A program made the translations under genes and the position numbers. DNA of 64,000 bases, from positions 33,677,856 through 33,741,855 of the forward strand of contig OZ020515.1 in assembly GCA_963971425.1 (NCBI GenBank). The letters are read 5' to 3'. The DNA is from Bryoerythrophyllum caledonicum (Eukaryota; Streptophyta; Bryopsida; Pottiales; Pottiaceae). Below, in pieces: positions 1 to 64,000 of this stretch (position 1 is its first letter; every line of letters starts with the position of its first letter). A model generated the notes under the pieces. It made no database searches. It saw nothing but the letters and a program-made list of their open reading frames with translations, and was not told where the DNA came from.

Positions 1-2548
1 GGATGTGGATTAGTCAATGCCAAGGCAATCCAAAATGGGCGCAAATCTCCATCAGCTAAACGCACCGCAAGTACATAGCCCTCGTACACATCTCTACCAA
101 CCCGAAACGATGGAGGGAGACAATGACGTCGTTGTCCAATGAATGGAGGGTCCTCTGCATATTCCTCCCTCAACGACCCATCAATCTCATATTCATCCAC
201 CATGGATGGAGCATATCTAGATAGTGGCCAGAATCCCTCTCGTAGGAGAGCCGATTCTTCCAAAGGCACCTCGAGAGAAGCCTTAACACCTCTCCAATAG
301 TACATAATATGCTCGTTCTTCCTCCTATATTTACCCGAGAGATCCTCGTTAGCCATAGATTTCCAAAGACTTAGAAACCCAGAGATACCTTTCAGGACCT
401 CATCATAATTCTCATGACGTCGCGGAATGAGAGGAATCGGCTGTCCACGAGGCAAAATTGGCCTACCATCTTCCGCCACTTTCCACAGCTGGATTCCTCC
501 ATCCTCCTCAGGCAACCAATCCCTATCTGTACAAAGAATTTTGTACTGCATCTTTGGCAATCCATCAGAGCCCTTGTAAAACTTGAATTGTTGGCCCTTT
601 GTGTGACCCGTAAGGGCCTCTTTGCCAATGCACAAATATCCTTCTAAAAAGCCCTTGAAATCGGGCACCTCTTCAATGAGGTGTGGAATAACTGGCACTT
701 TCTCAGCATCCATAAATGATTTCATCAAGAGTGGAACGTTGGATAGCTATTTGATTTGAGTTTGGAACTCCATCTCCCAAACATTGCGTCAATATCCTCG
801 TGAGTATGACCAACAAGTAAGAAGTTGATATACACTTCACGGAAAATACCCATATGGACAAGGAGGGAAAAAAAAGCGAACACAAATCTATTTTTATTGT
901 CCCCTGTGGCATTATCTAACTGCATTTGGAGAATTGGTGGTAACTGTTTTGCAGGAACAGGTTCAACTGGTGGAGCAGCAAGGGATCCAAGACACACGTT
1001 AGCATCCGCAAGCACAGCCTCAGAGAGAGGAAAAGCTCTTCCACTCGTAAATAATTCACGAGAAGAATACACCGGTGGACTCTCTAAGTCCCGAAGTAAC
1101 TTTGCAATGGATCCAATAGTGTGGTTCGAGTCTGTCGGGAAGACGTCAAGACTATAATGGGCATAACGAACATCTCCATGTCCATGAGCAATCATTCCAG
1201 TTACGGCCACAGGCAGCTTTATGAAGGACTCCGTCGCTTTATTCTTGTGAGAAAAATGAGGTGATGCGGTTTTGCTATGATCCATTTTATCATGAATGAT
1301 GCACACAACCTCGTCAGGTTTTTCTTCCGAGTTCTTCTGGTTCCCATAATATAAAATACGATGAGTCTGTTGAGAGGCTTGATGTAACTGCAATTTGACT
1401 TCCCACATTTTATATGAGGAGGACCCCCGTGTACAAGCCTTCTTTAATTGCTTGAGTTGGTCGCATCTTCCGCAGCGGGCAAAGTTGTCACCAGGCTTCT
1501 TCGTAGAGTATTGTTCAAACTCAGAGCTTCGAATTTGACTAAGACCAAACAAAGATATTGGTTTGAGGCCAAATCTTGAATTCACCTCATTCACTTTGGG
1601 CAACACTCCACTCCATTGAAAAGAGGCAGGAAGGTGTTTGGAGACGACCTTCTCCCCAATGCCAAGTGTAGTTGTCTTATTAGGACTGTGATCGGCAGCA
1701 TCATCAAGTTTATCATGCAGAGTAGCAATTGCCTGTAGAGTATGAGTCCGAGGCTTCTTTGAACCAGTATTGCCGTGTGCCCCTGCCCGAATCCCATCCT
1801 TTGCCTCTCGTTTGTACCGGTAGAATGTGGCTCGACTAACCCCCAAGATAGTACACCATGCATTTTGGCATACATCAATTCCATCAAGCGTCACCACATG
1901 GTTGCCATTGGAATCCATGTGGATCTGCCTGTGTACATCAAGCCAAACATGTTTCTGAAAGAAAACACCTCCAATGTCACGGTAAACTTGGGAGCAAAGC
2001 ACAGAAATTGAACACCGTGGAAATCGTTGAGTACAATTTCTTGGACAACAGACGGTGCTTGCAACAGAGTTGATTGATTGTAAAGTAAGAAGTACTTCCT
2101 TCTTTGGTCGAGAAGGACCCTCTACCCTGTGACGAGTGGTTTCGTATTGTCGAACGCCTACTCTTGGTCCGCGACGAAATACCTTAAGAGCTGCATTGAA
2201 AATGCTAGTTTGTTCTTGGTCATACAAACTCACATTACAAAGAAAGACTTGTCGAGTTGGCCATGCTCGGAGGGAAAATATCCAATTCAATGGAATTCCA
2301 TTCTCGTCTAAGCATTCAGCGATTAGAATAGCAACATGATCATCTCCAAGTGGTCGACCACCAGTTTCAGGAACAAATCCAGAATCAACACTCTGGCAAA
2401 GTCCAACTGCAACATCGGCACCAGATGTGTTTCGAAGGATAACGCGCTTTGTGAACCACGATGCGCGAGGAATGCCCTCACATGCAGCAACACCTGGAGG
2501 TAACGTAGGTGGAACTCGAACTACACCATCATATGAGCGTTCTTCCAT
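1..2548 (-). CDS. DUF7869-type transposase-like protein, 3' end outside window, one frameshift
   Basis: The start is the ATG at 2548, which directly follows an AG acceptor (TTATCTTGAAG). The frame stays open to about 733, where it hits TGA. The next frame then continues open to base 1 with matching protein character, so one base appears lost near 725-740. Seen in the protein: Cys-rich N-terminal part; a helix-turn-helix-like segment (ILGVSRATFYRYKREAKDG, about residue 240) followed by a basic Gly-rich linker; a CxxC-containing stretch (CGRCDQLKQLKKAC); and a core with HDKMD, QLDNATGDNKN and GHTHEDID. That order is how I know DUF7869-type proteins of mosses, lycophytes and invertebrates. The three Asp-bearing motifs suggest an RNase H-like/transposase fold, but that is inference. 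The frameshift could be real decay or an assembly error. The C-terminus is not in the window. Confidence 0.75.
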
Positions 2549-3683
2549 CTTCAAGATAACACAAGAAAAAGGACAGAGGTTTAGTTATCAAGAGATATTG
2601 GCAAATATGTAAATGACGGCTCCAATCAGAGGAGAGAGATACAAATAAGAAATGCTTATCCTCGACACGAGGATAACTTCAGATATTGAGTATTTCAACA
2701 TTGAATTAGGGAAATGTACAATAATTCAACAATCAGTTATGACAACACATTGTTGATTAAACCCGGAGTGAGCACACCAAATGTACAGAATATTTCAAAC
2801 GAAGATCAGCATTCAGAAATTCATTTATCAAAATTCGGATTTGTAAAATTATCTCAATCAATTTGAAATGGCTAGAAACCAATCTTTTTTTATGATGGAA
2901 CAGACAGCACAATACCTCAGTGAGTTATCCTCGACCCGAGGATAGACCTGCGAAAGAAATCTGAAGCACAGAAAAGAATGTATGACATTGGCATTCACCA
3001 CCTCATAGTTCGAAGAATACATGCATCTCAGATGACATTAAACTCGGAGTCAGTTATCCTCGACTCGAGAATAACCATCATAAAGTAAGTGATCCAGATA
3101 TTGTATATCATACTTTTGATATCCTCGACTCGAGAATGACAGACATGTTGGATATTACACCCGTCTAGTGCAAATCAAGACTTGACATCAATTCTTGATT
3201 CAGCTGATGAATTCAGGTTATACTTAATGTTGTTTCGTCGCATTCCAACAAAACTACATGCGTTATCCTCGAGCCGAGGATAATTCTTTTTTCAACTTGC
3301 ATCCCGTTTACCTTACAGTACTTTACAAGATTCAATAGTTTTATTCTCGAGTCGAGGATAAACTTTAAAAATAATGTCCCGTTAGTGATGGATTTGATTC
3401 GATTATGTGAGTTCAAGTTATCCTCGACCCGAGGATAACAGTGCTACAGTGATTCCGTAATATGCGGAGTGTCACAGATAGAGATTTAGTTTAGAGACAA
3501 ACAAGAACCGCGAAAGTGATCAATATCACTTAATAACGTGCGATGGGGAGACCTGTACTCTTGCACAGAAAGCAGAGTAGAAAACATTGAAATGACCTGT
3601 GCGACACAGGCAAATAGGAAATGAATATGATTTCAACCAACGAGCAAGAAATACAACCACATAAGAAATACAGACTCACTTAC
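2549..3683 (-). other. 5' intron of the DUF7869-type gene, packed with palindromes
   Basis: On the minus strand a GTAAGT donor lies at 3683-3678 (CAGGAGT before it) and an acceptor ends at 2549, immediately before the ATG. This predicts a 1135-nt intron just upstream of the start codon, with a non-coding first exon at about 3684-3960. Seven copies of the 21-nt palindrome lie inside it. No other coding potential is visible. The donor choice is inferred from its consensus only; other donors are possible. Confidence 0.5.
2656..3438. repeat. cluster of seven 21-nt palindromes (family 1)
   Basis: Copies at 2656-2676, 2925-2944, 3054-3074, 3120-3137, 3263-3283, 3341-3361 and 3418-3438. Each has arms TTATCCTCG and CGAGGATAA around a 3-nt centre (ACA, ACC, ACT, AGC, AGT), with 0-2 mismatches. 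The flanks of the copies are unrelated to each other, so the palindrome itself is the repeated unit. Spacing is 56-250 bp and irregular. Confidence 0.9.
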
Positions 3684-4597
3684 ACTCCTGCCCTAAAAAA
3701 CTATCCAAAACATTCATGTCCCAAAAAACGACCTGGAACAATAAAAACCAGTTCAGCATCTTACTGAGCAAAGGCAAGAGCTGAAGCACAGAAGTGGAAG
3801 CGGAGGCGAGGAAGAGAGAGCTTCAGAGAGGGAAGAGTTCGAAATGAGTATTTCCAGGGGAAAGTTAGAATGTCGTGATGGACTTCGGTGCACAAAAAAC
3901 GGAGGAGGGCGGGAAACTTGAAAGACTTGTTCCAACGGCGGCATTTTTGGGCGGGAAAACAATGTATTTTTGGCACATCTTTTAAGGTGACCTTTTTAAG
4001 TTGTCGAGTCACTTCAATTTAGAAATGCGACCAACCCGAATAAGACAAAATGAGATTCGTTTTGACAAAATCGGATTTTCTAATGAATAAAAAACTGAAA
4101 GTCATATTTGGTTTCATATGTAAAATAAAAATAAAAATAAACAATAATCTGCTACATTAGTTTTAGGGTAAAAAAAAGGTTTTTTAAAAAAAATAAGCCT
4201 TGTAAAATGAGAATCATTTTCAAGAATATAACTCTTGGAATATTAAAAGTTTTAACATATATAATTTGTGTTGATATTGTTTTCAAATAAGAATTGAAGA
4301 TAATTTAATTTGGTTTTTAAAAAAAGTTGTATATTCATTTAGGCATTCTTCATTTCATTGATAAAAAATCAAAATTTTAATCAACTTTAGATTATATTTA
4401 AGTAAGTTGATAAATGTTTTTGGTCACACACAAGAAGAAGAAGAACTCTAGTTCAAAAGATGGCGTGAATAAAGTGTTTATTTGATCCACCGCTAAGTCC
4501 ATGTCCACCGGACTTATATCACACACATATTTGTTCTTCAAAGTTGACGAAGAAGGGGAAAAATGATTAATTTTGTTCACAATCTTTGAATATAAAA

Positions 4598-5046
4598 TGA
4601 ACTTTCTTTGAGCTAATTCATGCAATTTGATGACTTTCTAATTAAAGGTTATCCTTGATTTGAGGATAATTTTTTTGACTATAATTAGTAGTCAATTGCT
4701 ATGTATTGAAAACTAGAAAATGGTATAATTTTTTTTTTAAATCACTAAACTGTATAGTGTAATACGATGTGAATTTGAAAACTACTCATGGATCATTGCA
4801 CTGTCAATAATTCTTTATGTCTTTTTCTCGAGTGGCTTAAGTCTTAATGTGTTTCTTAGTATTGCTTATATAAAACTGTAGTGAATCAAATACATGTAGT
4901 TTTCTTTAAGAACGACTAAAATAAAATTTCATTGGTTTGGTATGTTCGTATTGTGTATCATAAGTTTTAAGAAATTTTTAGTTGACAATTGCAACTTTAA
5001 ATTTGAAAAGCAAGTTGTGGACCACTATGAAAAATCAAGTGCAATG
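4598..5046. repeat. AT-rich block, copy 1 of a local duplication
   Basis: This block matches 7348-7780 with many substitutions and small indels, in the same orientation. Shared landmarks in order are ATGCAATTTG, the palindrome TTATCCTTGA..., TAGAAAATGGTATAA, TGTATAGTGTAATA, TTGCTTATATAAAACT, AAATTTCATTGGTTTGG and GTGTATCATAAGTT. A partial third copy lies at 7165-7347. No terminal repeats or protein were found, so the mechanism is unknown. Confidence 0.75.
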
Positions 5047-5194
5047 TCAAGTTCAAGAAAAACATTTGTCGTATAGGCACAATTTTTTTAAAATGTATAA
5101 GTGAAGTATATTAAATTTTTTTTTATCAAATCATACATGAGGTTTTTAAGCAGGTCCATAAATTATCAAGTCATACATGAGGTTTTTAAGTAGA

Positions 5195-5345
5195 AACCCT
5201 ATAAACCCTAGAAATCCTAAACCCTAAAATTCTAGAAACCCTAAATCCTAAAACCCTAGAAACCCTAAAAATCCTTAAAAACTCTGTAAATCCTAAAAAC
5301 CTAAAAACTCTAAAACTATAAAATCCTAAACCCTAAACCTAAGAT
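5195..5345. repeat. degenerate interstitial telomere-like tract
   Basis: Irregular runs of AAACCCTA, AACCCTAAA, AATCCTAAA and AACTCTAAA over about 150 bp. They resemble the complement of the plant telomere unit TTTAGGG but with frequent substitutions and spacing changes. A shorter similar stretch lies near 5949-5972. It may be an old insertion at a repaired break, or simply a degenerate satellite. Confidence 0.6.
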
Positions 5346-6282
5346 TTCGCCGTAACATGTGTGTTGTTGCTAGTGAATACCATGTCGATTTGGGCAACCG
5401 TACATTTCTAGAGTGGCTTTTAAGGACAAGCTGAAGAAGATGAAGGATGCCATAATCAGGTGTCCACGGGCATAGAAACTTCAAGTATTATATTTGTTTC
5501 CTTGGTTACTCATTACACTATAATCAACAGTTTAGAATTGATTTTGGTATGCAATTTCGAGGAACTTTTATTGGGGTTAAGTAATATTGAAGTATTTTGA
5601 ACACGTTAAGTGGTTCTACAAAGGTAGATAAGCAAGGAGATAGTTCACATTATAACTGACGTGAAGTAAACTATTGAAATTTTGCAGTCTCCGGTTCGAA
5701 TCCTAGAACGATGATGGTCCGCAATGGCAAGATGAGTTTGATTTGTACTTTTGTAGATTTTCATAGTCACCCATGATTGAAATGGACCCATTTTTTAAAG
5801 CAAGTTTATTACAAACTTATCAATGTTTTAATCCAAAAATTTGAACAATTTCCACGTAGCATTCACATTATTCACATGGCAAATAATTGGTGTAATGTAC
5901 TAGCATATTTCTTATATATAACTTAAAAACTAGCCCCTTCATATATACTAAACCCTTAACCCTAAACCTAAGGGTGCTCTTTGCCATCTCCAAATTCGAA
6001 TCTAGTTTTACTTTTTCAAACATATTTTCAATCCAAATACAATTTAACATTAACCCCTAAACGTCCTTGGGGGGTTGAAACGCTGAAATACAGTCAAAAA
6101 TCCCTCAAAATGAAATTCCATGTAGAGCTCAATGAGAGAAAAATATTCAAAAAATAACCATAAGATCCTCTTCAAACATAGCCAAATAATAAGTGAGCCA
6201 ATTCTTGTGTACTTTGGACATGATTTAGGCCTCCATCCACTCCAAAAAAGCTACGTTTGGGGGTTGAAATTAGTTGGGCAGA

Positions 6283-6346
6283 CCCTAGCAGCTGTTGTTG
6301 AGACCCCAACAGCTATTGCTGGGGGCCCCAGCGATTGTTGTTGGGG
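6283..6346. repeat. three adjacent 21-nt imperfect palindromes (family 4)
   Basis: Units at 6283-6303, 6304-6324 and 6326-6346. Each begins CCCYA and runs through AGCAGCT/ACAGCTATTG-like sequence; the second and third end TGGGG, so each of those can fold with CCCCA pairing to TGGGG. Only one array was seen. Confidence 0.6.
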
Positions 6347-6794
6347 TTAAGTATAAGATATAGAATAAATCATTAACAGTTAAAATGCTTTGAGGCTGAT
6401 GAATGATGTTCAAAAAATATTGGATGAATCTCTTTTTAATCAATTTCAACTCTAAACTTGTAAGTGTTGTAATTCTAGCTCTTAAACATTTCTCACGCTG
6501 CATTTATTTGTAGTAAACAAATTAATCATAGAATAGAACTTACTTAATTGTTATGAAAATGTGATTTATCTAAAAATTAAATATAGAAGGAAAAGAAATC
6601 TTAATGCATATTCAAAAACAAGATAAGATAATCCAGATTTCAATTGTGGATATAGTCTCTACTTCTGCAAAAGTTCCACGGAAATAGGCAACATGACACT
6701 AAATTTTCCACAGATATTGGGTACTCTAGAGCCTAATTTCCACGGTTAATCATTAGGTTTCTTCAAAAGCAGGGCTAGAAATTTCCGACAATTC

Positions 6795-6840
6795 ATCGCT
6801 CACGTCCCACCGCTCATTGAGCATTTTTCACCGCTCACAA
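6795..6840. repeat. short CCGCTCA repeat
   Basis: Contains CGCTCACGTCCCACCGCTCA, then TTTTTCACCGCTCAC. The same heptad motif forms a longer array at 52029-52120 beside a pogo-type transposase, and its inverse occurs at 29697-29730. Probably a remnant terminus of that transposon family. Confidence 0.5.
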
Positions 6841-7164
6841 CCTAGCATTCCTGTGAAGTAAATGAAAGTCATCAAAGATCAAATGCTAAATGCTTCATCA
6901 ATTTCAAACAATGGAGAAACTATAAAATCTTAACAAGTTTGAGTGAAATAACAGTTTTAAAGAGAATATATGAAAAGTATCTAGAAGTCTTTTTACTAAA
7001 TTTATAATTTTTTAACTTTCCATCCATTAAAGCAATAAAAGATAGAATATTCATGTCAAAGAGGCCTAAAATAGGAAAAAAATGAGGAAATATAAACCTC
7101 TTCTAAAGTATATAACGCAAACAGATTTAACCTTGATTAAAAAGATAAGACTTAAATAAATACT

Positions 7165-7780
7165 TATAAATTTAAAATATGATGTGAATTTGAAAAGTAT
7201 TCATGGATCATGGTGTTTGATGTCTTTTTTATCTAGAGACTTAAGTCTTATTGTGTTTCTTAGGATTGCTTATATAAAACTATAGTAAATCAAATACATG
7301 TAGTTTTTTTTAAGAACGACTAAAATAAAATTTCATTGGTTTGGTATGTTTGAGCAAAATCATGCAATTTGGTGACTTTCTGATTAGAGGTTATCCTTGA
7401 TTCGAGGATAAACTTTCCATTTATAACTAGAAGTCAATTGCAATGTATTGGAAAATTAGAAAATGGTATAAAATTGATATAACCACTAAATTGTATAGTG
7501 TAATATGATGAATTTGAAAAGTATTCATGGATCATGGTGTTTGTAATTCTTTATGTCTTTTTTATCTAGTGACTTAAGTCTTCTTGTGTTTCTTAGGATT
7601 GCTTATATAAAACTATAGTAAATCAAATACATGTAGTTTTTTTTAGAACGACTAAAACAAAATTTCATTGGTTTGGTATGTTTGTATTGTGTATCATAAG
7701 TTGTAAGAAATTGTTAATGGACAATTGCAACTTTAAACTTGAAATGCAATATGTGGACCACTTTGAAAAATTATTACAAA
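7165..7780. repeat. AT-rich block, copies 2a and 2b of the local duplication
   Basis: Two tandem partial units: 7165-7347 matches the middle and end of copy 1, and 7348-7780 matches nearly all of it, including the family 1 palindrome at 7391-7411. The palindrome arms here carry T-to-C style differences from the consensus (TTATCCTTG / CGAGGATAA), as does copy 1. Confidence 0.7.
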
Positions 7781-8349
7781 CTTACAATTTACGGCATGAA
7801 ATTAACACGTATCGGAACAAAAAAGCCACATAAATGTAGTTTTATATAGATCCACTCAAAGATTCTTAATTTGATGAACAATGACTCTAATAAATGTTTA
7901 CAATGTTACCATTAAAAAAATATTTAGATTTGAAATTTACAATACAATAGTAATGAAAAATTAATATTATTAACGATGATTTTAAAAATTAAAAGATTCT
8001 AAATACGTTTATACCAAGTAAAATTTTTATGTACTTCCCAAAGAAACTAATTTAGAATGCATTTTTATCATGCAAGAGTATGCCAAAGTTGGTAGTTTTC
8101 AAATCATTCAAAGTACAATTAAATTGACGGATGAAAACGTCCCATATTCATTCCAATTCACGAACATTCATTAACCGAAAATTAAATTGAAGCATCACGT
8201 CATTTCGATATAGTTTCTAAATTCTAAATAATTGGACATTCATCTACCGCTTAGCTTTAAAGTTAGGTTTGGTTTGGTCTCGAAAGGAGGGGAAAAGATG
8301 AAGAGCCGCCAAACCCTTCACTTTTTCAAGAGTGAATAAGGGCGTGACA

Positions 8350-8350
<1 letters not shown>

Positions 8351-8401
<51 letters not shown>

Positions 8402-8700
8402 GCTCTCGCGCTTATTTCCAGGACACGCTTTTTCTCCCTTCTCTCCCTCTCTCTTCGCTCGCTTCCTCTGTTTGATAGCGTGAGCGTGAGTGTGTTCGTG
8501 AGGGTCATTGTATAGCTTCTGCATGAGTGTTTGAGGTGTGTCTAAGACTGTGTGCGCGTGTGTGTGTGAGTGTGTGTGAGGTGTGCGTGAGTGTGTGTGA
8601 GGTGTGTGTGATTCTGTGTGGTGTGTGAGAGCGTGTCTGTGAGGTCTATGTTATTGTTTGTGTGAGGTTTGTTTGTGTGGTGTGTGTGTGGCTGTCAACG
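8351..8700. repeat. CT microsatellite followed by TG-rich simple sequence
   Basis: 8351-8403 is an almost pure (CT)n run; about 8480-8700 is GTGTGTGAG/TGTGAGGTGTG-rich. Both lie upstream of gene A, within its presumed promoter and first exon. Pyrimidine-rich CT tracts are common in plant 5' leaders. The long Arg/Glu or Ser/Leu open frames through this stretch are artefacts of the repeat. Confidence 0.85.
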
Positions 8701-9058
8701 CTTAGGGTTTCATGAGTATTTGTCTTTGAGGTCTGTGAGCTGTGAAGTATTTTGTGAGGTGTTTCGTGAGTGTCAGTGATTGGGGTTTCAGTTCTGTGAG
8801 GTGTGTTTGTTATTGTCAGCACTTAGGGTTTGAGGTGTGTGAGGTGTGTTTGTGATTTTCAGCGCTTAGCGTTTGAAAGTTCTGCATTAAGTTTCACTGA
8901 AGCGAGGGTTTTGGTAGTGATTTGTAAAGTGTTTCAACAGTTTAGGTTTTGGAGATTGGAAGTTTTGGATTTAATTTCACGCAAGCTAGGGTTTTGCTTG
9001 TGCACGACAACTGCAATCAGATTCAGAGCTTACAATTGCAATATTTGCACACACTCCA

Positions 9059-9818
9059 AGTAAGTTTATGATAACTTTCACAATTCTGCATTCTGCGTTT
9101 CAAGCTGCATCTGATTTTCTGTCTAAAACATTGTAAACGTGCCTGAGTGGAGAAGTGTCCGACACCATCGTTTGAAAGTTTGTAATGCTAATTTGTTTGT
9201 ATGTATGTTTGTTTGTCTGCAATTTTATTGCAATGAACTGTAGTTTGTAAAAAAACAGCCAATACTGGAAGCCGTTTATTCTCGAACCGAGCATAAACTT
9301 GTTGCCATGGTTCATTGGTGGTTTCTGGTCCATTATGTGGTTGAATTTCGACCAATTTATCATTGACTCGAGAATAAATGCAAGAGGAAACCATGACAAA
9401 ATGTATAGTATCCTCGAGCCGAGGATAAACTGGTGAATATTCAATGATAAATTGAACCAGAAATCATGCATAATTGTACTCGGTCACTAATTATTCTGTG
9501 AAATATACTTGCCCGTCAAATTTTCATACATGGCTCCAAGAATGTTTCCATTCTGGTCCCACGTTTATCCTTAAGTCGAGGATAAATATCTTAAAAATCA
9601 AAATACAATGAACGCCCCTTTATAAATGTCTATACGACTCGTGAATAAAGAACTTAGGAATCCATTGCTTCAGCCAAGTTACGCTAGATGTTATACTCGA
9701 TCGAGAATACCAAGACTCACAATCTAATGTAACTTGCGAAGAATGAGAATTTCTATCTTCGACTCGAGGATAAGTAAGTATGTGATTACTAATATCCATG
9801 TGGTGTGGCATTCTGCAG
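9059..9818 (+). other. 5' intron of gene A, packed with palindromes
   Basis: A canonical donor GTAAGT at 9059 (after ACTCCAA) and the acceptor TTCTGCAG ending at 9818 define a 760-nt intron whose acceptor abuts the ATG of gene A. Family 1 palindromes lie at 9276-9296, 9357-9377, 9409-9428, 9565-9585, 9628-9648 (degenerate), 9691-9710 (degenerate) and 9754-9773. The arrangement mirrors the 5' intron of the DUF7869-type gene. Confidence 0.6.
9276..9773. repeat. cluster of seven 21-nt palindromes (family 1)
   Basis: Seven copies in 500 bp, five well conserved and two degenerate. Best copies: 9409-9428 (GTATCCTCGAGCCGAGGATA context) and 9754-9773. Centres and arms vary independently from copy to copy, and the flanks are unrelated. 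Confidence 0.85.
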
Positions 9819-11132
9819 ATGGCCAATGACCCAATGGATATTGTCGACGACTACGATTATTCAGCGGAGAGGTATTTCATTGAGATGTTTAGAAATCCAC
9901 TCGATCCATCCCCCTTCATCGACGACGTGGTAGAAAACTATGGCACACTGTGGGAGTTTCAAGATACAGTGCAAACATGGTCGTTCTCCAAATCCGGGAA
10001 GTTTGTGCAGATTACGATCAAGGTCAATGACAGTACCCCTTACGTGCTTTTGAACTGCAGGGAGAGAGTGACCTTTGTCGAGCAGCAACAAAACGAGTAT
10101 ATTGTGCTCGGAGTTCAAACATTCGATGATGCAGGAGCTGATCTTCCCCACTGCCATTCCATTGTTGTCAAAGTGGGTTTGCATTACGGGCAATTCGATT
10201 CTCGGAGTTGCTCGAATCTGTGGTTCGAAACGGGCAAGGATCGCTAAAAGAGGCGTTCGAGAAGTACTTGCCCTGGACTAACGATGATGTTGTCAAGGTC
10301 AATAGGCAATTAGTTCGAATCCATCAACTCCTTACAGCATATGAAGCTCGGCCGGTTCCTGTCGAAGGCATTGCACGTCGTCGTGCACGCGCTCCTGGTG
10401 CCGGTGCAACCAATCCATCAGGCTCATCTGCACCTCAAACTTCAAGCCGTGCTCCGCCCAGAAGACCCTCGACAACAACTACAACGGCTGGAGAGCCCTC
10501 CTCAAAAAAACGGAAGTCAACGGCTGGTGGAAGCTCGACCTCAACCATTACGCGGGCAGCAACTCCGAATAAATCCCGAAACGATCCGTAGGTGGATTTT
10601 GAGGCGGTCACCGAATCGCAGCACGTGTTCTGGGAAGAGTGCAAGGGTTGCTTCCCGTTCGACAGTTCAACATATGGGGTTGGAATCGAGCAATGCGTCA
10701 TTGCGAAAGCCTAATACGTCATTCGGGGAATGGAGGAGGGCATCGTGTCAAGCACCATGGACTTCCTCGTGCAACTTGGCGAAATTGGACAACGCCAGAA
10801 GATCTGTGTTTGCCCAGTCGATGACGATGGTGAGCCTCTTCAGCGGCAGCCGACGTCATGGGACAATATTAAGAACGGCAAGTTCATGCTTATTAATGGA
10901 CCGCATAGCGTGGAAGCCTCTAGGCGTCTGCAAAACGTCGAAAAATGCAGTGAGAATCGAAGAAATGTTTTGCAGCGTTGGGACGCGTATGTAGTTTGGT
11001 CAATAGATCCTCTGAAGTTGCAGAGGATTTCCAAATTTTACAACGACACCAACTACATGGACCACGCTCAACCGACATGGGGGAACCAGATCTTGAGTTG
11101 CCGAAGAATTTGGCTCAACTCGGGCCGACCGA
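9819..11132 (+). pseudogene. gene A, 5' part: ParB-like domain protein, interrupted by a retrotransposon
   Basis: Starts at the ATG at 9819, directly after an acceptor. The N-terminal part (about 115 residues) is followed by a frameshift near 10170-10173, where GTCAAAGTGG needs one more base to continue into FALRAIRFSELLESVV. Then come a Pro/Ser/Thr-rich, Lys-rich linker, in-frame TAG at 10589-10591 and TAA at 10712-10714. After these the same frame continues with a segment carrying KFMLINGPHSVEASRRL. The H-S-x-x-A-S pattern recalls the ParB N-terminal (ParB/sulfiredoxin) fold motif, but this is a motif-level call. The open frame reaches 11132 and resumes at 22183 after the LTR element, giving GRP-SYQQREGS across the empty site. 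The exon ends at 22247. Decayed gene, or a readthrough gene if the stops are bypassed. Confidence 0.65.
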
Positions 11133-12539
11133 TGTCGAGTAGAGAGTCTTTGCTTCAGGAAAACGCAGGGTTCTTGGCTGCACTTAGTTTAGAGAGGGAA
11201 AGGGAGAATATGGAACATATAATTTTGTGTTCAAGCCCATATAAACTCATAAGTCCTCATTTAGCATACGAAAAAGGCCTCCAATCTTCAACTTGTATAA
11301 TAAAACTCGATGTACATATAATAAGACATGATGCAGATGTCTTGTAGAACTTGTCTCCCAAAAACTTAACTCAAAACATTAATTATCCTTAATCTAAATC
11401 AAGCCTTAATTAAACTCTGATTAAATTAACTAAGTTCGCTTAATAATAATTAATTAATACTTAAGATAATTATATTTAAATAATATGATTAACCTTAATT
11501 AATCCACTTAATCTTAGTTAAGCTAATTAATTACAATTAGACTAGTTAATCTTACTTAACACAATTAACCTTGATTAAGATAATTAATTCCCTAATTAAC
11601 CACAATCCCACATACCCTTACCCTTACATACCCTAACCACTTCATACCCTTCTCCTATATACCCTTACTCCCTTTGAAATCATTTATCTAACCTCTCATT
11701 AAGTACAAACCGAACTCAAATTCTCTTTTAAACTCTTGATTAACCTTCTAATTCAAAATACCACTACGGTTTCATACAAACTCGGAATGAGTCGTGCTAT
11801 AGCTACTTGGAAAGCCACTAAAATACACCACATGCACACCAAATTTCACCTCCAAAAACCCATCTGGCCAGCCGCTATGTGCAATCAAAGTTACTTCTTA
11901 CAAAAACTCAAATCAGCTGACCCCTCTTCTTTCAAACTAGTGCTATGACTTCACAAAAGCTCGAAATAGAGCATAAGATAGCTCTTTGGAAAGCTATTTA
12001 CAGTGTACAAACACTCACCAAAGATGTCATTTAGATATACTTTGTACAACTTGCTACAAGGCTTCAAACCTACTGCTCATGAAAACATGGGGCAGCAGAC
12101 CCCCTTGTGTTCGACAAGGCGCCGTTCACTCATACTTTGAGCTCTAAGACCGAGTGATAGCTTCATAGAGAGCTAACAACAAGGGCTACAACATACTCAA
12201 AAATCAAAACAAACTACAACAAAAACAACCCGAGAGAGCCCCCGCAGTCCAGCCCTCCTTGGTAAGGAAGAACCCAACCCCCAAAACGGGAAAAAGAGCC
12301 AATCACAACTAACCTCAGCCCATTCAAAGGCCACATGGGCATCTTAAACCCCATTGGTTGCTCAAATTCTCCCCCTTATCAACTCTTATCATCCCTCTAT
12401 CCCTTCTATTCTTTGCATTTTTAAACACTAACTACCTGGTCATCAATCTAAAGACCGGGTTTCTTCAACAACAACAACTAACTACAAATATATTAAGAAA
12501 AATAACAACAAATGGTCTCAACTTCAGCCCCTAGATGGA

Positions 12540-12971
12540 TTAAACATGTAAAAAGTCAAGAATCTCACGAAGAACAGCAGCAATGTAACTCGATCGCCTT
12601 TCACTACCCAAGTGTCTGAGCGGGCCTTGAAGCCAAAGACGGTGACCAAGGTCATTGGACAAGCGGGTTACCATTTGACCTTCGTTAGTGTTTTGAAAAC
12701 ACCCTTCAAACACCACTTGATGGCCTTCGACAAGCACATCTCCAACCTCCAAGACGATTACTAAAGTTCTTGCCTCCGGTTGTAAACTTCTTAAACTTGT
12801 CAAAGGAACTTGTTGAGGATCAAAAGCGGTACGTGGTTGAACACGACGCTCAGAAGGCCCTGCTTCCTCTCGCTCACGTCGCCTTGATGTTGATGGTTGA
12901 GAAAGTTGAATTAGATCATCCGGTGAGTGAGCTAAAGGAAACTCCCAATCATCAGGGTCTTGAGAAGCCAT
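12540..12971 (-). CDS. LTR-encoded ORF, 143 aa, unknown function (3' LTR copy)
   Basis: Same protein as the copy in the 5' LTR. In this position it lies downstream of pol and would be reached only by a transcript starting in the 3' LTR, or as the 3' end of the genomic RNA. Confidence 0.35.
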   Translation of the reverse strand: MASQDPDDWEFPLAHSPDDLIQLSQPSTSRRREREEAGPSERRVQPRTAFDPQQVPLTSLRSLQPEARTLVIVLEVGDVLVEGHQVVFEGCFQNTNEGQMVTRLSNDLGHRLWLQGPLRHLGSERRSSYIAAVLREILDFLHV

Positions 12972-13275
12972 ACTATCAACCTATAGAAACTAAGAAGAAA
13001 CAATCCAAACTAATAATGACCTGAAGTAATGCATAAGGCACGGCAACCATCTACCCTTTATATGTTTTTCGATAACTTCATCAAGAAGCTTGCCTTCCCT
13101 AACATTAACTCAATGACATTTCTTTAATTGGAAACGGCTAAGCAAATTTAAGTAGCCATAGATGCCTTTCCATCTAAAAGATGGTCCACAGTAAAGTCAG
13201 ATTAAGAAACAAACGACTTATCTGTAGTAGTATAAGACTATTGCAGGCTCGATGATAATCGCCAAGTTGCAGACT

Positions 13276-13331
13276 TGGTTGGCTGTTAGAGCCCGTTTGT
13301 TATCCGCCGACTGATTCCGAGTTCGAGTCTC
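13276..13331 (+). other. tRNA-like (SINE-like) A/B box segment in LTR, antisense to element
   Basis: TGGTTGGCTGTTAGAGC (13276-13292) resembles a Pol III A box and GAGTTCGAGTCTC (13319-13331) a B box; spacing is tRNA/SINE-like. Downstream lies a stretch (CCCTGAGCTAGAGACAAGAG near 13420-13440) also found behind a similar tRNA-like segment in the LTR of element 2. The second copy is at 21882-21937. Likely a tRNA-derived SINE absorbed into an ancestral LTR. Not a functional tRNA: no full cloverleaf seen. Confidence 0.5.
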
Positions 13332-13572
13332 ATTGAACTCGTTGAACTGTTCGGGCGGCTGCGGCTTGGCACTTACTAGTGAGAGCAGGAAAATAAGCAG
13401 CCAACTGGCCACCTACCTACCCCTGAGCTAGAGACAAGAGATGCAGCACATCCAAGCTAGGCTAACAAGCTCCAAATGTTCCCACATTGAATTAAACTGT
13501 AGGTCACTCTACGACCACACTTTTTGTATCTATATTATCTTTTTACATAGTGTAGTAATTTACAGCACGACA

Positions 13573-13590
13573 TACACCCCCTCCAAACCT
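13573..13590 (-). other. polypurine tract of element 1
   Basis: On the minus strand TTTGGAGGGGGTGTA abuts the start of the 3' LTR at 13572. A purine run at this place primes plus-strand DNA synthesis in LTR retrotransposons. Element 2 has the matching GGTTTAGAGGGGGTGGA. Confidence 0.75.
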
Positions 13591-13614
13591 GCACATCCTC
13601 CGTGATGTGCCAAT

Positions 13615-16600
13615 CTAGTTTGGCTCTCCAATGTCGTCATCTTCATCAGTGTTGATTTCTTGATCAACATCCTCTAGTTGATCTTCATCACTTGATTCTG
13701 ATATTGCATTGTCTTCAAAGCTTAGCTCAACGTGACGCCTCTTGAATGCTTTGATTCTTTTTCCTGCCACCGGTATCCTTAATTGAGTGCCATCCAACTC
13801 ACGAAGTGAATACGTGCCGTTTTCATGGACTTCCAGTACCACAGAAGGTCCAAACCACCTTCGTGCAAATTTTCTGACAGTGCTGTGCTGATGCTCCAAG
13901 CTACTGTCAAACATCAACACCCAATCCCCAGCTTGAATTGGTTTTGTTCTTAATCTGTGAGTCTTGTCAAATCTTTCCTTGTTTTTCAGCCTTGCTGCTT
14001 TTAGCCTTTCTAATGCTGCTCTTTGATTTTCAGGTAACCGCTCAAGTTGCTCTATCCGGAGCTCCAATAACCTCTCCCTTGATATTCCATCATTCCAATC
14101 TAAAAACGTCCATGTCGGTATTGAAGTCTCTGTTGGCATGATAGGTTTTTGGCCTAACATCAACTCTGTTGGCATACAGCCTGTAACTGTGCTATGAGTG
14201 GTTCTATCAGCCCATAATGCAAATGGTAAAAGTCTAGGCCACTGTTTTGGTCTCCCTTTACATGCTTTGACCAAAGCGTTAATGATGGGAGGATGCCCTC
14301 TCTCACTCTTACCATTTGCCTCAGGATTGTAAGCTGTTGTAAGTCTTAACTTCACTCCGTATCTTTTGAAGAACTCGACAGCTTCGGCAGCATTTAACTC
14401 ACCACGATCTGCTCTCATCCTGCCGATACTACCATATCTGCTGAAAATGTCTTCAAGTATAAATCTACAAATTCCTTCTGTAGATTTGGTCCTCAAAGCC
14501 CTTCCTTCAACAAAGTTTGAGAGCTCTTCTCTAGCCAAAACAAGGTATTTCATGCCCCATAATCCCAATGGCATTGCAACCAAGTCAATCACCCACTGAA
14601 AATGTACTGCAAGTGGATAAGTAGGATGTAACTCATCTCTGTGTCTTATTTTTGATTGCAGTTGACACTCAGTGCAAGAACCAACAAATTCCTCTACATC
14701 TTTATACAAGCCCTTCCACCAGTATCGTTCCTTGATCTTGTAATATGTGGCCCAAACTCCTCTATGCCCTGCCCAAAGAGTATCGTGAAACTCTTTAAGA
14801 ACTTGATTCTTCAACTCCAAGTCGTCAACTACTCTCAGAGGCACCCCATCATCTCTTTTTGGCCTTTTCCATAATAGACCATCTCTGAGAAGATAATTAT
14901 AGGCTTGATGTCTAATATCTTTAAACGTTTTGTCTGACCAGCCTTCTTGCCTTCTCAAAGTGCTCAAATAGATGCCAATGTCTTTTAATTTATCTTGATA
15001 TAGATCTTCTTTGAATAGATGAATGTCACCACTTGTATCTGCTCCATCTACTGCCAAAACATAGCCATAATCTTCATCGTCATCTTCCTCACCAATTTCT
15101 TGTGCCTTCATCTCGTCTTCACACATATACCTGGCTCTGGATAGCATATCAGCTACTGAGTTTTTCTTGCCAGTAATATGAACTAACACAGGATTTAGTG
15201 ATCGAATGTAGGCTATCGACCGTAGCATAGCAATGTCTGGAGTAGAACAATTGGCAACCATACCAATCAATGGCAAACAGTCAGTCTCCAAGATGACATT
15301 TGCACCTATCAAGTAGTTTCTGTCTGCTTTTAGTGCCGTTAGTGCCCCTAAAAGCTCCCTCTTCACTTGTGGATATGCTCTTTGACGCTCTGTAAGAATC
15401 CTTGCTCCAAATCTTATAGCAAATCTTCTTCCTTCTGCATCGTCTTGGCCAATAGCCCAACCTGTAGCAATTGGGCTAGTATCGACTGTCACAATTACTG
15501 GTCTGCCACTATCATATTCAACTTGTCTTAGAGTTGGTGAAGACTTCAAAATGTCCTTTAATCCTTCCATTGCTAGCTCTTGATCATGCCCCCATCTAAA
15601 CTTCACTCCCTTTCTCAAGAGTTTGTATAATGGATCAGCCACATGAGCAAAATGTGGTACCCAAATCTGATAAAACATACATGCGCCTAAAAACCTCCTT
15701 ACTTCGGTAATGCTACTACATGCTTTCATTCTAGCAATAGCATCTACTTTCTCAGGGTTAGGTTTTCTCCCATATCTTCCGCATAAGTGCCCAACTACCA
15801 CAATTTCTCCCACACCAAACTTAGACTTGTCGATGGACAATGTTAAATCCACCTCTTCAAGCCTTCCCAGAATCATCTCCACATCTGCAATATGGTCTAT
15901 CACAAATCTCCTGCAACCATCTTCATCCTTAGATAAATCTCTTGCCTCTTCCTTGCAGCCCTTGATTGGTATATCATCAACAAAAGGTATTGTCTTCTCA
16001 GGTACAAAGTCTTTTAAAATGCGGTTCATGGCATTTTGCATGTGAGCCACTGAATTTGTGGCACCTTGAGGCAATGTGCACATCCTTACAAGTCCCAATG
16101 GAGTCTTCATGGTTGTCAAATCCCTGCTCTCATTTGCAAGTTGGAATTGATCATAACCTGAATATAAGTCTCCAATAGAATAGATGGCATGTCCTGCAAA
16201 TGCTTCAGCCACTTCATCCACAACCGGTCCAGACCCTTTGTTTCTGATAGTAACCTTATTAGCCGGCTGCATGTCTTGTATGAATCTTAATGCCCCTGAT
16301 TTCTTCGGCACTGTAAACCAACGGTTGGAGTATGGAGCCATAGAAGGTTCAAGTATGCCCATTTGTACCTTCTCCTTCAGTAGACTCACCAACTTTGGCA
16401 ACAAAGCCCTTGGCACTGGTATTGGCTTCAAATCCCATGGCACATGTGGCACAGTAAAAATAACCATTGGTGCAATTACATTAGGTTGCACACATCCAAT
16501 TTCATCTGGTGATGACGCAAATGCTTTGCCATGTTTAGAGAGCATGTCTCGGAATCTCTTCTTCTCTAATTCATTCAAGAATTCACCCCCTCCAATCTCT

Positions 16601-17088
16601 AGCTTGCCAATTGTCTCATTAGTGAATTTGTGCCCAATCTTCCTTGATTCTCTCAGTCCCGGTTCCTTCTCCGCCTGTTTAATGTGATCATCAGTGTCAG
16701 GTGGCAATTGTGTTGCAACGGGCTTCACTTTCTTTGCCACTGTCTTGTATTTGGTGTTAACATGAGCTTCAAAGTATGCACCATGGCTCTCAACCAATCC
16801 AATAGTTCTTGCTGATTTTAAAAGCTCATCAAAGAGCTCCCTTGAATGAACCTCAACTACAACATCACTAGGCGTTGGCCTTTGGTCAAGTACACCTTCT
16901 AAAACCTTTACAATGTCATCAGAAAATCCTTCTTCTTCTATCACTCCAATAATATTCTCGTCATCCAATACCACACCCATTTTTTTGAATTTTTCTCCAA
17001 TTTTCTTAACTGCCTTCTTTCCTACTGAATCCAAATCTTCAATCCTCACAAAAGTTACAAGGCTATCTCCTGTAACATTTAAAACCAC
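13615..17088 (-). CDS. pol: element 1 pol: reverse transcriptase, RNase H, integrase
   Basis: An open frame of 1,157 codons. Order seen: RT with LRFIQDMQPANKVTIRNKG, GDLYSGYDQFQLA and the catalytic FVDD box (about residue 365); RNase H with VDTSPIATGWAIG and ETDCLPL (about 520-610); integrase with an HHCC-type zinc region (GHRG...CTECQ, about 775-805) and the acidic triad in WVIDLVAMP, RADRGELN and NPEANGKSERG (about 840-925); GPY/F-like C-terminus (FARRWFGPSVV, about 1080). No chromodomain seen. The frame has no ATG at the start and stays open upstream past the end of the gag-protease frame (stop 17174-17172), in the -1 frame, so it is most likely expressed by frameshifting. It looks intact. 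Confidence 0.92.
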   Translation of the reverse strand: MVLNVTGDSLVTFVRIEDLDSVGKKAVKKIGEKFKKMGVVLDDENIIGVIEEEGFSDDIVKVLEGVLDQRPTPSDVVVEVHSRELFDELLKSARTIGLVESHGAYFEAHVNTKYKTVAKKVKPVATQLPPDTDDHIKQAEKEPGLRESRKIGHKFTNETIGKLEIGGGEFLNELEKKRFRDMLSKHGKAFASSPDEIGCVQPNVIAPMVIFTVPHVPWDLKPIPVPRALLPKLVSLLKEKVQMGILEPSMAPYSNRWFTVPKKSGALRFIQDMQPANKVTIRNKGSGPVVDEVAEAFAGHAIYSIGDLYSGYDQFQLANESRDLTTMKTPLGLVRMCTLPQGATNSVAHMQNAMNRILKDFVPEKTIPFVDDIPIKGCKEEARDLSKDEDGCRRFVIDHIADVEMILGRLEEVDLTLSIDKSKFGVGEIVVVGHLCGRYGRKPNPEKVDAIARMKACSSITEVRRFLGACMFYQIWVPHFAHVADPLYKLLRKGVKFRWGHDQELAMEGLKDILKSSPTLRQVEYDSGRPVIVTVDTSPIATGWAIGQDDAEGRRFAIRFGARILTERQRAYPQVKRELLGALTALKADRNYLIGANVILETDCLPLIGMVANCSTPDIAMLRSIAYIRSLNPVLVHITGKKNSVADMLSRARYMCEDEMKAQEIGEEDDDEDYGYVLAVDGADTSGDIHLFKEDLYQDKLKDIGIYLSTLRRQEGWSDKTFKDIRHQAYNYLLRDGLLWKRPKRDDGVPLRVVDDLELKNQVLKEFHDTLWAGHRGVWATYYKIKERYWWKGLYKDVEEFVGSCTECQLQSKIRHRDELHPTYPLAVHFQWVIDLVAMPLGLWGMKYLVLAREELSNFVEGRALRTKSTEGICRFILEDIFSRYGSIGRMRADRGELNAAEAVEFFKRYGVKLRLTTAYNPEANGKSERGHPPIINALVKACKGRPKQWPRLLPFALWADRTTHSTVTGCMPTELMLGQKPIMPTETSIPTWTFLDWNDGISRERLLELRIEQLERLPENQRAALERLKAARLKNKERFDKTHRLRTKPIQAGDWVLMFDSSLEHQHSTVRKFARRWFGPSVVLEVHENGTYSLRELDGTQLRIPVAGKRIKAFKRRHVELSFEDNAISESSDEDQLEDVDQEINTDEDDDIGEPN

Positions 17089-17171
17089 ACGACCTCTACT
17101 ATTTACATTGGGGAATGAAACTGTTGAGAAACCCCTTGCACCCGCGGACCCCCATCTTCCACGTGTGCAAT

Positions 17172-18095
17172 CTAGAAACCCTGAAAGTTTTCGGAGTCAT
17201 CGATCATGGGTGCTTCTCTAAGTTGGGCTCTATGTCTCTCATGATTTGGTTTCACAGTGAGAAACTGCACTGCTTTCTTCCCATCACAACTCCGAATCCT
17301 AGCATAGTGTGAGCCGTCATCTAAAACCTTAGTTCCCATCCTTGTAGCAGTGATATATGGTTGTCCCAAAATAATCGGATACGTACCATTGTTCTGCACA
17401 AAGAAGTTTTGTTCAACTTCAACATCTCCAATCTTGGTCTTCACAGCTGGGCATGCACCGTAAAGACCCCCTCTCTCATTATTTGCTGCTCGCAAAACCC
17501 ATCCATGGTTGATGTCAATGGGCCACTTACCCTTTTCATAGATCTTCCTTGAGATTATGTTAATCTCAGATCCATGATCAACAAGAGCTAATATAGACTC
17601 ATCCAAGTCTCCAAGCTTCACACGTGTCTCTGTTGTAGCTCTGGCCCAGAATGGCTGAGTATAAGTTCGCATTGTTTCATCCTCATGTTCTCCCCAAAAC
17701 TCTCCACCCATACAACATGTCATTGCAATCTCTTCAGGAGAAGCATCAGCCTTTGCCTCCTCTGGTTTCTTCGCAATGAATTCTAAGGAAAACATCTGCA
17801 AGACCTCATCTTCCATTTCTCCATCCAGAAGATTAGAAACATCTTCCACATCCTTCTCGCTCGAGCTTGTAGAATCACACATCATGACAAACACTTGCCC
17901 AATCTCTTCTTCTTCATCTTTGGTCACGTGAGTATCTATCGCCTTTGCCATCACTGTCTCTGCTGTCATTTGCCTCTTTCTCTTGATAACATCTATTATG
18001 AGCTCGTGAAAGTCTTTCTTGGCGATACCAAGAGCCTCTCTCAAAGTGAATTCAATCTTTGCATCAAGAATCCTCTCTTCAAGAATGCCCTTCAT
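17172..18095 (-). CDS. element 1 aspartic protease part of gag-pro
   Basis: 307 codons open. Residues around the centre hold ALVDHGSEINIISRKIY, the retropepsin active-site region, with DHG where DTG or DSG is usual; ILGQPYI further on fits the second conserved strand. In element 2 the equivalent residues are fused to gag in one frame. Here the frame is separated from gag by a TAA at 18118-18120, where element 2 has CAA. The C-terminal end overlaps the pol frame. Confidence 0.85.
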   Translation of the reverse strand: MKGILEERILDAKIEFTLREALGIAKKDFHELIIDVIKRKRQMTAETVMAKAIDTHVTKDEEEEIGQVFVMMCDSTSSSEKDVEDVSNLLDGEMEDEVLQMFSLEFIAKKPEEAKADASPEEIAMTCCMGGEFWGEHEDETMRTYTQPFWARATTETRVKLGDLDESILALVDHGSEINIISRKIYEKGKWPIDINHGWVLRAANNERGGLYGACPAVKTKIGDVEVEQNFFVQNNGTYPIILGQPYITATRMGTKVLDDGSHYARIRSCDGKKAVQFLTVKPNHERHRAQLREAPMIDDSENFQGF

Positions 18096-18119
18096 ATCAA
18101 TTGAAGATTCAATATCGGA

Positions 18120-19688
18120 TTAAAGTTTGTAGGCTGGTACTTTACCTCTTCCCTTTGCAGAATCTTCCTTCTCTTTTCCCTTCTTACTGCTCATCCTTTC
18201 CTCCCATTTGTCCTTTGGTAGTGGTGCATTCCCTGAATGTAAGTTAGAAGGTCCAGCGTCTTGCTTCTGGCGAGTGTGATTTGCTGGCCCTTGTGTTGGA
18301 GTAGTATCTTTGTTGCCTGAGGGCTTCCTCTTGCTTACTGGCTCCGTTGTCTCTTCTTCTTCATCTCTGCCACGTTTAGCTTCGACCAACGCATCGCTAG
18401 GCAAATCGATCCCTTGCTCATTCTCCAGATATGCCCTGATGGTGATCGCATCTACCGGATCATCCCATCCAGTAAGCTGTCTGATAGCTTGTGCTCCTCT
18501 GACCATCAGTTCTGTGGGTACATGAGATAAGATTTTCACCTTATCCTGCTCGACCTCAATGCTATAGGTTTCTGCTTCTTTGCCTTTCGAAGAACTGCCA
18601 TTTTTCAACCGCTCATCCATCAACTTCTTCATGCCCCCTCTTCCAAAGTTGGTGTTCAAAACTTCTTCCGTCGAAGCATCTCTAATCCTTCCTTCTTTGA
18701 AAGAAATAATGCCATTCTTCATAGCATCTGCATACGACGTACAATCTCCACGCTTGTGGCTTGGATCATCACACCAAATGCACCTCATGACAAAATCCTT
18801 CTGCCCTCCACTAGGTTGAGAACCACTCGTTTTGGTATTCCTCATAAGCGTACTCATCTCCACCTTCAATTCCTTGATGCCCTTCATAAGCTCTTGAATC
18901 GTAGCATCATCCACCGTTTTGCCCTTTGAGGAACTTAGAGGAGTAGAAGTAGGCAGGATTGATGTTGAAGCTTTGTTTTCTACTATCGGTAAAGCTTCTA
19001 TCCTTGCTCCAAGTCCTCTTGCCTTCACACGTTGTTGTTTGGCAATAATGCTCACCCCTTCTTCCAATCTCCTCCAATTAGTGGTAAAACCACCTTCGGT
19101 AGTACTATCTGAGAGAAAAAGAAGCAATCTGTCTTCTAATGCTTCATCCGCAGCTTGTAGAAAAAGCTCAGACTTCCTCACCTCCAGTAGACGCTTCTCA
19201 ACCAAAGGTAACTGTCCAAATTTCTTCTCAAACTCTCTGAGTAATTCGTTAGGCCCCATGTGCTTGCCAGGCCGTTGTTCCACCCAATCAAGAAACCCTC
19301 TCTTGGACATCCTCTCAGTATCTTCATCAAAGTACTCATCTCTGAGTCTTTCTTCAAATGCAGCCCATGAGGGCACATCTATACCTTCATGCAACTGTCT
19401 GACCCTCTCCCTGATCTCAGGTACAACTGCAAGGTGGAAAGTCTCAATCATCCTTTCTCCAGCTACTTGATAAATCTCCATCTCGCATCCATAGACCCTC
19501 AAAAACTTGGAAACATTCTTGCCATCAAACCTCCCTAATTTGTTGATGACAGTCTTCAAAGCCTTCGTAGCTCCTTGTCCCGATGTATTAGCAGCTTGTT
19601 GGCCCATAAGCATCTGCATGGCCCTCATAAACTCCTCTGCAAGATTCTGACCACCTCCACCACCTCGAGTTCCTCCAGAATCATCCAT
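18120..19688 (-). CDS. gag: element 1 gag (capsid/nucleocapsid)
   Basis: 522 codons from MDDSGGTRGG. The middle has a typical retrotransposon capsid helical region (FRMSKRG-type and GPNELLREFEKKFGQLPL, residues about 150-185). A CCHC zinc knuckle CIWCDDPSHKRGDC is near residue 300. The last third is Lys/Glu-rich and ends APAYKL, then TAA. Alignment by eye with element 2 shows the frame should continue (element 2 reads KLQSDIE), so this TAA is a single-base nonsense change and the element may be defective unless read through. Confidence 0.9.
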   Translation of the reverse strand: MDDSGGTRGGGGGQNLAEEFMRAMQMLMGQQAANTSGQGATKALKTVINKLGRFDGKNVSKFLRVYGCEMEIYQVAGERMIETFHLAVVPEIRERVRQLHEGIDVPSWAAFEERLRDEYFDEDTERMSKRGFLDWVEQRPGKHMGPNELLREFEKKFGQLPLVEKRLLEVRKSELFLQAADEALEDRLLLFLSDSTTEGGFTTNWRRLEEGVSIIAKQQRVKARGLGARIEALPIVENKASTSILPTSTPLSSSKGKTVDDATIQELMKGIKELKVEMSTLMRNTKTSGSQPSGGQKDFVMRCIWCDDPSHKRGDCTSYADAMKNGIISFKEGRIRDASTEEVLNTNFGRGGMKKLMDERLKNGSSSKGKEAETYSIEVEQDKVKILSHVPTELMVRGAQAIRQLTGWDDPVDAITIRAYLENEQGIDLPSDALVEAKRGRDEEEETTEPVSKRKPSGNKDTTPTQGPANHTRQKQDAGPSNLHSGNAPLPKDKWEERMSSKKGKEKEDSAKGRGKVPAYKL

Positions 19689-19718
19689 CTTTCCCTCTTA
19701 ACCAAATGCCCTAAAGCT

Positions 19719-19736
19719 CTCTCAGTGGAAGCACCA
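19719..19736 (-). other. primer binding site of element 1
   Basis: TGGTGCTTCCACTGAGAG on the minus strand, 2 nt from the end of the 5' LTR. It starts with TGG as required to pair with a tRNA CCA end. Element 2 has the same 18 nt. I could not assign the tRNA. Confidence 0.75.
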
Positions 19737-21145
19737 AATGTCGAGTAGAGAGTCTTTGCTTCAGGAAAACGCAGGGTTCTTGGCTGCACTTAGTTTAGAG
19801 AGGGAAAGGGAGAATATGGAACATATAATTTTGTGTTCAAGCCCATATAAACTCATAAGTCCTCATTTAGCATACGAAAAAGGCCTCCAATCTTCAACTT
19901 GTATAATAAAACTCGATGTACATATAATAAGACATGATGCAGATGTCTTGTAGAACTTGTCTCCCAAAAACTTAACTCAAAACATTAATTATCCTTAATC
20001 TAAATCAAGCCTTAATTAAACTCTGATTAAATTAACTAAGTTCGCTTAATAATAATTAATTAATACTTAAGATAATTATATTTAAATAATATGATTAACC
20101 TTAATTAATCCACTTAATCTTAGTTAAGCTAATTAATTACAATTAGACTAGTTAATCTTACTTAACACAATTAACCTTGATTAAGATAATTAATTCCCTA
20201 ATTAACCACAATCCCACATACCCTTACCCTTACATACCCTAACCACTTCATACCCTTCTCCTATATACCCTTACTCCCTTTGAAATCATTTATCTAACCT
20301 CTCATTAAGTACAAACCGAACTCAAATTCTCTTTTAAACTCTTGATTAACCTTCTAATTCAAAATACCACTACGGTTTCATACAAACTCGGAATGAGTCG
20401 TGCTATAGCTACTTGGAAAGCCACTAAAATACACCACATGCACACCAAATTTCACCTCCAAAAACCCATCTGGCCAGCCGCTATGTGCAATCAAAGTTAC
20501 TTCTTACAAAAACTCAAATCAGCTGACCCCTCTTCTTTCAAACTAGTGCTATGACTTCACAAAAGCTCGAAATAGAGCATAAGATAGCTCTTTGGAAAGC
20601 TATTTACAGTGTACAAACACTCACCAAAGATGTCATTTAGATATACTTTGTACAACTTGCTACAAGGCTTCAAACCTACTGCTCATGAAAACATGGGGCA
20701 GCAGACCCCCTTGTGTTCGACAAGGCGCCGTTCACTCATACTTTGAGCTCTAAGACCGAGTGATAGCTTCATAGAGAGCTAACAACAAGGGCTACAACAT
20801 ACTCAAAAATCAAAACAAACTACAACAAAAACAACCCGAGAGAGCCCCCGCAGTCCAGCCCTCCTTGGTAAGGAAGAACCCAACCCCCAAAACGGGAAAA
20901 AGAGCCAATCACAACTAACCTCAGCCCATTCAAAGGCCACATGGGCATCTTAAACCCCATTGGTTGCTCAAATTCTCCCCCTTATCAACTCTTATCATCC
21001 CTCTATCCCTTCTATTCTTTGCATTTTTAAACACTAACTACCTGGTCATCAATCTAAAGACCGGGTTTCTTCAACAACAACAACTAACTACAAATATATT
21101 AAGAAAAATAACAACAAATGGTCTCAACTTCAGCCCCTAGATGGA

Positions 21146-21577
21146 TTAAACATGTAAAAAGTCAAGAATCTCACGAAGAACAGCAGCAATGTAACTCGAT
21201 CGCCTTTCACTACCCAAGTGTCTGAGCGGGCCTTGAAGCCAAAGACGGTGACCAAGGTCATTGGACAAGCGGGTTACCATTTGACCTTCGTTAGTGTTTT
21301 GAAAACACCCTTCAAACACCACTTGATGGCCTTCGACAAGCACATCTCCAACCTCCAAGACGATTACTAAAGTTCTTGCCTCCGGTTGTAAACTTCTTAA
21401 ACTTGTCAAAGGAACTTGTTGAGGATCAAAAGCGGTACGTGGTTGAACACGACGCTCAGAAGGCCCTGCTTCCTCTCGCTCACGTCGCCTTGATGTTGAT
21501 GGTTGAGAAAGTTGAATTAGATCATCCGGTGAGTGAGCTAAAGGAAACTCCCAATCATCAGGGTCTTGAGAAGCCAT
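21146..21577 (-). CDS. LTR-encoded ORF, 143 aa, unknown function (5' LTR copy)
   Basis: Opens with MASQDPDDWEFPLAHSPDDL, then an Arg/Glu/Ser-rich stretch and a C-terminal half rich in Leu/Val/Arg. It lies in the sense direction of the element, shortly after the TATA box, and would be the first ORF of the genomic transcript, well ahead of gag. The identical copy is 12540-12971. I recognise no family. It may be a captured fragment, a small accessory protein or an upstream ORF without function; identical LTRs mean conservation within the element is not evidence of selection. Confidence 0.4.
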   Translation of the reverse strand: MASQDPDDWEFPLAHSPDDLIQLSQPSTSRRREREEAGPSERRVQPRTAFDPQQVPLTSLRSLQPEARTLVIVLEVGDVLVEGHQVVFEGCFQNTNEGQMVTRLSNDLGHRLWLQGPLRHLGSERRSSYIAAVLREILDFLHV

Positions 21578-21660
21578 ACTATCAACCTATAGAAACTAAG
21601 AAGAAACAATCCAAACTAATAATGACCTGAAGTAATGCATAAGGCACGGCAACCATCTAC

Positions 21661-21668
21661 CCTTTATA
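21661..21668 (-). promoter_or_regulatory. TATA box of element 1 in 5' LTR
   Basis: Minus strand TATAAAGG, with an equal copy at 13055-13062 in the 3' LTR. It sits about 510 bp into the LTR and about 85 bp before the ATG of the LTR ORF, so transcription would be expected to start near 21635. Inferred from sequence and position. Confidence 0.5.
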
Positions 21669-22267
21669 TGTTTTTCGATAACTTCATCAAGAAGCTTGCC
21701 TTCCCTAACATTAACTCAATGACATTTCTTTAATTGGAAACGGCTAAGCAAATTTAAGTAGCCATAGATGCCTTTCCATCTAAAAGATGGTCCACAGTAA
21801 AGTCAGATTAAGAAACAAACGACTTATCTGTAGTAGTATAAGACTATTGCAGGCTCGATGATAATCGCCAAGTTGCAGACTTGGTTGGCTGTTAGAGCCC
21901 GTTTGTTATCCGCCGACTGATTCCGAGTTCGAGTCTCATTGAACTCGTTGAACTGTTCGGGCGGCTGCGGCTTGGCACTTACTAGTGAGAGCAGGAAAAT
22001 AAGCAGCCAACTGGCCACCTACCTACCCCTGAGCTAGAGACAAGAGATGCAGCACATCCAAGCTAGGCTAACAAGCTCCAAATGTTCCCACATTGAATTA
22101 AACTGTAGGTCACTCTACGACCACACTTTTTGTATCTATATTATCTTTTTACATAGTGTAGTAATTTACAGCACGACACCGAGTTACCAGCAAAGAGAGG
22201 GCTCAACTCGTGGCAATGGTGCCATGTTTGACCAGGAGAAATACTCGGTAAGATTTCAGTCAGAATG

Positions 22268-22287
22268 TATCCTCGACTCGAGGATAA
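22268..22287. repeat. 21-nt palindrome (family 1) in gene A intron
   Basis: Near-perfect copy, TATCCTCGA-C-TCGAGGATA core, in the 143-nt intron 22248-22390. Confidence 0.9.
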
Positions 22288-23736
22288 TTCATGATTCATT
22301 ACAACTACCATTATATCCCTCAAGCATGTCTTCATTATTTTCCTAGAATGTGTTTAGATATTTGACATGCCTAGGTTTCCTGAACTGCAGTTATTCTCCA
22401 AGTTGATTGTCAACCGCTTCCAAAACATCGACCCTACGAAGGAAGGGAAGCAGGTGAATAAGTCATCAGATATCACGAATGAGATCAAGGTGATCACATT
22501 GCCTGATGACGTTTTCAAGCTGTGGGAAGCTTTTCTTGACAAGCACACAAAAGGCGAGATTATCAACCCAGACACGATGGTGATGTATAATGAGGCAAAA
22601 AATTTCAGAGCCTCTCCCATTCATCGTGAATTTTTCAAGAGGTTGGACCACCTCTCCGACAAGGACTTACGGGATCTGTTCACCTACCTGGTGGACAGTG
22701 AAGGCCCGAATGGGTATCCGAAAGTCACGCTCCGGCGGACAGGTGTTGTTCATGGGTCCTGCTATGACTACGAGGAGTGGGCAGATCGCCGGAAGAGGAA
22801 GCGCATTGTCCTTCAGGAATTGATCGCAATAGGTCCCTTGAAGTTTTTGATGCCAGACGGGTCCACAAACGACGAGGTGTGGAAGGTGTGGAAGCAAGAA
22901 CATTGCGTGTCTTCTACGACGTACAATATGCTCCTTGTCTGGCCCGACAAGGAGTTCTTCTCCATGAGGCTCACAAATGCCGGGAAGCTAAAGCGAGCTT
23001 CTCAGTTGGTGGAGAAGTTTCCGAACGTGTTTCCATTCTTTCGGAAGTTTTTGTATGTCAAGAGCCACATCGACCCCGTTGTTGGACCAGCCAAGCTCCG
23101 CGATTTTGATGGAGAGAAAATGGAGTTCGGCGAATACTTTGATCCCCCTGCGGAAGACAGAGAGTGGTTGCTTGGTCTCCTTGACCTTCGATAGGTCCCT
23201 GGGTGGTCTTCCAAGGAGGACTCATCAGATGAGCCATACTTCTCGGAGTTTTTGAAGACCTTAAAGACGCAGAGAAGCAAACCCACCCTGAACTCTCCGG
23301 CTGTTTGGGTGTGGATAACCTCTTCTGAGCAGCGAGCGGTGCAAGCTGAGAAGTATGCGGAGAGGAGGATGTTGAAGTATGTGTGCCTTCCGTCGAGGTA
23401 CATGCCATCCGCATTCGAGCGACTGAACATGGGGACATCGAGGTCGAAGTGTACTGAGGTGTACTTGCTGTTCCTTATTCGGGACGACCATCCCGATTCT
23501 TCGGCGCTACTGAAGAAGGTTGACTTGAATTACTCTGCCGCGGATACTCCATACTACACCGAAAGAAACAAGTATTTGGAGGCATGCTTCGCTGTTCACG
23601 GCTACGAGTTGCGGATGGAGATCTACCTTGAGCTCCTATCCGCATTCAACAAGCTCGGGAGCAGAGTTTTCGGTGTCTTTTGTGGCTCCAAGCTGTTGCT
23701 GGCAAGTAAGGTAATTGATCTCCTTCATTTCTTAGT

Positions 23737-23858
23737 TTATCCTCGGGTCGAGGATAAACCCGATAAATCACTCAATCACATTATTCCGTTTTCGGGTTCT
23801 CTAAATTATGCCACATCATGTTATGCTTAGCAAATGTTTATCCTCGTGTCGAGAATAA
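23737..23858. repeat. two 21-nt palindromes (family 1) in gene A intron
   Basis: Copies at 23737-23757 (centre GGG) and 23838-23858 (centre TGT), both in the predicted intron 23711-23930. Confidence 0.9.
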
Positions 23859-25051
23859 CTCGTATGCTTGCATCTCCATTTCTAGATTTCGTTGGTATTT
23901 AGTTTAACTCACTATTCTTGTCATTCGCAGATGTTTGGAACATCATTTTACGGTCTCGTGGACAAAGACTATCGCAATTTATACAAGCACAATGCAAAAA
24001 AATTGGATAAGTATGACATAAACGACTTCCTCCATAAGGATTGTGCGTATGTTAGTCGTCCACTGCCGCCGGATTCCGATGATCCTGAATCCGCACCAGC
24101 ACCCAACACTGATGATCGAAGGCCCTCCAGGACCGCTACCGCTCGCACAAGCTCTGCACAGAGGCCTTCGGAGACTGCTGCTGCAACGGCCTCATCCTCT
24201 GGTTTCCGTCAGGATTCAGTCCGCATTGACAACGAACCTGATGAGGATGCCGACCCTCCTCTCTCGCGCAGATCTCCTCTTCCGCTGAATCCCCCGGAAT
24301 CCAACGACAATGATACTCCGGAATTGGATACGTATGGGAGTATCATTGGTGTAAATCTCTTGTCCCTGGGACCCGACTCTGCTGGGCCATCATCACATAA
24401 TGCTGATGATGCAGGCGATTTACCGGTGCCATCATCCTCTGGAGTCAACATTACGGTGCTCCCCAATGAGGTCCCTTCCATTGTTATTCCCACTCTTCAA
24501 GGAGACGCCCCTGTTGATTTAGCACCTTCATCTGAAGAGGCGCCACCAGCTGAAGTAGTCACGATGCGGGATATTCCCATCATTCTGCTTTCGGACAGTG
24601 ACGACGAAGGACCAAGACCTCCTGCGGCCGGCCCATCGAATATTCAAACTCCTGTAGGTAAATGGCCTTTGAAACCGACTGTGATAGAGGCTTCCGACTT
24701 CTTTGTCAACGCTGCTGGAGAAGCCCCACCCCCTGAAAAGGTTGTAAAGTACGAATCTGGTGGTGATTTTTATCAGCATCTGGCTATCAAACACCTCATG
24801 GAGATGAAGGAGAAGCAGGATATGGTGGACCGCTTGGAAGAGTCAAAGCGCAGGCAGACAGAGATGGAGGCAGCTCTTGAGATGCAAAGGTTGGAGTTTG
24901 CCTTGGAGAAGGCACGGATTGAGGCAACTATTAGGGCTGAGCTTCAGCTTCAAATGAAGTCAGACCTTGCCCAGATGTACGTGAGGAGTCCTGTGAATTC
25001 GGGGGCAACATCATCTGGTCCTCCTCCCTCTGAGGTGCCTGTGAGCACGAG

Positions 25052-25266
25052 TTATCCTCGTGTCGAAGATAACTTAGGTTCAGGGCTCTCTACTCCCCTG
25101 CATCCTTCGGCTGGACTATCCCAGAGGGACCCGAATTATCCTGTTCGCAAAGCTTCCTCTCCTGATCAGCAACAGTCTCTTCCTCAAGAAGCACCTGCGT
25201 TCGCTCCCTCTGAGGAGCACTCTACAAGAAGAAGCCCTCCTTTTGAGTATCCTCGACCCGAGGATA
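25052..25266. repeat. two 21-nt palindromes (family 1) inside the last exon of gene A
   Basis: 25052-25072 is read SYPRVEDN and 25248-25266 is read EYPRPEDT, both in the frame of the 525-codon exon. Both copies use the same register, so the palindrome adds a YPR-x-ED peptide without a stop. Confidence 0.85.
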
Positions 25267-25694
25267 CGCCGGGTGTCTGCCTTCACCAGAACCCGCTTCC
25301 TCTCTCCGCTCCGATTCAACAGTCTGGGGAGTGCGGCGGAGAGGCCCGCGTAATCGACATTCCTGTGGTGGCCATGGATGTCACTCCGGTGGGGGAGGAT
25401 CGAGTGGATTACGAGCCGTCACCTGACGGACCTCGAAACGGAGCATCTGATTCTGACCAAGTTGGCTAGCTCTTTTTTTCATTTTTTTAGGCTACTTTAC
25501 GAGCTGCAGCCCTGTATTTTTTGAATGACTACTCATTGTCTCCAGCAGGTCTCATATGGGTTTGTTGGACTGCAGGCATCGGATCCATATGAGTTTTGAT
25601 GTACTTTAGGTAGAGTGTACATACTTGTAAAAGCATTTGTATAGAAATTTATAGAATTGTTTAACAATTCAATTTTCTTCAATTGTTTTCTCAG

Positions 25695-26671
25695 ATGAGA
25701 ATGGATGATATTGTTCATCGACCTCTTGCATTGAAGCCTTGGATTGGGAATGATTTACAGAAGTCGCTATGTGGGGGAGAATTGATGCAATCTGTGACGC
25801 TTCCTTTGCATATTGCTCAATGTGCATTTCATCAGGTAATTTCCATTGACTTTAGTGTGTGTTCGTCCTGTCCCAGGATTGTTTGCGGAGGAGTTTGTCC
25901 GTTGTTCCCAACCGGCGGCCAGACAAGTGGCTTAATATTGTTCTGGATATTAATGGCATCCTTTGCGAGATAGAGCATGCCCCTGGGTTGTCTAGAGACT
26001 CAGTGAGTCGGGCCGCGTATTCTTGCACCGCTCCTGCGTACATAGGTCCAAAAGCTGTATATACTCGCCTTGGAGTTCGTGCATTTCTGGCGGACATCCG
26101 AAACATAACGAACTCTATTATCGTCTGGAGCTCCATGAAGAAGTCTACTGTTGTTGAAATTGCAAAGTATCTTTTTTCGAACATGCCTTCTCCAGCTCTG
26201 GTTCTTGGTCAGGAGAGCTGTGATAGAATCGAAACCTCGCCCAATAAGTTCTTGATGGATCCGAATAATTCGAACAAGATGATCTTTTTGAAAACTCTGT
26301 CATCAACTTTATTTAGGCAACGACTTGAGTCGATGGTCCTAGATTCGGACAACACCCTTCTGATCGACGACAACCCGAAGAAGAGCGTTTGTAATCATAT
26401 GGGAAATGCCATATTTCTTCGTCCGTGGAGACATGCAGCCTGTGACGACGAGTTCCTTACCCAGGAACTTGTACCTTGGCTGCGACGTCTGGTTTTTGAA
26501 TGCCCTCTTGGGCAGTTACATGATTATGTTAATATCAATCGTATAGGGGTTGAGCCGTTGGAGCCTAATAGTCCTTTCATGAAATACATTGTAGATGGGA
26601 TGGAGCTCTCAAACAAGAACGTTGGCTATGTCTATGAAATTCCACATGGTTCTTCTTCGTCGGCTTCATAG
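25695..26671 (+). CDS. FCP1/NLI-like HAD-family phosphatase-like protein
   Basis: Two exons: 25695-25835 and 25877-26671, 311 residues in all. The ATG follows an acceptor-like TTTTCTCAG, so a 5' UTR intron is likely. The first block is IVLDINGILCE, the HAD motif I in the DxNG form that many plant FCP1-like proteins have, in place of DxDG; the last motif is LLIDDNPKKSVCN. Middle residues with SIIVWSSMKKSTV match motif II. Such proteins relate to RNA polymerase II CTD and NLI-interacting phosphatases. With Asn in place of the second Asp, true phosphatase activity is uncertain. The intron would be only 41 nt, unusually short. The frame is otherwise undamaged, in contrast to its neighbours. The stop is TAG. 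Confidence 0.75.
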
Positions 26672-26868
26672 TTCCATCGGCTCCTTTTTTGTAATATAGT
26701 AGGAATTTAGTATCGATATTGTAAATACTTTGTTTCATTTTGAATATATAAATATTTTACAACTTCAACAAGTTTATTTACTTTGTCTGGTGTTTTTTTT
26801 GTTATCTATGTGTTGTTATTCATCTGTTGGTTGGTTTTAGGATTCATCTTTGTTTTCAATATTATTGG

Positions 26869-26960
26869 TTATCCTCTGGTCGAGCGTGTTGTGTTTACTA
26901 TGGATCCTAGGTATATTGTATTCCTTTGGGCTTTCATATTTATCTTCGGGTCGAGCATGC
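26869..26960. repeat. two degenerate 21-nt palindromes (family 1)
   Basis: 26869-26889 (TTATCCTCTGGTCGAGCGTG) and 26940-26960 (TTATCTTCGGGTCGAGCATG) keep the left arm and the centre but have a decayed right arm. They lie in what appears to be an intron or 5' flank before the exon at 27026. Confidence 0.6.
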
Positions 26961-27025
26961 GTTGGATTGCTGTGACTATTGTTATGTTGACTCATCGCTT
27001 CTTTTGTCTCGTGTGTCTTTTGCAG

Positions 27026-27841
27026 GTTGTGGAGGCTACCATTATCCCTTCATGTAGGAGTGATCGTAGTAAACCGCCCTCCAATTGTGGCTCGTTTTCT
27101 GAGTACTCAAGGTCGCTTCCTAGAGGTTTTTCCCAATCCCACTATTCAAAGCCATTTCTTATGTGCACTGCAACCGATGTTGCCTCTACTATCATGGACT
27201 TTTCTACACAGAAGGTCGATGATGGTGTTGTTGATAGCCCTCCTAAGCGGAGAGCTGGAATTCTTTGTGTGGCATCTCCTTCGCCACTCAAGCGAATGTG
27301 TGCATCTATAGAGCCTATTGGCGATTGCACTCCTAAATGGCAGCTCTATCTTAATGGTGCAATTGATGTAAACGAGGTGAAGGAGTCTGAGCCTATCTCT
27401 TCCAACTTGATTATTCCGCCTTCCTTTATTCGTGTCCAGCCTTCCCTTCCTACCCTTGCTAAGTGGAGGCGGCTTCCTAGTTCTGAAGGTATTGTTGGAG
27501 TTAGTAATCCTCCATCCCGTTCAACAGGTTTGCATACCGAATCTCTCGATGTTAAGCCTAGATCTTTGGGATCCGCATCTTCATAGATTCGTCGGAAGTC
27601 ACTATGCTTGAGTGGAGGTGGTGGTTCTGGGGCTGGTAGTGGTCAGTGCCATCAATCACGTCATTCACCTGTGCAAAAATCCGTGAATTATTCGGAAGTA
27701 GATGATTACTATAAACCGTATTCTCGGAGGAAGGAAATTATGATTGGATATGCGAAAGTGAAAGCGCAAGAGGCCTTACTTCTGCAGACACGAGGAGGTG
27801 GTTCAACCATTCCTTCTAGTAAGGGGGGAACTCCTAAGTAG
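27026..27841 (+). CDS. unknown Ser/Pro-rich reading frame with in-frame TAG
   Basis: The exon probably starts at 27026 after an acceptor (CTTTTGCAG). It runs in one frame to TAG at 27584-27586 and on to TAG at 27839-27841. It contains DSPPKRRAGILCVASPSPLK, a Gly-rich patch after the first stop (SGGGGSGAGSG) and a Lys/Arg-rich tail. No family recognised. Hydrophobic codons before 27026 belong to a T-rich intron, not a membrane protein. It may be a distal exon set of the phosphatase-like gene or a separate gene; no 5' exon was identified. Confidence 0.35.
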
Positions 27842-29026
27842 GAACAGTTTTATATGCTTTAGAAGTCCTTTCTTGTTTTGTTGTAGACACGGTAGTATAG
27901 ATCCTAGACTACTATAAATAGAAATTAAATTGTGATTACCTATGTTGGTAAACAATGTCATGAAAATGAAGTTTTAGTATGATTATTTGCATTATGCTCA
28001 CTTGTTTTCGACTATGGATGGAATTATATTCTCTATGCCGATCTATTAATAGAATTTCGGTGTAATGCAATTTTGAAGGGTCGCAATGATCATGTTGTTT
28101 ACTGTTGGATATGGGATGTTTCTTGTATGCTGCATGATGTATGCCTTCGTTTGCAACAACTTTTCACGATATTTGTGTCCGAAGTAATAGGCTTTTAGTC
28201 TCAAATCTCACGATTTGTCTCATTTTAATGAATATGGTGTTCAACGCGTTTATACTAGGAAACAAAGTATACTTTTAAAATTTATCCAAATTTACCCTTT
28301 TCTTTAGTAGGGCCCATTACCAATCGTTGGGGCCGCAAACGCAGGCTGACTCGCACACATGTATGCGAGCTTAGTATCTGAACAAGAATCGCACTGAAAC
28401 GACCATCATTTACAAAGTTATTCCCGAGCAGCCCTTTCTTTACTACAGGTCGGAATTTAGGAACAGTTGAGGAAAACGTTAAAATGCCGAGTATTGTATT
28501 CTTTCTGTGAAGGATTCTTGGATCTCTTTCCTTTCCTACCAGATATAAGGTAGTCAACCCTAAAACCGACAATATCCCATGACCGACAGCTAGTTTTTCA
28601 CTAGAAACCGTCAATAATTGCACAAATAACCAACTTCCTAATTTAGCGCCGGTAGCAAAAGGCATGAGTAGCGGAAGTTGGTTTCTAAGCTGATGGTTTT
28701 AGGGGTAATTGAATAGAAGGGTGACATTTTTATTGCAAAATATGAATTTCGTAACCAAACACATTCATGACAACAATGGAGAGACAAGGTGGCGGAAATA
28801 GGACTGGCAACCAACGCCTACAGGTGATTATTACAGCAACTTTAAGTAGATGGCAAAGTTGGTTTTAGCCTTTAGGCCTAAAAAAACATATTATAAAGGT
28901 AGTTGGCCACCTGAAGAGAAGCTTTAATGAAGCATGAGCCTCCAAACCCATGGCACAAGAGATTGGACTAAGATGGTTTGTACAACACAGTTTGCAATGG
29001 GATTTTGGGTTCCAAAATATTAGTTT
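27842..29026. other. no recognisable gene
   Basis: AT-rich to neutral sequence. A minus-strand frame of 127 codons (28282-28665) has no supporting features. The right part (28700-29026) may belong to the same transposon-like unit as the acidic ORF that follows. Confidence 0.4.
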
Positions 29027-29716
29027 GTGAGGACATCCTATCGTGCTCAAATCTTAGGAGACAAAGCAATGGAGGGAAGAGCAGGGAAGAGGGAGGAAAG
29101 AGGTCAACTAGATAGAAGTAGAGTAATTGGAAATGAATATTGCAACTTGACCAAGAAACTAATCCACCAAGTTTTGTTTGATCGTGCAGATGAAGAAGCT
29201 AGTAATGATGATTGTGATGACGGTCATTTCTTCTCACAAGGACAATCATCAAGATCAGCCCAACAAAGGACCATGGAGGATTGGAGCCACACAAGTGATG
29301 AAGAAGAAGATCCCGCAAAGGAAGAGACACAATATCAGGAAGAAGATGAGGAACCTTGGAGCAAAGACAATGACAGCGATGCATACTGGATGTTGGAGCA
29401 AAGGGGAGCAAGGATACTTAGCAAGGGGAGCAAGAATTCACAACAAATGCTAAGTAGACAAGCACAAGGATGGAAAGGAAAGGCGCAGCAGTTTATTGAG
29501 CACACAACAGTGATCCAAGGACATCAAGAGGACCATGTAAGAGCTGATAGTGGGATGGCAGACATGGAGGATGGTGACAAAACACATGATTGGCCGACAC
29601 AAGATAGAGAAGATACTACTTCAAAAGAAGAGCATATACATACATGGGAAGATGACGAAAACAACAGGACCATTGGAGAGGCAGGAGATCGGGGAATGCT
29701 ATCTTGCGAGCGGTGA
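29027..29716 (+). CDS. acidic ORF, probable transposon-internal sequence
   Basis: About 229 codons, rich in Glu, Asp, Gln and His (SDEEEDPAKEETQYQEEDEE). No recognised domain. The last codons run into GCTATCTTGC followed by GAGCGGTGAGCGGTGAGCGG, the inverse of the array beside the pogo transposase at 52 kb, so the ORF probably lies within a non-autonomous member of that family and ends at its right terminus. It could also be a non-coding open frame. Confidence 0.3.
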   Translation: MRTSYRAQILGDKAMEGRAGKREERGQLDRSRVIGNEYCNLTKKLIHQVLFDRADEEASNDDCDDGHFFSQGQSSRSAQQRTMEDWSHTSDEEEDPAKEETQYQEEDEEPWSKDNDSDAYWMLEQRGARILSKGSKNSQQMLSRQAQGWKGKAQQFIEHTTVIQGHQEDHVRADSGMADMEDGDKTHDWPTQDREDTTSKEEHIHTWEDDENNRTIGEAGDRGMLSCER

Positions 29717-29735
29717 GCGGTGAGCGGTAAGGGGT
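29695..29735. repeat. GAGCGGT repeat, transposon-like terminus
   Basis: GCTATCTTGC followed by three GAGCGGT units. The reverse complement of 52100-52140 has the same order (GCTATCTTGCGTGCGGTGAG). Interior of the element would be to the left here and to the right at 52 kb. Confidence 0.55.
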
Positions 29736-29989
29736 AAAAACTTTATAGTGCATTTACTTCAAAAATGTAAGTGAAAGTAAAATAAAAGGGACCTCAAATT
29801 CTATAATATAAGGATTAATTTGTTATCCTGAAGAGAAATATAATAATATATCTGAAATGACTCAAAAAGAAGCGGTAAGAGGGTAACCTATATCCGTAGA
29901 CATTGTCCGTTGTGGAAAGCCCCAAAAATGTAATCAGAATATAAGTATTAGTTGACACCCGGCAAAACTCCTATGATATCCGTTAACAT

Positions 29990-30215
29990 AAGTGGTTACC
30001 AGAGGGTTATCAAAGATATAGGTTGCAAATCAAAATTATCTAGGAAGAGGAGTTACAATAACAATCTGACGATGAAAGGAGAATGTGTGACTCCTGTACT
30101 GCCTCAAGATCAAGAAATTTGAAGAAACTAAAACATGAGCTAGAGGAAGTGGATGCAAACAAAGGGGAAACTCTATTGGTCATCTAGTTTGCAGCTTGGC
30201 CCGCATACGAAGGTG
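29990..30215. repeat. copy 1 of a ~210-bp duplication
   Basis: Matches 30898-31110 in the same orientation: GATATAGGTTGCA, AAAATTATCTAGGAAGAG, CTGCCTCAAGATCAAGAAAT, GCAGCTTGGCCCGCATACGA are shared. The second copy overlaps the 3' end of gene D, so this is probably a partial duplicate of its terminal exon. Confidence 0.8.
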
Positions 30216-30897
30216 ACAGCCCACTCAAACACAATGCCTCTTCAATCATAAGAAGACCAAGCCACTCTGCTTGATTATGCAACAATTCCACTAAGCCAAA
30301 GCTGCGTCAACACACAGCAGCAAGTCGACTACATTCACTACAATAAAACGAATTCAGACCGCTACCACATCAAAGAATGTCAGCCACACTTGACATACGG
30401 AGAACCGGACGTTACCTACACGGAAACAAAAATTTGTCGTCAAGAGAGAGAACCTGCAAGCCTCTCCACTCGATGCAACCGCCAGCAGTAACTCTGCGTC
30501 AACACAATTAAACTTCGGCAAAACAACAAAAATTTAAGCGCACAAGCCAGATTATAAACCATTTCATCACACCAAACCAACAACCTAAAAGTGGACACAC
30601 TACCAGGTGCAACGCAAAATATAATTTGCCAGATTCGAATGCCAAACTTCAATACTACGGTACTATACATCATTACTAGCATAAGACCTCAAAACCCGCA
30701 CAAAGACAAGCTTCCTCCAGTCTAACAGTTCCCGAATCACACTGTAACAAATATATACTCCCATTAGCTCTTTTCATACCAATCGAGCACGATCCACCTC
30801 ATCTATCATAAATCCTATTCAAGGCCAATCAGTTGATGATGGCATTCAGAGTAATGGATGTGATTCAGTGTAGTGACAAAACTATTCACAACAACAT
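30216..30897. other. no recognisable gene
   Basis: Sequence between the two copies of the ~210-bp duplication. Short open frames only, none with recognisable motifs. Confidence 0.5.
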
Positions 30898-31110
30898 GAA
30901 TAAATTCCAAGATATAGGTTGCACATCAAAATTATCTAGGAAGAGAAGTTACAATAACCATCCGACAATGAAAGGAAAACGTCTGACTCCTCTACTGCCT
31001 CAAGATCAAGAAATTTGAGAAAACTAAAACCTAAACTACAGGAAGTGGATGCAGACAAAGGGGAATCTACAATTGCCATCTGATTTGCAGCTTGGCCCGC
31101 ATACGAAGGG
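30898..31110. repeat. copy 2 of the ~210-bp duplication
   Basis: See the copy at 29990-30215. On the minus strand it forms the last exon region of gene D, with an acceptor at 31153-31155 (TATTTCAG) and an exon that starts at 31152. Confidence 0.8.
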
Positions 31111-31228
31111 AGCAAGAAATCCCTTCCTGGTGAAGCTGCTAACTCCATCAAACTGAAATAAAACGCGAGAGCACAAATTAATATGTGGGAATACAGAAAC
31201 AACTGAAGTAAAATTTAATGTTACTTAC

Positions 31229-33785
31229 GTGCTTAAGCGGTTTCTCTTGGTGATCTTGCGGATTGGGGGATCTTCATCAATGGTAAGGTCCACGGTGGTG
31301 GGCAGAACGGGAGTGGATCTCGGAGGCTTGGGCATAAATAGTGGCTTCAATACCGCCTCGAATGCTGCCTTATCGGATTCGAAGCCCACGAAATGCCGAC
31401 CAGCAGCGCGACACGCGCGAAGGGAGTTACTTGATGGATCAGAGAAAATGAGAATTGTTGATTCAAAGGATAAAAGAGAAGCCGAAGAACTAAATCAGAG
31501 GCTAACAAATGGTTTAGAGATACCTGCAGAGGCAAATGCATCAAAGATTAGAGCGCGGGGCTTCGTGAGCGACTCAAATAGCATCTAGAAAAATATGATG
31601 CCCTTCTCTTGTCCAGCCCTCCAAAGAACATTACCGCGCATAGACTGAGATTCAGAGAAGTCGTTGTGATTGAGAAGGACGTTGGTCTCTTCAACTTCCC
31701 AACCAGTCTTTGACAGCTGAGCATTCACAATGAATGTGAAAGACTCCACTGGTAACGCGTTCCTCACGTAGAGGAAAATACGGAATTGGTGGATCTGAAT
31801 TAGAAAAGACACGGCAAATTATCGAAATTAGTTGTCTAGAGTGTAAAAGAAATATATAGCAATGTCATTGAGAAATATTCACTAACCTTTTTTGATGAAT
31901 CAGATGACAATGCTAACGGTAATTTGTTAACACCCCACCACTCGCGAAGTAACTTGAAATCGTAGATTGCAGCGTATGACCGAACGTCGGTACGGATCTA
32001 CACGGACTCAGGGATGATAACCATAATGCATCCAAGTTCATGAAGAAACAAATCAGCAAATTCAAAGAGGGCCTCAACAATTGGTTCAGCATAGACATTC
32101 CAAGATGGAATGTCTTTAGGATCCTGCAAAATTGATGGAACCCAGAGGTTTTTCGGGATGTCCCCAAGAATGAGGTCAAAACCACGGTGGGGACAAATTG
32201 CGCTGCGGGAAGTGGTTGAAGTGGGAGGACACACCTGCAAGAACAACAAGAACTGATGTTATTAAGATTGAGTATTAAGGAAGAGAATCATTGTCAGATG
32301 CAATTAAGGTAGAAAAATATGGAAAGCAAAACAAATGGTACGAGAGAACATGGCGAGACTTCACCTTCAGCATGAACTCATTCAGTAGAACCATGCTGGG
32401 GTGGTCTTTCCCACCATTCATCATATCCTTGATAGAAGAGAGCTCCACTTTGATTTCCATCTTTGGAGCTGACGCGCTCGGTGGAGAGAAGGCGTCATGA
32501 AAGGCCTTCCTTTTCACCACATGAGAAGGCTGATGCGGAGGGGAGCCCGGAATCTCCGGAGACGGTTGAACATCTAGAATGCTCTCTGCGTTCACTGGTG
32601 CAGAGTCAGCCTCGGAGACAACTGAGGGAATGACGACCTCAACTTCAGAGTCGCGAGATGTAGAACCTCGAGCCTTCTTTGTGGCAACTTTTCCCTTATC
32701 CTTTGCACTAGTTTGCACAGCACCAGCTTGTGCATTCGTCTCCACCCCAATCAGCTCTGGCTGAATGGAATTGCGCAATGAAATGTCAAAGTGAGGTGGT
32801 TTCTGGACAGGGTAGTACAAATACCATTCGCAGCGCTCCCAGTGCTGAGGACCCCAATCAATCTTGATTCCCTCTGATATCATGGTTGAGGGGCTCTTGG
32901 GATCCAGGTAGGATGGAAAAAATGGGGGGTTGCGGGTCACTGCCTTTGCCGGCATCAGAATGAACTTGAAATACCTGTATAAGGTACGCGTCAAAGCCGA
33001 TGGAAACCCGCACTTATCCGCAGGTTCATAGTTCTTGTGAACGCCCTTGTCCACGTTGAACTCCCGATAAAATGTTGTATCCCATAGCTAAATCAACATT
33101 TCCTCAACGTAGTCCAAAATTCCTGTGATTGGATCGCCATTATCAGGGTCGTAGTTCACTTCGACACCAATATCCAGCAACGAGCCATCCAACAACTGCT
33201 CAGTTTCAGTAGACAGCTACGATAAGGATTCAACGTATTAGAAACTAAAACAGAGAAAACATACTTCAGCTGCTCAGCTTCAGTAGACAGTTGCGATAAG
33301 GATTCAAATTTTTAGACTGTTAACTTTTATAACTTAAACAAAGAAAACAAAGTGAATTTATAGTAGGTACCTGATCCCACCATGTTGCTCGGTGAAGCCA
33401 ATCAGGGAACTCACTATCTGGAAACTTCATCTTTGGAAACCTGAGATTCTCGAAGATTTCCATCTCTATTCCAACGCTGGAGCCATTTCACTTTCATCAC
33501 AGGATCCATGGCAGATGTCGCGAGCATACTTAGCTTCTCCTGGGTCATCTTTGCGTTGTCTTCATGAGCCTTGTAATGAAGCTTCACTTGACTAAGGAAT
33601 GCTGGAGTATGCTTGGGATCTGCAATTGGAAGTTGTTTTCGCAGCTCTGAAAGAGTGGAGCCCTTCATCTTCTCAACAACTTTTCTCACAAAATCGTGAG
33701 CATTACTTGAAGTCCATTCCTTGGGATCTGGAAATCTCTAGGCAAACTTCCTCTGCGCCACCGCAGCTGCTTCTCCGATTGCTTG
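31229..33785 (-). pseudogene. gene D, 3' part: amino-methyltransferase-like domain
   Basis: Minus-strand exons inferred from GT-AG sites: 33785-33371, 33222-32365, 32234-31887, 31794-31524, 31429-31229, with a possible terminal exon from 31152. Exon 32234-31887 has FDLILGDIPKNLW, aligned by eye with the DPPY region of N4/N6 DNA methyltransferases but reading D-I-P-K. The next two exons together give IFDAFASAG and SNSLRACRAAGRHFVGFESD, close to the DPFxGSGxTxRACxxxGRxFxGxE block. In-frame TAGs lie at 33738-33740, 33088-33090, 31998-32000 and 31585-31587; a frameshift lies near 33475 and another at the 31524/31429 junction. So it is a decayed gene with eroded catalytic residues. The start of exon 33222 is partly duplicated at about 33260-33300. 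Confidence 0.6.
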
Positions 33786-34114
33786 CTGTGAATACACGAT
33801 AAAGTTGTCAAGCACAACTCAAGACAGTTCAGAGAAATCAAATGAAGAGCTCAGACACACTAAACAATTTGCATTTGCAAAAAGAAGTGTACCGCTGCCA
33901 GCACACCATTTGCTTCATCAGTGTCCGAATTCAAAGTCTAATATCTAGACAATTTTTGTTCACAAGTATGGCTAGATCTAAGTCTAATGGGACTTTAAAG
34001 AAAGGTTTGGAGAATGATGCAAATTTGTAAAGTATCACACAAACACATGATTGAGTTCTTGATTTACAACTACGTCTTATTATTCGATTCGCATCTTTAA
34101 AGATGTGTAATGCT

Positions 34115-34146
34115 GTGGGGGTGTGCCGCTGGCGGCACACCCCCAC
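34115..34146. repeat. perfect 32-nt hairpin (family 3) in gene D intron
   Basis: Arms GTGGGGGTGTGCCGC and GCGGCACACCCCCAC are perfectly complementary around TG. Best copy of a hairpin family that recurs in the gene D introns. Confidence 0.9.
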
Positions 34147-34180
34147 CCAGTCGCGCAATCACTCATTAGCACGACTCTAT

Positions 34181-34203
34181 GGGGTGTGCAGCCAGCGGCA
34201 CGC
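34181..34203. repeat. family 3 hairpin at the insertion point of element 2
   Basis: GGGGTGTGCAGCCAGCGGCA followed by CGC, then the LTR. After element removal the text continues CTCCC, restoring the distal arm. The element therefore inserted in the right arm of this imperfect hairpin (target ACGC). Confidence 0.65.
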
Positions 34204-35805
34204 TGTCGTGGAGAGAGAATTTGCCTTGGGAAAACACAGGGTTCTTGGCTGCTACCAATTTCAGCAAAGAAAGAAGGGAGGTGTAATAAAGACGATCTTC
34301 ATTGGTGATAAACTTGAAATAAAACAAAGTAAGACTTTAATCTTCTCTAAAGGTAAACTTCTTGACTCATCTTGACAAACCCTCGCAAGTGATTAAACAA
34401 GTAGTTTGAGTAAACTTGGGGTAGCAGAACCTTCTCTCATTCTATCAAGCTCTACCACTTCATACTTAGCTTTATATGAGCATGCAATAGCTTCCTAGAA
34501 AGCTAATACAGTAAGGCTCATACGTACAAAATTTGAATATAAGAAGATCTATACAAATGCTTCTATGAGGAATCAAAGTCACTGCTCTAATTTGCTCAAG
34601 GCAGCTGACTCCTTTCCAATCAATCTAGCATAACTCTCTCAAACCAACTCCAATCCACCTACGTAATAGCTTTTTGAAAAGCTAACAACAAGATTAACAA
34701 GTGATAAAATTCTCAATCCTACTGACTCTATATGCAATGAATTATAGTTACTCAAAGTCACTGCTTGAAACTTGTGGAATAAAACCCGCGCCTCCGAGAA
34801 CACTCCTTCAATAGATTAAGTGCCACAAATCCATAACAACTCGGATTTGAGCTTGTGATAGCTCATTGAAAAGCTAATTCAACCACCACTCTACACATAA
34901 AGATTCACTATCTCACTCTTTGTATACAAGTTTCTATATGGAATCAAAGTTACTGCTCTCAAAAATTCATGGCAGCAGTACCCTTGTTTATTCAAATCCA
35001 CACCACAGCTTCTACATAACTCCGATTGGAGTGTGTGATAGCTTGTTGGAAAGCTATTAACAAGTTCTACAACACTCTAAAAACTGACGTCAAAACTCAC
35101 AAAACTCTACCTGTCACACTCGAAAACCCGAGCGTCTTTTTATACTAAATGGAGGAGGCTTTGGCCGAGGGAGGAGGGAAGAAAAGTCAAGGGCCTAAAT
35201 CAGCCCATGCTTCTCTAGCCTTCCTTTTGACTCACCTTTGGACACCAAAGTCTATTTACCTCCAAATCTTATCCAAATCTTCCCACATAAGCCTAGCTTG
35301 ACTTTTATTTCCTAACCTACAACTCTACTACAAGTTGGCACTATATTTCTCCCCCTAAACTAACCCCCAAACTAAACATTTCTTATTTCTACTACAAACT
35401 ATAATACCATAGCACTCTATTTAAGTTTTTTGATCTCAGAAGAATTAGAGAATAGCTTAAATATCATTAGAGCCCACGTACTGCCATCGACCACGGCTTA
35501 GTTCGGCTGGCTAAGCTTTTCGTTGCACCTTGCCGGTCCGGGTTCGATTCCTTGACTTGTCAGAGCGGCTGGCGCTCGCGTGGTCAGGGGACTGCCGGAA
35601 TCAGCAGTAAATCCAGCTAGTTGACGCTCCTAAGCCCTGAGCTAGTGACAAGATGCAGTAAAGATCCTCTAAGATAAGCTTCTGGCCTGGTAGGGTAATT
35701 GAGGAAAAAATCGTTTATTCTCCACAATTACCTTAACCAGCTAAGTTCCCATTTTTTCTTCTAAATCTTATTTTTTTATATGATGAACTGTATCGCATCA
35801 CGACA
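34204..35805 (-). repeat. 3' LTR of element 2
   Basis: 1,602 bp. In element orientation it starts at 35805. It has a TATA box (35136-35144), antisense tRNA-like segment (35493-35551) and four or five diverged copies of a module with TCAAAGT(T/C)ACTGCT, GGCAGC and GAAAAGCTAA (about 34416-35066). Confidence 0.95.
35493..35551 (+). other. tRNA-like (SINE-like) A/B box segment in LTR of element 2
   Basis: ACGGCTTAGTTCGGCTGG (A-box-like) and GGTTCGATTCC (35541-35551, B-box consensus). The following CCCTGAGCTAGTGACAAGAT matches the stretch behind the tRNA-like segment of element 1, and both lie about 240-255 bp from the LTR edge. The right LTR copy is 43383-43441. Confidence 0.55.
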
Positions 35806-35825
35806 TCCACCCCCTCTAAACCTGC
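35806..35825 (-). other. polypurine tract of element 2
   Basis: Minus strand GGTTTAGAGGGGGTGGA next to the 3' LTR, as in element 1. Confidence 0.7.
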
Positions 35826-35847
35826 ACATCCTCCGTGATGTGCCAAG

Positions 35848-38800
35848 TTAGTCCGTTTCCGATGTATCTTCCATGCCTCCGTCCTCTTCTCCATTATATG
35901 AATCATTGTCTTCTTGTTGGCTAAGGCTTGAATCATCTCCTGATATGTCTTCAAAGCAACAACTGCCATCTCTTTTCTTGAATGCCTTGATTCTTTTGCC
36001 AGCCACTGGAATTCTTAATAGCGTTCCATCTAACTCACGAAGTGTATAAGTAGCATTATCATGTACTTCTACCACTACATATGGTCCAAACCATCTACGT
36101 GCAAACTTTCTGAGAGTACTATGTTGATGCTCCAAAGTGCTATCAAACACTAATACCCAATCCCCAACTCGAATCTGGTTTGTTCTCAACCGATGAGTTC
36201 TATCAAATCTGGCTTTGTTCTTCAACCGCGCTATCTTCATCCTTTCGAAGGCCACGTTGTGGTCTTCAGGCAATCTTTCCAATTGCCTTATGCGGAGTTC
36301 TAATAATCTTTCTGTGGTAACTCCATCTTCCCAATCCAAAAACACCCAAGTAGGCATCGAATCTTCTGCAGGCAATATTGATTTTTGCCCCATCATAAGC
36401 TCAATTGGCATATAGCCAGTGACAGTACTATGTGTAGTCCTGTCTGCCCACAATGCAAATGGTAGAAGTCTAGGCCAATGCTTCGGTTTTCCTTTACAGG
36501 CTTTGACTAGTGCGTTGATAATTGGAGGATGTCCTCGTTCACTCTTGCCATTAGCCTCAGGGTTATAAGCAGTAGTCAGCCTCAGCTTCACACCATACCT
36601 TTGGAAAAAACTTCTAGCTTCAACTGCATTCAATTCTCCACGATCTGCTCTCATTCTACCAACACTACCATATCTGCTGAAAATGTCTTCTAGGATGAAC
36701 CTACAAATTCCTTCGGTAGACTTAGTTCTTAAGGCTCTACCTTCTACAAAGTTTGAGAGTTCTTCCCTTGCCAAAACAAGGTACTTCATACTCCACAAAC
36801 CTGATGGCATCGCGACTAAGTCAATTACCCATTGAAAATGTATGGCAAGCGGGTAGGTTGGATGCAACTCATCTCTATATCTAATTTTTGATTGGAGTTG
36901 ACAATCAATGCATGAAGCTACAAATTCTTCCACATCCTTGTACAAACCCTTCCACCAATACCGTTCTTTGATTTTGTTGTAAGTGGCCCAAATCCCTCTG
37001 TGTCCTGCCCAAAGTGTGTCATGAAATTCTTTGAGGACTTGATTTTTGGTATCAGTATCACCAACCACTCTTAACGGCACCCCATCTTTCCTCTTTGGCC
37101 TCTTCCATAACAATCCATCTCTCAAAAGATAACCATAAGACTGGTGTCTAATATCTTTAAATGTCTTGTCTGACCAGTCTCTATGTTTCTTCAAAGTGCT
37201 GAGATATAAGCCAATATCCTTCAGCCTTCCTTCAAATAGATCTACCTTGAAAGGTAAATCACCATCACTTGAGTCCAACCCATCAAGTGTCATAACATAA
37301 CCATAATCCTTTTCCTCATAGTCCTCTCCAATCTCTTGTGCCACCATCTCTTCCTCGCACATAAATCTGGCTCTTGATAACATATCTGCCACTGAATTCA
37401 TCTTGCCAGTAATATGTGTTAACACAGGATTCAGTGATCTGATATATGCTATCCATCTCAACATCGCAATATCTGGAGTAGAGCAATTAGCCACCATTCC
37501 GAGTAATGGTAAACAATCAGTCTCAAGCACAACATTAGCACCAATTAAATAGTTTCTTTCTGCCTTCAATGCTGTAAGTGCCCCTAAAAGTTCTCTCTTC
37601 ACTTGTGGATACGCTCTTTGACGTTCTGTGAGAATTCTTGCTCCAAATCTTATGGCATACCTTCGTCCTTCTGTATCATCTTGACCAACAGCCCAACCTG
37701 TAGCAATTGGACTCGTATCCACTGTTATAATGATTGGTCTACCACAGTTGTAATCCGCTTGCTTCAAAACTGGTGGAGACATCAAAGTTTCCTTCAAGCC
37801 TTCCATGGCTAACTCTTGTTTTTGCCCCCACTTGAATTTAATCCCTTTCCTCAAAAGCTTGTACAACGGATTAGCAAGATGAGCAAAATGTGGAACCCAT
37901 ATTTGGTAGAAGACACAAGCCCCTAAGAACCTCCTTACTTCAGTGATGCTACCACATGGCTTCATCCTCGAGATAGCATCTACTTTCTCAGGGTTAGGTT
38001 TTCTGCCGTATACTCCACACAAATGACCAACCACAATAATCTCATCAACACCAAACTTGGACTTCTCTATGGATAATGTCAAGTCCACCTCTCCAAGTCT
38101 GTTTAAGATCATTTCCACATCTCTTATGTGGTTCTTGACAAATACTCTGCAACCATCGTCATCCATAGTCAAGTCCTTGATTTCTTCTTTGCAGCCTTTA
38201 ATGGGAATATCATCTACAAAGGGTATAGTTTTCTCAGGCACAAAATCCTTGAGGATCTGGTTCATCGCGTTTTGCATATGTGCCACCGAATTAGTGGCTC
38301 CCTGAGGCAATGTGCACATTCTAACAAGTCCTAATGGAGTTTTCATGGTAGTCAGATCTCTGCTTTTGTTCGCAAGTTGGAACTGATCATAACCAGAATA
38401 TAAGTCTCCAATGGAATAGATGGCATGTCCTGCAAATGCTTCAGCAACCTCATCCACAATTGGCCCTGACCCTTTGTTTCTAATAGTAACCTTATTGGCT
38501 GGCTGCATATCTTGTATAAATCTAAGTGCACCAGACTTCTTTGGCACTGTAAACCAACGGTTGGAGTATGGAGCCATTGAAGGCTCAAGTATACCCATCT
38601 GCATCTTCTCTTTCAACAAATTCACCAACTTAGGAAGTAATGCTCTTGGCACTGGTATAGGCTTTAAGTCCCACGGCACATGAGGAACTGTAAAAATCAC
38701 CATTGGTACAACCACACTAGGATGAACACATCCAATTTCTTCTGGTGAAGAAGAAAATGATTTTCCATGTTTAGAGAGCATATCTTGGAACATTTTTATT

Positions 38801-39363
38801 TCTTGTGCATGTAAGAAATCACCCCCTCCAATCTTTAGTCCAGCCAATGACTCCTCAGTAAACTTGTGGCCAATTTTCCTTATTTCCCTTAGCCCTGGCT
38901 CCTTTTCAGCCTGCTTGATATGTTCCTCAGTGTCTGGTGGCAATTGAGTTGCCACCGGCCTCACTTTCTTTGCCACGGTCTTGTATTTGGTATTAACCTT
39001 AGCCTCGAGATGAGGAACATAACTTCCGGTAGACTCCATGGTTGTTGTTGTTTCCAGTACCTCGTCATAAAGTTCCCTTGAATGAATCTCGATTATAACA
39101 TCTCTTGGTCCCGAGCTTTGAGCTAACACTCCTTCCAAAGCTCTTACTATATCGTCTGAAAAACCTTCCTCTTCTATAACTCCTGTAATACACTCATCAC
39201 TCAATACCACACCCACTCTTTTTAACTTTTCTTCAGTCTTTCTAATCCATCTCTTATGTACACGGTCCAACTCTGTAATTTTTGTAAAATTGACCAAACC
39301 ATCCTTTGCTAAACTTAAAAGTCCACAACCACCATTTTTTAGACTGGGGAATGTAGTATTCAA
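35848..39363 (-). CDS. pol: element 2 pol: reverse transcriptase, RNase H, integrase
   Basis: 1,171 open codons, clearly homologous to element 1 pol over its whole length. RT has LRFIQDMQPANKVTIRNKG and FVDD; RNase H has VDTSPIATGWAVG and ETDCLPL; integrase has the zinc region (GHRG...CIDCQ) and WVIDLVAMP, RADRGELN, NPEANGKSERG; a GPY/F-like end (FARRWFGPYVV) follows. The acidic tail differs from element 1. The frame is -1 relative to gag-pro and opens before the gag-pro stop, so expression by -1 frameshifting is likely. No lesions seen. Confidence 0.92.
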   Translation of the reverse strand: MNTTFPSLKNGGCGLLSLAKDGLVNFTKITELDRVHKRWIRKTEEKLKRVGVVLSDECITGVIEEEGFSDDIVRALEGVLAQSSGPRDVIIEIHSRELYDEVLETTTTMESTGSYVPHLEAKVNTKYKTVAKKVRPVATQLPPDTEEHIKQAEKEPGLREIRKIGHKFTEESLAGLKIGGGDFLHAQEIKMFQDMLSKHGKSFSSSPEEIGCVHPSVVVPMVIFTVPHVPWDLKPIPVPRALLPKLVNLLKEKMQMGILEPSMAPYSNRWFTVPKKSGALRFIQDMQPANKVTIRNKGSGPIVDEVAEAFAGHAIYSIGDLYSGYDQFQLANKSRDLTTMKTPLGLVRMCTLPQGATNSVAHMQNAMNQILKDFVPEKTIPFVDDIPIKGCKEEIKDLTMDDDGCRVFVKNHIRDVEMILNRLGEVDLTLSIEKSKFGVDEIIVVGHLCGVYGRKPNPEKVDAISRMKPCGSITEVRRFLGACVFYQIWVPHFAHLANPLYKLLRKGIKFKWGQKQELAMEGLKETLMSPPVLKQADYNCGRPIIITVDTSPIATGWAVGQDDTEGRRYAIRFGARILTERQRAYPQVKRELLGALTALKAERNYLIGANVVLETDCLPLLGMVANCSTPDIAMLRWIAYIRSLNPVLTHITGKMNSVADMLSRARFMCEEEMVAQEIGEDYEEKDYGYVMTLDGLDSSDGDLPFKVDLFEGRLKDIGLYLSTLKKHRDWSDKTFKDIRHQSYGYLLRDGLLWKRPKRKDGVPLRVVGDTDTKNQVLKEFHDTLWAGHRGIWATYNKIKERYWWKGLYKDVEEFVASCIDCQLQSKIRYRDELHPTYPLAIHFQWVIDLVAMPSGLWSMKYLVLAREELSNFVEGRALRTKSTEGICRFILEDIFSRYGSVGRMRADRGELNAVEARSFFQRYGVKLRLTTAYNPEANGKSERGHPPIINALVKACKGKPKHWPRLLPFALWADRTTHSTVTGYMPIELMMGQKSILPAEDSMPTWVFLDWEDGVTTERLLELRIRQLERLPEDHNVAFERMKIARLKNKARFDRTHRLRTNQIRVGDWVLVFDSTLEHQHSTLRKFARRWFGPYVVVEVHDNATYTLRELDGTLLRIPVAGKRIKAFKKRDGSCCFEDISGDDSSLSQQEDNDSYNGEEDGGMEDTSETD

Positions 39364-39407
39364 TGATCTGTTAGCACCCGTGGATCCCCAGTCTCCACGC
39401 GTGCAAT

Positions 39408-42041
39408 CTAGAAATCCTGAAAGTCTTCGTTGCCACGGTCATAACCCATAGGTTCATCTCTAAGCTGATCCCTATGTCTCTCATTGTTTGATTTCACGGT
39501 GAAAAACTGTACAGCTTGCATCCCATCCAAACTACGAATTCTCGCATAATGTGAGCCATCATCCAAAACCTTGGTCTCCATTCTTGTTGCTGTAATATAT
39601 GGCTGACCAAGGATAATAGGATAAGACCCATAGTTTTGAACAAAGTAGTTTTGTTCCACCTCAACATTTCCAATCTTGGTCTTGACCGCTGGACATGCTC
39701 CATACAACTTGCCTTTCTCATTGTTTGCTGCCCGCATCACCCATCCATGGTTAATATCAATAGGCCATTTTCCTTTCTCATATAACTTCCTGGATATGAT
39801 ATTAATTTCTGAACCATGGTCCACAAGGGCTAAAAAAGTCTCATCCAAGTCTCCAAGTTTAACACGTGTCTCTGTAGTAGCTCTTGCCCAAAATGGATGA
39901 GTAAAGGCTGTCATTGCTTCACTCCCACGTATCACTTGAGACCTGTTGTGCAAGCAACAAGAAACATTGGCTTCTATAAAAGCCTCTTCTCCACTGACTT
40001 GTAGTGTCTCATCCACCACAAGTGCTCCATCCTTCTCTCCTGCCACCTTCTCTTCTTGGTTCTTGTTTGCTTCATTTATACTCTTGATTTCACAATTGCA
40101 AGCAAACATCTTCAAAATCTCATCCTCCATTTCTCCATCCAATAGTTCTTCAATCCCTTCATCATCTTCATCACTCTTTGTCTTCTGGTCTTGGCTTTTT
40201 GTACCCACACGGTCATACATCAAAGCAAATACTTGGCCAATTTCTTCTTCTTCATCTTCTGTCATATGGGTGTCCAATGCTCTGGTCATCACCGTTTCGA
40301 CAGTGATCTGTCTCTTCCTCTTAATGACATCAATGATGAGCTCATGAAAGTCTTTTTTGGCTATGCCAAGGGCTTCTCTCAGAGTAAACTCAATCTTGGC
40401 ATCCAAAATCCTCTCTTCTAGAATACCTTTCATATCGATAGAGGTCTCAATATCAGATTGAAGTTTATAAGCCGGTGCTTTGCCCTTCCCCTTTACTCCA
40501 TCTTCTTTCCCTTTCTTCTCACCACTCATTCTTTCCTCCCACTTCTCCTTCGGAAGCGGTGCATCTCCTGGATGAGAGGTAGAAGGTCGTCCTTCTTGCC
40601 TCTGTCGTGTTTGACTTGCTGGCCCTTGGTTCTGAATATTTTCCTTCCCAATAGGTGTCTTCTTCTTGCTAGCAGGTTCTTCAGTCTCTTCTTCTGTATT
40701 TCTACCTCTCTTCACTTCTACAAACACATCCTGAGGCTCTTTTTCTCCTTTCTCACTTCCCAAGTAGGCTCTGATGGTATTGGAGTCCACAGGATCATCC
40801 CAACCTGTTAGACTTCTGATAATTTGAGCCCCTCTGATCATAACTTCTCGATTGGGGTTTGAAAATGCTTCCACCCCATTCTGTACTGCTTGAACATTAT
40901 AAGTCTCGGCATCTCTGAGATGAATAGAGCTAGTCCTACCTAGCTTATCATCCACCAGTTTCTTCATCCCTCCTCTGCCAAAGTTCGTGGCCAGTGGATC
41001 ACCTGATGCAGCATCTCTGATCATCCCTTCTCTGAAAATAATGATACCCGCCTTTAAGTCATCTGCAAAAAACTTGCAGTCTCCACGTTTGTGATTTGGG
41101 TCATCACAATAGATACATCGCACAACAAATCCTCTCGAGCTATCTGTAGGGCGGGAGTCGTTTGTCATACGGCCCTTTTTCAGAGCACTCATCTCCACCT
41201 TCAGTTCCTTGAGGCCTTTCACAAGATCTTCAAGAGTGTCATTATCAAGGACTTTGCCACTAGACGAACTCGATGGCGTTGAAGATACCGAAGATGCTGG
41301 AGTCTTGGAAATCGATACCGATGGTGCATCACCCCTTGATATAACTCCACGAGCCTTTACACGTTGCTGCTTGGCAATAAGGCTCACTGACTCCTCCAAT
41401 CTCCTCCAGTCGGGATTAAAACCTCCCTCGGCCGTCACGTCCTGAAGAATAAGAAGGAGTCTGTCTTCCAAGACATCATCAGCAGCTTGGAGAAACAATT
41501 CAGACTTCCTCGTATCAAGAAGCCGCTTCTCAGATAGTGGAAGTTGACCATACTTCTTCTCAAACTCTCTCAAGAGTTCGTTCGGCCCCATGGTCTTTCC
41601 AGGCTGTATTTCCACCCACTCTAAGAATGCCCTCTTAGACATTCGCTGAGAATCTTCATCGAAATACTCTTCCTTCAACCTCTCAGCAAACCTTGCCCAT
41701 GTATTCACATTCACTACATCATGGAGTTCTCTCACCCTTTCTCGAATCTCGGGCACAACTGCAAGATCAAACGTTTCTATCATTCGTGCCTCAGGCACCT
41801 GATAAATCTCCATCTCGCAAGTGTATGCCCTCAAAAACCCCGTGATATTCTTGCCATCAAATCTTCCAATCTTACTGATGACATCCCTCAATGCTTTCGT
41901 AGCTCCTTGTCCTGCCATATTAGTAGCCTGTTGGCCCATAAACAACTGCATGGCCCGAACAAAGTCCGCCGTGAAACTGACACCACCACCAATATCCCCA
42001 ACACCACCCTCAGAGGATGACCCACCCTCGTGATCTCCCAT
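39408..42041 (-). CDS. gag: element 2 gag-protease polyprotein
   Basis: 877 codons from the ATG at 42041 (MGDHEGGSSSEGG). Capsid-like helical part, CCHC knuckle CIYCDDPNHKRGDC, charged linker, then protease with ALVDHGSEINIISRKLY (DHG rather than DTG/DSG) and ILGQPYI. Gag and protease are in one open frame, unlike element 1. Ends FQDF then TAG inside the pol overlap. It looks intact and could supply proteins in trans to element 1. Confidence 0.92.
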   Translation of the reverse strand: MGDHEGGSSSEGGVGDIGGGVSFTADFVRAMQLFMGQQATNMAGQGATKALRDVISKIGRFDGKNITGFLRAYTCEMEIYQVPEARMIETFDLAVVPEIRERVRELHDVVNVNTWARFAERLKEEYFDEDSQRMSKRAFLEWVEIQPGKTMGPNELLREFEKKYGQLPLSEKRLLDTRKSELFLQAADDVLEDRLLLILQDVTAEGGFNPDWRRLEESVSLIAKQQRVKARGVISRGDAPSVSISKTPASSVSSTPSSSSSGKVLDNDTLEDLVKGLKELKVEMSALKKGRMTNDSRPTDSSRGFVVRCIYCDDPNHKRGDCKFFADDLKAGIIIFREGMIRDAASGDPLATNFGRGGMKKLVDDKLGRTSSIHLRDAETYNVQAVQNGVEAFSNPNREVMIRGAQIIRSLTGWDDPVDSNTIRAYLGSEKGEKEPQDVFVEVKRGRNTEEETEEPASKKKTPIGKENIQNQGPASQTRQRQEGRPSTSHPGDAPLPKEKWEERMSGEKKGKEDGVKGKGKAPAYKLQSDIETSIDMKGILEERILDAKIEFTLREALGIAKKDFHELIIDVIKRKRQITVETVMTRALDTHMTEDEEEEIGQVFALMYDRVGTKSQDQKTKSDEDDEGIEELLDGEMEDEILKMFACNCEIKSINEANKNQEEKVAGEKDGALVVDETLQVSGEEAFIEANVSCCLHNRSQVIRGSEAMTAFTHPFWARATTETRVKLGDLDETFLALVDHGSEINIISRKLYEKGKWPIDINHGWVMRAANNEKGKLYGACPAVKTKIGNVEVEQNYFVQNYGSYPIILGQPYITATRMETKVLDDGSHYARIRSLDGMQAVQFFTVKSNNERHRDQLRDEPMGYDRGNEDFQDF

Positions 42042-42073
42042 CTTGTCTTGAAAAAATAAGTAGCCCCAAAGCA

Positions 42074-42091
42074 CTCTCAGTGGAAGCACCA
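42074..42091 (-). other. primer binding site of element 2
   Basis: TGGTGCTTCCACTGAGAG, same 18 nt and same 2-nt spacer as element 1. Same tRNA primer, identity unassigned. Confidence 0.75.
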
Positions 42092-42093
42092 AA

Positions 42094-43696
42094 TGTCGTG
42101 GAGAGAGAATTTGCCTTGGGAAAACACAGGGTTCTTGGCTGCTACCAATTTCAGCAAAGAAAGAAGGGAGGTGTAATAAAGACGATCTTCATTGGTGATA
42201 AACTTGAAATAAAACAAAGTAAGACTTTAATCTTCTCTAAAGGTAAACTTCTTGACTCATCTTGACAAACCCTCGCAAGTGATTAAACAAGTAGTTTGAG
42301 TAAACTTGGGGTAGCAGAACCTTCTCTCATTCTATCAAGCTCTACCACTTCATACTTAGCTTTATATGAGCATGCAATAGCTTCCTAGAAAGCTAATACA
42401 GTAAGGCTCATACGTACAAAATTTGAATATAAGAAGATCTATACAAATGCTTCTATGAGGAATCAAAGTCACTGCTCTAATTTGCTCAAGGCAGCTGACT
42501 CCTTTCCAATCAATCTAGCATAACTCTCTCAAACCAACTCCAATCCACCTACGTAATAGCTTTTTGAAAAGCTAACAACAAGATTAACAAGTGATAAAAT
42601 TCTCAATCCTACTGACTCTATATGCAATGAATTATAGTTACTCAAAGTCACTGCTTGAAACTTGTGGAATAAAACCCGCGCCTCCGAGAACACTCCTTCA
42701 ATAGATTAAGTGCCACAAATCCATAACAACTCGGATTTGAGCTTGTGATAGCTCATTGAAAAGCTAATTCAACCACCACTCTACACATAAAGATTCACTA
42801 TCTCACTCTTTGTATACAAGTTTCTATATGGAATCAAAGTTACTGCTCTCAAAAATTCATGGCAGCAGTACCCTTGTTTATTCAAATCCACACCACAGCT
42901 TCTACATAACTCCGATTGGAGTGTGTGATAGCTTGTTGGAAAGCTATTAACAAGTTCTACAACACTCTAAAAACTGACGTCAAAACTCACAAAACTCTAC
43001 CTGTCACACTCGAAAACCCGAGCGTCTTTTTATACTAAATGGAGGAGGCTTTGGCCGAGGGAGGAGGGAAGAAAAGTCAAGGGCCTAAATCAGCCCATGC
43101 TTCTCTAGCCTTCCTTTTGACTCACCTTTGGACACCAAAGTCTATTTACCTCCAAATCTTATCCAAATCTTCCCACATAAGCCTAGCTTGACTTTTATTT
43201 CCTAACCTACAACTCTACTACAAGTTGGCACTATATTTCTCCCCCTAAACTAACCCCCAAACTAAACATTTCTTATTTCTACTACAAACTATAATACCAT
43301 AGCACTCTATTTAAGTTTTTTGATCTCAGAAGAATTAGAGAATAGCTTAAATATCATTAGAGCCCACGTACTGCCATCGACCACGGCTTAGTTCGGCTGG
43401 CTAAGCTTTTCGTTGCACCTTGCCGGTCCGGGTTCGATTCCTTGACTTGTCAGAGCGGCTGGCGCTCGCGTGGTCAGGGGACTGCCGGAATCAGCAGTAA
43501 ATCCAGCTAGTTGACGCTCCTAAGCCCTGAGCTAGTGACAAAATGCAGTAAAGATCCTCTAAGATAAGCTTCTGGCCTGGTAGGGTAATTGAGGAAAAAA
43601 ATCGTTTATTCTCCACAATTACCTTAACCAGCTAAGTTCCCATTTTTTCTTCTAAATCTTATTTTTTTATATGATGAACTGTATCGCATCACGACA
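42094..43696 (-). repeat. 5' LTR of element 2
   Basis: 1,603 bp, same landmarks shifted by 7,890-7,891 bp: TATA box 43026-43034, tRNA-like segment 43383-43441. Confidence 0.95.
43026..43034 (-). promoter_or_regulatory. TATA box of element 2 in 5' LTR
   Basis: Minus strand TATAAAAAG, equal copy at 35136-35144. A strong TATA match about 660 bp into the LTR. Confidence 0.55.
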
Positions 43697-43755
43697 ACGC
43701 CTCCCATCACTCACACTTTGTTACCTTTAATAAACCAAGGTGTAAGCGCTGGAAG

Positions 43756-43781
43756 ATGTGCCGCTGGCCGCACACCCCCAC
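43756..43781. repeat. family 3 hairpin in gene D intron
   Basis: TGTGCCGC and CCGCACACCCCCAC with TGG between; imperfect by one missing base. Confidence 0.75.
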
Positions 43782-43902
43782 AGCATTGCGCATCCCCTCC
43801 GATGCGCAACAAACTTCTATTTACTGACATAATCAAACTCTCAAAATCCAATTTAATCTGAGTGAAGAAATTTGGACTCAGCAAGTGGATTAAGGGACAT
43901 AC

Positions 43903-44256
43903 CTGATAGAGGACAGAGTTCAATGACTTCAACGTGAGCGTGTACCACGTCTTTTTTGCAGAGTTTTGTTTTGCTTCAGTTGCATCGATTTCCGCCTTGG
44001 ACACCAGTTTCTCGAAATAGTTCAAAGGTTGCCCTACCATGCCTTGAATTCGGTAGAGCTTATGAACAAGATTTGTTGTCACAAAATATTTTTGGTTTCG
44101 CCTGCATAGGTAGATCATTAAACCATTTAGACAAATTTTTCATTTGATGCAGAAGATTAAGTTGTTTGCACACCAAGAAATCTCACTTGTTTACTTGATG
44201 CAGTGCAAAAAGTAGGACTGGAACGTAACCATTGACATTGAGTAGAATGGACTCTA
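43903..44256 (-). pseudogene. gene D, middle exons (after the solo LTR)
   Basis: Two pieces. 44256-44195 reads SILLNVNGYVPVLLFALHQ, the continuation of the ParB-like exon cut by the solo LTR; donor GTAAAC. 44101-43903 (acceptor TATGCAG, donor GTATGT) reads NLVHKLYRIQGMVGQPLNYF and ends SLNSVLYQ. Unit 2 has the same two exons at 48340 and 48243-48045. The next intron (43902 to 33786) holds the family 3 hairpins and element 2. Confidence 0.6.
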
Positions 44257-46507
44257 TGTGAGTGATATTTCACCCCCCTTGATTGCATTTAGTAGTAGGG
44301 GGTTAAAATCACTCACATTCTAGTAATTCAATACCAATCCACATGATGTTTATCGCATACAAGGAATTACCACTTAACTTCCATAAAATTGTTTAACCCA
44401 ATTAGAATAAAGTTAACCTAAAAGTAGATATAAATTCACGCAAAGATAAATTAGATTAAGTAATTTCAATTAATCCCAAAGTAAATTAAACTTACCCAAA
44501 GTAACTTAAGTTTAACCTACAGTAAATATTTTTTCCTAAGTAAATAAATTTAACTCAAGTAACTTCAATTCACATAAATGAATTAGACTTTAACTCTAGG
44601 TTAAAACATTTACTTTTCCCCCCCCCCCGGATTTCACTTTTGACTTTTTTTTTAAAAAAAAATTTAAAAATTTTTTAAAAAAAAAAAATTATTTTAAGAA
44701 AAAAATAAAAATTATCACACCCTCTCGTAAAACTCCAAGTTACTAGACCATTCCTAATGCAAGCAACCCTCACAAAAACATACACAATACCATAGGTTAG
44801 AACACAAGCAAATGAATGTTGATGCACCAGAACCGTGCCATAGGCCGGGGCTTCACATGTGCACCTTCACCCATCATCAACAACAACATTCACACTTCAA
44901 CTCCACAATACACCATGCAAATTAAAAAAAAAACAACAATTAGTAAAAAAAATTGAGTTTGAAGGGGGTCGGAAGGGCAGCAGGACCCCCTGTCACTAAA
45001 ATAGTTGTAACTTCGTAGTCGTAGATCTTCTTCAAGCGTGCCCAAGGTCTTTGAAAAGCTGACTTCTAGATCTACATATTCTCCAAATATCGGCTCCAAA
45101 GTCGTTGGGATTCGCCCGCAGCAGCCCACCGAAGTTGATGCTTGAGAACTACCGGCGGCAGGACCTCCTCGCTTTTTAAGGACAGCCACGTCCTTCTCGG
45201 TTCTCCAATGATCACAAAATTTGGACCGTAGGGGGTAGACTTCATGCCGCTCTAGCACATGCAAAAAACACCAAAAAACCTCTTACCAATAAAAATTTAC
45301 GGGCCTCCAAAGTTACTGCCTTTCAACTCTTGCGGCGGTCAACCCTCTCGCACTTCATTGGCCATAACTCCTTTGTCTTCATTCGGAATTGCGCGTGCTT
45401 AGTGTCCACGGAAGGCCAACTTGAAGCTCCACGCACCTTCCAAAGATCAGCTTCAAAGCCGTTGTAGTCCGCTAACAGTAGTCCGCCAAAGTTGACGCAC
45501 CAAATCTGGCTAGCAGCAGACCCCTCAATACTAAAACCATCACAACTTCCTCATCTTTGCTTCAAACACAGCATGCTTGGTGTCTCTAGAAAGCTAACAA
45601 CAAGATCTAACTACTGGTAAATTGTCTCGTTAAATCTTCAAATATCTAACACACAAGAGCAATGCAACCGCAGCTCTACAAAACAAGGGTAAATGGGGGA
45701 GCACTTGGACATGGCTTCGCCCACACAAGAGAGAGAGAGAGCTTGGCCAACCAAGCCCTCTTATACAAGTAGGAAGAGTCTCAAGGGTGGCGGCCACATC
45801 CCCATCCTTAAACCTAACAACCCCTAATCAAGATCAAGGGCCCACGATCACTCTAGCCCTAATCCCGATTTTAGGGCTGAACATGCCTAAAACCCCTAAA
45901 TTAAAGGCCTTTTGCCAAAATTAACCTCACCAATGTGTTTAAAACACATTGAAACATTAGGTTTGACTATTCATACACCCCAATCCGAGTTCTAGATCAT
46001 TTAAACTAACAATTTGCAAACTAATTGCAAGTCCCCCAATAATTTCGATTCTAATTAATCCAACAAAAAGATTAGCAATCCTCCTCCAACCCTTCTTCTT
46101 CTTCTTTCTTCGTCTTTCTTCTTCTTTCTTCTTCTTTCTTCTTCCATATGAGTCTTTCCAACACTCTACTCTATCACTAAAACACTAAACTAACTTCATC
46201 AATAATCATTCAACAATTAAAATTCCTCGATATCTAACTCCACTACCTCTAATTAATATTCTACATCCCTAATGCTCATTCTTCTACTTCTCCCACTTGC
46301 ACCACACTTTAAGTTCCATTTTGTCTCTTTTTGCTTCTCGCACATCTATTTTCCTATTAACAACCAGATTCTTCTACTAACACTAATTCAATGATAGTCC
46401 AGAGCTCTACTACTAATTAACTACATCTAATCACAATGGTCTGACTAATTTTCTAGTTTCTAAATAGTTAGTCTAAAACCAAATGTGAACCATTAATTGG
46501 GCTCACA
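44257..46507 (-). mobile_element. solo LTR (2,251 bp) inside the ParB-like exon of gene D
   Basis: Starts TGTGAG and ends CTCACA, flanked by CTCTA on both sides (44252-44256 and 46508-46512). No internal coding region. It shares style with the other LTRs: GGCAGCAGGACCCC and GAAAGCTAACAACAAG modules, a TTAA-rich tract near the low-coordinate end (44370-44600), and minus-strand TATAAGAGG near 45762-45770. It also has an oligo-C run followed by oligo-A/T runs (about 44617-44720) and a CTT-rich stretch (46091-46146). The exon frame is restored when it and one CTCTA are removed (AVE-SIL). Confidence 0.85.
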
Positions 46508-47243
46508 CTCTACCGCATAATGCCAACTGGGGTCATCACCATGGTCCTGGTTTATCACTGGCAGCCAAGCCTGCAGCCGATGGTTGCCATCCCAGACATG
46601 AAACATCTTCTTCGAACAGACTCTGAGGTCAAGATCCGCATTCAACCTCAATTCAAATGCCTCGTTTGTAGCAATCCACGGTGGACTCCAAGTCTTCAAG
46701 GTATCTTCAGAGACATCTACAGTCTTCCCCTCGTGATTTTCTTTTGCAACATAGAACACACCTGAACCTTCCATGTAGCCGTTCTTTAGGAAATGCGAGC
46801 CCAACCCTATGACATCGTTCTTCAAATGAGGACGAACTATGGGCAGCCCAATCATCCGTCAAAGAGGAATGTCAAGCTTCGACTTCTCTTTGGGCTGAAA
46901 TCGAAGACCATCCAAAAGAGCAATCCCGTTCACTGTCTCATTAAGTACAAGATCATCCATCTGCTTCTCCAAATCCGCGGCTGATAGTGGGTTTGATGCA
47001 TTTCGTAATGGTCTTGAAACTTCAGCAACATCCTCACTTTCTGCTCCATCGTCATTCAAATCCAACGCTTGGGCACTTCCTACAAATACTGATTTGTTAG
47101 TGATGAAATCACAAGTCCATTGAGAATAAGTTTCTTTTTTAATAATTACCTGATGGCTGCAAAACAAAATTCAAGGAGTTCAGTGTCTCCATTTCAGTAT
47201 CTCGTTCATCTCCGCGAACTGACACATCAGATTGACTCTCCAT
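46508..47243 (-). pseudogene. gene D unit 1, 5' part: ParB-like domain
   Basis: Exon 47243-47150 starts MESQSDVSV; exon 47079-46508 holds an acidic/Lys-rich N-terminal stretch, then a TGA at 46861-46859 (DIPL-stop-RMIGLP), then the domain with KKMFHVWDGNHRLQAWLPVI. The DGNHRLQA motif resembles the ParB/Srx-type box (DGxHRxxA) known from ParB partition proteins and phage ParB-like nucleases. The exon is cut by the solo LTR after WHYAVE. Unit 2 carries a stop at the same codon (TAA). Decayed unless the stop is bypassed. Confidence 0.6.
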
Positions 47244-47744
47244 TTTTACAAATGCAGTTGAGAGGACATTAGAGGGACAAGAATGGGACAAGAATGACAT
47301 CATCCAATAAATGGAGATAATTGTGCAAAAAAATTCATCAAAACTTTAACAAGACACAGTATGATCAACAAAATTAGAAGAGATATTCTAACCAATTCAG
47401 AGAATGGAGCTCATTTCTCTAACTAATGAGCGACAAAACATCGTGCATTTTCCAACACATTCTGCATAAGGCTGAGCTAAACAACAACAAGACGACAAAG
47501 TTTCAACAACAATCTCAACAGGCCGAATCAAGTTACGGCCCGACAGAAGTACACATGTTTCTGACCACGCTCTTTGCAAAGCAAACACTATGTTTGCAAC
47601 CTCAGTGCACGATTTCGATACTGGCTACATAAAATTGGACTGGGTGGAGAAAGATGGATATGAATTATTAAGCATATCTCCGGGACACGGCATCAAGTGG
47701 TACCCCTTCATGCACCTCAGATAGGACAAGGCGTCGGCGCTAAG

Positions 47745-47941
47745 GGTATGCCGTCAACGGCACACCTCCACGGTGTGAAAGCACCGGACTGTGAACGTGG
47801 CGCCGTGGAGGTGTGCCGCTGCCGGCTCACCTCCAGCGCCCACGCCTTCGGCTGTGCGTGGCGCCAGAAGGGGCTATCTTAGTAACCGCTGAAGCTTGCC
47901 AATAAGTCGCACCTGGGGTGTGCCGGCAGCCGCACACCTCC
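47745..47941. repeat. three family 3 hairpins between the gene D units
   Basis: 47745-47766 (TATGCCGT / ACGGCACA arms), 47807-47834 (GGAGGTGTGCCG / CGGCTCACCTCC, one mismatch) and 47916-47941 (GGTGTGCCGGC / GCCGCACACC). They lie in the intron that follows the SLNSFLYE exon of unit 2, the same intron position as the hairpins of unit 1. Confidence 0.8.
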
Positions 47942-48044
47942 TACGTGCCGTGCTTACTCTCCTAAACCAACATGCAGTAATGCTACCATCGGTGACAATA
48001 AATTCTAGTAATTTTAGAAATAGTAAATGGATCTGTACACATAC

Positions 48045-49137
48045 CTCATAGAGGAAGGAGTTCAAGGATTATAATGTAAGCGTGTACCACGTCCGCTTCA
48101 CGGAGTTCTGTTTTGCTTCAGCAGCATTGATTTCCGCTTTTGACACAAGCTTCTCAAAATACGTCAGAGGTTGCCCTGCCATTCCTTGGATGCAGTAGAG
48201 CTTGTGGACAAGATTTGTCATGACGAAGGACTTTCGGTTACGCCTGCATATGTGGATCTAAAGGCCATTTAGACAAAAAATTTAATTGATGCAGAAGATA
48301 AAGAGGTCGTCTAAACAGCAAGGATACTCACCAGTTAACTTGATGAAGCGTGGCAAGAAGGACTGGAATGTATCCATTTACATTGAGCAGAATAGACTCC
48401 ACCGCGTAATGCCACCGAGGGTCATGACTGTGGTCCCGGTTTATTATTGGCAGCCATGCCTGCAGCCAATGGTTGCCATCCCAGACATGGAACATCTTTC
48501 TTGAAAAGACTCTTAGGTCCGGATCCCCATTCAACCTCACCTTGAACGCCTCATTTGCTTCAATCCACACGGGACTCCAACACTTCAAGACATCCTCTGT
48601 GACATCTACAGTCTTCCCCTCGTGATTTCTTGTCGCAACATAGAATACACCTGAGCCTTCCATGTATCCATTTTTTAGAAAGTGGGAGCCAAGCCCCATG
48701 ACATCGTTCTTCAAGTGAGGTCGAAAAATGGGCAGCCCAATCATCCGTTAGAGTGGGATGTCAAGCTTGGATTTCTCCTTTGGCTGAAACCAAAGTCCAT
48801 CCAATAGTGCAGTCGTGTTCACTGTCTCTTTTAGGACGAGATCATCCATCTGCTTCTCCAAATCTGCAACAGATATGGTTCGTATGGAGCACGTACTGGA
48901 CTTGAAACTTCAGCAACATCCTCACTGTCCGCCCCATTGTCATTCACATCCTCAGCGGCGGCACTCCCTGCCAGATTAAAATCGTAAGTACATGTGGTGA
49001 AATTACGGCTCTAGGCAGAATCAGCTGCACATCAACTGATTACCTGATGAATGTCCGACATAGTTCAATGAGTTGCGTGTCTCCATTTCAGTATCTTCTT
49101 CCTCTTCTTGAACTGAAACATCAAACTGGCTCTGCAT
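48045..49137 (-). pseudogene. gene D unit 2: tandem partial copy of the ParB-like 5' half
   Basis: Exons 49137-49044 (MQSQFDVSV), 48967-48340 (ParB-like, KMFHVWDGNHWLQAWLPII) and 48243-48045. Exon-intron structure matches unit 1. Lesions: frameshift in the first half of exon 2, TAA at 48750-48748 (same codon as the TGA of unit 1), and TAA at 48071-48069 where unit 1 has AAG (Lys). The ParB box has Trp for Arg (DGNHWLQA), which would hit a conserved position. No methyltransferase-like exons follow before unit 1 begins. Confidence 0.65.
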
Positions 49138-49632
49138 TCCTACAATGGCAGTTGAAAGAGAATATCACATGATGAGGAGAAGAATATTGGATGACGTCCA
49201 GCAGATGCAAATGACTTCCTAAGATATTGTACGCGTCGACACATGGACCATCACAACCTCTGACAAAAAGATGTGTCTACAATGAGAGGGTCTTAGAAGA
49301 CCTTGTCAATACAGACAAGGTGCCGAGAAAAGTCTGCCAACGGCATCAATTCCTCGTATCCCGTGATTTGGATTTGACCTCTAATCAAATTTCCGAACTT
49401 AACTTTGATTCTCGTCATTATAATGTAATCAACTATTTCTCTAAACTTATCATCTCCACAAATAAATTTGGTGCACAGAAATCAAAATTCACGGCGGAAG
49501 AAAATATTTTGCACATTTTCCCATCAATGTAGCTAACACATTAAATTTGATCACAACGGAATATGAGCGTGCCATGCTTCTCCTTCCAGCAAGTAAAAGG
49601 GAGACCTCTTCTTTTGTCTGAGTTCTTTTTAT
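49138..49632. other. no recognisable gene
   Basis: Flank between unit 2 of gene D and the next plus-strand gene. Only short open frames. Confidence 0.4.
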
Positions 49633-49982
49633 TTGCAGCTTTGTTTCTTGTTTAGAATGGCTTCCTTGGTGGCTCTTGTAGCGAGATCTGTTGTAATCCG
49701 TGGTGATAGTGCACGCGTCCGGATTTGTTTCCCAACTGATTTTGAGGGAATTGCGACTATTAGCTCCTTTTGCTTAAGTCAACGTTTCCATATAGTTGAG
49801 GGGTCCTTGCATATTGAAAGAGAGGAATTTAACGTTGTTATTGGAGAGCTAACACACGCTTTAGCTTAGTCATCATGTATTCGAAACAATGCAGAAGTCT
49901 GGTCACTTCAGTACGGGAAGTACTGAGTGTATGGAGCAAGGAATATTCCTGACGATTCTCCTTCTCTTCCTTAACACCCAAG

Positions 49983-51520
49983 TTGTCTACCACTGCAATC
50001 CAGGTGACGCCTTTGCTGCAAAAAGTGAAATTAGAACCTCAAGAGAACTTGATTCACATTCTCAGCAATGACTCCGACCGTGATAGTCTAGGTTTTAGTC
50101 TTCCTGCTGAATCCGAGAAGAATTCGTCACTTCCGGCCAAGGCTCCGGCAACGGCTGCCACTTCCTCTCTGCCTTCAAGATCCAAACCCACGGTGATTTT
50201 TTATCCTGTTCAATCTTCAAGTACTATTGGCTGTCTACGTAATCTTTGGTCTCAATCAAGATCAAAATCTGTCTTTACTAGGGTAGATTATAATTCCAAA
50301 AGAGTTGAGAAGGTTGACTTCCTTCTAGGAGCTTTCAATGAAGATGTCCTCTTCGAGCTCCCACCCCTTGGGAAAGGAATTCCTTCATCACAGGTTGGGT
50401 CGCTCATGGGTATGGATAAGAAACATGACGGACATTGTTGGACAAGAACCGTGACCACTCACATTGCTAATGATTCTAACCTCACCTTCAGGACATCTTC
50501 TTGTTTGGGACATTTGCAATGTCTCAATCCTCAATGCGAATACTTGGAGTGGAAGCATAGAGCGTCAAACGTTAATGAGACCGAGTGGGAGGGCACTTCG
50601 TCATCAGTTTTTGGGGTCGGTGGGACTTCTCCTGCCGGTTCAACTGTTGTGTGCAAACTTTGCCGAGTTCCGCCTACCTGCTTAAAAACCTGTCCAGCAA
50701 AAATTTACTATGTGTTTGGGAAGGACAGCATGGCCCGTTTATGTGTCCATATTGGAACACATGAGCATCCTGTTAAATTAGGCAACTGTAGAGATTCATC
50801 GACGAAGCTGAAGAGCCTGATTTCTGAGCAAGTAGAGCGGACCCCAACTGCCACAAACTCTGCCATTATTTTAGAACCAAGTAAGGAGTTCCTCAGTGAG
50901 CTACTGTTATGTCCAGAGGGAGTTTCACATAAGCCATTAGTCTTAGACAAACTAGTTCCAGTCCTGGAAAAATTTAAGCAAATGACATTGCCTAGTATCC
51001 GAAATGAGGTTACTACTTTTAGATATTTGCAACACTTTGGTGTAATGGATAGCATCACTAAACTTCGGGGATCAAGCAACTGGGCTTTTGTATAGGAGAA
51101 TAGATTTCCGGGGCAAGGCGCTGATTCGGACAAGGTGTTTGTGTTTAAGATGGCAGAAGTTGGTCCTGGTAGCGGCGTAGATACAGTGAAGCGAATGCAA
51201 CCTGGAGGAGACCTCAAAGATTCATGGATCATGTTTGACCATGTCAAACGAGATAAGGGATTAACCACAATGGGTTGTCTTGTGTACGATTCAACTTACT
51301 GCCGTGTGATGTTGATTGTTGTATGTGACATGCAATCCAAGAACGTCAGTGCTCAACTAGTGTTCTGGAAGAACTTGAATGCAGTTGCTGCACGACACGA
51401 TGTTTCGACAGATTCATTCAAGGGATTCATCGCTGATAGCGCACAAGCTAATTGGAATGCAGTCCGCATTCTTTACGGGAGCGGTAATGCGTCAGTTTTC
51501 TTGAATTGTACAATGTTTTT
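49983..51520 (+). pseudogene. zinc-binding DDE-like transposase-type protein, 3' truncated
   Basis: A plus-strand frame from about 49983, with TAG at 51093-51095 (NWAFV-stop-ENRFPGQ), continuing to 51520. Seen: an acidic/Ser-rich N-terminus; a Cys region (CLGHLQCLNPQCEYL, then CKLCRVPPTCLKTC) with a following CVHIGTHEHPV, probably a zinc-binding domain; and a core with VYDSTYCRVMLIVVCDMQS and FIADSAQANWNAVRILYG. I know this arrangement from transposase-like proteins of mosses and lycophytes; the Asp residues in YDST, CDMQS and ADSAQ suggest an RNase H-like core. It breaks off at a T-rich insertion at 51518. A small upstream frame (49633-49869) could be a 5' exon but is unsupported. Confidence 0.6.
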
Positions 51521-51830
51521 TTGACTATTTTTTTTTCACTTTTCTTTTCTGACTTTTTTTTTCCCACTTATTTTTTTGTTTTGTTATTTTTCACTATTTT
51601 TTTCCCCCGGGCTGGAGTCGATGCTGCAATTGCCTACTATCGGCTATCTGGTAAAGTAGAAGATGATTTTACAGCAAGGAATCAAACCCTAGACCTCATA
51701 CTTCTTGGTATCCGACATTATCCCTCGGGTAGTTTATGGTCGTCTCGGACCGTCGTTCAAATTTGGACCTCAAATACTTCTTGAAGGAAAGGAACCCGGT
51801 TACAGTCCCACGATCATTTACATGAAATTG
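51518..51830 (-). other. possible SINE-like insertion with A-rich tail
   Basis: A plus-strand T-rich run (51518-51607) would be an A-rich tail on the minus strand. Minus-strand GGTTTGATTCC (about 51683) resembles a Pol III B box. It directly ends the transposase-like frame. No clear A box or target duplication found. Confidence 0.25.
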
Positions 51831-51926
51831 TAGTGCTCATTCCACGGTCACAAAGCCGTGAGCCGTCTTGGAATCCTTATTTCAGATTATGTTTGGCAAC
51901 ATAAATTTTGGTTCCTATAGTTTGAT

Positions 51927-51995
51927 TACTATCGTATAGTAAAAAAGTTACTTTCATATAGTAAAAAAATTACTTTCATATAGTAAAAAAGTGAC
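51927..51995. repeat. tandem ~21-nt repeat, three copies
   Basis: TTACTTTCATATAGTAAAAAA repeated with small changes, just left of the CCGCTCA array. Possibly part of the transposon end. Confidence 0.7.
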
Positions 51996-52025
51996 AATTT
52001 TCAAAAACTTTTCACCAACTTTTTC

Positions 52026-52130
52026 CACACCGCTCACCGCTCACCGCTCACCGCTCACGTCTCACCGCTCACGTCTCACCGCTCACCGCTCATGCCTCAC
52101 CGCTCACCGCTCACGCCTCACCGCACGCAA
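52026..52130. repeat. CCGCTCA heptad array next to the pogo transposase
   Basis: More than ten CCGCTCA/CCGCTCACGTCT-type units, ending CCGCACGCAAGATAGC. Related sequence at 29695-29735 (inverted) and 6795-6840. It is probably the left terminal or subterminal repeat of the transposon. Confidence 0.75.
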
Positions 52131-52224
52131 GATAGCTTCGTCCGCAGGAGATCTAACCAAGCATGGCAACAACCGGAGTGGTGGGCGTCCAAGGAAGCGG
52201 CCAGCTCTAGCACATATCAACATA

Positions 52225-54135
52225 ATGGAGCCCTTGCAAAAGAAGGACAAACATTGTAAGGTAAGCAAAAACATCACTGGAAATTGGTCTAATGAAGCTC
52301 TATCTAAGGCAATTGAGGCAGTGGACAACGGGTGGAGTTTGCAATCAGCAGGTGATTTCTATGGTATTCCAAGGACATTTCTAAGGAATCATCTAATTGG
52401 GAAAACAAGAAGTAGAAAGAAAGGACCTCAAGTAGTATTATCACAAGAGGAAGAGGCAGCTTTAGTACATTACCTGAAACGAAAGACCGAATGAGGCCAT
52501 CCTTTAACCGTGCAACAGCTGAAATTGAAAGTGGCGGAGATGACCCAGAACCGTGTCACTGCATTCAAAAATGGGATTCCCGGAAAGAGCTAGTTACAAT
52601 GGTTTAGGCAAAGACATCCTGAATTCACAATGAGAACGCCACAAGCATTAGAGATGGATAGAGCCAGGGCCTTGGCACCATCAAATGTCGAAAGTTTTTA
52701 TCAAAACTTGGCTCAATTATATGCTGAAAATGGCTACACATTTGAAAGAGTATGGAACGTGGATGAGAGCGGATGTCAAGCATATCGCAATGGACAAGCA
52801 AGACTGCTAGCAAAAAAAGGGACTAGATCAGTGCATACTATTGTACCAGGTGAAAGAGAAGGTCTAACGGTATTATCAAGTATAAACGCAGCAGGGGGGA
52901 GCATTCCTAACTTCTACATTTTCAAAGGAATGAGGAGAAAAAGAGATTATATCAGCAAATGTGAACATGGAGCGACGATGGCAATGCAAGAAAATGCCTG
53001 GATGACATCATACCTTTTCAATAAGTGGATGGACCACTTCATCAAGGCCATGGAGCAGAAAGGAGGTATTTCACCTGAAAGAAGACATCTAATGATTTTA
53101 GATGGCCACAACTCTCATGTTACAATAGAAGTGATTTTGAAAGCAAGAGATGCAGGGTTAGATATGTTAACCTTACCCTCCCACACTTCACATGCATTAC
53201 AACCACTTGATGTGGCGGTTTTCAAACCTTTCAAGATAGCATTCAGGGCATATCGGGATATATGGAATATGACAAATAAGGGACTTAAAACAAGGAAGGA
53301 GGATATTGCACAGTGGGTATCACTTGCAATGAAAAAAGCCATGACAACAGACAACATCAAATCAAGATTTCGAGCCATAGGAATATGGCCTTTACATGGG
53401 CATGCAATGGAAAAAAAAATGGGGCCTAGTCAAGGATTTAGAAACATTACCATGGATGTTGCCATATCTGAGATCCTCGCCGAGGAAGGGCCTTCGACCG
53501 AGGAAAACATGACACATTATTATGTTGATGTGGAAGGAGAAGGAGATCTTTGCACTCCGCCATCTAGCCAGGACATGGACTCTGCACAACTAGGACAAGA
53601 GCATGTTAGCAATTTCTTACGTTTACCTCAACAAGTAGTACGACCACCAAGGACAAGAGCACAGCCATTGGTTGACTACTCCAAATCACACATCCTAACT
53701 TCAGAGCAACATTGTGAGACTCTAGAGTATATTGCAGAGAAAAGAGCTGAGGCAATGGAAGGAAAAGAAAGGAAAAGAGAAGAGGCGGCACTTACCGAAG
53801 GGAGATTGATGGAGGACAAAGCCCTCAAGGCTCAAGCAAGAATTCAACGCATAGAAGATATGAAGACAAAGAAGATATTCAACGCAGCATGGAGTCCTAA
53901 AGCAATCAAAGAGGCTGGAGAAAAACTTCAAAGATTGGTTAAACAAGGTGGTGTTCCTACACCATTTTCTCCTCACTATGGATTCCAACCACCCTCTTGC
54001 AAGCGAAATCAAGAGATTGCTATAGCAAGGCTAAAAGCAAAGAGGGCCAAAAGTGAAGATGGCATAGACCTCTCTAGCTTTCCAAGATTCCGTCACATTC
54101 CATGGAGCTACACATGGTCAATGAATCAACAATAG
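52225..54135 (+). pseudogene. pogo/Tigger-type transposase (CENP-B-like HTH, DDE_1)
   Basis: One frame from the ATG at 52225 to TAG at 54133-54135, with two internal stops: TGA 52492-52494 (KRKTE-stop-GHPLT) and TAG 52591-52593 (PGKS-stop-LQWFRQRHP, where family members have Trp). Domains: psq-type helix-turn-helix (WSNEALSKAIEAVDNGWSLQ), Tc5/CENP-B-type DNA-binding part, then the DDE_1 core with NVDESG, MILDGHNSH and LQPLDVAVFKPFK giving the three acidic residues. The C-terminal third is Lys/Glu-rich. It is decayed but otherwise continuous. No right terminus with the heptad was found before 54.5 kb. Confidence 0.85.
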
Positions 54136-54465
54136 CTAAACAAATGGACAAGGACAACATTCTATACAAGAAATGAACAAGGACAACAGTAGTTATGGAG
54201 GAAAGAGAGGAAAGGGGCAATGACAGTAAGGTAGTGTAGTCTCTTATAAATACAGAAATCGTAGTCTGGTTTGAACTTAATTCCAGGCTCTTCATGTTTT
54301 TAGGTGCTTGATGAGAGATAGACTGAATCTGACATGTTATCTTTCACAATTGTGCTAGTTGATCTCTCCTCAACCAATCTGTGAACCTCTCTACTCATGT
54401 GGTGAATTTAACATGCACGTACACAAATGTGGTGTTAAAAGCCTATGTTGATCCTCAATGTGTGG
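54136..54465. other. no recognisable gene
   Basis: Flank between the pogo gene and the RING-finger gene. No right-end repeat of the transposon seen. Confidence 0.4.
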
Positions 54466-55635
54466 CATCAGAGAATCAGACACAACCTCTGGGATACAGA
54501 CTCTATTCTAACAAAAGCACAACCAGGAAGACAAACTACCATTGTCAATAAACAAAAAACAAAAAACGAACACAAAAAAAGATTTCAAGTCTTTGAGCAG
54601 CATGAGGCCTCTGGTAGTGGTTTAGGCTCTGTTTGCCAGTCCAGTAATCTGAGCACTGATGGTGCGGATCCAAGGTCTCAACTGCCTGCACAGCAGCAGG
54701 CAGAAAGTATTTTTACAGCACAGAGTTTGAATGGAAAAAAACCCACAGTATCGAATGGAAAAAATGTCAAAGCTCATGCCTCTCCTAAGCAAAAACTTGA
54801 TTGCAGAGTTTGATGTTTAACCTCAATGACGGAGGTGGATGTCAAGCCAAACATCTCCAAGCCGCTTGGGGGTGGTAACAAGGGAGGCAGCTGCAAGTGG
54901 CTCTTTTGTGGGCGGAGAGCAATTATTGTTTCGTTGATGTGGTTCTGAATGTCATGCGAGCATCCGTCTATGGAATCGTGCAAGTACACTTCCCTCTTTG
55001 TTGGATGTGTGACCTGCAATGTTGTCACATTCAGTATCAAATACGAAAACACTCAATGAAAGAAAAGGCATGTACAGCTGATGGAAATATAATTTGACCC
55101 ACATCAACAAACTCTGGGAAAAAATACCTGGAACAAAGGTCTGGCACCAAGTCCTCGGTCAATGATCTCAGATATGTAAATACACGTCTTGAAGACATTC
55201 TCAACGTTGATGAAGCATACACTTACCCTAAAACCTGAAAGCAACAGAAAAAACCACCTTCTCGTAGTCAGTGGTTTCATTTTTGTTAGTGGATCATTCC
55301 TAAATATTGAAGATACTTGTGAAGGCAAAGATACCATGAGTCAGCTTTGACCTTTGTTCCTGGAGCTCATGGAAAAGGTTAAGGAACAAGCGCAGGAGCT
55401 CATGGAAAAGGCTAAGTCCAACCAAGAATGTTGCATCTGTTACCATGGGCTGGAGGGATTCTCAATTGCAACAAGCGAAGATGGTGAGAAGCTTCACAAG
55501 AGGGCATGCTTTCTTCCATGCATGCATGCCAATGTGTGCACAACATGCTCCGAGAAGAGATGGAATGAAGGGCCAAAGGAGTGTCCCATATGTTGCCAGC
55601 CGCTCACAAAGAGACCAAGAGTAATCTATTTCTGA
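54466..55635 (+). CDS. RING-finger protein, probably partial gene
   Basis: The clear part is 55369-55635 (88 codons): a short coiled coil, then ECCICYHGLEGF, LPCMHANVCTTCSEKRW and CPICCQPLTKRPRVIYF, a C3HC4-type RING as found at the C-terminus of E3 ubiquitin ligases. Possible upstream exons are 54466-54812 (QPGRQTTIVN..., Gln/Ser/Lys-rich) and about 55107-55230 (NDLRYVNTRLEDILNVDEAY). Splice sites linking them were not fixed. The gene sits among pieces of other host genes on the opposite strand, so it may be a captured fragment. Confidence 0.55.
55288..55342. repeat. short duplicated segment, copy 1
   Basis: TCATTCCTAAATATTGAAGATACTTGTGAAGGCAAAGATACCATGAGTC-type sequence; second copy at about 56190-56240 with few changes. 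Shown in parts: GAAGATACTTGTGAAGGCAA is shared exactly. Confidence 0.8.
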
Positions 55636-56872
55636 GGTGGACCCCAAGTACTGAGGGCACTCATGGCAGCAACATGGCTCTTGCTTTGCGGTTGCAATTC
55701 TGGAATAGCATTGTCACAGAAATGAAGAAGTTGAGTGTTCATGCACACATGGTATATTGGAATGGGAGCAAAACCCAATGACAGATACTCTTCATATATG
55801 GAACCTACCTGGGTAAAGTGTGCAATTTTGTTCACAGAAACGTCTTCATGAAAAACCAGCTGCCCTGTCCATAGGTTCAGGACGAATTGCCATCTAACCT
55901 GAAAGCAAGGGCCAAATGAGGTATCAGGTTCATTATCCTATCAAGACCCTCCCTTCAAACACTGATTAATTCATGGTCGTGTGGCAATTCATAATATGCA
56001 CACCATATAAGTTTCTGCATATATATCTTGAATGTATCTTACCTGATATATCTCTGATTAATGTTTATTATCTCTGCAGCATGATACATGATGTTTGAAG
56101 CAAAGAACTGGCATTGTTCGTAAACGTTACAATATGATTAGTCAAAGCCTTTTTAGTGAAGTTGTTGCGATTCAAGTTTCTGTGGAAAGTCATTCCTAAA
56201 TAATGAAGATACTTGTGAAGGCAAAGAGACCATGAGTCCTAACCTCTGTTTTGAATCTTAATGATTGAATTCAGCCCTGAATTGCAAGCTCATAATCAGC
56301 TCAGAGAGGAAAAAGGCAACTAAGATTCATGGTACAACATGACATACTCTCCTCCCTCTTCAAAGACAGGCTAAGACTAGTTCTAATTTGAGTTTAGAGA
56401 CCAACGAGCTCTTCCATACTTAAGGAGGATTCTACTTAAGACACCACCGAGAATTCACTTCCATTGATCTAATAGCTATTGAGAGTAAAGAAAGAGTAGA
56501 ATAATGATACAAATAGAACCTTCTAGATGCAGAAATCAATTACCTGCAAGATAGATTGCATGCCTGGTATACCAGCCATCTCTAACGATGAGGAGCCCCA
56601 CATCAAGCACATCCACCTCCTTTTTCAAACGGACTCTCGCCACTCTGTTGGGAGTCCATGAGCTGCAAGTTCCTCGTTGCACGACGGTTACCAAGTTGTT
56701 CAACAATATGCTCTTAGTTGTGCTATATACCTCTATCAAAATTGAAGACTACCAACAGCTAACCCAACTCTTCAGTTCACAGGTCAACCGGAAGGTTGCG
56801 ACAATCTTCTCACCGATATTGGAATCTGGAGAATGTAGTCGTGATTCGCATGGGCGTGAATTCCAACCCGGT
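55636..56872. other. unassigned region with exon-like pieces
   Basis: Open stretches with splice-like edges on the minus strand exist (about 55810-55900, ending before CAGGTAGGTT; about 56540-56740, ending before GCAGGTAATT), but I recognise no family. The repeat copy at 56190-56240 lies here. Confidence 0.3.
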
Positions 56873-57876
56873 TTATGCTTGCAGCTGCAAATCGAAGTGA
56901 TACACGCCTGCAATGTCCACACATAGTAATTTAACGATGAAAGCAGAAAGGAAGAAGTGGGAGGAATTAGACAGTAGCAATAAATGAGCATCTATGGAAT
57001 GCTTATTAACTGTCTATTCAAATGAAGACATGATTGGTGTAAGGTTTCAACTTACCGTGTCCTTTCCCAATTCTCCTCAGCTGTGAGACGTATCTTGATA
57101 TTTTCTTGATAGCTTCCACCTATTAACAGCAGAACATAAATCTCAGGATCGAACTCAGTAAAACAAACAATTTCAAATCTAGTCTGCAAGAGGATTAGAG
57201 ATTTCCTATTTCTGAAACATTTCAACCATGATAAAGTGTACTATCGAGTGAACTGGTCAAAATTCCAGCGATGGGACATTTTTGGTAGCGGTCAAAACAG
57301 GTCAGTCCAACGTAAACAGGCACACTTCCACAAGAAAGTTCCATTCATAGATCACCATGGCTTAAAAAACTATCACCAAAACCGAGAGTACATATACCTG
57401 CTCATTCAAGATTTCTCCTTCAATATAATCACACATTTCGGGATCGTTGTTGTCCGCAGCTACCTACACAGATGAATCACTGCTCAGAAATCCTAAATAG
57501 AGATAGAATTACATCCACGAAAATATTGTGCGCCACTCTCCAGCGTTTGAGAACTCAACCAGGATGAACAAGCAATTTGATTCTGGAAAAAAATTGTAGA
57601 TGGAAGTTTACCTAATGAAGCGACAACTTCTCGTTGACAAGTTTTTCCATAGCAAGAGCAAGCTCCATTGCTGCATAGAAAAACACAGAATCATGTTAAC
57701 ACAAGTCCATTAAAATCTACTTCGTAGTCAAAAGAGTTTTTGGTAACCACAAGATGAAGATTGTCTTGAACATACTGGAGTTGCTTCGAGTAAAGAGCAT
57801 CTCCTTTCTCTGCATGGTCGAATACCATGACAGGTGACCGGATGGTGCTCAATTTCACTCTTCCTCCACGCTTGTT
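56873..57876 (-). pseudogene. ferritin fragment (3' exons)
   Basis: Minus-strand exons with GT-AG edges: 57876-57776 (NKRGGRVKLSTI, FDHAEKGDALY), 57670-57612 (AMELALAMEKLVNEKLSLH), 57459-57398 (ADNNDPEMCDYIEGEILNEQ), 57119-57056 (VEAIKKISRYVSQLRRIGKG) and 56907-56873 (GVYHFDLQLQA, stop TAA). These match plant ferritin from the middle of the protein to its end. The upstream exons, which carry the first ferroxidase ligands and the transit peptide, are absent; FPP exons lie there instead. The 57776 and 57612 junctions do not keep the ferritin frame, and CAT-TAG at the end of exon 2 adds a stop. So this is a truncated copy, not a working iron-storage gene. Confidence 0.8.
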
Positions 57877-57926
57877 CTGTGGCAGCAGCAATCAGTGTAC
57901 TAGTGATGTAGATACAGAAGACCATA

Positions 57927-59163
57927 CTACACTACGAGGCCAGTGCAGCAACACTCGGATCCAGAGTCTTTAGCGAGGGCGTCCAGCTCCTGCTTCATGC
58001 ACACTATTGCTGCGGTATCTGCAAAATCAACAGCAACTCATCAACCATTTCCTAAGAGCGTTTTTATTTTCATGACAATGTGGATGATGATATTGCTGCG
58101 GCATCTGGAAACCACAGGTTGCCTAAGATATTTAGTTCAAAGACATGATGATGAGGAGCTACGTACCTCGAAGCTTCTTGCGGACCATCATGGGCACGCG
58201 GTTGCACTCGTCCTCCAGCTTGACGATCTTCTTGACCCTGTGGGTGTGGTGCCAGGAGAGCACATCCGACGTCTTCCTCCCGTACTCCAGCTTGGCGGAT
58301 CGAATCTCTAGCTCCTTGCTCACGGAGTGCACCTTGAAATTGAGGTCGGAGTTCTTCTTCTCCATCCCCTCTAGACGCACCTGCAAATGTCAAAATCCAC
58401 ACCAAATTCAACCGAAGAACGTGAAAAGGAGAAGCCATCACCATGTTGGTTACGTTGGGCGATCTTAATTAGTGAATAACTGATAGAAGCCACAAGTCAG
58501 ACTATTTCCATAGGCAGAAACGTTGGCCACAATTTTTCTTTCTCAAGCCCCTCAACACGCACTTCAAAAATGTCAAAAACCAGAAAAAACTTCAAAGGAA
58601 GAAAGCTCAGCACCAAGTACTCACTCTAAGAATTTTGCTGTCAATCTCAGCATGAGCTTTGACGTCGTGAAGCTCCGCAATCATCCTCGACCGATCCTAG
58701 AAAACGTAACACATTTCACAGTTTGAAAAACTTTAAAATCAATAATACAAACAGAATTTGAGAAGCATGAATTCAACATAGGAAGCACAGTGTCACAGAT
58801 GAGCAAACAATTTAAGAAAGAGATACAGTTCGATGAAAAACATGAACTCAAATAGAGGTTGAGAAACTGGAATTCAACATCAGAAGACCGAGTCTGAGAA
58901 ACATGAATTCAACCTAAGTAACAGAGATGCAGAAACATGAATTCGAGAAACAGATAATCAATGTGAGAAACAAGAGTTTGAGAAAAATGGAATGTCGAGG
59001 TTAAGAACTCACATGACGATCCACCTTAAGGGCGAGGTTGAGGGCCTCATTGTGCGCGTGCGCTTCAACAAGCTGCTTGCGACTCTCACACGCCAACTTA
59101 GAGAGCTCCGCAAGCTTCAAACTGAACTGCTTCATTGGCCACTCTCCTCCACAAATCATGGCC
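57927..59163 (-). pseudogene. filament-like plant protein (FPP) fragment
   Basis: Minus-strand exons: 59163-59025 (SLKLAELSKLACESRKQLVEAHAHNEALNLALK), here given in part: LVEAHAHNEALNLALK; 58696-58627 (DRSRMIAELHDVKAHAEIDS); 58380-58167 (FKVHSVSKELEIRSAKLEYG, VKKIVKLEDECNRV, VRKKLRG); 58018-57927 (AAIVCMKQELDALAKDSGSE, stop TAG). Order and wording match the conserved coiled-coil block of plant FPP proteins (KELEIR...VKKIxKLExEC...VRKKLPGPAALAQMK). Only this block is present and LPGPAAL is eroded to LRGDTAAI. The 3' end is followed at once by ferritin exons on the same strand. Confidence 0.7.
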
Positions 59164-59715
59164 GCCACCTTTGTGGGAATCCATTCCCACAAGGTTCCGG
59201 AAGTTAACCTTAAAATCCGGCAAAACAAAAAAAAAATTAGGATTAGAATGATAGAAAGGTAGGTTAAACCATAGAAAAGGGAAATAGCGAATAAAGCAAA
59301 TAGGGGGTTTCCAAGATCCTTAAAAGCTCTTAGGAGTTGCCAGAAAACCAAGAGATCCGGAACCGACGGTAACCCTTACCTCCGGAACCTTTTGGAATCA
59401 TCCGGAGCCGGAAGGCGAGCTCCGGAAATATCTCCGGAAACCGGAAGATGCTGAAGAACCGGAGGGCACCCGCAGCCGGAGCCGGTCTGGAGCCGAAATC
59501 GCCATAATGACCGTAACGGCCATTCGTACACCACTGAAAGTATAAAAATAAGAAGCTAAGTTTGGCTTCCCACACTTCTTGGCGTACTGTCTTTCCTTCT
59601 CCCTTGCTTCTTACCTTCTTCATTTCATTAGAACGGAAGGGTTTCCGATAGTGAGAGTGTGTGGTAAGGTCAGTGAGTGCAGGTGGTACCGGAGAGACTG
59701 TGCGAGATTTCTGTA

Positions 59716-61677
59716 ATGGCAGAAGGGGAACCTGCCCGAGTTACTCGAGGTACGACGACGCAACCGGCAGTTCAACGGGTGGTCCCGATCATACCGACAG
59801 ACCCGGAGGAGAAGGCCGTCCTCGAGCACTACCTCACCAACATGGACTGCCGCGGGCTGCTCGACGTTGCGTGGGGCGCAAAGGACGCGAAATTGGTGGT
59901 GGAGCTGCTCGGGACGCCGGACAACCAGTATGACGGCACCATCCGAGCTCACCCCGAAACTTGGGGTATTCCGGAGTGGCAGCGTACCTACTCCTTCAGC
60001 AGCGGAACCATCAAGACAGCGGAGCGGAGCAAGGACATCCTCGGGGACGAGTTCACGAAGCAAGCCAACCCCAAGGAAGGCTACAGCACCGACGACCTCC
60101 GGCATCAAGACGCGCAAATTGTGGTAAGGTTCTTGAACCCAATCTTTCACCCAGAAAAACCTAAACGGGTAGTATCTAAATGGGCCACCACCATTTTAGG
60201 GTCAATGAGGGAGAAGTTTAGTGTAGATTGGGCCTCGCTTATGAGCAAAATGATCAACCGGATGGTGAAGGGACTCCAGAAGTCGAAGAGGGCCGGCATC
60301 CCACTCCCCTCGTACCTCACCCATCTCTACGTACAATACGACGTGCTTACTCCGGAAGAACAAGACGCGTACGAGCTGCTGCTCGAGATTCAGAATTATG
60401 GCGGTCCGGAACCGGGAGATGACAACAAGGTTATGGAAGACGCGGAGGCTTTCCTGCCCGAGAATGTTCCCCAACCCCGGAAGAGGAGCCGGTCTGTACC
60501 AAGGGAGTCGACACCGGGACCATCTTCATTGATTCAGCCAACGGGTAGGCAACCTCAGCAAGACCCTAGCCAAGCTCCATGTGAAGGTCGCATTCCTCCG
60601 GCGGAGCCCCTGCACCTCGTTGGACTTGACGGGCCCGACCTACTTGAGCTCATTCAACATGCGGGTTGGCGTGCGGCGATCGTGTGCCAATCCGAAGCAC
60701 GATTAAGAGATGTCCTAGACGGCATCCGGCGGGAGCTGGAGGTGGAGAGGGTCGTAGAGATACCAACAGCGATCCAAGAACTGCAGAAGAACACGCTCCG
60801 ACTTCAAGCCTTGGAGATCCAACAGGCGGCTATCATCCGGAGTCGAGACAAGTTTGCTTCCACGTGCGACGAAACGTTGACGGCGTTGACAGAGTCCCGA
60901 AAGAAGTTGAAGGAAGCTGAAGATCGAGCAGACGCTTCCGCACAGGCGTTGACGGAGGTACGCACAACTTTAGCCTTTCTGGTTGACACGGTCAACCGGA
61001 GCCTTCTCTTCACAGATCAGCTGGAGAAGGAAGGCAGACTAAACCGGATTCAGATAATACGATTCTTGCACGATCACGGCAAGAAGATGGAGAAGACATG
61101 GAGTCGCATGCAGGAACTAGTGGCCAACATGACCACTGAAGGACGGGAGAACCGGAGCACCCAAGCTCCAGAGGACCTCACAACTCCGGTCCGTATCCGA
61201 ACATCCCCAAACAAACCCGAACCCTCGAGCGTACATTCGGAGACTTCCGGGAAGCAAAAGGAGATCTTGACTCAGCCGGAGCCTACTGCACACATGAGCA
61301 GTAGCCCTCCCGGCAATCCGAACACCGATAGTGGAACGCACTGGACGGAGTTACTTCAGGAGGTAAGTTCGGGCGAAATCCCTTCCCCCATCCGGCCTGC
61401 ACCTACTCCTTCGTCGTCAGGCCGCCGGAAGTCCACTCCACCACTTGCTAGGCGTTTGGCGACGGATCTTCCCAGTCCCGGAGTTGAATTCCAAGGCTTT
61501 GCTGAAGCTCCAGAGACCATTGTGATGGATTCCACCTCCGATCCCGCTCCACCCGCAGCATCACAAATCCCCGCGTCCGGAGCCGGATCCCAAGACATTC
61601 CGGCAGCTACTACACCCCCGCGGAGAAGGGCCGGCAAGTCCAAGGCAGAGACTTCCACGAGGCGTACCACTCCTTGA
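59716..61677 (+). CDS. unknown 653-codon protein, coiled-coil, possibly element-encoded
   Basis: The ATG at 59716 (MAEGEPARVTRGTTTQP) is taken as start; the frame is open a little further upstream. Regions: a globular N-terminal part of about 230 residues (e.g. YLTNMDCRGLLDVAWGAKDA, IFHPEKPKRVVSKWATTILG), a Pro/Ser-rich linker with basic PRKRSRS, a coiled coil of about 120 residues rich in Glu, Arg and Leu (about 60690-61110), and a long Pro/Ser/Thr tail ending in basic PPRRRAGKSK. It has no frameshift or stop. The lay-out recalls gag-like ORF1 or plant transposon-associated proteins, but no CCHC knuckle or enzyme is present. I do not recognise the family. Confidence 0.6.
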   Translation: MAEGEPARVTRGTTTQPAVQRVVPIIPTDPEEKAVLEHYLTNMDCRGLLDVAWGAKDAKLVVELLGTPDNQYDGTIRAHPETWGIPEWQRTYSFSSGTIKTAERSKDILGDEFTKQANPKEGYSTDDLRHQDAQIVVRFLNPIFHPEKPKRVVSKWATTILGSMREKFSVDWASLMSKMINRMVKGLQKSKRAGIPLPSYLTHLYVQYDVLTPEEQDAYELLLEIQNYGGPEPGDDNKVMEDAEAFLPENVPQPRKRSRSVPRESTPGPSSLIQPTGRQPQQDPSQAPCEGRIPPAEPLHLVGLDGPDLLELIQHAGWRAAIVCQSEARLRDVLDGIRRELEVERVVEIPTAIQELQKNTLRLQALEIQQAAIIRSRDKFASTCDETLTALTESRKKLKEAEDRADASAQALTEVRTTLAFLVDTVNRSLLFTDQLEKEGRLNRIQIIRFLHDHGKKMEKTWSRMQELVANMTTEGRENRSTQAPEDLTTPVRIRTSPNKPEPSSVHSETSGKQKEILTQPEPTAHMSSSPPGNPNTDSGTHWTELLQEVSSGEIPSPIRPAPTPSSSGRRKSTPPLARRLATDLPSPGVEFQGFAEAPETIVMDSTSDPAPPAASQIPASGAGSQDIPAATTPPRRRAGKSKAETSTRRTTP

Positions 61678-62994
61678 TTCAAGAATGTTGGATCACCCCC
61701 TTAGGTAGGTTAGATTTAGTATTATTAGCAACTTAGTGATTGGAAATAAGTAGCGATTAACGATGGGGCCCAGAGTTGCACCCGGCTACTTAATCCGGAA
61801 ACTAAGACTTCCGGAAATTTGTAACACTTCCGGAATTTTTGCGTACTTTTCGGATATCCGGAATCCGGACCCAAGAAAATAGGATCTGAGATCCTCTTTT
61901 CCGGATTTTTTGGGATAAGATCCTTAACTTTAGGGATAAAAATCCTCCGGATTTCTTGTAGATAGGATAAGCCTTAAATTAGGAATAGTTCTAGTACTTA
62001 GTAGATGGGTTTTGGAAAACTCATCACCTTGTTTCTTTTCCTCTACGTTGAATATATTTCAGAGCTTTCACTGGATTTGCTACCTAGTACTTGTGAGAGT
62101 TATTTTACATGTGAGAGTTATTTTACATGTGGGGTTTAAGGTTCGTTACTGTAGTACGTATTTGTGCAAGTTTCTTCGAAGCGAAGGATGTTTTGTTGTG
62201 CTAAAGAGTGAACCGACTTGGTCTTCAGCAGGGGAGTGTCCGAAATAACTAGAGGAGGTTGTAAAGGTGTTCCTGGTCACCTTCAGAGTCCGAAAGAACC
62301 AGGAGGGGAAGAGATATATTGCAGAGGTGTTCCTGGTAGTCTCTAGGGCACAGAATAGTCCGTGTGAACCCGGATTCCAGTCCAAAACCGGAGTTTACCC
62401 CCACGATAGGAAAAACCTACTATATGAGTCAAGACGGAGTCCTCCCAAGTAAAACTATATCACTAACTTCGTAAGGCTACAAAAGTACTACCGGAACGTC
62501 GTTGTAGTCCGAATGTACCTTTGTGTGACCGCATCCGGAAGGCCGTCCGGATGTCGTGAGAGTTACGTCTAGGATCAACACCATATCACCGGTTAGTAGA
62601 TTAGGAGAAGAGTGATTGTCCGATCACTATAAACGCCGGGGCAGTGGGTGTCTAGCCACTTAAAGTCACAAGGCAGTGGGAAATCCGGCCACTTACACAA
62701 AAGAGGATCAGTGGCCTTCCGGTCACTCGTTTAAACCTTCCGGAAGCCGCTCTGAGGAGGAACAGAGGTAAATCAAACTACCCTCCTGGTTCCGGAAACC
62801 CTTTCCGGAAACAACTGTATATACCTTCCGGAAACTAGTTCCGAAAAATTTCGCTTGGGCTTTGGAATCCGGAAGGATCCGGAACTATTACTGAATAGAT
62901 AATTAACTAACCTAGGTGATGAATAGACTAGTGGTTTTGGGATAATTTGAAAGGATAAATAGACTTGTGTGGGAACAAAACCGGAGTGGTTTAC
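61678..62994. other. non-coding CCGGA-rich flank
   Basis: No coding exon supported. It holds an 18-nt tandem duplication (GTGAGAGTTATTTTACAT, 62093-62110 and 62111-62128), a repeated GAGGTGTTCCTGGT-like phrase (62265-62340) and dense CCGGA words. Confidence 0.5.
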
Positions 62995-63333
62995 TTTGGA
63001 AGCATTTAGTGACGATAGAGTGCATTCCGGAGGAATACTGACCCTGCAAACTACGACAACCTTCTTGACCAAGAAGACGCCAAATCTGTGCACGTTCCAA
63101 ACACGATCCCCCAAATGAGCATAAAACCCTAAATCTAACCCATTGATCCTGTAGCACCTGGAGTCGTAATGCATCTGCGCGGGACCGCATCGCAGTTCAC
63201 TCGACTCTCCATTCCGATTCACTTGCGACCACTCTACACGCTGGCGAAGCACATTCTTACTAATACATCTTGAAGTGACGCAGATTGCAAGCGATGCAAG
63301 CAGCACAAGGTAGGAAAAGAATTTCAGCGCCAT
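62995..63333 (-). CDS. small secreted cysteine-containing protein, first exon
   Basis: Starts at the ATG at 63333. MALKFFSYLVLLASLAICVT is a typical signal peptide. The mature part of about 90 residues has spaced cysteines (SRC, LRCG, DSRCYR, VVCR, PEC), suggesting disulfide bonds. The exon ends at the donor GTAAAC (62994-62989); the continuing open frame reads into CCGGA-rich flank and is probably intron. No family recognised; extracellular or cell-wall location is inferred. Confidence 0.5.
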
Positions 63334-64000
63334 GATTCTAGCTGCCCGTCTCCCTCATACTCTCCCTGGCCTCCCTCGCCAATGGAGAGGCAAGGTTGCA
63401 CCCTAAACCATCACAGAGGACACGAAAAGACAGAGAGGCCGGGGTGCAGCGTGAAAGAAAAGAGCCTCACAGCAAGTAGGAGTGAGAACACCGAAGCAGG
63501 AGACGTGCTGGAGCAGGCGAAAGATCCATTCTCAAACAGATACTTCACAGAGGCATGAAGAAAAAGTCCGTTGTGCCACGTGGGCTGAATTGTTGGCCTC
63601 CACAAATGGCTTTTGTGGGCTCCTCCTACCATAGAAACCGGCTCTTTTGAGGATGGAATTGCCAAGTATTATTGGCGGTTTTACATCATGGCATGAATGG
63701 GCATGGACTATTGTTAAAATTAGTGAATGCGTCGGAGTGCATGTAAGATAGACGGAACTAGGATAAACCGAATTTAGTTTTAGGGTAAATAATACCCGAT
63801 TTCAACTTTTCTTGTTGGTGGTTTTAGGCCATTTGTAGGAGGGTCATGGCCCCCACCTACTGACGCTCACCCAACTTTCTTCACATGTGACTTTGAAAAT
63901 TCATAACTAATTCATATCACATCGGAAAAATATGAAATCACTTGGGTTGAAATTGTGATTCTATTGGCTATCACTGAAAAATAATTTTATTATTATTTGG
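63334..64000. other. no recognisable gene; likely promoter flank
   Basis: Upstream of the secreted-protein gene (minus strand). An 84-codon minus frame at 63411-63665 has no supporting motif. The last 250 bp are AT-rich. Confidence 0.4.

Follow-up and report, generated by a model that had tools for sequence, protein, structure and literature searches.

Introduction

How transposons maintain themselves under silencing has been worked out for few plant elements, VANC on VANDAL being one case. VANDALs are Mutator-type elements, with a MULE transposase and target duplications longer than those found below. In maize, the TnpA sites of En/Spm are 12 bp long, non-palindromic and confined to the element ends, and the system combines an element-encoded protein with a link to methylation. 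Rickettsia palindromic elements are short palindromes that occur in and between genes, some in frame, and methyltransferases of the CcrM/HinfI type have the specificity GANTC. As described for Arabidopsis, VANDAL transposons carry many short VANC motifs in introns, intergenic stretches and other non-coding parts; related VANDALs bear different motifs, and the motifs multiply by tandem repeats (PMC5735166). These motifs are 8–9 bases long, and the main text of the description does not use the word palindrome (PMC5735166). Among the Sola elements, Sola1 is listed for Physcomitrella (PMC9033089), while Sola2 is reported with 4-bp target duplications described as AT-rich (PMC3627910).

Results

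We analyzed a 64-kb window of moss DNA, the whole stretch under study, for which an earlier note had listed 23 copies of a dispersed 21-nt palindrome. The family is real: 20 of the 23 sites match the pattern TTATCCTCG-(2–4 nt)-CGAGGATAA at ≤3 mismatches. Searching the entire window with this pattern returned 17 matches at ≤2 mismatches and 20 at ≤3, all within 2.6–27 kb; first-order Markov simulations of the window (n = 30) produced no match at ≤3 mismatches and on average 0.57 at ≤4. The listed sites at 26869 and 26940 are degenerate, and the one at 9628, with 7 mismatches, was rejected as a copy. Five registers were one base off (3120, 9409, 9754, 22268 and 25248 are corrected to 3119, 9408, 9753, 22267 and 25247). 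The palindrome had also been said to be absent from the gypsy element and from 27–64 kb, which is right at ≤3 mismatches; chance-level sites outside the cluster region lie at 38999 (4 mismatches) and 58681 (5 mismatches). At its centre the palindrome has the consensus GANTC, from which individual copies often depart. The copies are as follows.

2656..2676, palindrome, 0 mismatches, predicted DUF7869 5′-UTR intron
2925..2945, palindrome, 1 mismatch, predicted DUF7869 5′-UTR intron
3054..3074, palindrome, 1 mismatch, predicted DUF7869 5′-UTR intron
3119..3139, palindrome, 3 mismatches, predicted DUF7869 5′-UTR intron
3263..3283, palindrome, 0 mismatches, predicted DUF7869 5′-UTR intron
3341..3361, palindrome, 1 mismatch, predicted DUF7869 5′-UTR intron
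3418..3438, palindrome, 0 mismatches, predicted DUF7869 5′-UTR intron
4649..4669, palindrome, 2 mismatches, intergenic; flanks resemble 7391 and the 255-bp miniature (L034)
7391..7411, palindrome, 1 mismatch, intergenic; flanks resemble 4649
9276..9296, palindrome, 2 mismatches, predicted gene-2 5′-UTR intron
9357..9377, palindrome, 3 mismatches, predicted gene-2 5′-UTR intron
9408..9428, palindrome, 1 mismatch, predicted gene-2 5′-UTR intron
9565..9585, palindrome, 2 mismatches, predicted gene-2 5′-UTR intron
9691..9710, palindrome, 3 mismatches, 2-nt centre, predicted gene-2 5′-UTR intron
9753..9773, palindrome, 2 mismatches, predicted gene-2 5′-UTR intron
22267..22287, palindrome, predicted intron preceding the methyltransferase-like exon
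23737..23757, palindrome, 0 mismatches, predicted intron; position common to copies A, C, G and D
23838..23858, palindrome, 1 mismatch, predicted intron shared with 23737
25052..25072, palindrome, in coding sequence, translates as YPRVED
25247..25267, palindrome, in coding sequence, translates as YPRPED, in the same frame as YPRVED
26869..26889, degenerate palindrome, 5 mismatches
26940..26960, degenerate palindrome, 4 mismatches; counterparts precede the same exon in A, B, C, D and G

The copies had been assigned to two neighbouring genes, which turn out to be parts of one transposon: the palindrome sits inside, and belongs to, a family of large moss DNA transposons of about 18–19 kb. The element ends in 26-bp inverted repeats, with AACACCATATTCATTAAAATGAGACA at both ends and the same ends in other copies, and 4-bp target duplications flank three copies (CAAC for the window copy, also CCTT and AATA). 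The left end of the window copy, at C2:33676691 (L025:8836), lies 1,165 bases before the first base of the window. Within the element, the DUF7869 gene and gene 2 are arranged head-to-head.

1..28241, family-1 DNA transposon, the part within the window; split by a gypsy retrotransposon; CAAC on both sides
1..2549, minus strand, DUF7869 gene; ATG at 2549-2547, open frame 725-2584, PF25273 at E 6.9e-37
2550..3685, minus strand, predicted 5′-UTR intron of the DUF7869 gene; ends directly before the ATG; seven palindromes
9060..9818, plus strand, predicted 5′-UTR intron of gene 2; GTAAGT and CAG|ATG, with the ATG at 9819; six palindromes
9819..11132, plus strand, gene 2, first coding exon region (G2a); cut off by the gypsy insertion
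11133..22178, minus strand, gypsy LTR retrotransposon; an insertion in the transposon and foreign to it
22391..23710, plus strand, gene 2, methyltransferase-like exon; interrupted here by an in-frame stop at 23192
23931..25469, plus strand, gene 2, last exon (G2b); 512 aa
25856..26671, plus strand, NLI-interacting-factor-like phosphatase reading frame; PF03031, 1.6e-9
27026..27586, plus strand, further conserved exon O27; 53–81% identity in A, B, C, D and G
28216..28241, minus strand, right terminal inverted repeat, 26 bp

In G2a of the window copy, in-frame stops follow after about 142 aa; the other seven copies are 57.7–71.2% identical to it, with a longer alignment to copy D at 36.5%. The LTRs of the gypsy insertion, about 2.45 kb each, are 99.7% alike, with CCGA on both sides of the insertion. 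The part of the DUF7869 gene that encodes the C-terminus extends from about window position 740 beyond the left window edge, and the window protein is 60% and 55% identical to P0077 in two pieces. The 5′-UTR intron of its gene is predicted from the splice-like sites GTAAGTGAGT and AG|ATG. Sixteen of the 22 window copies of the palindrome fall in predicted introns and 20 outside approximate coding intervals; those at 4649 and 7391 are intergenic, those at 25052 and 25247 sit in a coding exon, and those at 26869 and 26940 precede O27.

In the DUF7869 protein, no second Pfam family exceeded the cut-off. That protein is likely the transposase, a role we infer rather than assign because its fold had no PDB match by Foldseek at E ≤ 0.001 (best 0.28); a profile search against PDB sequences gave three matches (E 0.41–0.59), taken as chance. 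The central domain of gene 2 models like a degenerate DNA amino-methyltransferase: the predicted structure of the relative P0001 matches the amino-methyltransferase catalytic-domain fold in Foldseek, with CcrM at the top of the matches, tied with others. The AlphaFold model scores modestly (pLDDT 67, pTM 0.54), the Foldseek E-values are 3.4e-3 or worse, and the gene-2 profile found no PDB sequence at E ≤ 1. As to the catalytic [DNS]PP[YFW] motif, the strand in P0001 ends in D270 followed by LSQVPG, and the DPPY-type motif may be replaced there (D-LSQVPG).

Genome-wide (437 Mb), the pattern occurs at 5,211 sites with ≤2 mismatches, and its reversed form at 4; both strands give the same sites, the motif being palindromic. 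The places fetched for comparison all lie on C1, except L025. The earlier note had raised the idea of a minimal mobile hairpin of the Rickettsia palindromic element type, for which many copies with differing flanks within one element would speak. Four family-1 copies, 92–98% alike, were compared for empty sites: in 167 of 167 alignable directed mappings the corresponding position of the other copy aligned without a gap, and in 0 of 167 was the site empty. An independently moving hairpin is therefore rejected for the copies read, and we give the idea almost no credence in general, as the places sampled elsewhere are mostly element DNA and local duplications are present.

Seven isolated places, taken from 100 listed and read over 2 kb each, were covered by family-1 DNA to 86–100% in five cases, 46% in one and 8% in one. 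The last (L034) proved to be a 255-bp miniature that keeps only ends and one palindrome; its ends resemble the inverted repeats with 7/26 mismatches each, and GAAG lies on both sides. When five loci were cut, L003–L005 were family-1 DNA, L002 a diverged relative and L001 a 42-base tandem array of a related but different palindrome. A larger repeat, named in advance as the finding that would undo the idea of an independent unit, thus accounts for nearly all places read, L001 being the exception. The further suggestion that the unit itself was multiplied holds in part: local duplication is seen (a unit of about 603 nt in copy A, a period of about 47 nt in family 2), and 4649 and 7391 share flanks and adjoin a repeated AT-rich segment, but copies also multiply with the whole element. 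In the copies read, the palindrome spreads with the transposon, with its miniature derivative and by local duplication.

Searches of an open-licence library found no description of the larger repeat and no paper on DUF7869. No known RNA family reached its gathering threshold. In viral contigs, the exact palindrome (20 fixed bases) occurred 0 times, and of 113 stretches fitting the gene-2 pattern none was a relative.

The motif is kept in introns with diverged flanks and at two coding-exon places. Compared across subfamilies, the arms in two introns are 98% and 90% identical versus 42% and 38% for the flanks, a total that includes one upstream pair (C and D) at 7/16. The position of the coding palindrome YPRVED is kept in the 6 copies checked (as HLRIED in D) and in 4/4 database relatives. 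An RNA stem acting in introns (in splicing, retention or shielding), with the symmetry reflecting base pairing, would suit the many intronic copies, and a palindrome would fold alike in transcripts from either of the divergent genes. This suggestion of the earlier note is nonetheless disfavoured, and we judge it very unlikely: two copies are intergenic and two coding, and one-sided changes are common and uncompensated except in the outermost pair. Across 78 family-1 copies (A, D, F, W), arm changes are not significantly paired apart from that pair, with 7 complementary double changes where 3.2 were expected (p 0.025 in a test of 10 pairs).

A sister family of this kind of transposon, whose DUF7869 genes are P0157-type, carries a palindrome that keeps the core CTCGANTCGAG but differs symmetrically in its outer arms: TTTAG-CTCGANTCGAG-CTAAA in place of TTATC-CTCGANTCGAG-GATAA. 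Five family-1 stretches hold 18, 17, 19, 17 and 15 of their own palindrome versus 0 of the family-2 type (pattern CTTTAGCTCGANTCGAGCTAAAG), and two family-2 stretches hold 24 and 19 of their own versus 0 and 1; one family-1 palindrome was found in a family-2 host. Two other palindrome lists in this comparison of families take in chance matches (core mismatches 3). A putative third family is based on few, degenerate copies, and 7.6 kb at a distant DUF7869 relative (26–41% identity) adjoining copy E held no such palindrome family.

Discussion

We favour binding by a dimeric factor, also among the proposals of the earlier note, because the dyad is conserved where its flanks are not and the sister family changes both arms symmetrically around the core. 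On balance, the palindromes are probably family-specific sites for a dimeric, probably element-encoded and VANC-like factor, whose binding and function we infer.

One competing view is that the palindrome is the site of a host activator or repressor, collected by the transposon for its expression or used by the host for repression. The core common to the families agrees with this, as do the clusters in the predicted 5′-UTR introns of both divergent genes, such introns being a usual place for plant enhancers. A host factor of one specificity would, however, not favour a symmetric outer-arm change with near-exclusive use by family, and sites also occur in coding sequence and deep within gene 2; we regard a host factor as unlikely. 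The transposase (the DUF7869 protein) might instead bind the palindrome inside the element, for transposition rather than regulation: the palindrome accompanies the DUF7869 gene in 8/8 family-1 regions read, its arms differ from one DUF7869 family to the other, and the 255-bp miniature fits a transposition role as well as regulation. The copies are dispersed through a large element rather than placed at the ends, which have their own 26-bp repeats, and no fold could be given to DUF7869; this view, too, seems improbable to a similar degree.

Under the favoured reading of a family-specific dimer site, specificity would change with the transposon family, and the dimer would most simply be a transposon-encoded protein. 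Gene 2, with its putative degenerate amino-methyltransferase-like domain, would be the first candidate binder and the DUF7869 protein the second. Sites clustered in both 5′-UTR introns, between the two genes and across gene 2 would let the protein coat the transposon, and the coating protein might switch on its own promoters or shield the element from silencing, as VANC does on VANDAL. A bolder reading, which we hold to be improbable, is that gene 2 is a bacterial-type GANTC methyltransferase captured by a moss transposon, no longer catalytic but still able to read DNA, and now a self-addressing epigenetic switch. Its dimer would coat the transposon through GANTC-centred palindromes, and each family would have evolved a longer palindrome of its own with a matching protein and so activate itself alone.

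If the favoured reading is right, the element would be an independent moss case with a long, symmetric and countable site (5,211 copies when 2 mismatches are allowed) and two families offering a clean motif exchange together with candidate genes. The idea that a transposon uses a motif of its own to address itself would then be directly testable in mosses, where gene replacement is easy, and the system could yield a DNA-binding protein from plants that recognizes a long site.

Set beside known systems, the moss transposon resembles VANDAL/VANC in repeating a short motif in non-coding parts (20/22 window copies) that differs between related families (five family-1 and two family-2 stretches) and multiplies in part by tandem repeats. 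Unlike VANC motifs, the moss site is a 19–21-base dyad, and the second gene has a modelled amino-methyltransferase-like fold; unlike Mutator-type elements, the moss element has 4-bp duplications (three copies), and the protein likely to be its transposase has DUF7869 as its only Pfam family. It shares with En/Spm TnpA the many short sites, with a binder here predicted to be element-encoded and a possible link to methylation state, yet its palindromes run through the whole element. The 4-bp duplications, short inverted ends and presence in a moss liken it to Sola in these features, although CCTT and CAAC occur as well as AATA, unlike the AT-rich duplications of Sola2. Like Rickettsia palindromic elements, the moss palindromes lie in and between genes, some of them translated in frame, but the copies read show no independent insertion. 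The modelled gene-2 fold and the GANTC consensus centre recall the CcrM/HinfI type, whereas the DPPY-type motif may be replaced in P0001 and the centre is often not GANTC.

Distribution of the palindrome

The 23 palindromic sites that the earlier note had listed in the window, with arms TTATCCTCG / CGAGGATAA, are real apart from the one at 9628, which has seven mismatches and is no copy. Twenty carry at most three mismatches in 18 arm bases and are confined to 2.6-27 kb of the window, and none appeared at that threshold when the window was simulated 30 times with a first-order model; those at 26869 (five mismatches) and 26940 (four) are degenerate. From the information content of 143 copies at ≤4 mismatches, drawn from eight element stretches, the true motif is 19 bases long, TATCCTCG-ANT-CGAGGATA; its outermost bases are weak, and its centre frequently departs from ANT.

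A genome-wide search for the arms allowing two mismatches, as had been proposed, returned 5,211 matches in the 437-Mb genome (894 contigs), where the window occupies C2:33677856-33741855, versus 4 for the reversed pattern. The prospect that all copies are parts of a larger repeat was borne out for most isolated places but not throughout. Among seven places picked as isolated from 100 listed genomic places, five were 86-100% covered by DNA of the DUF7869 transposon described below (family 1), one 46%, and one, the miniature element L034, 8%. The 5,211 count nevertheless takes in some copies outside the element, because a tandem array in stretch L001 contains 10 sites within two mismatches and has no family-1 similarity. 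This array may be the mark of another transposon family or a satellite derived from such a motif; 20 of its units lie within three mismatches of the family-1 pattern.

L001 (G000:C1:111156-114176), 1333-2195: tandem array of a related palindrome, TTATCCCCGGGCCGGGGATAA, repeating every ~42 bases

Anatomy and spread of the family-1 transposon

The regions read were seven clusters on chromosome C1, selected for holding palindromes, plus the left flank of the window itself; the comparison lies within one genome and, except for the window and its flank, one chromosome. In all eight regions one strand carries a DUF7869 reading frame and the other, beyond a spacer, gene-2 exons, ordered G2a, methyltransferase-like, G2b, an NLI-interacting-factor-like phosphatase frame and the conserved exon O27 as far as the regions extend, some copies being incomplete or not read to both ends. 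Copy-to-copy alignment reveals sharp ends, consisting of 26-base inverted repeats that start AACACCATATTC or AACGCCA. Copies A and B and the window copy (W), the three whose two ends were both read, are flanked by 4-bp duplications (AATA, CCTT, CAAC). Copies A and B measure 19,441 and 19,468 bp, and the window copy 18,356 bp after subtraction of the gypsy retrotransposon that splits it. When the window DUF7869 protein was used as a query, 71 of 4,487 first-look candidates were scored, and 13 of these have a 949-aa open frame with a stop-free match, which suggests recent activity. Protein relatives with a species name belong to two mosses, Ceratodon purpureus and Physcomitrium patens, and the genome is treated as that of a moss on this account.

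Copy B is inserted, with its CCTT duplication, within the DUF7869 gene of an element of a sister family (family 2); if a single CCTT is kept at the joint, the flanks continue in frame, with one stop 30 residues on. Copy A lies in a different family-2 element. The gypsy element within the window copy has LTRs 99.7% alike and therefore entered recently.

Nested elements and other features of the window
C1:20511001-20551000 (L028, L009-L011): nested transposons of this type
Window 11133-22178 and about 34200-43700: two gypsy retrotransposons related to each other, with 79% identity in the main protein
Window 32275-33087, minus strand: open frame of 270 aa lying to the right of the transposon; no Pfam match
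Window 46507-49158: direct duplication, ~1.9-kb spacing, 72-82% alike; no Pfam match in its open frames
Window 52594-54135: DDE_1 transposase open frame, 513 aa (E 7.6e-22)

The suggestion that the palindrome is a minimal mobile hairpin did not hold for the copies read. When palindromes with 150-base flanks were mapped among copies A, B, C and G, which are 92-98% alike, 0 of 167 alignable directed mappings showed a gap within the 21 bases, ruling out independent hopping for the copies read; a further 25 mappings were unalignable, mostly since the first cluster of copy G falls outside the stretch read. Differences between copies are point changes, many of them, by eye, C-to-T or G-to-A at CG. 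The palindromes multiply with the entire transposon and by local duplication, of ~603 bases in the first intron of copy A and with a period of ~47 bases in family 2.

The palindrome of a sister family

Copies A and B lie within a second transposon of this type, whose DUF7869 protein is 72-79% identical to the database relative P0157, whose gene-2-like exon shows 40-44% identity to P0072, and whose DUF7869-side end shares its first 12 bases with family 1. Its palindrome (motif 2), CACTTTAG-CTCGANTCGAG-CTAAAGTG, occupies the same kinds of places as motif 1, among them an array ahead of the DUF7869 gene. At ≤3 mismatches, motif 1/motif 2 counts were 18/0, 17/0, 19/0, 17/0 and 15/0 in five family-1 stretches and 0/24 and 1/19 in two family-2 hosts, and 20 mononucleotide shuffles of 120 kb yielded no matches. 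The core is therefore common to both families, with the outer arms altered jointly on both sides; a variant core in family 2, CTCTANTAGAG, is likewise altered on both sides. Within family 1, no arm covariation was found past the outermost pair.

A few degenerate ATTCA(A/G)-CTCGA...TCGAG-(T/C)TGAAT copies near copy C, where three motif-3 and three motif-2 matches occur, weakly hint at a possible third palindrome family; the host with 0/24 also holds one motif-3 match. No such palindrome family appeared in 7.6 kb around a distant DUF7869 relative adjoining copy E. Immediately inside the DUF7869-side end lies a further inverted pair, which differs between the families on both arms.

Family 1 (e.g. 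L025:8836 onward): TGAGAC...GTCTCA
Family 2 (hosts of copies A and B): TGGGAG...CTCCCA

Conservation of the palindrome

In the predicted introns on both sides of the methyltransferase-like exon, compared across subfamilies A, C, G, W and D (upstream also F), palindrome arms are identical at 110/112 and 172/192 positions versus 228/543 and 610/1,614 for the flanks, a strong contrast rather than a calibrated test, as pairs are non-independent and the palindrome was originally found via its consensus. Two further palindromes, read as YPRxED, lie inside exon G2b, and copies A, B, C, G, W and D share both positions; in copy D, the first reads HLRIED and a third site is present. All four database relatives found (35-48% identity) likewise have sites at these two positions, with one of the eight being YPRHKD. 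Codons at seven such sites (A, W, D) are TAT six times (CAT once), CCT six times (CTT once), GAT seven times and GAG five times, against exon-wide use of 8/13, 31/65, 26/45 and 24/37, respectively. For sites related to each other, this bias is suggestive of constraint at the DNA level. The palindrome is also read through near a terminus in 6 (P0001, P0002, P0009, P0010, P0017, P0063) of 76 database proteins related to the gene-2 exon, using patterns made after three of the six matches were known and with no chance control. Among 120 relatives of DUF7869, a search with loosened criteria turned up a single, unrelated internal match.

Proposed role and comparison with known systems

The most probable explanation is a dimeric protein, encoded by each transposon family, that would bind that family's palindrome. 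With palindromes in both predicted 5′-UTR introns, in the intergenic gap and along gene 2, the bound protein could act from inside the element to open or activate it, or counter its silencing. The anatomy of the element, the signature of its transposition, the contrast in conservation and, within the stretches read, the specificity for families are directly observed; binding by a dimer, the identity of the protein and its activating or anti-silencing effect are inferred. Our confidence in self-activation, which we still consider probable, was lowered slightly by L034, a 255-bp element that looks like a miniature non-autonomous relative.

L034 (G000:C1:22514000-22516000), 894-1148: 255-bp miniature with one perfect palindrome

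It is flanked by inverted-end-like sequences (7/26 mismatches each side), with GAAG duplicated outside. The left flank of its palindrome resembles window 4649, window 7391 and a piece of copy E, so the two window sites may have arrived with such miniatures; the similar flanks suggest that more of this type exist. The retention of the palindrome in L034 makes a role in transposition itself somewhat likelier than first rated, though still improbable, and marginally weakens binding by a host factor, which we now regard as equally unlikely.

For self-activation by a family-encoded protein, the nearest described system is VANC/VANDAL. According to two reports (PMC5735166, PMC10398659), VANC21 binds the sequence YAGTATTAY within VANDAL21, in introns as well as in intergenic and terminal non-coding regions; the motifs of VANC6 differ, and VANC targets multiply as tandem repeats. 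Membership of that system was rejected because the moss element has 4-bp duplications and showed no MULE transposase domain. Its duplication length and short inverted ends fit Sola, among other groups; Sola1 is listed for Physcomitrella (PMC9033089) and Sola2 is described with 4-bp duplications (PMC3627910).
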